Below the pieces are notes generated by a model. The model searched no databases, was not told the DNA's origin, and saw nothing but the letters and a program-made list of their open reading frames with translations. Positions 1 to 64,000 of a stretch of DNA of 64,000 nt are shown one piece after another. The position numbers and the translations under genes were made by a program. The stretch comes from Haliclona indistincta (taxonomy: Eukaryota; Porifera; Demospongiae; Haplosclerida; Chalinidae), in NCBI GenBank assembly GCA_964017065.1, contig OZ024789.1, positions 4,095,971 to 4,159,970 on the forward strand. The letters run 5' to 3'. Position 1 is the first letter of the stretch. Each line of letters starts with the position of its first letter.

Positions 1-131
1 CATTTCATAGATTTGTATATACACTTTAAAATAAAGTTGTTATCATGTGTGAGTATGATAGTGGTGAATATGTGAATGTGTGAGGGTGATAGTGGTGAAT
101 GTGTGAGGGTGATAGTGGTGAATATGTATAT

Positions 132-570
132 GTTATACCATGCCTACCCGTGGTGTATCACGAATACACGAAGCAATAACTATTAATCCTGAGGGCATAG
201 CCCGAGGGATTAATGGTTATTGCTGAGTGTATTCATGATACACCACAGGTAGGCATGGTATAACTGACTTGTACCATGGCAACCACAAGGCCCACTGAAG
301 GGCGGCTTGCGCACTCTTTATAGTTTACTGGTGAGGTTGACTCACAACTCTCACCCCTTCCTATTTTTCTCTCTGGAAGGTAGATCATTTCTATGTTTTT
401 TGCCCAGTGGGAGTCATGTGACTTCCCGTGAAATAGCCAGATATACCACAGGAAATCACATGATTTCCCGTGGAATATCCAGTTATTCCACAGGAAATCA
501 TGTGACTTTCCATGATGTATCTGAAATACACCACTGGCGGTGCCTTTGAAAATAAGGCTTCCTACGGTAC
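132..570. repeat. MITE-like element with palindromic head, copy 1
   Basis: A near-palindrome spans 132-264: the left arm carries TATACCATGCCTACC and the right arm GGTAGGCATGGTATA, with a second inner complementarity around AGGGATTAAT. The next 300 bp contain imperfect short inverted repeats (TGACTTCCCGTGAAAT and kin). The same arrangement recurs at about 47940-48320, so this is a dispersed element. It lies downstream of the last visible POGLUT1 exon, probably in an intron. GTGAATGTGTGAGGGTGATA minisatellite units flank it at 60-130 and 570-600. Confidence 0.6.
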
Positions 571-612
571 AAGTGAATGTGTGAGGGTGATAGTGGTGAA
601 TGCGTGATTTAC

Positions 613-2448
613 TTGTAAGGGCAGTGATCCTCTAGCTTAACCTCTTCTGCAGGCGGCTGTCCGAGAGTGTCCTGTGATACACACATACATTCAAGGAGAC
701 CTTTCTCAACTACTAAAAGTGACCTTTAGTGATTTCCAAGCCTGGTTCTTAGTGTAGGCAGCGTCGACTAGTTCAGGATTGGATCGAGACAGAAGAACAA
801 GAGGATCTCTTTCAGCACTGGTCCTGAGGTCCAATCGAAGAAAAACATTTGTAGAGACTTATTTGAATTCATTTGAAAAAGTTTTACAATCACATTCTGT
901 GAATTTTAATAAGTGAAACAATCAGAAGTGTACCAGAAATGCATGGGCTAGCAATCTTTTTAAGGAGCAGAATAGTAAGGTAAAAATCACTCAAGTTGTT
1001 GTCATTGATTTCTCACCTTGATCCTCTAAAGAATGCTGTTTGCTTCTTTTTATCCCACAACCAGGACTTTGCTGCTCTGAAACAGTTAGTGCTCAAATAA
1101 AAGAACTTCTACGTACAGGTATGCAGTGAGTGAGTGAGTGAGTGAGTGAGTGAGTGAGTGAGTGAGTGAGTGTGTGTGTGAGTGAGGGATGGAGGGACTG
1201 AGAGTGAGTGAGTGAGGGAAGGAGGGAGGGATTGAGTGATTAAGGAAAGAAGGAGGAGAGAGGGAGGGATTGAGAGTGAGTGAGTGAGGGATTGAGAGTG
1301 AGTGAGTGAGTGAGGGAGTGAGGGAAGGAGGAGGAGGGAGGGATTGAGAGTGAGTAAGTTGTAGTCTCACGTTGTAATAGTCTGTCTCTTCAAGTCCCAT
1401 CTTCCCAACCCTCTCGGTTCAATGGGCCATACGGCTGGTCCTCCCTCCCAGAACGTCCATGCTGGATACATAATATCATTATACTGATGTGTCTGATTGA
1501 AGAAAAATAATATTATATTTAAAACAAAAAAAGCAAAAGAAGAAATTTTCTACCTTGCTAAATGAAAATACTGGTAAAGGCTTGAAGTACTTGTTAGACT
1601 GGAGTGACGAAACACAATAGCATTATAATCCCATAGATTACAGAAGTTACTAGCTAAAAAATTCAATGGACCTCAATCATATGTACAGTATGTACGATAC
1701 CGTTGAGCTAGTTTTTTTCGAGAGTATTCAAAAATTTTGTGAACAGTACAAATTGCAAAATTAGTACATCAAAATTTTTCCATCTAGTAAAGTCTGTACC
1801 GCAACTTCACCATTGATGCACAAATAGAGTGTATTATAATGATTTTATTGTGATGTGACGTACTTTTGGGTAATCATGTACATTGATAACTAGTTCCATG
1901 TCAGGAAGATGATCAATCAGCTCTAGAATAAAATGCTCCACTCCGCTACATCTAGATACACATGTAGTTGAAAATATCATATGATATGATATGACAAGAC
2001 GTACATCATTTCTCTCTCACCGTGCTGAGAAGAGGCAGTCTTGCTGACGCCTCAGTGTATGGTTCACAATCTGATAGTGAACACCATACTGCTTAGCGGC
2101 ATCGAACTCAGTTCGTTCAATTCCACCTCTTTCTTTCCAAACCGCCAAATCGTCGTCTACAACACTGTCATAGCATCCGCACACTCCCTCACTCCAGCAT
2201 CCAGTCTCTGTCTCTTCAGAAAGTCTCAACTCTCGCTCGATCTTTTCCACGTACTGTAACCAAACGTTGCTGTCGTTGACGACGTCTTGTAAAAGAGTGG
2301 GCAAGTTTTGGCAGCTCGTTCCAACACAGCAGTCACTTTTTCCGGCCTCGTCAACACTGCATACGCCGTCTTTTTCCGTTTCGTCCGTGATGGCTCCAGT
2401 TAACAGCAGAACTGAGAAAGAGACGCACAAAGCAGCCTTCTGTTGCAT
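613..2448 (-). CDS. POGLUT1: Protein O-glucosyltransferase 1 (Rumi-like), 3' end missing
   Basis: This is an ER-resident CAP10/KDEL-family enzyme that adds O-glucose (or xylose) to EGF repeats such as those of Notch. I traced seven exons on the minus strand: 2448-2021, 1951-1864, 1598-1554, 1492-1371, 1076-1017, 823-724 and 671-613. Splice phases agree at every junction. Exon 1 starts [16 protein letters not shown], a signal peptide, and holds the [15 protein letters not shown] segment. Later exons give [33 protein letters not shown] and [17 protein letters not shown], all hallmarks of POGLUT1. An in-frame ATG 60 bp upstream exists, but the chosen Met begins the signal peptide directly. The C-terminal third would lie left of the window. 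Donor GTCACT at exon 6 is weak. Confidence 0.93.
1126..1350. repeat. GAGT/GTGA simple repeat in POGLUT1 intron
   Basis: A run of (GAGT)n passes into degenerate GGAGGGA/GAGAGTGAGTG units. It lies between two POGLUT1 exons and explains the Ser/His/Leu/Thr-rich open frame on the minus strand here. Confidence 0.9.
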
Positions 2449-2524
2449 TCTATTTGATGCACACCCACCACGTGGTGAAAAAGGAAGGCGGAGCTGTTCA
2501 TCATCCATTGTTTGGGTGATCGTG
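2449..2524. promoter_or_regulatory. Divergent promoter between POGLUT1 and MRPS25
   Basis: Only 76 bp separate the two start codons, so promoter and 5' UTR elements must be shared or overlap the genes. The gap holds a palindromic E-box CACGTG (2469-2474) and a purine stretch AAAAAGGAAGG. No TATA box is visible. Confidence 0.6.
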
Positions 2525-3535
2525 ATGTCTGGAACGGGACGATACGCGTATCGCAGGGTAGTAGAGTACCTGGCTAGAGGACGACTCTACTTCAAGGACA
2601 ATGTAAGGTGTATGACCATTAACTATGACGCTGTCGGTAAACCAAGCCTGGGAGTGCGGTGAGCACGTGACCTTACTACAGTCACGTACAGTAGCTGCAA
2701 TGCTGCATGAATAGCTGCTTACACTGAATTCAAATTGTCTGTCAGTGCATAATTGTGTTGCGCACAGGCTGTTTTTAGGCGATACAGTCCCTCAGATACT
2801 GTACAAGAACCAGAGAGTGTCCATCTCTGCCTTCAAGAATGAAGGAGTCCCGCCTAGTGTGATGGTGTATCACGATGACGGGAGCAAGGTGATGATTGAC
2901 TGCGAGGATAAGTCGGCGGAAGATGTTCTGAACCAACTGATAGCTGTAGTCGGCAAACCAGAGTGAGTGGAGGTTGGGCCGTGTATGTGCGTAACTAACA
3001 AGACTGTTTGCCTGTACACAAACCGATTTTAAACTTGTGCTATAGTACATGTTTGACAGATTTTGAACGGTCTGCCTATAGCAGTATGAAGAACCTCTTA
3101 GCCAATAATTATTCTCAAATATAATCCACATAACCTACCTGAAGAAAGTTGAATGTTCTCTATTCTGTTGTGGACATTACTTGCCTTCTAGCAAACACTC
3201 TTTTTACTATAATAATAGCTGATGCAATATAATTGCGATGCTTGCATTTGCTGTTAGCAAAATTTGAGAGGTTTTAGATTTGAGAGGGTGATAGTAGTGA
3301 AGGTGACAATAGTGATGGTGGTAGTAGATTATGCTAAGCTTATCTCTTTCTCTTGTACTCTAGCTCACAGGTGCAGAGAGACCTTGCTAAGGAAGAGCCA
3401 AACATCGCTAACTTCGGTGACATCAGAAAGGGACAGCTACTGTGCATCTGCCAGGTGCCTGGTCAAATACCGTGCCCTAGTGTAGTGCCTCGTGAGGGAG
3501 TCCATCATGCATGGCAGAAGGGCAGCAAACAATAG
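2525..3535 (+). CDS. MRPS25: Mitochondrial small ribosomal subunit protein mS25
   Basis: This is a small-subunit mitoribosomal protein. The three exons are 2525-2658, 2768-2962 and 3364-3535, giving 166 residues against about 173 in mammals. The start reads MSGTGRYAYRRVVEYL, matching the family's short basic N-terminus. Exon 2 carries VPQILYKNQRVSISAFKNEG. Exon 3 carries EPNIANFGD and CICQVPGQIPCPSVVP, the conserved C-terminal Cys/Pro region. Phases are consistent: CG/G at junction 1 and GA/C at junction 2. The second intron contains a GTGATAGTAGTGA-type repeat, as in the neighbouring genes. The gene is divergent with POGLUT1 and convergent with PDHB. Confidence 0.92.
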
Positions 3536-4087
3536 CACCTCAATCACATCACATCACAATACAGAGCTTGCATTGTAAAATCTCAAATAATTTTTTTGTA
3601 TGATAAAATTAACTTTTGTTTTTTGTAATGTGTAGAAGAGTACCAATCAAACTCACTACGTGGGAAAAGAGCAAGTGATCTTGAGACGTTTGGGGCACGA
3701 TACGTATACAGTAATCTTGAAGCAATACAATAAGTCATGGTCACTAATCTGTGAACATGTAACAGGTAAAGAAATTATATCCGCAGCAGTTATCCCTGGC
3801 TTTGTAGTGATCAACTTCCTCTCACGTAACACACAAAAACAAATCTAGCTACCAGAAGACACCTTATGAAAACCTCTAATTTATGACATAAAATAAGTTG
3901 TTTGAAAGTACGAATACACATTATACCAACACTGTTCACGGAAAGTAGCTTGCAATAAAATTAATAGTGTACGCCTGTTTATAGTCTCAGCTGACAGCTA
4001 CCTAACACAATACACAAACTATACCCTAGTGAAACAGCGTGTTACTAGTGATAGAACGATAATAGATAGCCGCACAATATTGTGTCT
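3536..4087. other. Gap between convergent MRPS25 and PDHB
   Basis: This AT-rich stretch contains the 3' UTRs. I see no convincing coding sequence; a 62-codon open frame at 3660-3848 has no recognisable features. Confidence 0.6.
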
Positions 4088-6683
4088 CTATTCCATATTG
4101 AGCATCTTGAGCACTGTTCGTACTACGTTTTCTGGTTGAGGGGTAGCCATCGCCTCGAGTGACTTGGCGTACGGCATCGGCACATCAGCACCTGTCACCC
4201 GAAGGATGGGAGCATCCAGATAGTCAAATGCTGGGCCTGGAGAAAAGAATGAAGTGTCAACATAAGAGACGAAACAAAGGTGCTAAGAGGTCAAGGTGCT
4301 ATGAAAATGATAAGCACTAATTAGCACAATGATAAACACGAACATTATGAAGAACTAATGCTAATAAAAACAAAAAATTAACTGTAACTAATATTAAAAC
4401 TACTAAAACAAAACTAACCTAACTAAGTGACAAATTAATAATTATGTGAGAACAAAATTTATAAAGGCCTGGAAAACAATTTTTATTCAGACTGAAGTGC
4501 TTTTTTTTCTTTCCACGCACTCACTTTCCATGACTGAAGCAATGACTTCTGCCCCCACTCCGTACTGCGGCCAGCCATTCTCCACAGTCACCAGATGGTG
4601 CGTCTTCATCACAGAGTTGATGATAGCTTCACGGTCGAGAGGACGAAGAGAGCGTAGATTGATCACCTCACAGTCGATACCACGCTCAGCAAGAATATTA
4701 GCAGCAGCGATGGACGTGACCACTCCTTTAGAGAAGGTAGCAAGTGTCACCGAGTTACCTGAGAGAGAAATGAGGAGAATGAGAAGTAAGACAAGTATGA
4801 GTGTGGAGGGAGAAGATGTGTAAGGAGGGAGGAGATGTGTAAGGAGGGAGGTGATGTGTAAGGAGGGAGGTGATGTGTGAGGAGGGAGATGTGTAAGGAG
4901 GGAGATGTGTAAGGAGGGAGGTGATGTGTGAGGAGGGAGGAGAAAGATTGAACAACATGAACAATTGACAGTGACGACTAAGTATAAAACAGTGAATACA
5001 AAAGCTTAAAAGCTTGAAGCTATACTCTCGAGTGCCGTGTGTACCTGGTTTTTCAATCTTCGCCTTTCCTATTGGGATAACGAAATCTTTTGACAATGCC
5101 TCTTCACTGATTTCAAATGGCTCTCCGTATAGTAGCTCATTCTCCAGTACCACTACTGGGTTGTCGTCCCTGATGGCAGCTTTCAGCAACCCTCGACAGT
5201 CTTCTGGTGTACATGGGCTAACCACCTGGAGTGATGGGGAGTGGTGATCATTGTGATGGTGACAGTAGTGAGTGTGATGGTGAGGGTAACAATAGTGATG
5301 GTGATACATGTAGTAGTGATGGTGATAGTGTGATAGTAGTGAGGGTGATAGTAGTGAGGGTGATAGTAGTGATGGTGATAGTAGTGAAGGTGATAGTAGT
5401 GATGGTGATAGTAGTGATGGTGATAGTAGTACCTTGAGTCCAGGGACGTGGGCGTACCATGAACTGAAGTCTTGTGAGTGTTGAGCAGCCACGCCTGCAG
5501 AGGCACCATTGGGACCACGGAATGTGATTGGAACAGGCACCTTGAGAGGAAGCAACACAGAATGACAATCAGTACATCATATAGCTATGGACTCACTGTT
5601 CCTGCTGACATGTAGAAGGTTTTACCAGCTGAGTTGATAACCTGGAGAAAAAATGAGGGTGATATGTGAGTGTGATAGTAGTGATGGTGATGGTAGTGAG
5701 GGTGATAGTAGTGATGGTGACAGTAGTGAGAGTGACAGTAATGTATTTCCCACCTGATCTATTGCTTGCATAGAGAAATTAAAAGTCATAAATTCGCAAA
5801 CAGGACGAAGCCCAGCCTAACAGACAAAGAGTAAAGAACAGAGTAAGCTTGGAACGCTGCCTTCCTCACCATAGCAGCTCCAACAGCAACACCAGCGATA
5901 CCCATCTCAGTAATAGGTGTGTCCATTAGCCTCTTGTCACCATACTTTCTCCACAAGTTTCTGGTGACCTAAGGAAGGTGAGTGAGTAAGTGAGTGAGTG
6001 AGTGAGTGAGTGAGTGAGTGAGTGAGTGAGTGAGTGAGTGAGTGAGTGAGTGAGTGAGTGAGTAAGTGAGTGAGTGAGTGAGTGAGTGAGAGTGAGTGAG
6101 AGTGAGTGGGTGGGTGAGTTGGTGAGTGAGTGAGTGAGTGAGTGAGTGAGTGAGTGAGTGAGTGAGTGAGTGAGTGAGTGAGTGAGATACTGTGTATGGG
6201 TGATCAGTCAGGAGTGAGAGTGAGTGAGTGGGTGGGTGAGTTGGTGAGCGAGTGAGTGAGTGAGTGAGTGAGTGAGTGAGTGAGTGAGTGAGTGAGTGAG
6301 TGAGTGAGTGAGTGAGTGAGTGAGTGAGTGAGTGAGTGAGTGAGTGAGATACTGTGTATGGGTGATCAGTCAGGAAGGGATGGAGGAAGGGAGTCACCTT
6401 GTAAGCTCCATCGTACTCGGCTACTTCCTCTCCTATAATAAACACTTTCTCGTCTCGTTCCAACTCTTCGTCCATGGCTGAGTTCAGAGCGTCACGACAG
6501 GTCATCTTGGTGCGCACAGCAATCGCGCTTGCTGGAGAAGTTAGCGCTCGCTCCCGCCATCCAGCCTGTCGTGAGAAGTAGGTACTAGTATGCAGTGTAA
6601 CTAGAGCGACGGCAACTCACTCGTGCTGCTCCTAGCCCGTGAGCAAGCCGTGCGGTTTGCAGACACCATCTGAGAGTCGCCAT
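4088..6683 (-). CDS. PDHB: Pyruvate dehydrogenase E1 component subunit beta, mitochondrial
   Basis: This is the beta subunit of the thiamine-diphosphate-dependent E1 of the mitochondrial pyruvate dehydrogenase complex. The nine exons are 6683-6621, 6565-6398, 5968-5870, 5816-5754, 5641-5597, 5540-5433, 5225-5045, 4758-4525 and 4236-4088. They total 369 residues and all phases match. The N-terminus is Arg-rich and acidic-free ([17 protein letters not shown]), a mitochondrial presequence. Family blocks seen: [101 protein letters not shown] and [10 protein letters not shown]. It is apparently intact. Introns hold large GTGA arrays. The gene is divergent from IMMP2L. Confidence 0.96.
4770..4945. 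repeat. GGAGGGAGRTGATGTGTAA minisatellite in PDHB intron
   Basis: About eight imperfect units of roughly 20 bp, GGAGGGAG(G)TGATGTGTAA, lie just inside a PDHB intron and account for the Pro/Ser/His-rich antisense frames. Confidence 0.85.
5240..5430. repeat. GTGATAGTA minisatellite in PDHB intron
   Basis: Units of GTGATGGTGATAGTA and GTGAGGGTGATAGTA are tandemly repeated between two PDHB exons. Related units occur at 5655-5745, near 3290 and at the left edge (60-130), so this repeat type is shared by the local introns. Confidence 0.85.
5978..6356. repeat. (GTGA)n microsatellite with internal duplication, PDHB intron
   Basis: Long (GAGT)n runs are broken by two copies of GATACTGTGTATGGGTGATC (about 6186-6205 and 6347-6366), which shows that the array itself duplicated. 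It makes up most of the intron between PDHB exons 2 and 3. Confidence 0.92.
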
Positions 6684-6759
6684 AGCTTGGTGGTAACGCC
6701 CTGAAAGTGGATCACGTGAGATCACTTCCGGACCACATGGAGTCTTTGATCGCGGTGGT
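6684..6759. promoter_or_regulatory. Divergent promoter between PDHB and IMMP2L
   Basis: The two ATGs are 76 bp apart. The gap contains an E-box CACGTG (6713-6718) and ACTTCCGG (6724-6731), the complement of the ETS/GABP (NRF-2) consensus CCGGAAGT. That site is well known in promoters of nuclear genes for mitochondrial proteins, and both flanking genes encode such proteins. Function is inferred from the motifs only. Confidence 0.65.
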
Positions 6760-7851
6760 ATGTTTCGCTCAGCAGTTCGATCCTTCTACTACTTCACGTG
6801 CGGCGTGGTCGGCGTGTTTCCTGTGGCGATAGTAGTGATGGACGTCTTCGGTAAACCGTCAACTGTCACTGGAAACTCAATGCGGGTAGGCGTGGCTCCT
6901 CGTAAAGCGAAAATGGGCGGGCCTTGTAGTTTGAAAGTGTTGCTTTGTGCACACTGCAAGCAGCAAGGTGTAACGGGTTTAAAGCTTGAAATACAGTCAC
7001 AAAAACCTTGTCCTTCCATAGACATAACTTTTGCAATTCTTTTCATATAATAATACGCGAACTATATACCTTATGCCATACGTATACTGCAAATTAAAGC
7101 ACATGTCAATGAACTCAATTTTCTCTCTCAACAGCCGACTCTGAATCCCTCTAATTTGTCAAGAAGGAGAACATACAATGACGTGGTGTGGTTGAGCAGT
7201 CAAACATCATCCACTGGTCTTCGCCCGGGAGAGATAGTAGCACTCAGGTGAGTGAGACATGCTCTAGTATACGAGTGATCACTTTGAGTATGATATCTAT
7301 AAGGTCACCAGTGGATCCTGGTAATGGTATGCTGAAGAGAGTGATAGCAGTTGAAGGAGAAATGATATGGTACACATCAAATTCACATTTCAACATGCAC
7401 GTACCATTTACAAACTGACCAGCATACAACGCTCACATTCACAAAACTAACTCCAGTAACTAACTAAGTAACTTTTTCGTTATTCTAGTACTCGGTGCTA
7501 TCATAGACGATATGTGGTGGTCCCTAAAGGTCACCTCTGGGTGGAGGGAGACAACACACGATCCAGCCAAGACAGCAACTTCTATGGTCCCGTGAGTTCA
7601 GAGATTTACGTGTAAAATTCTCAACACAGCTCGCACACCCATCACTTGTAGACTACATAATGCCTAGCGAAATTTTTGAAGTAGTATTATATGAAATTTT
7701 CTCTCTCTCTTAGGTATCAGCTGGTTTGGTGTATGGTAAAGCTACTCACATACTATGGCCTCCCAATCGCTGCCAAACACTACCACACACTCTCACTAAA
7801 GAACAACAGCAGCGCAGAATGGATGGATTATTGCATCAACAGAGATTATAG
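6760..7851 (+). CDS. IMMP2L: Mitochondrial inner membrane protease subunit 2
   Basis: This is a signal-peptidase-I-type serine protease of the inner mitochondrial membrane that cleaves intermembrane-space sorting signals. The five exons are 6760-6885, 7135-7247, 7304-7369, 7489-7591 and 7714-7851, giving 181 residues (human about 175). Exon 1 has one hydrophobic segment, [19 protein letters not shown], then TGNSM with the catalytic serine. Exon 3 carries [10 protein letters not shown] with the catalytic lysine. Exons 4-5 carry [26 protein letters not shown] and [10 protein letters not shown]. The gene is intact and all phases agree. Two decayed partial copies lie at 12.1-13.0 kb and 20.0-20.3 kb, so its 3' part is the left end of a tandem duplication. 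Confidence 0.94.
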
Positions 7852-7988
7852 TCTAAAATACATGTAATAATTATTATATTTCATCAATTTTACAAAATTC
7901 GCATGCACTTGAGCTTGGTATACTATCTAGTCACATGACTATGTGTTAATACATCATATGTACCATGCATGACATTGACATGCTTGCA

Positions 7989-10853
7989 TTACACAAACTG
8001 CATTCCTTCCTTCCTAGCTCTGTAGTACATGATAACTATGCAGCCAATACCAACCACGATAATCACTGCTCCAACCAGAATTGCTCCACCAACGTACAGT
8101 GCTATGTCTGAACTAGGAGCAGCTGCACAGTAGAAAATAACATTGCAAGATGTGATAAAATACGAATAAGCTATGGTAAAAAGAGACAGAGTTCAGTTCA
8201 AAAATTAGTGAGCTGTCTAAATAAATGAAATCTCATGTCAACTATTTTAAATTTCAAGCAAAAATGTGAAAATTGAACCCTGTGATATTATTCATATTAG
8301 CTAGTTGTACAGTAAAAGCGTACCTGTGGTTGTATCTCCAATGGTCGTGTTCAAAGTGAACTGATTGGAGGCACTCCGCCCTTGTATTGAGATGTAAATC
8401 GTGATGTTAGTGAAGTTAGCTATTTTAACACTGCCAAACGTATCTGTTGTTACAAATATCTCCGGTCTACTGTTTGAGAGCTTGAAGTCATAGAATGCTT
8501 CGTTTGGATTCTGTATCTTGTTGGAACCGTAAGACACAATTGCACCAACCGTCACATCAATGCTTATTGTCAAACCATCATTAGGTAAAGAAAGCTGGAC
8601 AAAGGTAACTTCATTTTGCTGTAAAGTGCTTGTGATAGCTTGTCCAACTTCAGAAACTGCAGGAGCTATGAAAGAAACAAGTACAAGTACATGTGCTGGT
8701 ATCCATAATGTACAGCCTATAAATCACTACAGATCATGGTTTCTGCATTCAATGTGAGCGAAAGTTTGATAATACATGCGATTTGTGACAATGCATGTGA
8801 AGCTCATGATTATTATTTTTGACAAACCTGTGCATGCTTCGCTGTTCAAAGTCTCTTGTAGTGATCGTAATTCTGAAATGCTGAATTGTCGCAATAAGCG
8901 AACATACTGACTATCAGGATCAGAAGCAATGGCAGATAGTTCCGTCATATCAACATTACTTCCAACCCCAACAGCATAGCTGAGTATGTTTCTCGTATGA
9001 GCCATTTCAGCAGCTGCAATTGTACTGGCTTTATTATTTGATCTTCCATCGGTGACCACGATAGCAATGCGTGGGATTCCACTTGATCTTGGTCTAGCAC
9101 CATATGAAGTGTTGAATTGTTGAATGCAAGTCAGTATAGCATCAGCAGTGTCTGTTCCACCAGCAGTGTATGTAATATTAGCAATTGCTTGCAGTAGTGA
9201 TGTACTTGTCATGTATGTGTTGAGACTGAACTGCACACTGGCACTATAACTGTATGCAATAGCACCAACTCTTGTCTGATCAGGTCCTATCTCCAAATTT
9301 CTGACGACATCAGAAACAAAGTCCCGCATCAATTGAAAGTTAAGAGATGTAATACTTCCAGAGGCATCAAGTACAAAGATTAGATCAATTCCATTTCGGC
9401 ATTCTGAGTAAAAAATACATAAATCAAAGGACTTAGTGCTTATAGTAAGACAATGTCAACAGATATTGCAAATAATTATCATTGCCGCTCAGCAATGATA
9501 TGTGGGGATGACCATGATTTAAGATGTTATTATAAGCGTGCAGTTTCATGTTTTCACATGCAATAGCAAACTCCATTGCACAATTCAGGGGAGTTGCTGT
9601 GGTGTGCACATAATCACTTCCAACGAAGTTTATTCACACCCATAATACCATAACATAATAAATGTACCAAACTGAATGTACCTATAGATAGGATAACAAG
9701 AGTACCTATCCAAACTGGCATATGCCCAAGTGACCCATTGTACAGTAAACAAGTTGACCTTTTCGTAACAACTATATAATCAACTACAGTGGAGCTCTCT
9801 AAGGGTGGACACCATCAGGACAAAAAAATTGTCCATTATAGAGAGGGTGTCCTCTGGTCAGGGGTTTATTATACATTATGTGGGTTATATTTGGGATTCA
9901 GTAAGTGTCCATTATACAGCTGGGATGAGAGGTGTCCTATATATAAGAGGGGTTACACTGTATATAATCAACTATTATAATCATCCATAATTATAATCAA
10001 CTATAATAATTAATTTTTAATAATCAAATGCTGCTCGTGTTTCAATATTATTGTAATGACCAAGTTGTATATGTAGTTCAGAGTTAATTAGCATGCTGTA
10101 CTAAAATTATTAAATTTCTCTGTCCAATGTACTACACAGCATCACTATACACAGTACTCTGCTAACCATGTCACTGCATTGCCGTTCATAAACGTTAACA
10201 TCCACTCATGATCTTACCAAAAACCAGCAAAGTTTATACACCTGACTATAGTCACATGAATGCAAGTTTGCTTTTTATGTACAGCTAGCTATACCTTTAT
10301 TTTTTATCAATGCCGTCACATCATTGATAAACTTCTGCACTGTTCCTGCGCCATTCTTGTTATAATAAAGTTTCCAGTAATTTGCTTGTTGCGCAATTTC
10401 ACTAGCAAATGGTATTTCTTGTGGAACATTGGACAAAAACAGTCGTGCAGCAAGTCCAGAGTAAAGAGGTTTGCGCAGATCGTTCCAAGTCACACTAGAC
10501 CAGTCGATGTTTAAAGTTTCACGAATCTTTTCATGTTTTTGAGTCAAAGATGGATGAGAGAGACTGTCTTTGGTAGCAAGAAACGCAATTTGATCAACTT
10601 GCCATATCCCGCCGTCGTATCCAGCTCGATAAGTCCCCTGATCATTGCCATCCTTCGACTCAACGTATGCAATCCTGCGAAGAAACGATCGATCGTCGCC
10701 AAATATTCTTGTCTGATGAATCCTGGCGACTACAGCCTCGACAACATCTTCACCAGAAGCTCCTGCACGAATAGTTTGATCACTGCCTTGACCAACACAC
10801 GAGCTGATGCAGAGTGCTGAGAGGAGAAACGTGGTCACAATCATAACCGCCAT
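7989..10853 (-). CDS. SVP-A: membrane protein with SLT/lysozyme-like, VWA and PPC-like domains
   Basis: Four exons, 10853-10295, 9403-8828, 8665-8324 and 8122-7989, encode about 536 residues, and every intron is phase 1. Exon 1: signal peptide (TTFLLSALCISSCVG), then a domain with LRRIAYVESKDG and GGIWQVD. This resembles the lysozyme/SLT fold, with the Glu of VES in the usual catalytic position. Exon 2 (residues about 187-378): a VWA domain with MIDAS residues DASGS, the Thr of GGTDT and VTDG. Exon 3: a beta domain (LQQNEVTFVQLSLPNDG, SNKIQNPNEAFYDFKLS) resembling bacterial pre-peptidase C-terminal (PPC) sandwiches. Exon 4: membrane segment GGAILVGAVIIVVGIGCIVI and a short basic tail. No lesion is seen. 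Surface recognition or adhesion is inferred, not known. Confidence 0.85.
9478..9512. repeat. Dispersed hairpin motif, copy 1
   Basis: An ATCATTGCC...GGCAATGAT stem is followed by ATGTGGGGATG. Near-identical copies lie at 20451-20486 and 53351-53386. Possibly the end of a small transposable element. Confidence 0.6.
9785..9965. repeat. GTCCATTATAGAG-type repeat, copy 1
   Basis: The stretch contains GTCCATTATAGAGAGGGTGT and, about 100 bp later, GTCCTATATATAAGAGGGGT. A shorter copy lies at about 17828-17940 in the matching intron of SVP-B. It is an intronic repeat, not coding. Confidence 0.5.
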
Positions 10854-11139
10854 GCCGTATAGCTAGTAGCCTGGTGCCCAAAGCCCCGTTTACGCACACC
10901 AAATCCGGATTACTACCGGGGATTGCAGGTTGCTTGACCAATAATTATTGGTCGAGTCTACTGATTGTACATGAGAAGACGTATTGTGCGCATGCGCTAT
11001 CAGCAAATTTTCATGTACAAGCCGGATCACGTCCCTTCTGCCCTCTAGTACTCCACGTTTACTTTGTTGCAACAATAACTAAGGAACGGAATATTCAACC
11101 AGTATGCTTACTTTTGGTAAAAACAATTATTGCACGGCC

Positions 11140-12110
11140 GAGACGGTTCTTGGGAGAACCTCATGGAGAAGAGGTTGCTCTTAAAACAAGATGAGAATGC
11201 TTTCCCATATCTTGTAGGAGGCACATAAAGAATGTCATAATTTATAGACCATGATGAGCGGCAGTGTAGGTGGTGAACCGGATGCATGTATATAGTAAAC
11301 AAATCTGTTATAATTGACTAATAGCTCAAGTTCACTACTTGATCTCACTGACATTTCTTTCCTTGCTGTTGGACTGAGCCTATAACTCTAACCCACACAC
11401 GCCCTCATGAAATTTTGAATTTCGTTTAGGAAATGTTATCATGAATAATATAGTTATGTACATAACGTTTAAAAAGATCTCTCCTCATCAATTGGGAACA
11501 AACATGGGAATGTTTGTTACGACAGTTTACACTGACGTCTTCAGCACTTTTCCAAGTGAGCAAACTGAATGCAAGGAACTTTACACTGTTTGAATCATGT
11601 GTGTACATGAATGAATTGCTGGCTGATAAAGTTATGTAGGATATCTGGCTTTGATCAGTGCAGTGGATATAGGGGATTGGTCTTCCACATGCAAGTGGCT
11701 TGTCATGCGAAGAGCAAAAAGATGAAGTGGTTCTTGTATATGTTGCTGTCAAGCCACAAGTATATCAGTTAGGAAAAGCTGCATGTAAATACTTTTTCAA
11801 TTTGGCTTGTTTGACAGTTTTGAGCACATCTGATGTTAATGCATGAACACATACAATGCATACAATGCATACAATGCATACAATGCTTTTAAAGTAGTTC
11901 TTTTGTTTGTCTTAAGCGACTCAAAAACGCAAACAAACCCAGCTTCAGTAATATTATAGTTGTTTATGAGATATCAAGAGTTTGCAGAAAGAATTTTGAA
12001 TTGAGAGTCCGAGTAACGCATTCGGCAGTTATTCCTGTGTCACTAAGACTTAAGTAGATTAAAGTGGTATTGTGTTGGAGACCTTGCAAGACAAAGTAAG
12101 CTGCACTGTA
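11140..12110 (-). pseudogene. NLR fragments of duplication unit 1 (N-terminal and LRR scraps)
   Basis: Sequence at 11140-11260 matches part of the NLR first exon (compare 31390-31470) and its other scrap at 27915-28050. Sequence at 11400-11780 matches the region downstream of the 28.6-kb NLR, and 11780-12110 matches its last LRR exon (compare 28600-28890), minus strand. Frames are broken by small indels, and a decamer ATACAATGC(A) is expanded at 11855-11885. At about 12110-12128 the LRR homology stops and IMMP2L intron-1 homology begins, marking the joint of units 1 and 2. Confidence 0.7.
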
Positions 12111-12129
12111 TGCTGTACTGCCTATTAAC

Positions 12130-13027
12130 CCACACTGCAAGCAGCAAGGGGTAATAGGTCTACAGCTTGAAATTTAGTGTGCAGGATTCACAAAAACTTT
12201 GTCCTTCTATAGACATAAACTTGTGCAATTCTTTTCAGGCTTCTTATCCAGGCAAAATAATTTTTACACCTGATACTATACTGCAAATTAAACCACTTGT
12301 CAATGAACTCAACTCTCTCTCTCTCAACAGCTGACTCTGAATCCCTCTAATTAGTCGAGAAGGAGAACGTACAATGACGTGGTGTGGTTGAGCAGTCAAA
12401 CATCATCCACTGGTCTTCGCCCGGGAGAGATAGTAGCACTCAGGTGAGTGAGACATGCTCTATTATACGAGTGATCACTTTTAGTACGATATCTAGGTCA
12501 CCAGTAGATCCTGGTAATGGTATGCTGAAGAGAGTGATAGCAGTTGAAGGGGAAATGATATGGTAGCTTCAACACATCAAATCCACATTTCAACATGAAC
12601 ATACCATTTACAAACTGAGCACCAGCATGCTCACATTCACAAAACTAACTCCAGTCACTGCGTTATTCTAGTACTCGGTGCTATCATAGACGATATGTGG
12701 TAGTCCCTAAAGGTCACCTCTGGGTAGAGGGAGACAACACACGCAGCAGTCAAGACAGCAACTTCTATGGTCCAGTGAGTTCAGAGATTTACGTGTTCTG
12801 CACAGCACTCACACATCACTTGTAGTTTGTCTATAATTATAGCGAAATTGTTGATGTAGTATTATATGAAATCTTATCTTCCCTCTCTTAGGTATCAGCT
12901 GGTTTGGTGTATGGTAAAGCTACTCACATACTATGGCCTCCCAATCGCTGTCAAACACTATCGCACACTCTATAAAGAACAACAGCAACGCAGAAAGGAC
13001 GGATTATTGCATGAACAGAGATTATAA
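12130..13027 (+). pseudogene. IMMP2L partial duplicate, copy 2
   Basis: The copy begins inside intron 1 (CACTGCAAGCAGCAAG, as at about 6951) and retains exon 2 (12331-12443), exon 3 (12497-12562), exon 4 (12672-12774) and exon 5 (12892-13027). There is no exon 1 with the catalytic serine. Exon 2 has TTG changed to TAG at 12352-12354, a stop codon. Splice signals are mostly kept, so decay is recent. Confidence 0.9.
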
Positions 13028-13494
13028 TCTAAAATAATGTATATTATTATCTACAAAGTTTGCATGCACTTGAGCTCAGTATAAAATCTAATCTAATTAC
13101 GTGTTAGTACATTACATGCATGACATGCTTGCATTACACAACTGAACTGCATTCCGGCCTTCCTTCTTAGCTCTGTAGTATTTTACAACAATTATAGCAG
13201 GCAAGAGCAAACGCAATGATCCATAATACAGCCACAAATGCTGTAAAAATGTACAGTGCTATATCTGAACTAGAATCATCTGCATAATCATCATCATCAT
13301 CATCTGGTAAAAAATAAAGCAAATTGAGCATTGCAGCATTTCACAGCACACAATAATATTTATTTGATGCAAAAAGGGTTGGGCGGAAAACAAGATATTT
13401 AGGTATTAAGATATCACACCATATACCTATCATAAGGTATCAAGATATTTATTTAAGCTAGGATTGGGCGGAAAACAACATGGCGGCTACACCA

Positions 13495-13860
13495 TAGATA
13501 TTATTATTATTATTGCCTACGGACTGGGCCTGGAGTTGGGCACTAGCTCACGTGAGCGCTTAGTAACAATACATTTAGGTGCATACACTCCGCGTTGCGC
13601 TTGACCTAAATGCCGCAATACATTAGCGAGCGGCAGAAAGTCATGAACTTTGTGTGCCTCTACTGCAAGTACGAACTATTTTTAGTGTACGCTGTTGCTT
13701 TATAATTGTTATTCACGTTGATCGATGTGACGTAGGCATGTTTTCGGCGCTTAGGGCGATACTGAAGTGCAGAATTCATACTTGCTAGTGACCTTTTTTG
13801 TGTACCTCTGGACGCAACATGACGAATCTCAGTATGCCCGTAGGCAATTATAATATCTAT
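13495..13860. mobile_element. Nonautonomous DNA element with terminal inverted repeats
   Basis: The ends TAGATATT...TTGCCTACGG and CCGTAGGCAAT...AATATCTA are inverted (13495-13522 and 13839-13859). GGCTACACCA is duplicated exactly at 13485-13494 and 13861-13870, a clean target duplication. No transposase is present. Confidence 0.8.
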
Positions 13861-13870
13861 GGCTACACCA

Positions 13871-14623
13871 GAGATTATTAATACTACGTAACCGGGATAA
13901 GAAACTGCGACAATCTGGTGTCACTATGCGCGTTTTGCTTGTAATGACGTCATTCTCGTGAAAATGTATTACAGCATTCAGTGACTCAGTCAGGCGCCCG
14001 GTCCACACGCACGAGCTTTTTTCGTTAAAAAACTATGGTTGTAGACTAGTTGCAGAGCTTAAATTATGACATTTACACAATGCAATAATCCACCTAACAA
14101 AAGATACTGTGAAAGTGAATACCAGGACAACAGATTCTGTACGGTTGTGTTCACAAAAGTGGGACCAAAAAATGGCTTCAACCGTCGCTGGTGCGAATCC
14201 AAAGCATCAAGGAGCACAAAATGTATCTATTTACACGCACCAGTACTCGAACTTTACAATAAACTAGGCAGGAACTGCAATAGGCATCTCACGAAGTCAT
14301 GGATGTGTTTATAAACTATCTTTTACATCGCCACGCACACACAGATTTTGCCTCGTCAACATGACACGCGCCCGTCGTCTATAGCCAATAAAACCTTGAT
14401 AGTCTTCGACTAGGAGACACTAGTATTGAAGAAACGCGCTCCTTCCGTCCCAAGAGCAAGTGCGAGCAAGAGAGCAAGAGTTCATACGAACTCCGTATCG
14501 TGCGCGTTACTGAGTTTGTGGTTGTTTGACGAAACGCGAAACGCGCATGGGTACACCACTTGCAGTACATTTTGATTGACAGTTTCTTATCCCGGTTACA
14601 TGTACGTAGTATTAATGATCTCT
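13871..14623. mobile_element. Nonautonomous DNA element with about 40-bp terminal inverted repeats
   Basis: The left end reads GAGATTATTAATACTACGTA then ACCGGGATAAGAAACTG, and the right end is its complement near 14580-14620. GGCTACAC occurs on both sides (13861 and 14624). It abuts the preceding element, so the same target sequence was hit twice. A second copy with about the same ends lies at 21890-22632. The interior has no transposase. Confidence 0.8.
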
Positions 14624-14639
14624 GGCTACACTTAGGCTG

Positions 14640-16440
14640 AAAACAATAATTCACGTATATCTTGGCTTTTGACGACATCCGGCAGTAGTATTTTAACTAC
14701 CTAGGAGCTATCCTATAAGATGATGTAAGCGCTTGCAATAATTAGTCTACTAATAAAGACTATAAGAGCAGTTGCTATGGGCATGACAAAATGGCGCCTC
14801 GCCTGGAGGCACCAAGTACGGCACTACAATAATATCTTCGCCGTACGGGCGTTTCAAGCGAATCTAACGTTCTGAAGCTCCTTGGACGATTTGTGCGATT
14901 ACAAAGAAACCTTTAGAAGCAAAAGAAGCCAGGTCTAAGGTGGTAAACCAGTGTTCACGTGGTCACCCGTTTGTTCATCTTCTTCAGTTCTTCAGAGAGT
15001 CTAGCACAGTATAGTGAGCGAACCAAACACAACTAAACGCACACAGAAGCAATGCTACCTATGACCATCAATGCACCTGATATCTTTTTAGGCCTAAAAC
15101 ACTGGGAGAAGCGAGTATTTCCAGAAAAAACAGCGATTTTTGGTCCATAAGTTAACAGACTCCATTCCATGCATTCTGCTTCAAATCCGTTAACCCTTTA
15201 AGCCCTAATGACGCAATTTTGCGTCATACATACTTCAGACAGCATAACTTAATGAAAAAGTGCTAAAATATCCCAAAATTAAGCCAAATCAAAGAATACA
15301 AATAACCGCAAAAAATTGACCGGTTTTCGGCGCCCCCCCCCTGCGCTAAACGTATTGGCTTCGGCATTTCTATGGCTTTAGTGCAAAATTCAAAACATTT
15401 TAGGGAAAACAAAATGGCTGCCAAGAAAATTTGGACATTTTATGGCTTCGGGTGCTCGGAAAACACATTTTTGCGCATTCTCTATGATCTGGGCTACATT
15501 TTACATTGAGGAAACCACTGCTATTTACATGTACTTTTCAGTAGCCAGCCCCAAAGTACTAACTTTGAGCAAAATTTGACGAGGTCGCTGCACTTTATCG
15601 TCTTCAATTTCGAAGTGGGAGGGGCATATCGACCGACTTGAGTGTGGGCAATTGCGGCTACTCACTGGCATAAAAGGACGCAAATTTGAGACCAGTAGCA
15701 CAAAAGACACACGAGATATTCACGATAGAAGTGGTCAGCATTTACGAGGTTAAAATTTCAGCAAGATAATTTAGTAGTTAAAGGGTTAATAGGTTACGCC
15801 TACTCGCGCACGCCCGTGTATGTAATTATTCTAATACAAGCGCACCTTAGTACAAATGGCTTGGAACGCTAGTGCTGCTTCCACTAGCAGTTTTCACAGC
15901 AGACAACGAGCAAATCTTTACTGATTTGCCTGTCAGGCTTGGTAAGAAAGCTAGCTTAAGCTTAGCTAATGTTGCATGATACGTGTTGCATGTAGTGCAG
16001 AGCCGATCAAGTGTATAGTCACTCCGCAGTGTAGAGTGTAGTGCTACCTCCCTAAATTAACTGCTTTCTATAGTTGTAGTTAATTTAATAGGGAGGTAGC
16101 ACTACACTGCTATTGTTACAGTCCTTTTTATTTTAAATCTTGTTTACTTACTGTCTTACATAAGTTCACAACTTCTTGTTTCCATACTTTTCGATACATG
16201 TACCAACCCTAAATCTCTTTCATTTTTGTTGAAATGTTTTTATTACTTGTATTAATTAATTTGATGCAAAAAGTGATAAAACTTACGAATAAGCTAAGGT
16301 AAAAAGAGACAGAGTTTAATCCAAAAATTAGTATCCTGTCTCACATGCCCACAATTTGCGTCAACTTCAGCTTTTAACTTATTCTATTTCAAATTTTAAG
16401 CAAAAAATGTGAAAATTGAACCCTGTGATATTATTCATAT
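14640..16440. other. Repeat-derived filler in the SVP-B intron
   Basis: No gene is seen. A segment at about 15193-15790 has inverted ends (TAACCCTTTAAG and TTAAAGGGTTA) and a small hairpin around ATGACGCAATTTTGCGTCAT. A hairpin with GTAGTGCTACCTCCCTA / TAGGGAGGTAGCACTAC arms lies at about 16038-16107. Confidence 0.55.
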
Positions 16441-18815
16441 TAGCTAGTTGTACGGTAAAAGCGTACCTGTGGTTGTATCTCCAATGGTCGTGTTCAAAGT
16501 GAACTGATTGGAGGCACTCTGGCCTTGTATTGAGATGTAAATCGTGATGTTGGTGAAGTTAACTATTTTAACACTGCCAAATGTATCTGTTGTTACAAAT
16601 ATCTCTGGTCTGCTGTTTGAGAGCTTGAAGTCATAGAATGCTTCGTTGGGATTCTGTATCTTGTTGGAACCGTAAGACACAATGGCACCAACTGTCACAT
16701 CAATGCTTATTGTCAAACCATCATCAGGTAAAGGAAGCTGGATAAAGGTAACTTCATTTTGCTGTAAAGTGCTTGTGATAGCTTGTCCAACTTCAGAAAC
16801 TGCTGGAGCTGTGAAAGAAACAAGTACATGTACATGAGCATGTGCTGGTATCCATAATGTACTGCCTATAAATCACTACAGAAGTTTCAGTATTCACTGC
16901 ATAGTGCATGTGAGGGAATATCTGTTATTACATGCGAGTAACCGGCCTATGATAATATAGCTATTATAGCTTACTACTGTGAAGCTCATGATTTATTATT
17001 ATTGACAAACCTGTGCATGCTTCGCTGTTCAAAGTCTCCTGTAGTGATTGTAAATCTGAAGTGCTGAATTGTTGCAATAAGCGAACATACTGACTATCAG
17101 GATCAGAAGCAATAGCAGATAGTTCCGTCATATCAACATTGCTTCCAACCCCAACAGCATAGCTGAGTATCTTCTCTGAGTGAGCCATTTCAGCAGCTGC
17201 AATTGTAGCAGTTGGACTGCTTGATTGACCATCGGTGACCACGATAGCAATGCGTGGGATTCCACTTGATACTGGTCTAGCACCATAGGAAGTGTTGAAT
17301 TGTTGAATGCAAGTCAGTATAGCTGCATCGGTATTAGTTCCACCACCAGAGTATGGAATAGTAGCTATTGCTTGCAGTAGTGATGTACTTGTCATGTATG
17401 TGTTGAGACTGAACTGTACACTGGCACTGCTACTGTATACAATAACACCAACTCTTGTCTGATCAGGTCCTATGTTCAAATTTTTGACAACATTAGCAAC
17501 AAGGTTTCACATCAGTTGAAAGTTAACAGATCCAATACTTCCAGAGGCATCAAGCACAAAGATTAGATCAATTCCATTTCGGCATTCTGAGTAAAAAATA
17601 CATAAATCAATAGTGCTTATAAAAAGACACTGACAACACATCTTGCATATAAGCATCCAGTTTCATGTTGCAATAGCAAACTCCATTGCACAATTCAGGG
17701 GAGTTGTTGTGGTGTACACCAACAAAATTTATTCACACCCAATACATATAGATAAGATAACAACAAGAGTAAATTTACTCTCGATAACAAGAGTACCTAT
17801 CCAAACTGGCATACTCATGTGACCCTTTGTCCTCTGGTCAGGGGTTTATTATACATTATGTGGGTTATATTTGGGATTCAGTAAGTGTATATTATAGAGG
17901 GATGAGGGGTGTCCTCTAAGAGGGGTTCCACTGTATATAATCAGCTATATAATCGAATGCTGCTCATGTCTCAATACTATTGTATTGACCAAAATGTAGT
18001 TCTGAGTCTGCATGCTATGCTGTATTAAATTTCTCTGACACTGTACAGCATCACTATATACAGTACTCTGTTAACCATGTCACTGCATTGCAGTTCATAT
18101 ACAACCACTCATGATCATACCAAAAACAGCAAAATTTTCACCTGACTAGCTAGCGGTCACAAGAATGCAATTTTGCTTTTTACAGCTAGCTACATGTAGC
18201 TATATCAGAGCTAGAGATACCTTTATTTTCCATCAATGCCGTCACATCATTGATAAACTTCTGCACCGTTCCTGCACCAATCTTGTTATAATAAAGTTTC
18301 CAGTAATTTGCTTGTTGCGCAATTTCACTAGCAAATGGTATTTCTTGTGGAACATTAGACAAAAACAGTCGTGCAGCAAGTCCAGAGTAAAGAGGTTTAC
18401 GCAGATCGTTCCAAGTCACACTAGACCAGTCGATGTTTAAAATTTCACGAATTTTTTCATGTTTTTGAGTCAGAGATGGATGAGAGAGACTGTCTTTGGT
18501 AGCAAGAAATGCAATTTGATCAACTTGCCATATCCCGCCGTCGTATCCAGCTCGATAAGTTCCCTGATCATTGCCATCCTTCGACTCAACGTAAGCAATC
18601 CTGCGAAGAAACGATCGATCGTCGTCAAATATTCTTGTCTGATGAATCCTGGCGACTACAGCCTCGACAACATCTTCACCAGAAGCTCCTGCACGAATAG
18701 TTTGATCGCTGCCTTGACCAACAGACGGGCTGATGCAGAGTGCTGAGAGGAGAAACGTGGTCACAATCAGATTCACAACCGCCATGCCGTACAGCTCGTG
18801 CCCAAGGCTGCTTAT

Positions 18816-18882
18816 ACAGCGGTTTTCACGTTTCTTGCAAAATTTGAGTCGAATTTTGCAAGAAGCGTGAAAACCGCTGTAA
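18816..18882. repeat. Hairpin immediately upstream of SVP-B start codon
   Basis: ACAGCGGTTTTCACG and TTCTTGCAAAATT recur as their complement after a 7-nt loop, a stem of about 28-30 bp. It sits about 30 bp 5' of the SVP-B ATG, where the other family members have ordinary promoter or 5' UTR sequence. Confidence 0.75.
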
Positions 18883-19009
18883 AAGACAGTAGACCGGAAA
18901 CAGGATGTTGCATATTGGTCACCCACGTGGACTCGTCATTGCAGGTCAGTGATAAGAAAACTGGTAAGACCAGACTAGTCCTTGCAGTACTGTAGATTGC
19001 TTTCAAATA

Positions 19010-19467
19010 CTATTGCAGATAATTATTGCAACTACATGTAACAGCACTGGGAATGTTTTGAGAAATGTCATGTTTTAGAGAATGGTTTGAATTAAGAACT
19101 TGAGCAATGTACTCTGCTCCAATCTTTTATTAGTCATTCTGCTAAGATAGTACTGTACATGTTGAAGACTGGAGACCGAGTCAAGCCAAGTGAGTTCTAG
19201 AATTTGGGATCGTCTGATAGATCAAGAATCTGATGTTTAAATGCCTTGATAGTCTGGGGCATTGTAGTAAGTGTTTGATGTGTATGTGTCGATGATGACA
19301 AGACTTGAGTTGCTTATTTCAAGCTTGGAAAGCCGGTGACGGTTTGTTGTTAGGACCTCTGCAAACACCGTCTGCAAACATTTTTTGTGGAGAAAAGTTG
19401 AAATGCTGATGTCTGATGACTTTAGAGAGGAGTTGCTAAGAGTTGCATTTGTCTTATTATGGCACAA
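19010..19467 (-). pseudogene. NLR leucine-rich-repeat fragments of duplication unit 2
   Basis: Minus-strand frames give GAEYIAQVLNSNHSLKH (about 19050-19120) and LQTVFAEVLTTNRHRLSKLE (about 19310-19370). These have the LRR cadence of the NLR at 28.6-29.5 kb (compare GAECVARALNSKFFLQTLD). They are interrupted and too short to function. Their place, after SVP-B and before the third IMMP2L scrap, is what the three-unit duplication predicts. Confidence 0.6.
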
Positions 19468-19594
19468 GACATTTATTTTAGAACTTCCTGCCTGTTTACT
19501 ATTAATTATACTTTACAGCAGAATATTAATCCATCATGTGCTAATAAAGTTAACTTGCATGTCACTTTATTTTGTTAGAAGATGTAAATAAAAT

Positions 19595-19850
19595 AGACCA
19601 TTCATCCTACATCAGTGGCTGCACATAAGACCTCAGTCAACATCAGCATTCCTGGCCTATAGCCAATAAACCAGCCACTGATTTAGGGATGCATGGTCTA
19701 TTATCCAGTCAATCGTGTTACCATTCCGTGCTAGTTCCTTGTTGGTTTACATTGTGGACTAGTGGCAGATTTCTTCATCCCTACATTCCTTTTATTTCGT
19801 TAGAAATCTTTTTCAATTTCTTCAAATCATAGATTGGAGTGATCAAGCAT
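19595..19850. repeat. Foldback element fragment, family FB1
   Basis: Contains GTCAATCGTGTTACCATTCC, TTGTTGGTTTACATTGTGGA and CCCTACATTCCTTTTATTTC. The same block is found in inverted pairs at 26190-26710 and 45115-45500. Confidence 0.65.
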
Positions 19851-20004
19851 ACGCATTATAATATCCTATACTCAACTACAAAACAAAAACCTGTTAATCC
19901 TATTAAGATAAGAATGACACTGATGATATCCTATTCTGAGTGATCATTTTGTGTATGTGTTTGCTGCATGTCTAGCCATCAAATTAGGTCACTCATAGAT
20001 CTAG

Positions 20005-20302
20005 CTGATGCTATGTTGAAGAGAGTGATAGCAGTTGAATGACATACGTATGGTATATCTTGTGCAAATTTAATAACTCATGGCATTCACAAACTAAGAA
20101 ACTATAATTTTTATGCCTAGCGAAATTTTTGATGTAGTACAATATGAAATCTCGTCTCTCTTAGATATCAGCTGGTTTGGTGTATGGTAAAGCTACTCAC
20201 ATACTATGGCCTCCCAATCGCTGTCAAACACTACCTCACACTCTCACTAAAGAACAACAGCAACGCAGAAAGGACGGATTATTGCATCAACAGAGATTAT
20301 AA
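20005..20302 (+). pseudogene. IMMP2L scrap, copy 3 (parts of exons 3 and 5)
   Basis: A degraded exon 3 core (TTGAAGAGAGTGATAGCAGT, about 20014-20033) and a nearly complete exon 5 (20165-20302, ending TTATAA as in copy 2) remain. Exon 4 and its flanks are deleted. It marks the left side of duplication unit 3. Confidence 0.85.
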
Positions 20303-20517
20303 TGTAAAATATGTTTCATCAATTTTACAAAGTTCTCATGCACAGCATACTATCTAGTCACATACTATCACATACTATTGCATACTATCTATCCAGCATA
20401 CTATCAGCATACTCAGCATACTATCTAGTCACATGACTATATGTGTTATTTATCATTGCCACTCGGCAATGATATGTAGGGATGTACCTTATATGTATCA
20501 TGCATGACATGCTTGCA

Positions 20518-23500
20518 TTACACAAACTGCATCCTTTTCTTCCTAATGTAGTTTATGATAACTATGCAGGCAATGCCAACCACAATAATCACTGCTCCAA
20601 CCAGAATTGCTCCACCAATGTACAGTGCATCTGAGCTAGGAGCAGCTGCATGGTAAAAAATAACAAATTTTGCAAATTGAGCATTGCAGCATTTCACAGT
20701 ATCTACACAAAAAGCAAAAATGTGAAAATTGAACCCTGTGATATTATTCATAGTTATTAGCTAGTTGTACAGTAAAAGCGTACCTGTGGTTGTATCTCCA
20801 ATGGTTGTGTTCAAAGTGAACTGATTGGAGGCACTCTGGCCTTGTATTGAGATGTATATCGTGATGTTGGTGAAGTTAACTATTTTAACACTGCCAAACG
20901 TATCTGTTGTTACAAATATCTCTGGTCTGCTGTTTGAGAGCTTGAAGTCATAGAATGCTTCGTTTGGATTCTGTATCTTGTTGGAACCGTAAGACACAAT
21001 GGCACCAACCGTTACATCAATGTTTATTGTCAAACCATCATTAGGTAAAGAAAGCTGGACAAAGGTAACTTCATTTTGCTGTAAAGTGCTTGTGATAGCT
21101 TGTCCAACTTCAGAAACTGCAGGAGCTGTGAAAGAAACAAGTACATGAGCATGTGCTGGTATGCCTATAAATCACTACAGATCATAGTTTCTGCATTCAC
21201 TGTGAGAGAAAATCTGTTAAGGTGGAGGGTACACTGATTTTTAATGATCTTTGTTCTACAATCACGGATCCCGATCACTGTCAAGAAGCGAACAATATCT
21301 AGTCCCATCTGACACTGACCTTGCTCTAGTTGAGGGCAGGGTTCACTTTTGACTTTCTTATCATCTGCTATAAAAATTTTTCTTTTATCTTACACTTTTA
21401 AACCTAATTCCATTGTATCATGAACACTTACCTCAAAAAATATTTTTTATGATCTTCAAAGGATCATCACTTTCTAATTGTAAAACTATATGCAGTTTTC
21501 AGAGTTTATAACCTATAATTCAAAAACGTTAACAGTATTGAATTTTGCAAAACAGATAATTAAATCTTATAGAGAATGTTGTAATGAACATGCAGCGTGA
21601 TTCTGAAGTCGAACAGCAACTTCCTCAGTAAATGAGACGTAAAAAAATAAAGTTGTCCGCGCACTTTTTCACATGAAACAGTTTTCTAGACTTTGTCGCT
21701 TACACGAGAGTTTATTCGACATAGAAACTATCCAGATCGAATTTCTTGTTTGTAGGGTAGACAATTCTCGTATTCTTGTCTACAAGACTTGTTGAAATAA
21801 CCTACTGTATAAAGCACAGTAACCTTGAACGCGTGCGACGGCCGGCATTCTTTACGCCAGTAGGCGAACACTTGTGAATAGTTGTGGCAGAGATTATTAA
21901 TACTACGTAATCGGGACAAAAACTGTGACAAATCTGGTGTCACTATGCGCGTTTCGCTTGTAATGACGTCATACTCGTGAAAATGAAATGTATTACAGCA
22001 TTCAGTGACTGGGTCAGGCGTCCGCCTGTAACGTGATGTACGAGCTTTTTTCGTTAAGAAAAACCTGTGGTTGTGGACAAGTTACAGAGCTTAAATTATG
22101 ATATTTACACAATCCAATCATCCACCTAACTAGAGATACTGTGAAAGCGAATACCAAGTCCACAGATTTTGTACGGTTGTGTTCACAAAAGTGGGACCAA
22201 AAAATGTCTTCAACCGTCGCTGGTGCGAATCCAAAGCATCAAGAAGCCCAAAATGTATCTATTTACACGCACCAGTACTCGAACTTTACAATAAACTAGG
22301 CAGGAACTGCAACAGGCATCTCACGGAGTCATGGATACATGTGCATGCGGTTTACTTTTACATCGCCACGCACACAGATTTTGCCTTGTCAACTTAGACA
22401 CGCGCCCGTCGTCTATAGCCAATAAAACCTTCAACTAGGATACACTAGTAGTGAAGAAACGCGCTCCTTTCGTCCTAAGAGCAAGTGCTAAAGCGAGCAA
22501 GAGTTCATACAAACTCCGTATCTGCGCGTTCTTTGTGGTTGTTTGACAAAACGCGAAACGCGCATGGGTACACAACTTGCAATAGTCTACATTTTGATTG
22601 ACAGTTTCTTATCCCGGTTACGTAGTATTAACTAGTACATTCATGGAATGGCAGGGGCGAGCCTGAGCATTGATATAATTTAGCCTTGTTAGTGTATAGT
22701 TGTCTATATACATTTAATTATTATTTGCACCAGGTTATGTAGTGAGTCCAGACTTTAGTAGATAAGTCTGTATTATGTTTAGACCTGTTTCACCACAGAT
22801 TTTTGTGCTATAATGTTAACATTTTTTTGTTGATGGTGAATAGAATCAATAGTTTGGTTACGTTCAGATATGGTGAACTTTCTCAACTATCTCTTGCTGG
22901 ATGAGTGTGTTCCTTGTCTATAGGCGTCATGTGAACAATGTACCTGGAAGATGTGATGAGTAGGGTTCCTTGGTCTCCTCACTCACTGCAGGCGGCTCTA
23001 CTGCTATCACACACGAGCTCATTAGACGTACCTAAGTTACTGTTTGCTCTGTTGCAGCTACTGCTTTCCGCCGGCGTCTCCGGTAGGCCCTTTGATATTC
23101 CTTTTGTTGCTCCAGTCGTCTGCTTCCACGTTGATCGGGTGACTCTGCCTCTCGTCGTCGCTTTCTGGTAGCGGCCTTGTCGTGTAAAAGTTTTTGCTTT
23201 TTAGGTGTCTCTGATCTCTGTTGTTGTCGTCCCTGAGTCATCTGCTGGACTGCATCATTGCCAGAATGCCAGGTATCTTGTTTGAAACCAAGCGCCAATT
23301 ATAATGTGCGCACGTGCTAAAAAGGGCGATTCCTAGTTATCGGGAACACTGAAAACGACAAACGCTACCCCGTGACAGATAGATTGATAGATACATTCCC
23401 CGCCGCGTGGGCCATTGTGTCAATCAATGTGGGGCTCGCTCAGGCTCGTCCCAATAATCTCTGGTTGTGGTAACCACAGCAATGAATAATTTACAATGTA

Positions 23501-25236
23501 GCTATTATAGCTTACTACTGTGAAGCTCATAGTTCTTTGTTATTATTGACAAACCTGTGCAAGCTTCGCTGTTCAAAGTCTCCTGTAGTGACTGTAATTC
23601 TGAAGTGCTGAATTGTTGCAATAAGCGAACATACTGACTATCAGGATCAGAAGCAATAGCAGATAGTTCCGTCATATCAACATTACTTCCAACCCCAACA
23701 GCATAGCTGAGTATGTTTCTCGAGTGAGCCATTTGAGCAGCTGCAATTGTAGCAGTTGGACTGTATGATTGACCATCGGTGACCACAATAGCAATGCGTG
23801 GGATTCCACTTGATATTGGTCTAGCACCATAGAAAGTGCTGAATTGTTGAATGCAAGTCTGTATAGCAGCACCAGTATTAGTTCCACCAGCAGTGTAAGG
23901 AATATTAGCTATTGCTTGCAGTAGTGATGCACTTGTCATGTGTGTGTTGAGACTGAACTGCACACTGGCACTATCACTGTATACAATAACACCAACTCTT
24001 GTCTGATCAGGTCCTATCTCCAAATTTCTAACGACATTAGCAACAAGGTTTCGCATCAGTTGAAAGTTAGCAGATCCAATACTTCCAGAGGCATCAAGCA
24101 CAAAGATTAGATCAATTCCATTTCGGCATTCTGAGTAAAAATCAAAAGTGCTTATAATAAGACAATGACAACAGATCTTGCAAATAATTATTATAAGCAT
24201 ACAGTTCATGTTTTCACATGTAATAGCAAACTCCATTGCACAATTCAGGAGAGTTGCTGTGGTGTGTACATAATCCACTGCCAACAAAGTTTATTCACAC
24301 CGATGCAAAACATATAAATTACATATAGATAAGATAAAAGAGTAAGAGTATATACCCAAGAGACAGGCCTGTTGTACAGTAAACAAGTTAACCCTCACAA
24401 CTATAATATTATAATCAAAATAATTAGCTATAATCGAATGCTGCTGTGTTTCAATATTGTTGTAATGACCAAGTTGTACATGTAGTTCTGAGTCAGCATG
24501 CTGTATTAAATTTCTCTGTCCAATACGCCGTACAGCAGCGCTCATATACAGTACTCTGTTAACCATGTCACCTGCATTGCAGTTCATAAACATCCACTCA
24601 CGATCATACAAGCATAGTTTACACCTGACTAGCCACGTGAATGCAAGTTTGCTTTTACAGCTACGTAGATATACCTTTATTTTCCATCAATGCCGTCACA
24701 TCATTGATAAACTTCTGCACTGTTCCTGCGCCATTCTTGTTATAATAAAGTTTCCAGTAATTTGCTTGTTGCGCAATTTCACTAGCAAATGGTATTTCTT
24801 GTGGAACATTGGACAAAAACAGTCGTGCAGCAAGTCCAGAGTAAAGAGGTTTACGCAGATCGTTCCAAGTCACACTAGACCAGTCGATGTTTAAAGTTTC
24901 ACGAATCTTTTCATGTTTTTGAGTCAAAGATGGATGAGAGAGACTGTCTTTGGTAGCAAGAAATGCAATTTGATCAACTTGCCATATCCCGCCGTCGTAT
25001 CCAGCTCGATAAGTTCCCTGATCATTGCCATCCTTCGACTCAACGTAAGCAATCCTGCGAAGAAACGATCTATCGTCGCCAAATATTCTTGTCTGATGAA
25101 TCCTGGCGACTACAGCCTCGACAACATCTTCACCAGAAGCTCCTGCACGAATAGTTTGATCACTGCCTTGACCAACAGACGAGCTGATGCAGAGTGCTGA
25201 GAGGAGAAACGTGGTCACAATCATAACCGCCATCAT
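20518..25236 (-). CDS. SVP-C: membrane protein with SLT/lysozyme-like, VWA and PPC-like domains
   Basis: The four exons are 25236-24675, 24130-23555, 21125-20784 and 20645-20518, about 535 residues, with all introns phase 1. The domain order is that of SVP-A. Signal peptide; SLT-like domain with YVESKDG and GGIWQVD; VWA with DASGS, GGTNT and VTDG, all MIDAS positions present; PPC-like exon with NKIQNPNEAFYDFKLS; membrane segment GGAILVGAVIIVVGIACIVI; tail NYIRKKRMQFV. No lesion is seen. A second in-frame ATG is at 25233. The intron between VWA and PPC exons (21126-23554) carries a DNA element and other foreign sequence. This is the best-preserved SVP copy of units 2 and 3. Confidence 0.85.
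21890..22632. mobile_element. Nonautonomous DNA element, second copy of the 13.9-kb element
   Basis: Terminal sequences (GAGATTATTAATACTACGTA, and its complement near 22610-22630) and much of the interior match 13871-14623. It is inserted in the third intron of SVP-C. Confidence 0.75.
23032..23298 (-). pseudogene. Arg-rich fragment resembling Helitron-associated repeats
   Basis: An open frame with KRRREAESPDQRGSRRLE and QQKEYQRAYRRRRRK resembles the short ESPEQRxxRL-type basic repeats found near the N-termini of some Helitron-like proteins. It lies in an SVP-C intron, has no other recognisable domain, and its start may be arbitrary. It could also be a bZIP-like basic fragment. Confidence 0.35.
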
Positions 25237-25239
25237 GCC

Positions 25240-26165
25240 GTATAGCTAGTAGCCTCGTGCTCAAAGCCCCGGTTTACACACACCAAATCCGGATTACTAC
25301 AGGGAATTGTAGGTTGCTTGACCAAGTTTATTAATTAATTGACATGAGAAGACGTACTGTGCGCATGCGCTATCAGTAAAATTTCGGTTAAGCAACTTGC
25401 AATCCCATGTACAAGCAAGATCACGTCACTCCACGTTTACTTTGTTGCAACAATAACTAAGGACCTAACCTGTGTACTTTTGACCTACCGTTTTACCGAT
25501 CGATTCTAGCACCTATATTTCACATAGATCTTCAGAATTTGAATCGGTAAGTTTAATGATAGTTTTGCCACATCGACCGTTTTAATTCGAGTACCTTCGC
25601 GGGGCTATTTCGACCGCTGAATCCTGGCGCCGTTTCTCGATCTCTAAGGCGACGCACTTACTCGTGCCTGCTTGAAGACTTGTAGTGTTGTTGTCTGCTG
25701 AACACGTTGGTACTTGTTTTATTAGGGACGCACGGTAGTGCGTCCCTATGTAGGGATGGCCAAGAAAACAAAATGGCGGCTACAATGCATGTATTAGCAT
25801 TCAAACGCTGATATTTCACTTGGTGTTAAATTTTGTACGTCTAAGGACACTTAGGTCTGCCCTCTGGCGTTGCCCCATCCTCACCGTCATAAGATTGCTC
25901 ATAATGTTCATTGAAGTGACGAACCTGGAAACGGTGAAAATCGACAAAACACACTTGTAGAGTATCACCGTATGGAGAGCGCATATTGGCGTCTGGAGTC
26001 TTCGAAGAACAACTCACAGAGTAAGCTCGTGTAGTATCACCGTTCTGCTGCTTGCCAGATAGTATCACAGCCATACAAAGAATTCTAAACAAGAGTGGGC
26101 GGGGCTCGTATGCTGTGCATCCAGGCTTCAGCATGCATGAATGCATGAGCTAGTTTCAGTATTTA
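25240..26165. other. Upstream region of SVP-C; no recognised gene
   Basis: 25260-25450 resembles the upstream region of SVP-A (10870-11070). 25720-25830 (GGGACGCACGGTAGTGCGTCCC hairpin, then AAAATGGCGGCTACA) recurs in inverted orientation at about 46640-46750. A 101-codon minus frame at 25841-26146 has no recognisable features. Confidence 0.5.
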
Positions 26166-26189
26166 TAGGAGCTACAAGTTAAAAAGCAA

Positions 26190-26710
26190 TTGTCAAGAAA
26201 GCAAACCAAACCAATGATGGAAACAAGAAAGAGATACATTATCTTGCCCAATTCGAACTGCACCAAAAATTTGAAACTCACTGTAAAAGAAAAAAGGACA
26301 CAAACAAGAAAATAAAAAGATTTCTAACGAAATCAAAAGGATGTAGGGATAAAGAAATCTGTTACTGGTCCACAATGTAAACCAACAAGGAGCAAGCATG
26401 GAATGGTAATACGATTGACTTGCTAACAGACCATAGATCCCTACATCAGTGGCTGACTACAGCAGTTCTGCTAGTTGCTATTGACTGACACCTGACATGT
26501 ATTGAATTGAATTTAGCTTGTGACAAAATAATTATAGTATAGTCAAAATGTTATGTACAGCCACTGATGTTGGGGTCTATGGTCTGTTACCAAGTCAATC
26601 GTGTTACCATTCCATGCTTGCTCCTTGTTGGTTTACATTGTGGACCAGTAACAGATTTCTTTATCCCTACATCCTTTTGATTTCGTTAGAAATCTTTTTA
26701 TTTTCTTGTT
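26190..26710. mobile_element. Foldback element FB1, complete inverted pair
   Basis: The arms 26200-26445 and about 26560-26705 are inverted copies: AAATCAAAAGGATGTAGGGA on the left, TCCCTACATCCTTTTGATTT on the right. The loop between them is about 110 bp. Related copies are at 19595-19850 and 45115-45500. No coding capacity. Confidence 0.8.
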
Positions 26711-26854
26711 TTAATAATAAATGTGCGCGCTACCATTTTTATGCTACAAGCGAAAAGAGAAAGTAAGGCTAGCGGGGCTATTTCGACGATCAAAATCACA
26801 TTCCGATTGGATTTGTACGTGGAGTCGGAATTGCCCCGGGTGACTGTATTGCGC

Positions 26855-27558
26855 GGTGGTGCCTAAAACCCGGGACGGGACTGGACATGCGCGGGACGTC
26901 CCCCCGGGACAGGATCATCCAATCCCGTCCCAAGCTGAAATCAGGAAGCTCCTGCAAGCAGCGCAGTGTTTAAGACAGCACTCTTCTAGCTTTGGTTGAC
27001 TGTCTATGCCACCAAAGATAAAAATTATTATCAATGCCATTGAGAAGTGAGTGCTGCAGATCAAGAAGCCTGCAGTTACGTATGTTCACCACTTTTTGAT
27101 GATAGGAATTATGAATGGAACATCAAAAAAATGTGGTCTCAGCATGCTATTGATCGTCTATGAACAGTGATAACTTTGCTTCAAGTAGTACACCATCCTA
27201 TTTAAAAATGCAGTTGTTATAGGCACTACTCCCAGCAATACCGTGACCGTTATAACAAGACGATCTACAATAGAAGCAATGTGCTGTTCATTCTTCAGTG
27301 TTAACAAACCTTTATAAGACCAATGATCTCTTCTTATTATAATGCCTGCACATTCATGCTTGCACATTCTCATACATTCATGATCATTAATAATTTTTAT
27401 CTTTGGTGGCATAGACAGTCAACCAAAGCTAGAAGAGTGCTGTCTTAAACATTGCGCTGCTTGCAGGAGGTTCCTGATTTCAGCTTGGGACGGGATTGGA
27501 TGATCCTGTCCCGGCGGGACGTCCCGCGCATGTCCCGTCCCGGGTTTTAGGCACCACC
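26855..27558. mobile_element. Long-arm foldback DNA element with 8-9 bp target duplication
   Basis: GGTGGTGCCTAAAACCCGGG opens the element and its complement closes it; near-identity of the arms extends about 180 bp on each side, with a loop of about 330 bp. GTATTGCGC flanks both ends (26846-26854 and 27559-27567). The duplication length and short TIR suggest a hAT-like nonautonomous element. Confidence 0.8.
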
Positions 27559-27914
27559 GTATTGCGCGGGCGGACGGTAGCCTACAATACGTCTAGAAAT
27601 CGTTGTTTTTTTTTGCTATTCCAAGACTTGCCTTGGCTTAGTGGCTAGGGGACGATAGATGGATGTATCGCCGTCCTTCTGCTGTGTAATGCTAACTACA
27701 ATTCACCTAGTGAAGACTAGCAACCTAGCAACAGCATGTACACGCTCGCTTTATAAGCATACAACTGGGACCCAATCCGGATTGATCCGGAAAGCATCGC
27801 GTTTACATTCGGATTGGAGGCGCCGCGCGTGTCACAGTAGACACAGCTTACGCGTGTCACAGCTTATGGTGCATCACTGGTCAACCATTCCTGGAGGCCG
27901 TATGGCCTTTATGA

Positions 27915-28050
27915 CACTTTCAGCACCATCATGGGTGTGGTTCTTCTTGAGCAGAGCAACTTCATAGAGAAGAGGTTGCTCTTAAAACAAGATGAGAATA
28001 CTTTCCCATCTTGTAGGGACACATAAACACTGTCGTATAGACATGAGCGG
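27915..28050 (-). pseudogene. NLR first-exon scrap
   Basis: Sequence around GGTTCTTCTTGAGCAGAGCA and CTTAAAACAAGATGAGAATA matches 31390-31460 of the NLR N-terminal exon and the unit 1 scrap at 11140-11260. It lies downstream of the main NLR, so it is a remnant of another NLR copy. Confidence 0.6.
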
Positions 28051-28603
28051 CAGTGTATAGTAAACAAAATTGTTGATAGCTCTTTCACTACTTGATCTCT
28101 CTGGTATTTTCTTTCCTTGCTGTTGAAGACTGAGTTTTGCAACTATAACTCTAACCCACACACCCTCATACAATTTTCAATTTTGTTTAGGAAATGTGAT
28201 CATGAACAATCATAAACAATGAAGTTATATAATATGTACGTAATCAATAAAAATGTTTAAAAACAAAATCCAGAAAATATATCTCCTCGTCAATAATTGA
28301 GGAACAAACGTGGGCATGTTTGTTACAACATTTTACACTGACGTCTTCAGCACTTTTCCAAATGAGCAAACTGAATGTATAGAACTTGACAATGTTTGAA
28401 TCATGCGTGTACATGAATGAATTGGTGGCTGATATAGTTATGCAGGATATCTGTCTTTGTTCAGTGGACAGTGCAGATATAGGGGATTGGTCTTCCACAT
28501 GCATGTGACTTGTCATGCGAAGAGCAAAAAGATGAAGTGGCTCTTGTATGATACTGTCAAGCAACGAGTATCTTTTAGGAAGAGCTGTAAATACTAAAAA
28601 TAT

Positions 28604-31600
28604 TTACTTTTTGCATTTGGCTTGTTTGACATTTTTGAGCACACCTGTTAATGTATGAACATACAATGCTTTCAAGGTAGCTCTTTTGTTTGTCTGTAGC
28701 GACTTAGCAATGCAAACAAACCCAGCTTCAGTAATATAGTTATATGAGATATCAAGAGTTTGCAGAAAGAATTTTGAATTGAGAGCCCGAGCAACGCATT
28801 CGGCTCCTCTGTCAGTTATTCCTGTGTCACTAAGACTTAAGTACATTAAAGTGGTATTGTGTTGAAGGCCTTGCAAGACAAAGTGAGCTCCTTCATCTGT
28901 TAATGATATATTTTTGGAAAGATCAAGATGTTTGAGGGATTTGTTTTCCTGAAGCATTTTTTTAGTGACTCTGCTTGAAAAGACGAAATATTTGTGTTAC
29001 TCATATTTAAGTGGACTATAGAAGTATTGTACCAGAGTCCTCGAATAACACATATTAAGGTATATTGCGGATTTCTCGATATATCAAGATGTGTGAGCGA
29101 TTTGTTGAATTGAAGCATTTCAGTAATAGCTTGAGCAAGGATTTTATTTTTTCTTTCTTCTGTACGTTCTTTTGGAAAAAAAGATTGTGTATTCCTCAGA
29201 TCCAAGTGAGTAAGTGAACTATTGTTCCGTAGATATTTGAAAAACAAGCATGCTGCTTCAGTATTTGAAGAATCTAGAAATATATCGGTGTCTGTAATTT
29301 TAAGTGTGTTGAGCCCAGAGATGGAATTCAGTTTTTCTGCTAAAACAATTAGGCTACTGTTGAAAAAGAAACAGTGATTCATTGTCAATTCACTTATGAT
29401 TGGCAACTGGGCTACTATATGCACTGTTTCTTTATGAATTGAAGCACCATAAAATTCTATTTCTAGTCGACTAGTGGGAAGTTTTTGATATTGAAGTCTT
29501 GATATTTCGAGGAATAGCAAATTCAACCAATGATTATCAATTTGATCTACATGTATTGTGAGGTGTACAGCTTGCTCTTTATAGGTAGATAAAAGTGAAA
29601 CTACGAAGTATAGCCTATTGCTAAACAGTCAACTGGATTCATTGAAGAGTGTACACGTATTACTTTTAAAAATTGCGGGTATCCAACTAATTTGCACAGA
29701 CCAGGCGCTTGAGCTTCATAAAAGCAGTGCAACAAAGGAAGAAGTTCGGTAATTGTCGATTGGTGTTGAGAATAAGTGGTAATGATATCTTTTATTACTG
29801 GATTTTCAAGTTTAGTGAAGCCACTATAGTCTTTTAATACTGCTTGATAGCGAGATCTTTCTTTACTATTAAACAACATTTTAAACACATGAGCTTGGTC
29901 TTCATGACTAATGCTTGAAATATAATGGGCAGCAAGATGTTCCTGGACTGAGAGGTGTAGAAAGTTGTAGGAGATAGATTTGCTGGTAAGAGTAAGTCCT
30001 TCAACAGCCTGAAGAAGACCAAGGGTTTTTATTTTAGTTGGAAGTTTGAATTGTAGCAAGTCCTCTTCATAGAATATTGCTTTGTTATCGATCATTCCCT
30101 TGTATGCAAGTACTCGAAGGTCGTTTAACTTTGATTTAAAATCATCAGGAAGCATCTCTAGTGATGAAAATCTTTCATCATGTGTTTTTAGCTCTCTGAC
30201 TACACAGCATCGTAAAAATTTGCTGAAAAGTTCATGGAGGGTGGTAGGCAGGGCTCCTTTCATTGTCAGGAATACATGCACCAGTATTGCTACATGTAGA
30301 GGTACGTAGCAGTAACTTTCTATAACTGGGTGGTCTTCAAGATGCTGAACAAGCTTCTGAACACGAGTATCATTGCCATCATGCTCCACTAAAGACTTAT
30401 TTATGTACTCATGAATCCGTTCTTGCGTAAACCCCAAAATTTCTACTCGTCTGTCAACTATATCATGTAGGTCTAAAGAAGACACTGATCGAGAGGTGAT
30501 AAGAATCGTGCAATCATGAAGAGGAAGCTCATATGACTTTCGAATGATGTCTGATACAATTGATTTATCCTGTAATTTGGATGGAAATTCATCCCATCCA
30601 TCAAAAATAAACAAAACCCTTTTACCACGGCAAGCTATTATTTCAGAGGCTATTTCCATTTGAGATACTAAAACATCGCTTGGTAGAATATCAGCTAAGT
30701 GTTTAGCATTCTGTATAGCACCATCACGCAAATAAGCTAGTACCACTATGTCAAACCTTTCTAAAAATGAGGCACCTTGTGCCCACTGATGGCAAATGTG
30801 GAGAGCAAGTGTGCTCTTTCCTCCTCCAGGAGGTGCTTCTAGAAGAATTACTCTTGGGCTAGCCAAAGGAGGTGGAAGCACAACTAGTGGTTCTGTGGAA
30901 AAGAGACCGTCAAGTTCAATTGGTTCTTTGGTTTTTAGAATAGGTTCTATTTCTCCTTTATGGGCGAGTCTTTTTCGTTTCTCTTCCTCCTCAATCTCAT
31001 GCTGTTGTCTCTTGCAATCAATCATTGCTAATTGAACGTATTCACATCGTGGGAGGTGGCTCCAGTGTTGAGTGGTCAGTGCCTGAGTCATATCATTGTA
31101 CACTCGTTTTAGATAAGACGCATAAGATGCGATGTCATTTACTGCACTCACAGTGTTTCTTGGTACTTTTGATGTTAAATTTAGGCCTGCATAGTACATA
31201 AAAATGCATGACATAAAACAAATTGTGCTTTGTCAGTTAGTGCATACCTGTTGTGTTTTCAATGAGCTCAGCAAGTGCACCCAGTTCAGACTGTCTGAGA
31301 CACTCTATCAAGTGTTGGTATGTACGAGTATGTGCATCACTTGTCAGCCATTTCTGGATGTATAGCTTCTGTAACACTCTCAGCTCCATCGTGGATGTTG
31401 TTTTTCTTGAGTAGAACAACCTCTTCTCCATTCTCATCTTGAAGGAGACACATACCGAATGTTGTGTAGTCATGAGCAGCAATCTTTTGAACTATCTTCA
31501 GTGGTTTACCATCAGCTCCTTTCATTGTCTTCAGCTTCAGTAGTGTGGGCGTGACACCTATAGACAGTATCATGTATTGCAGTAAGTATACCACATGCAA

Positions 31601-31639
31601 CTGCTCACTTTGTGTTTCACTACTTGATATCTCCGCCAT
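28604..31639 (-). pseudogene. NLR: death-like domain, NACHT ATPase, LRRs; three frame breaks
   Basis: An intracellular NOD-like receptor of sponge type. The N-terminal part (31639-31248) has DYTTFGMCLLQDENGEE, then a death-like domain (KWLTSDAHTRTYQHLIECLR). A short intron (31187-31247) leads to the NACHT exon with Walker A APPGGGKST (about 30810-30835), Walker B VLFIFDGWDEFP, sensor ILITSRS and a winged-helix region. LRRs follow (LTHLDLRNTQSF, LKHLDLSKN, LQTLDISYN), ending at 28604. The frame breaks in three places: near 31355-31363 (inside the death-like domain), near 29603-29612 (after CLAIGY), and at a 7-T run 28957-28963 where an eighth base would restore the LRR frame. These could be sequencing or assembly errors or true decay. 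A second small intron near 31555-31615 is possible. Confidence 0.85.
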
Positions 31640-33243
31640 TATCTCCTCCTGCCTGTTTCTGTTGTCAAGGAATGATCCTGTGTATCTACTACATAGCTGA
31701 GACACGCCCAAGTTTAAATTTGTTTACAGATTCGTGACCATGGCGATGGGAATCATGTGATCATGGATACTGCATGCTGTAATTATTGCTGCAGTATAGG
31801 CACAGATGTTGGAATTCAGTAACTGCATGTAATGTGTAACATAGATTTCTAGTAATCACAAATCAAAGTGAGAAAACATGCCTACACATAGCAATGCAGT
31901 TTTGAGATTGCCTAAGCCACCACATGAAGAATTTTCCATAGAATGAGAATCAAGGTGCAATTCTCACTTTCTTTTTGTATCAGAATTTACAGTTTCTAAA
32001 CTGCTCTTTATAAAAGTGTAAAACCACAAAAGTTGCTTAATACGTGTACAGCCATGCATGCATGATGAATTACTGAAACCACTGAAATTCTCATCACTGA
32101 TGATCATTCACATGTGAAACTGAACTGAGAACTTTTGTCACATTATAGTACAGCTTAATATAGTCAGTACATGCAATGATGTCCACTGACTCACAGCATG
32201 TTTACTATGATTCTGAGAAAGATTCTCAAACTTATGTGTGTGTAGACCACACATATCGCAGCTAAAAAGCTATCAACCTGCTACAGTGCATCTATAATGA
32301 AGTACTAGCCTTCTGCACATGAGTACCGGTTTATACTATAACTATAGGTGAAACTCTTTCAAGCTCTAGTGTAAATGAGCTGTTAGTTAAGATCATTTGT
32401 TACATCCATTTAGCACTCTCCTAATTAATGGTTTGTCAGTAAGCTAGTGAAAGAAAAAAAAATTACAAGCCCCGCCTATTGTGGGCGGGACTAATCAAAA
32501 ACTGCGGGAGGTCATGTGACTTGTGGTTTGTAAATTCTCTCCAAATCAAAATGTATGGCGAATCTTAGTTGTCAATTTTACGCTATTCTCTGGACAGAAT
32601 TTAACGAATTTAGTATGAATCGAAAGCTCTTGCACAGTAGATTACAAATATGCGATCTACCCGATCCAACCCAGGGGTCCCCGAGCTGCTATGGGCGAGA
32701 AAGTAGTGACGATTCTCAACTGTGGAAAACACTACAGTTATTGTTCGTGCAAGCAATCAGCTTATTGACAAGCCTACTACAGACGTCCTGAAGCAAAATC
32801 GTGGCGTTTAAAACGGCGAGCGAAGAGACAGCTCCATTTTTATCTGCAAAACCCAGTATACAGCTGACGAGACCTGGTCAGAGCTAGAACTAAGAAAGTT
32901 GCATAAATTTAAGTTGTTTCACAGAAGAAATATTCCTGAATCCAGCACAAGTGTGCTGTATACTGGAGTTGTGCTACTTCTTCCTATATTTCACGACATA
33001 CAAAGCACAGAAACTGGTGTGCAGTGCACTATACAACGAATAGCTAAACCAATATTCTAAGATCATATCTTTAAGTAAGACCAGTAATCAAGCTCTACGC
33101 AATACCATTTTAGAAAGAATTCACGAATGAGTTCTAGTGCTGTATGCTAGCGCCATTGAGCCACGCCTCACGATGGAACGTTAGCTATATCCTAAACCCA
33201 AGACCCTTCTCAGTTTGCCTTCTGGTTAGCTATGCTCATTCGA
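31640..33243. other. Gap upstream of the NLR; no gene recognised
   Basis: AT-rich non-repetitive sequence. A plus-strand open frame at 32555-32791 has no known features. GCCCCGCCTATTGTGGGCGGG (32468-32488) is a small hairpin. Confidence 0.5.
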
Positions 33244-33265
33244 AATCACGTGCGCATAATAACAA

Positions 33266-33564
33266 AAGTTCAAAGTTCAAAGTTCAAAGTTTATTACTGT
33301 TGCCCTCTACGGGATAATAATGACAAAAACAAGAACTAAGTAGATGAAATAAAAATATATAGAGTCAGTCTGTGAACTTTAGACATGAGATTTTCTCAGC
33401 AAGGTTAATAAAATCATGAAAGTTCTTGTTCTCCAGCCATTGTATTGTGGTCTCAGTGCTGTATTTTGACTCAGGTAGATGACTTGAAAACAGATGTTCA
33501 TAATAGTTCGATGGAATTTTATCGCCACAATGAGGACATAGTCTCTCACCAAATAACAACCTAC
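33266..33564 (-). mobile_element. 5'-truncated non-LTR retrotransposon (LINE 3' end)
   Basis: Minus-strand coding ends with RLCPHCGDKIPSNYYEHLF and a CxxC...H...H-type zinc knuckle, typical of LINE ORF2 C-termini. A stop, a short 3' UTR and a tail of (AACTTTG)n follow. The 22-bp sequence AATCACGTGCGCATAATAAC(AA) is duplicated exactly at 33244-33265 and 33565-33586. It ends about 100 bp before the start of DUF2961 gene 1, so it sits in that gene's promoter region. Confidence 0.85.
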
Positions 33565-33666
33565 AATCACGTGCGCATAATAACAACCTACAATCACGTG
33601 CGCATACCAACCTCCTCTGCCATGTTAATGTTGTCATGCGCCAATTCTCGCTCGCTACATACAACT

Positions 33667-34771
33667 ATGAAGAGACTTCTATTTGGTGTTCTGCTCGTTG
33701 GCTATGCTGTATTTGTGACTGGGGTACCAATTGAACCAGGAAAAATGCGAAGCTTTTCTTCGGCAATCAAAGACGGACTGATCGCTGCCAACACTGAAAA
33801 AGTTCTGTATGAGTATGAACCTGACGAGTCCTCTTCAGGTGGTTGTGGCGTGATAACAGAGCAGTGGTTCACTGGTAAGCACACACTTCTCTACTGCTAA
33901 TAGACACTTGTTATCTCTAGGTCAAGGAGCAATGGACGAGAACACGAGAATTCGAATTTACATTGATGGTGAAGAAGAGGCTAGTATTGACTTCATGCTT
34001 CTGTTAGGTCATGGAATAGGTAGTAGCGAGGAGATTGAGGCACTGAATGTTCCATGGGGGACCAAACGTATTGGTCACGATGCTGATGGTGCTATATACA
34101 ACACGTACCAGATACCGTTTAGCAAATCGTTCATGGTCACAGCCACTCATCCAACTGGAGGTATGTTCTGGTATATCATTCGTGGTGTGGAGGGCATGCC
34201 TGCAGTTGTGGGTAACCTGGAACTACCGCTCTGCGATACACGGCTTAAACTTTACAAGAACGTAGATGTCGATGTAACTCCGTATGATTTCCTCACGTTA
34301 GTTGATGTGACTAACACAGCCGGTCTGCTGTATCAGGTCACTCTCTCTGCTCAGAGCTCTAATTTTGAGTATCTCGAAGGCTGCTTTCGTGCTGGGATCG
34401 ATAGCTCCAACATTACCTGGCTTTCTTCAGGTACAGAAGACTTCTTCCTGTCTGGCTACTACTTCAATCATGGTATATACCATACTGATAACTCTGGACT
34501 CACATATAAAGAAGACCCTGGAAAAATGTCGGCTTACAAGTTCTTTGAAAACGATCCGATGCTCTTCTCAAAGTCATTCGCAATGTTTTGGAGATGTGGG
34601 GATAACGTTGATCCTAATGATTATGGCTGTCCCAGTGACTGGCCTCCTCCGTCCGAGGGGCCTCCTTCACCAAAGAGAACTGCGAACAAGTACAGCAAGG
34701 GGAATGGGTATGGTGCCCCTAAGAAAACCACAGTGACATCATATGTATGGATGTACGAGTATACAAGATAA
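33667..34771 (+). CDS. Secreted DUF2961 (GH172-like) protein 1
   Basis: Two exons, 33667-33874 and 33921-34771, 352 residues, with an intron of only 46 bp. The start MKRLLFGVLLVGYAVFVTG is a signal peptide. The body has RIRIYIDGEEEASIDFMLLL, an NTYQIPFSKSF strand and SSGTEDFFLSGYY. The GTED-[YF]-F motif and the DGE motif near the N-terminus are family marks of DUF2961, which includes the GH172 fructofuranosidases/arabinanases of bacteria. Substrate is unknown. It ends in a Pro-rich, low-complexity tail (DWPPPSEGPPSPKR). No lesion is seen. Two more copies follow in tandem. Confidence 0.8.
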
Positions 34772-35065
34772 GGCAGGTTTCATACCTGATGATATAGTAC
34801 CTATCCACAACTGCTTTTACTATTATAGAACAAGTTTGTGAGTTTGTATTTTAAATAATAATATTTATTATTCATAATAATTTTATTATCATCATGTTAT
34901 AGTATTTGTATCAAATCATGATTTTGTCATTACTGGGCATCAGCATAGATAAAAGCAGAGCCACATGAAGCCTGGTAGTTGCTGCATTGACAGAGAAACC
35001 AATCAGACATAACCTTTTGACTGTACATGTAGTGTGATCACGACATTTAGACTGTGAGCCACACC

Positions 35066-35276
35066 CACCTACAGCGCTTTGCAGTTAGGCTGTCAGAAGC
35101 AAGCTGACAGAGTCTTGCTTGTGGTCTAGATACACTATACACAATGTACCACAAACAGGCACCCACGCATTGTGAATATCATTATAAACAATACATGCAA
35201 GTATGTGCACTGTATAAACCACAAGCTAGACTCTGTCTGCTTGCTTCTGCTGACAACCTAACTGCAAAGCGCTGTA
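35066..35276. repeat. Inverted repeat with about 65-bp arms
   Basis: ACAGCGCTTTGCAGTTAG on the left is matched by CTAACTGCAAAGCGCTGT on the right, continuing through AGACTCTGTC / GACAGAGTCT and ACCACAAGC / GCTTGTGGT. A foldback element between DUF2961 copies 1 and 2. Confidence 0.75.
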
Positions 35277-35296
35277 CATTAGTCATGAATAAGGGA

Positions 35297-35733
35297 GGTA
35301 CGACAAGCTAATTTAATATGACGTAATGTAGGAATGTAAGGCTTTGGAATGTATGCAGGATAGTTTAAACAGTTTGCTATCGCGCTATAGTACATGATAT
35401 CGAGCTCAAGTGTGCATTATTTACACTCCAGGTCAAGGCAAGTAATATTCCAGAACAAACTACTGAAAATAGCTGAAATAAGTTTTCTGGTGTTACCGTG
35501 ATTGGACAACATTTGTGCGCATTGCAGCCAGCCAGAGTTTGTGCGCCACTGACGAAATTTCTTTACATCATTAACCGAATGATTCTCTAGAATAATAGCA
35601 ATGCTGTTTTGATCACGTAGGTACTTTCTTAGGAGAATAATTTTGCCAACCAATTCTCTATCTTCACTAACTCTCTGTACTGCAAAACTAAAAGAGGTAC
35701 GGCATTACGTCAGAATAAATTAGCTTGTCGTAC
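35297..35733. mobile_element. Small DNA element with terminal inverted repeats
   Basis: GTACGACAAGCTAATTTA at the left end and TAAATTAGCTTGTCGTAC at the right end; TGACGTAATG / CATTACGTCA also pair inside them. No transposase. It lies about 30 bp upstream of the DUF2961 pseudogene. Confidence 0.75.
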
Positions 35734-35760
35734 CCCTGATGAACAATACTTCATACCAGA

Positions 35761-36819
35761 ATGAGGAGACTTCTGATTGGTGTTTTACTCGTCGGTTGTA
35801 CCGTATTTGTGACCGGAACACGAATAAACCCAGGAGCGCAAAGTTTTTCCTCGGCAATCAAAGGGGGTAGGATATCTGCGAATACCGCCAAGTTCTGTAC
35901 GAGCATGATTCACAAGATCCACAGCCAAGATCCTCATGCGGCCTGATAACGGAGCAGTAGTTCACTGGTTAGCAGGCTATCACATTTATAGCCGGTATAA
36001 GATTGTGTGCTTTTATCGCTTTAGGTCGTGTAATGGACGAGAATATGAGAATACAAATTTACATTGATGGTGAAGAAGAGGCGAGTATTGACTTCATGCT
36101 GTTCCTAGCTCACGGAATAGGGAGTGGTGAGAAGACAGAAGCACAGTCAGTATGTTCCATGGGGAACCAGACATACTGGTCATGATGCTGATGGTACTAC
36201 TAACACGTACCAGATACCGTTTTACAAATCATTCAACTGGTGGTACATTTTGGTACATGCCCAGGCTGTCATTGTGGGTAACGGCATTGCCAAACACGGC
36301 TTAAACTTTACAAGAACGTTGATATCAACATGGCTCCACTCAGTTCAGTTCCTCACATTAGTTAATGTGACTAACACTGCTGGACTGCTTTATCAGGTCA
36401 CTCTTTATACTCGGAGCACTGATAATAACAATCTCGAAGCCTGTATGCGAGCTAAGATTGACAGTGACAACATTAGTCTATAATGGCTTTCTTCAGGTAC
36501 AGAAGACTTCTTCCTTTCTGGCTACTACTTCAATCGTGGTGTATACCATAGTGATCATTCTGGATTAACTTATAAGGAAGACCCAGGAACAATGTCTGCT
36601 TACAAGTTAAGTTCTTTGAGAGTGATCCGATTTTTTTTGCAAAGTCGTTTGCACTGATCTGGAGATGCGGCGAGACCATCAATGTGAACCAAGGCTGCCC
36701 CAACGACTGGCCTCCACCAGCAGAGACATACAACAATGAGGAGATATATAGCAGCCCGGCCCTCACTGGCGAATACCACAGTGACAACATATGTATGGGT
36801 GTATGAGTATAGAATTTGA
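35761..36819 (+). pseudogene. DUF2961 (GH172-like) copy 2, degenerate
   Basis: Same plan as its neighbours: signal peptide MRRLLIGVLLVGCTVFVTG and a short intron before about 36026. Damage is clear. A base is lost near 35890 (after SANTAK), a TAG interrupts the EQWFTG motif near 35955, frame shifts occur around 36150 and 36610, segments are missing, and a TAATGG stop appears near 36480 just before the GTED motif. It is nearly collinear with copy 3. Confidence 0.9.
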
Positions 36820-37627
36820 ATGAACATTAAAAAAGTTGAGTAAGTAAAATGTAACAATATTTGTAGACTAATTAATTTTTTTGTTGACATTTTTACGTTG
36901 TACACTGCTCAATTCAGTTTCACTATTGTCATGTCTCAGTGCAGAGTAGGTTCATACATTAGCACAAAATGAGAGTCAATAAAACAAGTCTGTAAGTACT
37001 GATTTGCATGTTCATACCATTCATCATAACGTCATTCGTAGCTGGATTTACTGAAAAAAATAGTCAAATCATATTACAATGGCATGGACTGCTGGTATGT
37101 GCTTCACACAAGCAGAAGCTCTTATAATTATTGGTACATGATGGGCAGTAATTAAGAATTCTCGTTAATGAGCCACGCCCAATTATTGAGCCACACCTCC
37201 ATTGATACATAGTACTCCATTTTGCTGTGTCTACGTTATTATTACAAAAATGGATATGGCTGTCAAGAAGCAGCATTGACTCATGCATAGTTCTGTTCAT
37301 AATGTTCATAATATCATATCACCACAGTAGATTAACCAGGAATAGAGTCAAATCATAATTCATTGATTAACCAGGAATATAGTCAAATCATAATTCATAT
37401 TATGACTGGACATCAGAGCAGAACCACAAATGAATGACGGTAGAATCTAGTATTATTGGTGATTTGAAAGTCTGTGAACCAGTCAGACTTAGAGTGTAGG
37501 CATGTATCAAAGCAACTACATTTATGAGCCCCGCCCAAACGAGCCACACCTCCATTAGTTATTGTCACGTGCACAACACTCCATTTTGCTGCGTTTTGCT
37601 TATCTACGTCGTAGCGTTCCCACCAGA

Positions 37628-38707
37628 ATGGAGTGGCTTTTGATTGGTGCTTTACTCGTCAGCTGTGCCGTATGTGTGACTGGACAACAACTAAACCCAG
37701 ATATGCGAAGTTTCTCTTCCGCAATCAAAGATGGAAAGATTTCTGCGAACGCTGAGAAGGTTCTGTACGAGTATAAAATTCAAGGTTCCAGTATTTGCGG
37801 CATGATAACAGAACAGTGGTTTACCGGTGAGCAGCGGCAGACCGTCGCAGCTAAGGACATAAAATTGACTTTTTTCACTTTAGGTGGTGGAGTAATGGAT
37901 GAGAATATGAGAATACGAATTTACATTGATGGTGAAGAAGAGGCGAGTATTGACTTCATGCTGTTCCTAGCTCATGGAATAGGTAGTGGAGAGAAGGTAG
38001 AAGTACAGAATGTTCCATGGGGAACCAAACGTATCGGTCACGATGCAGATGGGGCAATATATAACACATACCAGATACCGTTTAACAAATCTTTTAAGGT
38101 CACAGCAACTCATCCAACTGGTGGTAGATTCTGGTATATCATACACGGTATGGAAAGCGTGTCTGTGATCGTGGGTAATCTAGAACTACCATTAAGCAAT
38201 ACACGGCTTAAACTTTACAAGAACGTTGATATTGACATGGCTCCACTTCAGTTCCTCACATTAGCTAATGTAACTAACACACCTGGTCTGCTGTACCAGG
38301 TCACTATCTTTGCTCAGAGCTCTGATTATAACTATCTCGAAGCATGCATGCGTGCTAAGATTGACGGCAGCGACATTTCCTGGCTTTCTTCGGGTACAGA
38401 AGACTTTTTCCTTTCTGGCTACTACTACAATCGTGGTGTATACCACACTGATCACTCTGGACTGACGTATCAGGAAAACCCAGGAACGATGTCAGCTTAC
38501 AAGTTCTTTGAAAGTGATCCAATTCTCTTCTCAAAGTCATTTGAACTGATCTGGAGATGCGGAGAGACCATTAACGTAAACAAAGGCTGCCCCAACGACT
38601 GGCCTCCACCAGCACAGACATACAACAATGAGAAGATATATAGCAGCCCCTCACTGGCGAATACCACAGTGACTACATATGCATGGGTGTATGAGTATAC
38701 ATTTTGA
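37628..38707 (+). CDS. Secreted DUF2961 (GH172-like) protein 3
   Basis: Exons 37628-37826 and 37884-38707, 340 residues. The 57-bp intron happens to be in frame, so an unspliced reading is also open; GT...TTTTTTCACTTTAG and the match to copy 1 support splicing. Signal peptide MEWLLIGALLVSCAVCVTG; DUF2961 blocks RIRIYIDGEEEASIDFM and SSGTEDFFLSGYY; C-terminal VYEYTF. Upstream TGTCACGTGCACAAC contains an E-box. It sits next to SVP-D, as the scrap at 55.1-55.3 kb sits next to SVP-G. Confidence 0.8.
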   Translation: MEWLLIGALLVSCAVCVTGQQLNPDMRSFSSAIKDGKISANAEKVLYEYKIQGSSICGMITEQWFTGEQRQTVAAKDIKLTFFTLGGGVMDENMRIRIYIDGEEEASIDFMLFLAHGIGSGEKVEVQNVPWGTKRIGHDADGAIYNTYQIPFNKSFKVTATHPTGGRFWYIIHGMESVSVIVGNLELPLSNTRLKLYKNVDIDMAPLQFLTLANVTNTPGLLYQVTIFAQSSDYNYLEACMRAKIDGSDISWLSSGTEDFFLSGYYYNRGVYHTDHSGLTYQENPGTMSAYKFFESDPILFSKSFELIWRCGETINVNKGCPNDWPPPAQTYNNEKIYSSPSLANTTVTTYAWVYEYTF

Positions 38708-39028
38708 ATGATGTACAAGCCTTGCCGTACAAACGTAAAAGTATAGACATTATACTATAGACAATATATTTTACATGTTTATCTCTCAGTGTCACTATTT
38801 TATGTCTCGGTATAGGTACGCATGCATGCACCAACTTGTGTGACACAGTATCATCCTTGTATTGACAGTCACGTTTTCAAAAATAGCTAGTATTATACCG
38901 GTCCCACAGAACTGCAACGAATTACATAAACATTACATAATAGGGACAGTAATTGAACACTATAACATGCAGTACTGAGTAAGTTTACAACCACGTTTGT
39001 GTTGTAACTATTGATGTTGCTGCACAAG

Positions 39029-41135
39029 TCATTTCTTGACTGGTCGAATCTTGCACAGTAGAGCAGCTGTAGCCAAAAGCACTATCAGGATCAAGACGAT
39101 AATGACAGCTCCAACCACACTTCCCACAACAATGACCAGCACATCATAGCATCTGCAAAATAAAAAGTTAAAAAAATTAATAATCATTACACACTACTGT
39201 ACTGTACTGTACTATCATTGTCAGCTTCAATTCAAAATTTAAACATTAAATTTAAATTCAAATTTTGTACCTGTAACCATGACATCAGTAGTTGCACTTG
39301 TTGTTGGTGCTGTACTTGGTTCAGGAGTCTCTGTTGTCGTGTCTCCAATTGTTGTGTTCAATGTGAAGTCATTCAACACACTCTGACCTTGGATTGTGAT
39401 ATAAATTGTAATATCTGTATCGTTTGGTGTTCCTGCACGTTTTGTGATTCTTTGCCCGAATGTTTCTTGATTTACATAGAGTTCTGGTATGCTGTTTGAC
39501 AGCTTAAAGTCATAAAATGCTTCGTTGGGATTTTGTATCTTGTTGGAGCCATACATTACAACTGATCCTTGACTCACATCGAGACGAAGTGTCGTACCCT
39601 CTTGCGGTAAACTGACCTGCAGAAAAGTAACTTCATTTTGCTGAAGAGTGTTTGAGATTGGTTGTCCAATTTCAAAAATCGCTGGAGCTGTGACAAGATT
39701 GAAAATTATGGACAGTATTGACTTAGTTATTGATTTACCTCTGCACGCTTCATTGTCCAAGCTTTCTTGAAGTATCTGAAATTCATTACTGCTGAACTCT
39801 GCTACAGAGCGAACATACTGACTATCAGGATCTGTAGCAATAACAGCCAGTTCTTTTATATTGACATTGTCTCCAATACCAACAGCATAGCTGATAATTC
39901 CCTCTGAGTGATGAGCTATTTCAGCAGCAGCAATTGTAGCAGATGAATTGGTGGAACCACCATCAGTAACCACAATTGCAATACGTGGGATTCCATTTGA
40001 TTTTGGTCGAGCACCATAGGAAGTGTTGAATTGTTGAATGCAAGCGAGTATAGCAGCATCAGTGTATGTATAACCACTACTGTATGTTATATTAGCAATT
40101 GCCTCTAACAGTGATGCATTTGTCATGTATGAATTGAGACTGAACTGTACGCTGGCTTTGGTACTGTATCGAACAACACCAACTCTAACCTGATCAGATC
40201 CAATGTTCAAATTACTTACAACGTTAGTAACAAATGTCAGCATTATTTGAAAGTTAGCAGGTCCAACACTTCCAGAAGAGTCCAGTAAAGTCAAGTTCAG
40301 TTCGACATTCTATGTAAAAAGTAAGAAATGTTAAAAGGACGTATGACTTAGCCGGAAGCTCAGGGATAATCCCAACATGCAGTCATAGGTACACATATAC
40401 ATGTATAATAATATCACTATCATTAGTGCCTTTATAGCTCACATGCATGAGGAGTAAGGTAGTAATGGATGACATACTCTACTGATTTGCATGAGCACAC
40501 CTATACTAAAGTACATCAGTATACTGTACTGATCATGAGCAGTAACACTATAATACAAAATGTTAATAATAAAAATTGTATACACCTTTTGCTGCTTCAA
40601 GAGCCCTCACGTCCTCTATAAACATCTGTACTGTTCCAACATTGTTGTAGTACAGTTTCCAATAGTTTGCCTGTGACTCTATTTTACTAGCAAATAGTAT
40701 TGGCTGCTGAATAGTTGACAAAAGCAAATAGGCAGCAAGTCCAGAATGAAAAGGAATACGTAGGTCATACCAAGGCACACTGGGCCAGTTTATGTCAAAA
40801 TTTTGTTGTATTTGTTCGTATTTTGATACTAAAGCTGGATAGGCAGCTGTGTCCTTGGTTCGTTGAAAATCAATTCCGTCAACCTGCCATATCCCTCCGA
40901 AGTATCCAGCTCTATAAGTCTTTTGAAGGGTGCCGTCTCTCGATTCTACGTAAGCAATTCTGCGGAGTAGCGAATTGTCCTCAGGAAATACCCCAGCCTG
41001 ACGAATCTTAGCGATCACAGCTTCGACAATAGTTGCACCAGATCCTTCTGGGCTAACGGTCAGGTCGACATTCTGTCCATTAGACAAGCTAACGAAGAAT
41101 GTTGCACAGAGAAGCAACAGGACAGCCATAGACAT
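39029..41135 (-). pseudogene. SVP-D: SLT-VWA-PPC family member with two frameshifts
   Basis: Paralogue of SVP-G. Exon 1 is 41135-40586 (signal peptide MSMAVLLLLCATFFVSLSNG, SLT-like domain, intact), exon 2 40309-39739, exon 3 39687-39270 and exon 4 39152-39029. Exon 2 is 571 nt, not the family's invariant 576: relative to SVP-G, 8 nt are lost right after ECRT, deleting the first VWA strand, and 3 nt are gained near 39911. Exon 4 lacks 10 nt after its acceptor, which puts the membrane segment out of frame. The SLT-like exon is still open, so a secreted single-domain product could be made. Confidence 0.8.
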
Positions 41136-41176
41136 GATTATGGACATGCGCTCTTTCTGCAGCGGTAAGGCAAAAA

Positions 41177-41197
41177 GGAGGGGCTGGTGCGTGGGCG
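41177..41197 (-). promoter_or_regulatory. Conserved upstream motif of SVP-D
   Basis: GGGGCTGGTGCGTGGGCG lies about 43 bp upstream of the SVP-D ATG. The same motif (one base varying) is upstream of SVP-G and SVP-H at about 36 and 26 bp. Likely core promoter or 5' UTR element; shared ancestry alone could also explain it. Confidence 0.5.
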
Positions 41198-41457
41198 TAT
41201 AGACATGCTTCAACCCATAATGACATCTCAAGTACTGTATGCTTTAAGTAAACAGGTACAGCTTAACTCTTTAGTGACTGAATTATTTTGACAAAAATTT
41301 GGCTTGCTCTAAACTGACAGTTTGTCTTGCGATTTCTACAACATGCAGTACGCTAGCTGTTCCAAATTAGCACTGTTTTTTCCTGGCATGTCAAAGTTTA
41401 CGACCATGTACTAAACTCTGAGTTGGCCACTCCCACTTCGGAACTGAAGCCGCTTAA

Positions 41458-42046
41458 GTGCTAGTCTGGCAGCCCCGCCCCTTCGCATTATTGTGGAAGG
41501 GTCTGGCGTCAGTAGTATCAAAGAGTTGTACCAGTCGCAGGGATTTCTGCGATCCAATCAGATTGCAGAAACGCACGGCAGAATCAATTAATCATGAATA
41601 TTCATAAGCTAAGAAAGTTCGCCTAGTAATCACGCAGTATTGGCTGCAGTAAACGCGCTGTACACCTGTTGTGACCATGCAAATGTCAGTAACGAGCTAC
41701 TGAACGTAATGGTTGTAAGTAAGAATGCTAGAGCTGGCTCGACTTTGCAACTTAGGTTGTAAACACGGTACAAAAAGTGTCTATACTTTGCCTGCTCTCC
41801 ATTGGCGCTTGAATTAGATGTCATAGTTTAATTTTTAAGCTGACCGAAGGTTGCTTCTTCCACCAATTTTGTGATCTAGATCGATAAAGCAAACAGCACA
41901 CTGACCGCCGCCATTTTGTTACTAATTAACACGTGAAAATGTGACGTAATTTAAATTCCACTGGTACAACTGTTTGATACTACTGACGCCAGACCCTTTC
42001 ACAATAATGCGAAGGGGCGGGGCTGCCAGACTACTTAAGTGCTGCG
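41458..42046. mobile_element. Foldback element with about 75-bp arms
   Basis: AGTCTGGCAGCCCCGCCCCT at the left and its complement at the right, continuing through TTCGCATTATTGTG and GGGTCTGGCGTCAGTAGTAT. CTTAAGTGCT flanks both sides (target duplication). No coding capacity is recognised. Confidence 0.8.
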
Positions 42047-42199
42047 ACCTCGTCATTTTTCAGCCAATTTAGGTCTTCGTTTAGCCCTGGTGACTGATAC
42101 AAAAACCTGGTGGTGTCCAGGTGAGCAAACAGCATAGTTTAGACCATATTCTATGCCCAAGTATGCATTTCCGGGCATCCTGAAGCCCCAAAAATGCCG

Positions 42200-42450
42200 A
42201 AAGCGGCGAGGGGCTCCGCCCCTTCGAACCCCAGGTTAAAGGGGGAACACCCCCTTTAAAAATCCCCCCGTTCTATATATTTTAGTGGGGGGGGGGGGGC
42301 GCGGCGAAAAACAGTGGGTTTTTTCAGGTAAAGTTAGCTTTTGCAATTAAACTTTATTTGACCTTTCTAGACCACTTTTCACTCTATTTATGACGTCTAC
42401 AGTAGGTGGAGTCACTTATGACGGCTAAAGCCGCTATAGGCCCTAAAGGG
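42200..42450. other. GC-biased, homopolymer-rich stretch
   Basis: A C4-G12 purine/pyrimidine-rich patch (around 42255-42305) lies in a region without genes. It is probably part of an older repeat whose edges carry CTTTAGTGACT (41270) and CCCTAAAGGGTTAAC (42440). Confidence 0.4.
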
Positions 42451-42521
42451 TTAACGATTATCAATTTTACTATCACTATGATCTTCCAGTAGCTACAGAA
42501 TTGTTAAAAATCACAAACAAT

Positions 42522-42851
42522 TAGTGATGCACCGATGCAAGATAATTATTTGAAACCGATACCGATAACTAGTTTCCAAAGACAAAAATGGTAGTGCCGA
42601 TACCGGTACAAATCCATGCTTTTTAACTTATCCAAAAAGGTATGACTCTGAGTAAACAAGTAGTAGAATCTTGAGAAATAACATCACTTGCATTGCTAAA
42701 AAATATTTATTGTACCGAACGACAAAATAATAGTGTACACATACTCATGTATTGGTGAGAAAAGGGCTCTAAGAGCCAATACCGATATTAAAGATACTGT
42801 CAAAATAATAAGCAATACTGATTTATGGTATCTGTATTGGTGCATCACTGT
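42522..42851. mobile_element. hAT-like MITE
   Basis: AGTGATGCACCGATGCAAG at the left end and GTATTGGTGCATCACT at the right end, with ACCGATACCG repeats inside. These ends resemble the common hAT terminal motif GATGCACCGAT. No transposase. Confidence 0.75.
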
Positions 42852-43448
42852 CTATAGATATGAATAATGTAACACAAATTATTCATTGAAATTCTCAGTC
42901 TATGCTTGTGGTCGTGAATTAGCTTTTTAAACTTAAGGAAATGGAGATGATGATTTTGATAACAAGAATCATGACCAGCATACTCAAGCCTTTACAAAGA
43001 ATGATGACAAGCATACAACAATAATTTTGAATAAGATTAATATAAGGTGTGTTATCGAACAATTTAAGTGTTTTCTCTGAGCTTGCATACATTATACTTA
43101 TCACTTATGGCTATCAACCAGGTACAGTATCTATGGCTATCAACCAGGTACAGTAGAATGGGCTTCTTTTTTCAAATATTCATTGAATTCACTAATAATT
43201 TTGTAGTACAAGGAAATGCTAATGATACTAATTATGAATATCGATACTCAGTGACTGTCAACATAGGCGCAGACTTGTTGGTAGTTAAATATTATTCAGA
43301 TAACCTTACATGACATGTACTATGAAAAAACTTACACAAATATCTAATGCCTAACATCTAATGTCAAATCAGCTAAACTACTATATAGCAGCTAGAGAAT
43401 ACTAAAGTGAACAGCCTGGTTACAATACACATACATGCAGGTAGCTAG

Positions 43449-44141
43449 CTACACATTTTCAGGTTTCTTTCGAAATCTGCGTACAACTACAATAAACACA
43501 ACAAATACAACTCCTATCACAATGATAGCGACTGCTCCTGCTGCACTTCCAAAGGCAATTGGCAATATGCTGTTTGGCGGCATAACTGCATGAAAAGATT
43601 TGAGATAAAAATAATACATCATGATACTACATTACAGCATCGCCACAGATAAAAGAATTTATCAATCATACTTGTAGAATCTGTTGTCATGTTTGGTGTA
43701 CTTGTAGTAGTAGGTTCAGTAGTAGGTTCAGTAGTAGGTTCAGTAGTAGGTTCAGTAGTAGGTTCAGTAGTAGGTTCAGTAGTAGGTTCAGTAGTAGGTT
43801 CAGTAGTAGGTTCAGTAGTTGGTTCGGTAGTTGGTTCGGTTGTATCTCCAGTGGTTGTGTTCAAGGTGAAGTTGTTAAGTACGCTCTGTCCTTGAATCAA
43901 GATGTACATGTATATTGTGGTGTCAGTATCATCAGTGTTGTTCATTATTTGACGTTTTGTGATACTAGAAGAAGAAAATGTTCCCTCATTTACAAATATC
44001 TCCGGCTTGTCGTCAGAAAGCATGCAGTCATGAAATGCTTCATTTGGATTTTGTATCTTGTTTGAGCCATACGACTGATCCTTGATTCACATCGAGACTA
44101 AATGTTATACCCTCTTCCGGTAGCTAAATCAAGCTCGAGAA
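43449..44141 (-). pseudogene. SVP-E: 3' remnant (PPC-like exon and membrane exon)
   Basis: Paralogue of SVP-H. The membrane exon 43585-43449 is complete (FGSAAGAVAIIVIGVVFVVF). The PPC-like exon runs from 43672 to about 44141, where homology stops abruptly; SLT, VWA and start are gone. It has an expansion of TEPT (about 11 units) between the beta domain and the membrane, absent in SVP-H. A small deletion around 44070 (SNKI...S segment) breaks the frame. Confidence 0.85.
43705..43840. repeat. TEPT-coding 12-bp tandem repeat
   Basis: TAGTAGGTTCAG is repeated about eleven times, encoding (TEPT)n on the minus strand: a Thr/Pro-rich stalk in SVP-E. Confidence 0.9.
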
Positions 44142-44390
44142 AGGTAACTTGAGCCCCATGCCGATCGGCAAAACAACCTTTTCGATGAATTTCTTTAGTA
44201 CTTCTTCAGGATCCTCACTCGTTTCAATGCTCTTCAGAACTTCACCCAGTATCTTAGAAGTGTACAGTTGAGCGTGACCTGCGGATGCGCGGCTAAGCAG
44301 CCCATTGCAGTGTACAGCTGAATCGTGTGCTAGTGGTCCAGAAAGTTTTGATAACAGTGATAAAGTTAGAGCATAAAAATGAAAGGTCAA
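44142..44390 (-). pseudogene. Death-fold gene fragment fused to SVP-E
   Basis: Matches the gene at 61.1-61.9 kb: AGHAQLYTSKILGEVLKSIE and DPEEVLKKFIEKVVLPIG (from its exon 2) join directly to RAA-type sequence of its first exon. About 560 bp between are deleted and the ATG is lost. The left edge meets SVP-E at CCGATCGGC. It documents a deletion between the two genes in an ancestral tandem block. Confidence 0.85.
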
Positions 44391-44679
44391 TTCACAGTGT
44401 CTTGAACCTCTGATGATTCTATTTCCTACTTTAACTTACGTATGTGGATTCCATGCATGCAGCCACATTTTATATGACTAAAGATAATACTAATAGCATG
44501 TATAGCTAATTCAAGTCCTCATCCAAACAAAATAACATAGCTAGGATAAATAAGTTAGATTCAAAGGAGGATAACAATGAAGAGAGAAAGAGAGAGTGAT
44601 GGGAAATAAATTACTGAGTAGGCAAAGGGTTGATGTAGTGATCAGCATCAGCTGCCATGCTTGCATGCAGTGCAGTTCA

Positions 44680-47600
44680 TCAACAACACTCAGGCCCACA
44701 ATCCCCAGCTATACAATTAAAAAGTAGATAATGATAATGTCAGTTATGATTATGCGGACGTGTGTGCATTGTAATAACATTATAAAAATCGTAAACAAAT
44801 ACAAGATAAAGCAACGATGTTTATACGATTAAGTTTTAACTTTGATGATTGATGTATTCTTGATCGGGATCAGGACCCTACCAGCAAAATCAAGTCCAAT
44901 AATACATGCAGCATCATGAGCACTATGCATTATCATAGCTACCTACACTATGCATCACAGTAGCTGTCAATGTAACTTACGGCACTCATTGCAGTTCAGT
45001 GGCACTTCTCTTCCAGTAGCAGCCAGATTACGGCAAACAACAGAAACCAAAGCTTCTTTACAGCTTCGAGTATTACGTTGATTACATGATGAAGTTGGTA
45101 AATCTGTTATAATAATAAATACAAGAAAATTATCTATCGAAATCAAAAGGATGTAGTGATGAAGAAATATACTGATGTAAACCAACAAGGAACAAGCATA
45201 GAAGGGTAACACGATTGACTTGCTAAGAGACCATAGATCTCTACATCAATGGCTGACTATAGCTAGTTCAGCTAGTTGCTGTTGACTGACACCAGACATG
45301 CATTGAATTGAATTCAGCTTGTGACAAAATATTGATCTTATGTACAGCCACTGATGTAGGGATCTAAGGTCTGTTAGCAAGTCAATCGTGTTACCATTCT
45401 AAGCTTGTTCCTTGTTGGTTTACATTGTGGACCAGTAGTATAATTATTTCTTCATCACTACATCCTTTTGATTTCGATAGAAATCTTTTTAATTTTCTTG
45501 TTTGTGTCCTTTCTTCTTTTTCTGTGAAGTGCAGTTCAATATCATGCAAGTACTGAGCTGTCTTTGTTTCCACCATTAGTTTAGTTTTGCTGTTGTTCCT
45601 TATTATAAATAATTTTAAACAAATAACTAAAATTACATATCAGCTCGCCTACGCATTCATGCAGAGCATTCGAGCCCCCCCCCCCCACACTAGTATTGTT
45701 AGCAAGCGCAGAATGGTGATCCTACACGAGCTTACCGTTCTTCGAAAACTCCAGACAACTACGTGTTCTCCGTGATCCATACGGCGCGGCTATACTCAAG
45801 CTAGTGCTCGGTTACGTGCCGGCTAGCCGCTGCATGCTTGGTCACGTGCGGATTGCGTAATCACAATAATTGCGTCTAACACTTAGCTGACAATGGATCA
45901 CGATCGAGAAATCGCGGAATGTATATAGCCGTTTCGCTAAAAACAAAGTTCAAAAGGCACCTGCCATGAGAATTTCACGGGCGTATTTTACTTTAGCCCC
46001 CCCCCTCGAATATGCGTGGGTTAATTAATTGACACCTCGAGGTGTTAAATTTTTGTCACGCGCGTGCTGCAGCAACTAAACAAAACTAAATACTAAACCC
46101 AAGACCTTAAAAAACTTCGCCTAACTGCGCAAAGTCGAGAGGGTCTTCCTAACTAACTAAGGATCGTCGGGAGGGTCTTCCTAACTAAGGATCGTCGAGA
46201 GGGTCTTCCTAACTTAAACTAAGGATCGTCGTCTTCCTCTCGACGATCTTTAGTTAGGAAGACCCTCCCGACGATCCTTAGTTAGGAAGACCCTCCCGAC
46301 GATCCTTAGTTAGGAAGACCCTCTCGACTTTGCGCAGTTAGACGAAGTTTTTTAAGGTCTTGGGTTTAGTATTTAGTTGCTGCAGCACGCGCGTGACAAA
46401 AATTTAACACCTCGAGGTGTCAATTAATTAACCCACGCATATTCGAGGGGGGGCTAAAGTAAAATACGCCCAATTTCACGACTGTTCGCGGGTGTTTTGG
46501 TCTCAGAAGAAGAAGAAGAAAACGAAACTCGATTTTTACCGTTTCCAGGTTCGTCACTTTAGTAACAATTTCAAGCAATCTCCCTGCTATTGTAAGATGA
46601 GGCAACAGATCTAAGTGTCTATGGACGTATAAAATTCATCACCAGGCGAAATATCAGCGTTTGAAAGCTAATACTGTAATACGCTACATACACTGTATGT
46701 AGCCGCCATTTTGTTTTCTCGTTCATCCGGAGTCACTACCGTGCCTAATGAATATCATTTACTTTAATAATCATAGACTAGCTATAATATGAATATTATA
46801 CCTGAGTTGGTTGTACATTGTTGTGGAGTAGTGTCTCCCATTGTAGTGTTCAAAGCAAAGCTGCTGGACGCACCGAGGCTCTGAACAGCTAAATTAACCG
46901 TGGTGTCAGTAGCATTATTCATTGCTGGGCGTCCCACAACTAATGAATTAGTGCTGCTATCAAAGGATATGAACACGAATGGCTGGCTGTTGGTAATTCT
47001 GAAGTCATAGAATGCTTCGTTAGGTGTCGTTGTCCTGGCAGAACCATAGATCACGATAGAACCATCGTTCACATTGATATCTATAGTTATACCCTCTGCA
47101 GGAACAATATACTGAAGGTAGACAGTTTGATTCCGAGTCACAGTTCTTGTAATAATTTGTCCGACCTCAACAATTGCCGGAGCTACATAAAATAGTAAAA
47201 AAACAGTGATCAAGTAAAAAATAATTATTTATTCTCACATCACCCGATTCTCAAGTGCTTCCAAAAATTCTCTCACCTGTGCATGCTTGACTATTCAAGG
47301 TCTCCTGCAACGATCTCAATTCTGCAGTATTGAAGCCTGAGAGTGAACGAAGGTACTGACTGTCGGGGTCTGAAGCAATAGCAGCCAATTCCTCCATGTT
47401 GGTATTGCCTCCAATACCAACAGCATAACTGAGTATGTTCTCTGAGTGAGCCATTGCTGCAGCTGCAATTGTAGCAGTTCGATTATTCGAGCGACCATCA
47501 GTAACCACGATAGCAACACGAGAGATTCCACTTGATCTTGGTCTAGCACCCAAAGAAGTGTTGAATTGTCCAATACAAGAGAGTATAGCATCAGCAGTGT

Positions 47601-49130
47601 TTGTTCCACCGCCAGTGAAAGAAACAGCATCAATTGCTTGCAGTAGTGATGCACTTGTCATGTGTGTATTGAGGTTAAACTGCACACTGACACTACTTTC
47701 ATAGCGAATAAGACCAACACGAGTAGTATCAGGTCCTATGTCCAAATTATTAACAACGTTGGTAGTAAAGTCTTTCATTTTATCAAAGTTGGAAGATCCA
47801 ACACTTCCAGAAGCATCAAGCACGAAGATCAAATCAATCCCACTTTGACACCCTGTAAAAGAGTAAAATAAAAAAAAATTCAATAGCTAATGCAAATGTC
47901 AAGTTGATAACTTCTTTAAAATAATTACTATAATAGTATTAGTACATTGTATTAATGGTGTACTACGAATATGCCTGAGGGATATTAGTGATTTATTGCT
48001 GAGTGTATTCATAATACACCACGAGGTAGGCATGATTTGTACAATAGCAACCCCAATGCCCACTGATGTCTGTAGGCTTCTATTGGACAAATAAGGGCAA
48101 CTTACCCTGCCTTGCATATAGTTTCCTGGTGGGGTCGACTTACAATTCTCTGTTTTTTTTACTATCTCTGGAAGGTATATCATTTTGATGATCGTTTTTG
48201 CCCAATGGGAGTCATGTCACTTCCCGTGAAATATCAGACATTTCACAGGAAATCCTGTGGAATGTCTGATAACATATGTACCACTGGGCAGTGCCTTTGA
48301 AAATAATTTAGGCTTCATAGGTACTATTGTAACTAACAGCTACAATAAACTGAACTGTGCCACACCATTAAAATCTAAATTTGTTCAGATAAATAATAAT
48401 AATAATAATACAACAATTTTACGGTTAGGTTCAAATTTTCACTAAATTATGGCCCAGGTTTGCTACAGCTTATCAAGCAATTTCACATGTGAAAGTTGGA
48501 GTATATTAGGACTGTAGTGGTAGCGCAGCCTAACTGGGTAATGCATTACTGACATCAGTTTAAATAATATGCAACATGTATCGGTAAAGTAAAAGTACCT
48601 GTACTGGCTACAAGTGCCGCCACATCATTGACAAACTGCTGCACTGTGCCGTTTTGGTTGTAGTGCTGTTTCCAGTAGTTGGCTTGTTGCGTGATTTCAC
48701 TAGCAAGCGGTATTTCTTGCGAAACTTTGGATAAGAGTAAACGTGCGGCTAGTCCGGAGTAAAGAGGTCTGCGTAGATCAGCCCAAATCACGCTAGACCA
48801 TACGATGTTGAATGATAATAATATTTGCTGGCGCTCGTTTGCTAATTCAGGAGCAGATCTGGTAGCTAGAAGTCTGTCTTCGTCGACCTGCCATATCCCC
48901 CCATTGTATCCAGTCCGGTAAGTTCTCGGATCGGTGCCATCTCTAGTCTCAACGTAAGCTATCCTGCGGAGAAGCATGCGGTCATCCGAGAAAATGGCCG
49001 ACAGCTGTATTCGAGCTACTATAGCCTCGACAACAGCTTCACCAGAGGTTTCGGGGACAATTGTTTGGTCGAATTGTCCAATACTCGAACTGAAACAGCA
49101 GAAGAGAGCAATAACAGTCACAATGGCCAT
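44680..49130 (-). CDS. SVP-F: SLT-VWA-PPC family member with Cys-rich C-terminus
   Basis: Exons 49130-48599 (signal peptide, SLT-like with YVETRDG and GGIWQVD), 47852-47277 (VWA, 576 nt, DASGS, GGTNT, VTDG) and 47182-46802 (PPC-like, with TPNEAFYDFRIT). No membrane exon follows. Two exons in matching phase do: 45103-44981, coding SCNQRNTRSCKEALVSVVC and NCNEC, and 44708-44680, coding GDCGPECC then stop. Total 546 codons, all junctions phase 1. The product would be secreted, with about ten cysteines in its tail. The last intron-exon joints are inferred from splice signals and phase only. The TATA box position favours this ATG over one at 49154. Confidence 0.7.
45115..45500. mobile_element. Foldback element FB1, inverted pair in SVP-F intron
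   Basis: Left arm ATCAAAAGGATGTAGTGATG and right arm CACTACATCCTTTTGATTTC; same family as 26190-26710. Confidence 0.75.
45971..46472. mobile_element. Near-perfect long palindrome with internal tandem repeat
   Basis: GCGTATTTTACTTTAGCCCC at the left is matched by GGGGCTAAAGTAAAATACGC at the right; identity continues through CACCTCGAGGTGT, CACGCGCGTGCTGCAGCAAC and the CTTCGCCTAACTGCGCAAAG region, arms about 240 bp. The centre consists of repeats of TAGTTAGGAAGACCCTC with TCGACGATCCT between, in both orientations. Foldback-type element in the last large intron of SVP-F. Confidence 0.85.
47940..48320. repeat. MITE-like element, copy 2 (see 132-570)
   Basis: GAGGTAGGCATG, AATACACCAC, GGGAGTCATGTCACTTCCCG and the inner layout match the copy at the left edge. 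It lies in intron 1 of SVP-F. Confidence 0.7.
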
Positions 49131-49181
49131 AATGATGAGTGGATTGCCTGGCACTGAAACTGATCAGTATGCAAGTCGCTG

Positions 49182-49190
49182 CCTTTTATA
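49182..49190 (-). promoter_or_regulatory. TATA box of SVP-F
   Basis: TATAAAAGG on the minus strand. Standard spacing puts the transcription start near 49155-49160, just 5' of the chosen ATG at 49130. Confidence 0.6.
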
Positions 49191-49497
49191 CTCACGGCAC
49201 GTGCGCGCGCTGCAAGGAATTTTCATTAAATCATTAGAAAATACGGGAATGTGCGGCAAATAATAACGAATGTTTGCTAGTTAATTAATTATTAAAATAG
49301 TTAGATGACATTGTGGTTTTCAACTTTTGGTAGTCTCCATAAAAGTACGCGGATTATTATACACACTTTTATTATGACGCCTGATGTTCGCAATGTTTTG
49401 TTAATTCCAGATCTGATAGCTTCAAGATGTGCAACCTGGTGTTCTTCGTGGTTCTATGCATGAGTTTGAATCGTGATAACTTTTTGCTCGTGTTATG

Positions 49498-49603
<106 letters not shown>

Positions 49604-49604
49604 C

Positions 49605-51840
49605 GCAATGCGTATCTCAGCAACCGCTTGCTACTAAGCGCTGAAATTTGCAACACAGGTAGATCTCAGTAGATCTAGTTTATGAAAAACAAATTTGGCA
49701 GAATTGCGATTAAAGGCGGCTTTATTTTCTAGTTATGGCGTGATTTGCTCGCCTGGACTGTCGTTGCTCGCGTTCGGGCTTCCTTCAGAGACAGTACTGT
49801 CCACAGCTGGCTACATCGCGCTTGACTGATATATGACAGTGCAGCTCATACGACTCCATAAGCAGCAATGAAACTAGCGAGCGAAAGCGTCTTCAGACTC
49901 ATCTTGCTCGTCGATTGAGCTAGTCTAGCTTGCTAGACCCTCAACGCTCTCTCGCTCGATGGGCGGGGTTACGGGGCGGAGCCCCGAGCGAGATCGCGTT
50001 GAGGGTCTAGCCAAACCTGCAACATGATTAGTTTCTGAAATGAGTTTTGTTAATGCAAGTCGTTACGTCATTGATTTCGTCACTTAGTCAATATGGCCGC
50101 GCTATCGTCGCTGTGTTATCTCTGGTCAGCTAAAACAACCGATAGCTTACCAACCGACGATCAACTTTTTCGTGAGAGCTATTGAACACGGAGTACTTGC
50201 TATAGGTCACCAAGAAGCAAGGCCATTGCAATCTGATGCCGCAAAAGCTGTACTTCGTGGAAGAGACACGTTTCTCAACTGTCCTTCAGGTCTTCCTCGA
50301 CGATCGCTTCCACAATTCTCCCTAGATCAGTCCTATCGCCATCTGGTGGGGCGGGGGCGAGCTGCAAAACGCGCAGTTGTCTGTAGACCTCGCTGTAGAG
50401 TGTAGACATTATGGCTTGAACGTCACTCTGAGCTCACCATGTGCGTGACGTAATTAATGATGAATATGATTACAAAACTCATTTCAGAAACTAATCATGT
50501 TGCAGGTTTGGCTAGACCCTCATCGCGATCTCGCTCGGGGCTCCGCCCCGTAACCCCGCCCATCGAGCGAGAGAGCGTTGAGGGTCTAGCAAGCTAGACT
50601 ACGATTGAGCCTGAGCGAGCAAGCGTTGATACAGTCTATGCAGGTCAGTCTTCAGTGAACAGCTTGTATTTTTATGCCTCGGTGGGCGGAGCCACGAGGC
50701 ATACAGTAGTCGTGGTGTGTGTGTGTCATTATGCCTCGGTGGGCGGAGCCACGAGGCATACTGTAATCGCGTTGTCTGTCATTCTGTCATTCTGTCTGTC
50801 TGTTACACCATTTTTGCGGCGCACGCTGAACGGTGAGCTCTCAAACTTGCAATGCAGGTATAACTCGACATTATCTCGGTTGTGTATTAGCGAAAGTTCG
50901 ATGCAAAGCTTTGTTCTAGAGTTATGGCGCGGTTTGCTTACTTTGTTTACCGTTGCTGGCAATCAGGACTTCTCCAAAGGCAAAGCTGCCCACAGTTGAC
51001 TGCCTGGAAGCTGATAGGTTAGAATTTTGCCACAGGATAGCAGTGCAGGTCCAGAGAAATCGTGTAAGCAAGCTATGGAAGCTATCTCGCTCGTGTGCTG
51101 TGCTAAACACTGTAGACACGCCCAGTTGAATTGTGGTTAGCATTGATTGGCTTCTGTTTGTATTACAAAAGCACTGCAGTGCGATTGCTGTACAGAAATC
51201 CTGCATACATGCATCTGCAGTTGCTGTGTTTGAGGAACGGTGGATAATTGTTTTTGTGGATAGTGTCGTTCAACCGAGGCATCTGCACCTTAGGTGCTTC
51301 ATTCTGTCCGTTGCCGGCATAGCGCATCGGACGCTAAAAACTAAGCGCTGATATCAGCAACACAGGTAGAAATCGCTATTTGCTCGGAACTGTATTGATA
51401 AATTGTTGGTTCTAAAGCTCCGTTCGTGAGTTATGGCGTGAGATGCTTACCTCGATGGCTGTTCCCGGCTATCTGGACTCCTCTAAAGACAAAACAGTTT
51501 ACAGCTGACTGTCTTTCAGCTAGTGAGTTCGTTTTTACTACAAAACAGCTTGGTAGGTCCAGCGAAATTCTCTCGAAGGCCTACAGCTCGAGCTTGAGCT
51601 CGCCGGCTTGAGCTACAGTAGTTGCTGATGATCTAGAGTTCTCCGTAGACACAGTTGACTGCCTAGAAACTCTGATAAGTCACAGGATAGCAGCGTATTT
51701 CTAAAGAAATTGTGTAAGCAAGCTATCTCCGTCGAATTGAACTTTATAGACACGCCCAGTTGAATTAGTGGTCAGCACTGATTGGCTTCTGATTGCATAA
51801 CTATTATTCTGATTGCTGTACAGAAAGGTACAACAGCTGC
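49605..51840. repeat. Three to four divergent copies of a ~500-bp interspersed unit
   Basis: Copies start near 49605, 50815, 51325 and (partial) 51625. Shared landmarks: GCGCTGAAATTTGCAACACA-like start, GTTATGGCG(TC)G then TTTGCT, ACAGTTGACTGCC, and CACAGGATAGCAG followed by TGTAAGCAAGCTAT. No gene is recognised. The 49.9-50.6 kb foldback element interrupts copy 1. Confidence 0.6.
49925..50610. mobile_element. Foldback element carrying a helicase-like gene fragment
   Basis: Arms of about 120 bp: TAGCTTGCTAGACCCTCAAC at the left, its complement at the right, including CGGGGCGGAGCCCCGAGCGA. The interior plus-strand frame (about 50060-50300) has ALQSDAAKAVLRGRDTFLN-like sequence, then CPSGLPRRSL. 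This resembles the first helicase motif of RecQ-type enzymes (Q...A...LxGRDxxxxxPTGxGKS), but the Lys of motif I is absent. Probably a captured, decayed gene piece. Confidence 0.55.
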
Positions 51841-52550
51841 AGTACTAGTTTAACTTTACTGTGTATGTGAAATTGTGGCATTCCACCGAGGCATCAGCAC
51901 CTTTGGTGCCTAGTTGTGTATGTTTTTATAAGTTGTCAGCCACTAACATAGTGTTCAACTAGCAACAGCAGACTTTCATTACTGCTTGTGTATTTCAGTT
52001 CAGCGTATTTAGTCAGACAGGCATGTATGCATAACATTCCACCGAGGCATAAGCACCTTCGGTGCCTAGTTAATTTATTACAACAATGCATTTTAGCTAC
52101 ATGTACTCTATGCTGCTACAATCCATTGTTCTGCTGCTTGCATGCAGTTCTGCTGCTTCAGTTCTGTTACTTGCATGCTTCCACGCCGGGTTCTGCTGCT
52201 TACATGTACATGCTTCCATGGTTCTGCTGCTTGCATGGCTCAGTTCTGCTGCTTGCATGCTTCAGTTCTGCTGCTTGCATGCTTCCATGGTTCTGCTGCT
52301 TCCGTGCTTCCATATATAGTTTTGCTGCTTCCACTGCTACAATGGTTCTGATGTTTGCATGCTTCCATAGTTCTGCTGCTTGCATGCTATCATGGTTCTG
52401 TTGCTTGCATGCTCAAGTTCCATGATACTGTTTTGATGCTTCCATGGATCTACTGCATGCATACATGTACGTGCTGTCATATGCATCTGCTAATTGCAAT
52501 TGCATGCTAGCATACATGCTACTGCACCGAGGCATCTGCACCTTTGGTGC
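50674..52550. repeat. CCGAGGCAT...GGTGC hairpin motif, six copies
   Basis: TGCCTCGGTGGGCGGAGCCA at 50674 and 50731; ACCGAGGCATCTGCACCTT plus GGTGC at about 51272, 51884, 52040 and 52525. Each of the later four contains the small stem GCACC-TTT-GGTGC. They look like repeated ends of one mobile sequence. Confidence 0.6.
52125..52430. repeat. Minisatellite TGCTGCTTGCATGCTTCCA
   Basis: About ten irregular units of TTCTGCTGCTTGCATGCTTC with CATGG spacers. It accounts for the Cys/Leu/His-rich open frames in all three plus frames. Confidence 0.9.
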
Positions 52551-52559
52551 TTTATTTAC

Positions 52560-54265
52560 ATACAGTAAGTATACAATAGTACAAATATGTAGTGTAGGTT
52601 GCTTCTTCTGACCTGTACAGAAGTAAAGAAATACGGTTAGCAAAAAGTCATTCGCTAATGATAAATTTATTTATGCGCACCCGCCACCTTATAAAATGAA
52701 GCATGATCAGAATTTCCTGTGAATTTCACAAAGAAAATGGAAAGTTTCTATTCGGAAAATATTAACAAGCTGTGAAATGTTTGAAAGTTTGAAAGATGTT
52801 AACAGGATGTTTGAAAGTTGATCTAATGAAAAGTCAACAACATTCTTAGTTGACATTGTGTGACGGAAATGTTGTTTCTATGTAAAAATGTAGACGGAAT
52901 GCAAGGAAGCTTTCGTCATATCACTATCATTATATCTCTATTTTTCTACTGAGAATGTAAAAAATTGATGACATCGTAGTGTTTTCTTTTCTAATCGTTT
53001 AAATTTAACGTGTTAAGCATTCACCAGACAGTTAGCTGAGTTCATGTAAAACATAAGCAAGCAGGCTGACACGGTGTGTGTACTGTCTGTCCACTTGTTT
53101 GTTCTCTTCACTCTCACCAATAAAAAATTATAATTCAGGCATTTCTTGGCAATTTTCATGTTTGCATACATGCATTCAACATGCATAGAATTCAATGTTT
53201 AATGCATTTTCTGTCTCAGATGAGAAGAGAGAAATCATACCTAGCTACATTTATCCCTCAAGAAGCACTCACTGGGCCGCTGTACTCTTTGTCCAGCAAA
53301 TTTTCATAGCTAATGTCTGTACTAAAGCTTAAATTAATAAGACTATAATTATCATTGCCGATCGGCAATGATATGTAGGGATGACATCGAATTAAGATGG
53401 CGGCTACTCATGTGTGAAAATGAGTTATCACACCTATCTCTACTGTTATACATTTCTACTGCATTTTAACTATCTCTGAGTGAATCTGAAGTGTAAGCGC
53501 TTGTAAGAAGTCTATGAAAGTCGCCGGGAATGCTTGCTTGACGACGAAAATCAAGATGGCGACTCTCAGGGAGCCATTGCAGATCTTCGCTGTTTTAGAG
53601 TTTCTTGATATTCCAGACACCTAGGATTGATCAATTGTTCTGAGCATGAAAATACCTTTGGCGAAGCTGCATGGCAGACGTTTCTAAAGTGGTAAACTGA
53701 AATCGCCGCCCACGCGAATTGTTCATCTTTCTTCTTCTTTCGGTAGCCTAGCGCTGTCCTGAGTAAACGAATCACTACCTAACCTACACATTCCCACGTG
53801 TATATGTATATATCTATATAATATTATTTCAGTGGATAGTACGATTCATTGTAACAAAGCATTGTATTACAATTAACCGGACCACGTGTGTTACCCACTT
53901 CTATAGTGTGTTCATTGTTACAATAAAAATATTGTGATACGTACGAAAATATACAATCGTAACAAAAAATACTTGTTGTGCAACTGGGACTAGTAACTAC
54001 TTAGCTATATCTTCTTGTTACGACTTGCCAGACCATCACTTTTCAGTTGCACCTGTGGAAATAACACCATCAAACCAAGCTGCATGTGTTGTCACACATT
54101 CTGACAAACCTGATGTTCATTTTCCTAGAACAAAATAGGTGTTTTAGTTAATAAAACTCATTTCCCATTTCTGATTTCACAAAATTAATGGCTTGAGAAA
54201 GAGAGAAAGTGATTAATTTTGATAACGTTAAGATGCTTAAATCATAGACTATGCTTAAATCTAGG
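52560..54265. other. No gene recognised
   Basis: AT-rich sequence with tandem TTTGAAAGTTTGAAAG (about 52778) and the dispersed hairpin ATCATTGCCG...CGGCAATGAT (53351-53386, third copy). ATGGCGGCTACT at 53395 repeats the target-like sequence seen at 13480 and 25780. Confidence 0.5.
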
Positions 54266-54269
54266 ACAT

Positions 54270-54348
54270 GAGAAGAGATATAGCAGCCCCTCACTGGCTA
54301 ATACCACAGTGATAACATATGCATGGGTGCATGAGTATGGGATATGAA
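54270..54348 (+). pseudogene. DUF2961 3'-end scrap A
   Basis: Matches the last about 80 bp of copy 3 (38632-38710): ATATAGCAGCCCCTCACTGG then ATGCATGGGTG. The order relative to scrap B is inverted with respect to a normal gene. Confidence 0.75.
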
Positions 54349-55049
54349 TGATGCATTTAACTCAGTTTCACTACTTTCATGTCTCATTGAGTAGCATGCT
54401 TGTCAGTGTTGAATCAGCCATATAATTGATAATAGTTTTGATCATTGTGTTTTATAACAAGCCAATAGAAAGTTTGTTCCAACTTTTAATCACTGCAAGC
54501 AGTCGTTTAAATTATATAGTGTTGGCTGCGTGATCAGCTAGGCAGATGTATGCATCACTGAATAGTGATTTACATCAGCTTTTTATTTAGCTTGTGTATA
54601 AGTATCAGCCATTTTCTTCCATATACATTACCAACAATAGGACAATAACAATTGCTAGAGTATAGTCACAAGTTGTTTCTTCACTGTTCAAATCGTGTAG
54701 GAATATTATGACAATATAATTTCTACTTCAATATAGCTTGATGAAAACAGATGTAGCCATGTGTACGCAGTTAGTATGAGCCATGCACACCCATAATAAG
54801 TAGCTATATCTACTACTGATCATAAAATGAAAATCTTTCTTTTAGAGAATCTCATTTCATATAGCATTCGTACGTATACTACACACTCACACTTATTACA
54901 ACAACCCTCCAATTTTTCCGTTGTAAAACTTTTTCCGTTGTAAAACTTTATTATGTAAAACTTAAAAATATACACATGTAATGTAGGAGCTCATACATTA
55001 GCACAAAATGAGAATCAATAAAACAAGTATTATCAAAGAAGACATAAAC

Positions 55050-55312
55050 AAGACCCAGGAACAATGTCGGCTTGCAAGTTCTTTGAGAGTGATCTGATTC
55101 TCTAGCTTCTCAAAGTCATTCGCACTAATGTGGAGATGTGAGGATGATGTTGATCCTCAGGATCATGGCTGTCCCTGCAGTGACTGGCCTCCTCCGCCTG
55201 AGGGGTCTCCTTTACCAAAGAACAAGTACAGCAAAGGGAAGGGATACGATGTCCCAATATGGACACCACAGTGACATCATTGGTATGGATTTGTCATGTA
55301 TGAGTATATGAT
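55050..55312 (+). pseudogene. DUF2961 3'-end scrap B
   Basis: Matches copy 1 from the PGKMSAYKFFENDP region to near the C-terminus (34510-34770), with stops and indels. It lies 700 bp from the end of SVP-G, mirroring copy 3 next to SVP-D. Confidence 0.8.
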
Positions 55313-55999
55313 GTCATAAGGCCGGCTATACAGATAATATAGTACACCCATCCAGAACCCGGCCCATATTACTCAAATGGTTTTACTTGATAATAATTAT
55401 GTCAATAGACAAAACAAGTTTGTATGCTTTGCATTTTAGTACTTGTTCATATGATTGCAGTCAGTACTTAGGAGCCACAGTAGATTTAGAGTCAAATCAT
55501 AATTTTTTTATGCCTGGACATCAGAGAAGAGCCACAAATGAATGAAAGTAGAAACTACTATATAAGTGAATTTGAAAGTCTGTGAAACCAGGTATAGAAG
55601 GTACAAGCATAGATCAAATTAAAGTAACTACATTTATGAGCCACGACCAATTTGTGTGACACAGTGTTGAATCATCCTTGTATTGACAGTCATACCTGTT
55701 TCAAAAACGGCTATTAAGTAAGCTTATACAATGTACTTATTAATTTGTGATCAAGTTCTTCACTCTTTACGCAAACAGTCGGTAAAATCTTGTCCGAACT
55801 TTATATGACCAACTGCAATAAACGATGCAATTCGAGTAACACTATATAATTCAAAATTCATATTATACCCGCTATATCTATGTCAGCAGCTTTATACACC
55901 ACAGAACTGCAATGAATTACAAAAATATTACATAGGGACAGTAATAGAACACTATAACATGCAGTACTGAGTAAGTTTACAACCACGTTGGTGTTGTAA

Positions 56000-58123
56000 C
56001 TATGGATGCTGCTGCACAAGTCGTTTCTTGACTGTTCGAATCTTGCACAGTAGAGCAACCGTAACCAAAAGCACTATCAGGATCAAGACGATAATGACAG
56101 CTCCAACCACACTTCCCACAACAATGACCAGCACATCAACTTGTGATGTAGCATCTGCAAAATAAAAATGTAGAATAATAATCATTATACACTACTGAAC
56201 TGTACTATCATTGTCAGCATCAATTCAAAATTTAAACATCAAATTTTTTTGTACCTGTAACCATGACATCAGTAGTTGCACTTGTTGTTGGTGTTGTACT
56301 TGGTTCAGGAGTCTCTTTTGTCGTGTCTCCAATTGTTGTGTACAATGTGAAGTCATTCAACACACTCTGACCTTGGATTGTGATGTAAATTGTAATATCT
56401 GTATCATTTGGTGTTTCTGCACGTTTTGTGATTCTTTGCCCGAATGTTTCCTGATTTACATAGACTTCTGGTATGCTGTTTGACAGCTTAAAGTCATAAA
56501 ATGCTTCGTTGGGATTTTGTATCTTGTTTGAGCCATACATTGCAACTGATCCTAGACTCACATCGAGACGAACTGTCGTACCCTCTTGCGGTAAACTGAC
56601 CTGCAGAAAAGTAACTTCATTTTGCTGAAGAGTGTTTGAGATTGGTTGTCCAATTTCAAAAATCGCTGGAGCTGTGACAAGATTGAAAATTATGGACAGC
56701 ATTGACTTAGCTATTGATTTACCTCTGCACGCTTCATTGTCCAAGCTTTCTTGAAGTATCCGAAATTCATTACTGCTGAACTCTGCTACAGAGCGAACAT
56801 ATTGACTATCAGGATCTGTAGCAATAACAGCCAGTTCTTTTATGTTGACATTGTCTCCAACTCCAACAGCATAACTGATGATTCCCTCTGAGTGAGCTAT
56901 TTCTGCCGCTGCAACTGTAGCAGCTGAATTGGTGGAATAACCGTCAGTAATCACAATAGCAATGCGTGGGATTCCATTTGATTTTGGTCGAGCACCATAT
57001 GAAGTATTGAATTGTTGAATGCAAGTCAGTATAGCAGCATTGGTGTATGTTCCACTACCAGCGTATTTTATATTAGCAATTGCCTCTAGCAGCGATGCAT
57101 TTGTCAGGTATGAATTGAGACTGAACCGTACGCTGGCTTTGGTACTGTATTGAACAACACCAACTCTAACCTGATCAGATCCAATGTTCAAATTACTTAC
57201 AACGTTAGTAACAAATGTCAGCATTATTTGAAAGTTAGCAGGTCCAACACTTCCAGAAGAGTCCAGTACAAAAATTAGATCGAGTCCAGTTCGACATTCT
57301 ATGTAAAAAGTAAGAAATGTTAAAAGGACATAATTATGAATTAGCCGGAGGCTCAGGGATAATTCTGACATACAGTCATGGGTACACATACACATGTATA
57401 AAAATAATTATCGTTACTGCCTTTATAGCTCACATGCATGAGGAGTAAGGTAGTAATAGATGACATACTGTAATGATTTGCTTGAGCACATATACTAAAG
57501 TACCTCAGTATGCCGTACTGATCATGAGCAGTAACACTACTGTACAAAATGTAAATAATAAAATTGTAGACACCTTTTGCCGCTTCAAGAGCCCTCACGT
57601 CCTCTATAAACATCTGTACTGTTCCAACATTGTTGTAGTACAGTTTCCAGTAGTTTGCCTGTAACTCTATTTCACTAGCAAATGGTATTGGCTGCTGAAA
57701 AGTCGACAAAAGCAAATAGGCAGCAAGTCCAGAATGAAGAGGAATACGTAGGTCATACCAAGGCACACTGGGCCAGTTTATGTCAAAATTTTGTTGTATT
57801 AATTCGTATTTTGATACTAAAGCTGGATAGGCAGCTGTGTCCTTGGTTCTTTGAAAATCAATTCCGTCAACCTGCCATATCCCTCCGAAGTATCCAGCTC
57901 GATAAGTCTTTTGAAGGGTGCCGTCTCTCGATTCTACGTAAGCAATTCTGCGGAGTAGCGAATTGTCCTCAGGAAATACCCCAGCCTGACGAATCTTAGC
58001 GATCACAGCTTCGACAATAGGTGCACCAGATCCTTCTGGGCTAACGGTCAGGTCGACATTCTGTCCATTAGACAAGCTAACGAAGAATGCTACACAGAGA
58101 AGCAACAAGACAGCCATGGACAT
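56000..58123 (-). CDS. SVP-G: membrane protein with SLT/lysozyme-like, VWA and PPC-like domains
   Basis: Exons 58123-57574, 57298-56723, 56671-56255 and 56154-56000, 565 residues, all phase 1, no lesion seen. Signal peptide MSMAVLLLLCVAFFVSLSNG; SLT-like domain with LRRIAYVESRDG and GGIWQVDG; VWA with DSSGS, GTYTN and ITDG; PPC-like exon with NKIQNPNEAFYDFKLSNS and a Thr/Pro stalk before the membrane (PEPSTTPTTSATTD); membrane segment VIVVGSVVGAVIIVLILIVL; cytoplasmic tail IRTVKKRLVQQHP. The ATG is chosen because it starts the signal peptide and lies 36 bp from the shared upstream motif. Intact partner of broken SVP-D. Confidence 0.87.
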
Positions 58124-58157
58124 GTGCTCTTTCAGCAGTAAGCTTAAGGCTAAAGGG

Positions 58158-58176
58158 TGGGGCTGGTGCGTGGGCG
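58158..58176 (-). promoter_or_regulatory. Conserved upstream motif of SVP-G
   Basis: GGGGCTGGTGCGTGGGCG, identical to the copy upstream of SVP-D. Confidence 0.5.
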
Positions 58177-58644
58177 TATAGATACAACGTGCTTCCACCC
58201 CATGACATCTTGGTTGCTACTGTACAGTCATGTACTGTATGCCTAAATCAGAACAATTCTGTAAGCAAATAAACACGTACATTCTTAGGCACTCTAACAA
58301 CAAGCAATAATCTACACAATGCATAGTTAATTTTTACTACCTACAAGTACGTAGCAGTATGTATTACGTTGTTAAAATCCCAACCAATGCTATGAATTCC
58401 TGTCTATAGATATGAATAATGTAACAATTATTCATTGAATTCTCTAGTCACAAAAATTTAGTTTTAAAGACAAGGAAATGGCCCATTATTGCATGCAGAC
58501 GATGATTTTGATTAACATGCAGTGATCATGACCTGTCTTTTCACAATGACGACAAGCATACAATTTAAGGGCTAATTCTGGGCTAATTACATGTATTACT
58601 ATTGCGAGTTATTCTAATAATGGTATAGGATGTAAGGTGTATTG

Positions 58645-60831
58645 TCAAACAGTTTCAGCCTTGTTTCTTCGGAACGTGTATACAGCAATGGACACAATCA
58701 CAGCGATGACTATCCCAAACATGATCACTCCTCCGATAGCACTTCCAAGAACAATTGGTAGTATATTTATGATAGGGGGTGGGTCTGCACAGGAACAATA
58801 ATAATAATTATTATTATATTTTCAGTGCACGCCGCCATTTAGGCATATTTCATACTTGTTTCTGTCTGTATAGTTGTTCCAATAACGGTTGGCACTGTAG
58901 TTATGTCAGGTGTAGTAGTGTCTCCAGTGGTAGTGTTCAAAGTAAAGTTGTTAAATCCACTTTTTCCTTGAATCGATATGTATATTGTGGTGTCAGTATC
59001 ATCAGTGTTGTTCATTATTTGACGTTTTGTGATACTAGAGGAAGAAAATGTCTCCTCATTTACGAATAACTCAGGCTGGTTATCTGAAAGCATGAAGTCA
59101 TGAAATGCTTCATTTGGATTCTGTATCTTGTTGGAACCGAACATTACAACTGATCCCTGACTCACATCGAGACTAAATGTCATACCCTCTTCCGGTAAGG
59201 CAACCTGCAGGAAAGTAGCTTCATTTTGCTGTATTGTAGTTGCAATAACTTGACCAGGAGTAGTGATTGCTGGAGCTATACAGTGCAAGAACAAATTTTC
59301 AGGTATTCTATTTTGGCTTGTACAATACTTAAAATTTTACTTTGTGTATAGGCATACGACATAATGATTTAGTGATGAATTCTAACAGGAAATATGCTAT
59401 AGCGCTTGCAAATCATGCAGTGTAACTCTTTATACCTGTGCACGCTTGATTATTCAAGGTCTCTTGCAGTGATTTTAACTCCGAAGTGCTAAACTCTGCC
59501 ACAGAGCGAACATACTGACTATCAGGATCTGTAGCAATAACACTTAGTTCCGTCATATTGACGTTGTCTCCAATACCAACTGCATAGCTGAGAATTCCTT
59601 CTGAGTGAGCTATTTCAGCAGCTGCAATTGTAGTGGGAGGATCATTTGATTTGCCGTCAGTGACTACTATAGCAATACGTGGGATTGCACTTGACTTTGG
59701 TCTAGCACCATAAGAGGTGTTGAATTGTTCGATACAAGTGAGTATAGCTGCACCGGTATTTGTTCCACCACCAGTGTATGTTACATTAGCAATTGCCTCT
59801 AGCAGTGATGCATTTGTGATGTATGAATTGAGACTGAACTGTACACTTACACCACTATTGAAAAGAACAAGACCAACTTGAGCCTCGTTGGGTCCTATGT
59901 TCAAATTTCTTACGACGTTAGCAGTAAAGTTCTTCATTAATTCAAAGTTATAAGACCCAATACTTCCGGAAGAATCAAGTACAAAGATGAGGTCAATCCC
60001 TGTTTGGCAAGCTGCAGAACAGAATAATAAAAAGTAAATCCATTCATCAAGTTACATGTAGTGCACATGCTGGGCAGGTTTATTAATGCCGGTAGTTACC
60101 CCATTCAGATGGCTGGCTCATATCTTTGAAATTCATGGAATCATGAATAAGTAAAAATGTACCTTTGTTGTTCATACGGTCTTTGTTACCTTACTATGCT
60201 ATAGGTTAACCCGACATGCAGCCTAAGTTACACAACTTGATGTTTATATTTTGTTACCGTATTTAATACCTAGCGCTTCCTCTAGTGCCATCACGTCATT
60301 TATAAACTGTTGCACTGTATCTTCTGAATTGGTATTGTAGTGTGTTTTCCAGTAGTTTCCTTGCATTTCAATTTGAGTAGCAAGCGGCACTGGTTCATCA
60401 ATAGTTGACAAAATCAAACTAGCAGCGAGCCCCGAGTAGAAAGGCTTACGTAGATCACTCCAACTCACACTGGGCCAGCTAATCCCCCACGTTGATTGTA
60501 TTTGTTCGTATTTCACTATTAAGCCAGGATGAGCACCGGTATTCTTGGTCACTGTAAAGAATTTGACTTGGTCAACTTGCCATATCCCGCCATCGTAGCC
60601 AAGACGATAAGTATCTTCATCAGTGCCGTCCTTCGACTCAACGTAAGCAATTCTGCGGAGTAACAAATTATCGTCGGGAAATGTTCCTGACAACTTTCCA
60701 ACAACAGCCAAGACAACGGCGTCACCACTGGTTTCTGGAACAATTGTCTGATCAGTAGCTTGTCCAGCAGACAAGCTGAAGATACACACCCCATAGAGAA
60801 GAAACACTGCAGCTACACACGCTGGAGCCAT
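58645..60831 (-). CDS. SVP-H: membrane protein with SLT/lysozyme-like, VWA and PPC-like domains
   Basis: Exons 60831-60270, 60011-59436, 59275-58856 and 58784-58645, 565 residues, phase 1 throughout. SLT-like domain: LRRIAYVESKDG, GGIWQVDQ. VWA: DSSGS, GGTNT, VTDG. PPC-like: NKIQNPNEAFHDFMLSDN, then a Thr-rich stalk. Membrane: VLGSAIGGVIMFGIVIAVIV; tail YTFRRNKAETV. Exon 1 has two possible donors in the same phase (60270 or 60258); the first matches the other genes. No lesion is seen. Intact partner of truncated SVP-E. Confidence 0.86.
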
Positions 60832-60856
60832 TATACGGCAAAAAAAACTAAAGGGA

Positions 60857-60874
60857 GGGGCTAGTGCGTGGGCG
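60857..60874 (-). promoter_or_regulatory. Conserved upstream motif of SVP-H
   Basis: GGGGCTAGTGCGTGGGCG, one base from the D and G copies, 26 bp upstream of the ATG, although the surrounding sequence has diverged. Confidence 0.5.
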
Positions 60875-61051
60875 AAAGTAATAATTTGAGTCACGGATGA
60901 CTCATGGTAACACTGTAGTGTAGTGTAGTGTACTACATTAGCAGGTATTTTAATAAAAAAGTTAACGTGGGAGTTGGAGTTTTATTTACCATAACTATCA
61001 TAGATTTACTGCGTTTACTAGTGACATTTTATTACATGCGTGGTTAATATA

Positions 61052-61895
61052 CTAGTTGATGTTGATTTTGCCAGAAACTCCTTTGCCTGTATGAAAGAAT
61101 AAGGTATAGCAAACATATTCGTGTCATGCTGTATAGCTTACGTAGCTTTTTTGCAACTTCTTTACAAGCAGCACCACCGATCGGCAAAACAACCTTTTCG
61201 ATGAATTTCTTTAGTACTTCTTCAGGATCCTCACTCGTTTCAATGCTCTTCAGAACTTCACCTAGTATCTTAGAAGTATACAGTTGAGCGTGACCTGCTT
61301 TGGCATCAGTGACCGCATCTCTTATATCACTTGCAATGAGGTGCTCAGAGAAAGCTTTAGCTGCAATACTTAAAAGGCTGCCCTGAAGCGACAAAGCCAT
61401 GATATTCACATTACGAGAAAAGACCGTCATTTCAGGATATTTGTCTGAATCTTCATCTCGCTTTTCAGATTTTACTTCATCCTCTGCAGGAATATGACAT
61501 CAAAATTAATGCTATCAAAACAATGAGTCTGTTTGCTTACCAATTCGTTTTACCAGCGGCTTGTAGGCAGGTTCCGCTTTGACAATGTCCAGAAAAGTCT
61601 TCATGATCTTCTTGGACGTCTCCGCGTTCTTAGCGGTAGTAAGCTTCGCGTAGATCTCGATCAGCAACATGACCATCCTCTCAGAAGGGGTCGTGGTCAG
61701 GTTCTTCGTGGTGACACCACGCACCAGGTCCATGTTGATCAGACCGACCGAAACAGCATGGGTAGCCATAGACAGATAGGACGCATTCAGTACCATTGCA
61801 GCCATCGCTAGGTTCTCTTCAAACACTCTTTGTGCTACTGACTTTGCCTGTTGCTGCTGCTGTGGACGCGCGGCTAAGCAGTCTTGTTCCGCCAT
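61052..61895 (-). CDS. Tandem death-fold-like domain protein
   Basis: Exons 61895-61541, 61483-61142 and 61086-61052, 243 residues. Two helical repeats are visible. The first: VLNASYLSMATHAVSVGLIN, then PSERMVMLLIEIYAKLTTA and FLDIVKAEPAYKPLVKRIG. The second: LLSIAAKAFSEHLIASDIRD, then YTSKILGEVLKSIETSE and PEEVLKKFIEKVVLPIGG. An acidic/basic linker (EDEVKSEKRDEDSDKYPE) joins them. The hydrophobic spacing and the 'short terminal helix with a late FLxIL' pattern resemble DED/CARD-like domains of sponge NLR and adaptor proteins. No signal peptide or enzyme motif. A cytoplasmic signalling adaptor is inferred. A fragment copy is at 44142-44390. Confidence 0.6.
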
Positions 61896-62241
61896 TGCTG
61901 TGTACAGCTGAATCGTGTGTGCCGGCTTGTGGTCTAGAACGTTTTGATAACAGTGATAACATTAGAGTATGAAAATGAAAGGTCATTCACAGTGTATTCA
62001 ACCTCCGCTGTACCCGGTAATTTATCGCCTTCTTTAATTTGATATAGGATATGATGAGATGTGGATTCTATGCATGCAGCCACATTTTTATAATAGTCTA
62101 GCATGTATAGCTAATTCTAGTGTGCTTCCAAAGAAAATAACAAAGCTAGGATAAATAAGTCAGATTTAAAGGAGTATAACAATGAAGAGAGAGAGAGAGA
62201 GTGATGGGAAAGAAATTAATGATTGGGACGTCAATTGACGT

Positions 62242-62301
62242 CTTAATCGAGAACGTTCATTGCTTTATCTTAAGATAAAGCAATGAACGTTCTCGATTAA
62301 G
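62242..62301. repeat. Perfect 60-bp palindrome
   Basis: Two 30-bp arms with no spacer, centred on TATCTTAAGATA. Only the right-hand arm edge (CGATTAAGTTTTAAC) is present in the homologous segment at about 44822, so the palindrome arose or was lost after the block duplicated. Confidence 0.95.
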
Positions 62302-62414
62302 TTTTAACTTTGATGATTGATGTATTCTTGATCGGGATCAGGACCCTACAAGCAAAATCAAGTCCAATAATACATGCAGCATCATGAGCACTATACACTA
62401 TCATAGCTAGCTAC

Positions 62415-62545
62415 ACTGCATTAATTTGTCCAACATCAACAATTGCCAGTGCTACATAGAAACAATGATTAAACATGAGAAATACTAGAATCAAGTAAAA
62501 AATAATTATTTATTCTCACACCACCTGATTCTCAAGTATGATTTT
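62415..62545 (-). pseudogene. SVP-F-type remnant (intron and start of PPC-like exon)
   Basis: AATTTGTCCAACATCAACAA, then TTGCC and GTGCTACATA, matches SVP-F at 47155-47190. The intron sequence GTAAAAAATAATTATTTATT and CCTGATTCTCAAGT also match. Everything else is deleted. It shows that the 56-62.5 kb block once had its own SVP-F. Confidence 0.8.
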
Positions 62546-62789
62546 TTTGAGCTAAACAAAATAAACTAAAATTACTATAAAGACCAGAGGAATGGCATGA
62601 ATTACAAGGGCAAACAAGATGATAAGTACAGGTATCATGTGGATTAAAGTGTGAATCGAAAAAGACCATAAAAATGAAACAATTTTACAATGAACAGTAT
62701 AATAAAAATCTGATAAGTTAACAACAGAACTAATAGCATTATAAATAAGAACAATACGGTTAAAATAAAAATGCCCACAGATTGAAGTT

Positions 62790-63440
62790 TTACAATAATT
62801 AATCTTTAGTTTTATACCAGAAGATCTTGTGCGGGCGGAGGAGAACTGAACATAGTCATAGATGCTAAAATTGTCCTCGTTATTGTTTTGCAGGCATTTT
62901 TATTGGAAACATTATGTCTCTCAGGTCAAACCAGAGAGAGAGAGTGGTAGAATATTCAGTTGACGCAGTCTTGATTTATAGTCAATAGCATAGTCATTCA
63001 GATCAAAAGATACTTGGATGCCCTTCTCTGAACTCTTTCAAGTTAACTAAGAATATCCCTGGCATGAAGGGGTTTCCATATCTGTGGACAATAGGAGAAA
63101 TGTGAGCGGACTGTTGAGATGTATAAGCTCTTCTTTAGCATGACTGAAGATGAAGCAGGAAGTACTCTCTTGAATAGGTGAAGAGAAAAATAAGCATTCT
63201 ACTGTAATGACAGCTCCAAGACAAGCCGTTTGTAACAATAATACCTAAGTCCTTCTGTTGACCAACAGTGGCAATAACCGGACTACCCACAGAGTACATT
63301 GCAGGTTTACACAGCTCTTTAGACTTACTTGAGAATGAAAAACGCAAATGAGCACATTTGCGACAGTTAAGTTTGAGTTTCTAGGTTTTGCACCACTCGT
63401 TCAAAGAAGAAAGATCAGCAGACATTTGTTATAGACGGTT
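62790..63440 (-). pseudogene. Non-LTR retrotransposon reverse transcriptase relic
   Basis: Interrupted minus-strand frames read LNEWCK, CAHLRFSFSSK, QQKDLGIIVTNGLSW, SHFSYCPQIWKP, LERVQRRASKYL and DYAIDYKSRLRQLNILPLS. This is the C-terminal part of LINE-type reverse transcriptases. Several stops and indels; no intact domain. Confidence 0.8.
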
Positions 63441-63935
63441 AGATATTTTGCTTATATCTAGTTCATAAAAACCTACACGATGTAGGCATCAATCGTGTAA
63501 CTATGCTTTCACATCATATGAACATCAAACTAGATCATTTTGAGTCTTTAAAGCAGTTGTGACAGTAAAGTCTTAATGATGAGCAGTGATGATAGTAGAG
63601 TGTTACTTTAAACAACTTCCATGAAACAGTTATTGAATTGAAGATGCCGCACCTGACATTAGCTTGTGCAGGAATGTAGTACTATTTACATAGAACGAGA
63701 CTACTAATGACATTCATGTTCTGATTAGTATTTCTAATGTGTTATAAAAATTATACTGTGAGTCACTGCTGGGAGTTGTTCTCAAACATGCTACCATAGA
63801 TAAAAGTTACATAGTATATAATATCTGTGAACAAATAACCAAAGACACTTAATACCTACTTAGCACATGACTGAGATAGTCCTAATACAAGCTAACACAT
63901 AGACAAAGGACTTTGTCACGAACATGATGCAATAC

Positions 63936-64000
63936 CTAAGATTGCCTGTAGTGCCATCACATCATTAACAAACTTCTGCACAGTTCCAGCACCATTGCGG
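63936..64000 (-). CDS. SVP-I: 3' end of an SLT-like first exon, cut by the window edge
   Basis: Reads NGAGTVQKFVNDVMALQAIL then a donor GTATTGC in phase 1, the end of the SLT-like exon of this family (compare AGTVQKFINDVTAL in SVP-A). The 5' end lies right of the window. No downstream VWA exon was found before the RT relic, so the gene may be truncated or have a long intron broken by the insertion. Confidence 0.75.

Follow-up and report, generated by a model that had tools for sequence, protein, structure and literature searches.

Organization of the gene cluster

Nine members or remnants of one gene family are located on the minus strand of the 64-kb window (the whole stretch of DNA analysed), namely, A, B, C, D, an orphan 3′ end, E, F, G and H, which agrees with the at least nine (A–I, within 56 kb) counted in the earlier note. 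First exons are complete in seven genes (A–G), and the eighth, in H, is truncated by the window end. The gene model comprises a signal peptide with a lysozyme-like domain, a VWA domain, a beta-sandwich and a transmembrane (TM) segment, with phase-1 introns; all four exons are present in A, C, F and G (Table 1). Position 7989 is the final base of the stop codon of gene A.

Table 1. Exons of the clustered genes and remnants (positions in the window).
Feature	Position	Strand	Remark
Gene A exon 1	10295..10853	-	signal peptide + lysin-type domain; phrog_3108 match 2.7e-14
Gene A exon 2	8828..9403	-	VWA
Gene A exon 3	8324..8665	-	PPC-like sandwich
Gene A exon 4	7989..8122	-	TM segment + short tail + stop
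Gene B exon 1	18221..18785	-	lysin-type domain; gene broken
Gene B VWA exon	17011..17586	-	in-frame TGA
Gene B PPC-like exon	16467..16808	-	
Gene C exon 1	24675..25236	-	signal peptide + lysin-type domain
Gene C exon 2	23555..24130	-	VWA
Gene C exon 3	20784..21125	-	PPC-like sandwich
Gene C exon 4	20518..20645	-	TM
Gene D exon 1	40586..41147	-	lysin-type domain; gene broken downstream
Gene D VWA exon	39739..40309	-	8-base deletion + frameshift near start relative to F
Gene D PPC-like exon	39271..39687	-	
Orphan 3′ end	43449..44074	-	partial PPC-like exon with PTTE repeat + TM exon
Gene E exon 1	48599..49130	-	lysin-type domain
Gene E exon 2	47277..47852	-	VWA
Gene E exon 3	46802..47182	-	PPC-like sandwich
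Gene F exon 1	57574..58123	-	signal peptide + lysin-type domain
Gene F exon 2	56723..57298	-	VWA
Gene F exon 3	56255..56671	-	PPC-like sandwich
Gene F exon 4	56000..56154	-	TM
Gene G exon 1	60270..60831	-	signal peptide + lysin-type domain (structure modelled)
Gene G exon 2	59436..60011	-	VWA
Gene G exon 3	58856..59275	-	PPC-like sandwich (structure modelled)
Gene G exon 4	58645..58784	-	TM
Gene H	63919..64000	-	3′ part of lysin-type exon, remainder beyond window

The order lysozyme/SLT-like domain, VWA, sandwich is retained in all seven genes with a complete first exon, as had been claimed, but the membrane tail, described as equally constant, was found in only four of the seven. Membrane exons were located in A, C, F and G and in the orphan. 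Within about 2.5 kb of B, D or E, none was convincing, and a search of 6 kb for the TM exon of gene E yielded only that of the orphan. Across the genome, VWA and sandwich exons follow 14 of the 16 first-domain exons found, on the same strand; the exceptions are the C3 copy and gene H, after whose lysin-type exon no VWA or PPC-like exon was found. The hydrophobic N-termini observed and the TM exons of A, C, F and G indicate that the clustered genes encode short type-I membrane proteins with a predicted tail of about a dozen residues after a single TM segment.

The VWA domain (PF00092) scores 133.9–155.1 bits against a cut-off of 23.8 in seven window copies, and the MIDAS motifs are visible, in line with the full MIDAS reported earlier. 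In Pfam, no family was matched at E ≤ 1 by the separate sandwich exons of E and G, and only VWA models by the combined exon of gene D. The structure predicted for the sandwich of gene G, of moderate confidence, is compatible with the PPC-like assignment of the earlier note; it matches PPC-fold domains and PliG at 8–12% identity, and SIDT1/2 ectodomains fit equally well.

The turnover and decay that had been noted are supported: the VWA exon of B is interrupted by a TGA in frame, and that of D has an 8-base deletion with a frameshift at its start. Among A, B and C, constraint is strongest on the lysin exon; the VWA exon has dN/dS of 0.50–0.61, and no ratio exceeds 1. The dS of the VWA exon also exceeds that of the lysin exon, which suggests recombination or gene conversion. 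The NLR neighbor proposed previously is represented by a NACHT gene adjoining the cluster (E 2.4e-22), but the two ORFs at 61047–61961, taken as death-fold genes, had no Pfam match above the cut-off, only weak and unrelated ones (E 0.21 and 0.027), and do not confirm the death-fold neighbor.

Fold and phage kinship of the first domain

The structure of the first domain of gene G was predicted with confidence (pLDDT 90), and all 14 structural matches listed are chitinases, lysozymes or muralytic enzymes. The domain is thus predicted to have an SLT/GH23-like fold of the GH23/lysozyme superfamily, as the earlier note had proposed, while its sequence homology to a phage lysis-cassette family had been overlooked. 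The predicted fold is common to GH23 soluble lytic transglycosylases and metazoan g-type lysozymes, and the active-site motifs are of the same type as theirs. In contrast to these enzymes, the domain gave no Pfam SLT match above the cut-off and no match to a lysozyme sequence in PDB. Searches of Pfam, NCBIfam and PDB sequences with single exons provided no name for it; an NCBIfam match to BchE, with E 5.4e-5 and 22 bits where the cut-off is 481, was attributed to chance. The Pfam SLT model (PF01464) matched 4 of the 72 animal-type members of profile A1 (best E 0.08, none above the cut-off) and, at E ≤ 0.001, nothing in the genome, and profile A1 (built without P0029, P0051, P0054 and P0074) matched three PDB sequences at E ≤ 10, none of them a lysozyme.

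By contrast with SLT, the profile of phage family phrog_3108 detected, at E ≤ 1, 71 of the 72 A1 members, with a best value of 6.8e-20 and 1.5e-12 for gene G; at E ≤ 0.001 it detected 15 exons in the genome. Identity between animal-type and phage sequences reaches 41%. The family, annotated in PHROGs as "unknown function", includes phiKO2 Gp54, lysis-region proteins of PMBT28 and K21lambda1 and C-terminal domains of large proteins of marine phage contigs. Because the phage copies either adjoin holin and spanin genes or form the C-termini of large virion-region proteins, phrog_3108 is probably a lysin family. Animal heads and phage copies are homologous over about 130–150 residues with the same positions of E, G, GxxQ[VIF][DE] and YN; the phage copies differ in being standalone or ending virion-region proteins, with no VWA, sandwich or introns seen.

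In the trees, the animal heads form one branch, and the phage side is widely distributed. P0029, P0051, P0074 and phage L045 (a near-copy of L043) are absent from both the residue counts and the 101-row tree; the 63-row tree excludes L041, P0093, P0031, rows shorter than 130 residues and near-copies. Of the 22 phage-side rows, 19 come from phages or viral contigs and one (L058) from a bacterial MAG, and two are metagenomic proteins (P0091, P0092); P rows without names are labelled animal by similarity, not taxonomy. Scans of prokaryote genomes, which work from pattern matches and do not prove absence, revealed no relative with the animal profile (28 pattern matches), and the phage profile picked up a single Campylobacteraceae MAG (60 pattern matches). 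In viral scans, neither P0092 nor a Vibrio phage protein found a relative.

Conserved residues in clustered and dispersed heads

Of the 79 animal-type rows, 77 retain the catalytic-type Glu, as do all 22 phage-side rows, and both G are present in every row of either group (79/79 and 22/22). Q (57/79) and N (49/79) are less constant in the animal-type rows than on the phage side (22/22 each), and D is kept in 55 of the 79; nearly all phage-side rows retain E, Q, D and N. This phage-type set was found in all nine cluster copies genome-wide. In the six dispersed copies, D is replaced by S and N by T, and the genes continue into Ig/FN3-like exons. The same lysin-type head thus also stands at the start of larger Ig/FN3-type genes outside the cluster, a point that the earlier note had overlooked. 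A motif search for kinase or phosphatase tails on the long Ig/FN3 forms gave none in the stretches read. A kinase-like ORF was seen by eye in L062; it is not linked to the long forms.

Possible origin and function

With a probability of about one half, an animal ancestor captured a phage lysin; in the cluster, the domain would act as an enzyme that is tethered to the cell and faces bacteria, and the long receptors would probably use it as a binding head. This reading best accommodates what was observed, namely, the domains and the phases of their exons, the fold predicted, the homology to phage proteins, the conserved residues and the location of some phage copies in lysis cassettes. The single animal branch and the wide distribution among phages suggest that an ancestral animal gained the domain from a tailed phage; phase-1 exon shuffling would then have combined it with further domains. 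The head of the clustered short forms is predicted most likely still to cut peptidoglycan at the animal cell surface, and VWA would hold the protein to a partner, for example, a bacterial surface, the matrix or a co-receptor. Two conserved residues are changed in the dispersed Ig/FN3 forms, whose head is predicted to bind rather than cut. Catalysis, the bacterial target, the direction and number of transfers and the role of VWA are what we infer here. The junction of a phage-lysin-related domain with an adhesion domain and a membrane anchor suggests that a lysis enzyme of a virus was turned into a bacterium-facing surface protein of an animal, probably a sponge. Fold and kinship also favor the microbe-facing half of the role proposed in the earlier note; nothing found points to its self/non-self half, while the wall-cutting fold and the intact residue set point to bacteria.

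A more elaborate scheme is put forward only tentatively: a lysin domesticated once would have given rise to two tiers, clustered, membrane-tethered active lysins freeing wall fragments at the cell surface and large Ig/FN3 receptors sensing the same wall with a catalytically retired head. The least supported element of this scheme is that the PliG-like sandwich might act as an inbuilt brake on the g-lysozyme-like head.

Pattern recognition only is possible, if doubtful: in every form, the head would bind peptidoglycan or some other glycan but not cut it, and the clustered genes would encode microbe-sensing or symbiont-adhesion receptors. This reading is consistent with the replaced D and N of the dispersed receptors, the loss of Q or D in many other animal-type rows and the presence of an adhesion domain and a membrane anchor, but the complete E, Q, D, N set of the cluster copies and of nearly all phage-side rows, as well as the constraint on the lysin exon, argue for cutting. 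That prediction is shared by an improbable reading of the short forms as feeding enzymes with no immune role, which would digest bacterial prey in phagosomes or on the surfaces of feeding cells; a placozoan g-type lysozyme is reported to have a role in extracellular digestion (PMC12855814). The adjoining NACHT gene is weak circumstantial evidence against feeding, and nothing else here separates it from defence.

Allorecognition or self-adhesion, with a cluster that differs between individuals and mediates self/non-self contact, would suit tandem copies with decay and the dN/dS of the VWA exon; it is very unlikely, given that no ratio exceeds 1, that the raised VWA dS suggests recombination or gene conversion and that the head is of the wall-cutting type. 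Descent of the head from animal g-type lysozymes or bacterial transglycosylases, with the phage copies as a side branch or taken from animals, is equally unlikely: profile A1 reached no PDB lysozyme up to E 10, SLT at E ≤ 0.001 found no exon in the genome where phrog_3108 found 15, the phage side covers both standalone lysis-cassette genes and large virion-region proteins, and the pattern-based prokaryote scans returned zero and one.

Capture of a phage lysin is the preferred reading. A phage family annotated as "unknown function" gains a predicted lysin role, and the same domain is seen to head surface proteins of an animal. An active head would make the cluster an antibacterial system derived from a phage and anchored in the membranes of an early-branching animal, and the presence of intact-looking and changed heads in one genome makes the change from enzyme to receptor directly testable.

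Sponge NLR, SRCR and other immune families are likewise expanded candidate microbe-recognition proteins; they contain other domains, and the available portions of their descriptions mention no lysin-type head. Microbial wall-cutting enzymes kept by animals include the phage-type lysozymes of clams, GH25 lysozymes and Tae/Dae amidases. The cluster resembles them in the retention of such an enzyme by an animal; those proteins are soluble, whereas here the lysin domain is part of VWA/sandwich/TM proteins and Ig/FN3 receptors.

Gene structure and copy number of the cluster

A genome search identified 16 first-domain exons, nine in the cluster (genes A to I) and seven elsewhere; exons for VWA and the PPC-like sandwich lie downstream on the same strand for 14 of the 16, and this co-occurrence exceeds chance. 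The clustered family described in the earlier note was confirmed: on a contig of 13 Mb (assembly, 144 Mb), lysozyme-like first exons lie on the minus strand of the window, seven of them complete and one more truncated where the window ends; a lone 3' end, the orphan, is on this strand too. Gene H spans the window end, and gene I is outside the window.

The gene model was derived from base-by-base reading of A and G and from scans of the remaining copies, with splicing predicted. It comprises exon 1, encoding a signal peptide and the first domain; exon 2, encoding VWA; exon 3, encoding the sandwich; and exon 4, encoding the membrane end, predicted as a single hydrophobic segment and a tail of about 12 residues before the stop. 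The eight first exons, including that of H, and the seven VWA exons each terminate at G|GT, in the first exons at the identical position. Each of the seven sandwich exons is preceded by AG, and every junction that was read is in phase 1. All four exons are present in A, C, F and G. Gene B contains an in-frame TGA and gene D a deletion of eight bases, and a scan for the transmembrane exon downstream of B, D and E gave no convincing candidate. In the orphan, the sandwich exon closes with many tandem copies of PTTE.

Retention of the first intron in A, B or H is predicted to close the frame within a few residues: after GIASCT in A (near 10275), after GISSSDIATCS in B (near 18186) and with the addition of GIASCS in H (locus L025). 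The product of these three genes would then be a soluble secreted lysin-type protein.

Between C and D is a NACHT gene (E 2.4e-22), accompanied by LRR-like ORFs, and a DUF2961 gene lies within the receptor cluster, its ORF (E 4.2e-36) preceded upstream by two plus-strand ORFs of similar appearance. A second tandem array, at C5, packs ten VWA exons into about 13.5 kb, with no lysin-type exons detected there.

Dispersed paralogues

Six dispersed paralogues begin with the same SLT-VWA-sandwich order as the cluster genes. Ig-like and FN3-like exons were found 3' of the sandwich, by reading of frames in L026, L028, L029, L030 and L032 and by regular expression in L027. In a Pfam sample of one gene (L028, L059), I-set was matched at 2e-16 and FN3 at 4.7e-5 to 7e-14, the weakest below cut-off; regular expressions gave about 20 distinct FN3-like exons in this gene, excluding one upstream match and one in a 500-base overlap. 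Further downstream, L032, L059 and L060 encode hydrophobic segments followed by tails with tyrosine, and the L032 tail contains a repeated unit with NPAY and PxxP motifs. The dispersed copies and their downstream exons may form long genes of putative extent, as read from unspliced frames. Downstream of the C3 copy are exons for IgGFc-binding, Calx-beta, TIG and, weakly matched, VWD; together they may represent a third architecture in a single putative gene.

Coordinates of features in the window and elsewhere in the source genome (G000)
Feature	Location	Strand	Loci
NACHT gene and LRR-like ORFs	window 28244-31723	same as C and D	
DUF2961 gene and two upstream ORFs	window 33412-38707	+	
DUF2961 ORF	window 37562-38704	+	
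PTTE repeat, orphan sandwich exon	window 43802-43861		
Second array, VWA exons	C5:6192715-6206266		
Six dispersed paralogues	C9:6213180, 6230499, 6705312, 6738309; C5:749603; C7:966391		L026-L030, L032, L059-L061, L063
C3 copy, lysin-type exon	C3:9080520		L031

Phage relatives of the first domain

The predicted fold of the first domain agrees with the lysozyme-like one proposed earlier. In the viral model library, the domain matched best a protein of 1021 residues from an uncultured tailed phage (TMq 0.75, 30% identity, E 1.6e-6). In the PHROGs search, 71 of 72 members matched the phage protein family phrog_3108 (best E 6.8e-20). Scanning with phrog_3108 (E <= 0.001) recovered 15 of the 16 exons of the source genome, D being the one missing, and gave no match in any of 14 control genomes. 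In IMG/VR, two contigs encoding relatives (41% and 37% identity) were found with the animal profile, and at least 11 loci, two of them contigs already identified, with the phage profile among the 600 pattern matches listed. Pattern-based scans of prokaryote genomes revealed no relative with the animal profile and one genome with a relative with the phage profile. Nine of ten additional phage-side proteins match phrog_3108; that of the phage-side locus L050 does not. At least two diverged phrog_3108-type genes occur in the 636-kb uncultured phage LR756504.1, near 254744 and 441858 (L036, L044), and a 340-residue homologue, P0051, has two lysin-type domains in tandem.

In Salmonella phage PMBT28 (2e-45) and Klebsiella phage K21lambda1 (2.5e-41), the phrog_3108 gene immediately precedes genes for a holin (phrog_785, 6.6e-27, in PMBT28; by annotation in K21lambda1) and an Rz-like spanin (phrog_89, 1.1e-5, and 1.4e-9, respectively). 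The copy in one oyster-derived phage record (4.3e-37) is annotated as endolysin. At six IMG/VR loci the domain is the C-terminal part of open frames of 810-1161 residues; at L033, the one whose neighbours were checked, adjacent genes match a tail protein at 5.2e-175 and internal virion proteins at 1.6e-35 and, weakly, at 0.0012. Neighbours at six other phage loci were uninformative. PHROGs lists phrog_3108 as of unknown function, with no label; we infer a lysin because of its genomic place and fold.

Residues were counted in 22 phage-side rows and in 79 animal-type rows, unnamed proteins being labelled animal by similarity. Among animal-type and phage-side rows, VES has its Glu conserved in 77/79 and 22/22, respectively, and both the next conserved Gly and the Gly preceding IW in all rows; Q is found in 57/79 and 22/22, D in 55/79 and 20/22 (the other two having E), and N of YYN in 49/79 and 22/22. 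By comparison with GH23 motifs, we take the E, Q, D and N positions to be putative counterparts of the GH23 active site. They are intact in all nine cluster copies; all six dispersed VWA-bearing copies retain E and Q, with D replaced by S and N by T, and the C3 copy has E replaced by Q, Q by D and D by N.

Trees, selection and relation to known lysozymes

A quick tree of 101 rows separated all 79 animal-type rows by one branch (94), and in a careful tree of 63 rows this branch received 93/97 and was present in 92% of 200 bootstrap trees. P0092, an unnamed metagenomic protein, and then L050 adjoin it, and the lysis-cassette phages are distant; with these phages taken as outgroup, the animals would be nested within phages, the tree itself being unrooted.

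Among A, B and C, dN/dS was 0-0.14 for the lysin exon, 0.10-0.16 for the sandwich exon and 0.50-0.61 for the VWA exon, and none of the exon ratios computed exceeded 1. Recombination or gene conversion by exon is likely, since dS is also raised in VWA (0.12-0.17, versus 0.05-0.09 in lysin and 0.10-0.13 in sandwich). The pair D-F, in which D is a broken gene, lacks this pattern (0.40, 0.32, 0.42).

Of the roles suggested in the earlier note, a microbe-facing one is likelier than self/non-self recognition; the phage kinship of the head and the long receptors had been overlooked there. No description of a lysin/VWA receptor was found in the open-licence papers searched. According to PMC12855814, g-type GH23 lysozymes occur in Porifera, Cnidaria and Placozoa and derive from an inferred old bacterial transfer; as judged by sequence searches, the first domain described here is not detectably of the kind presented there.
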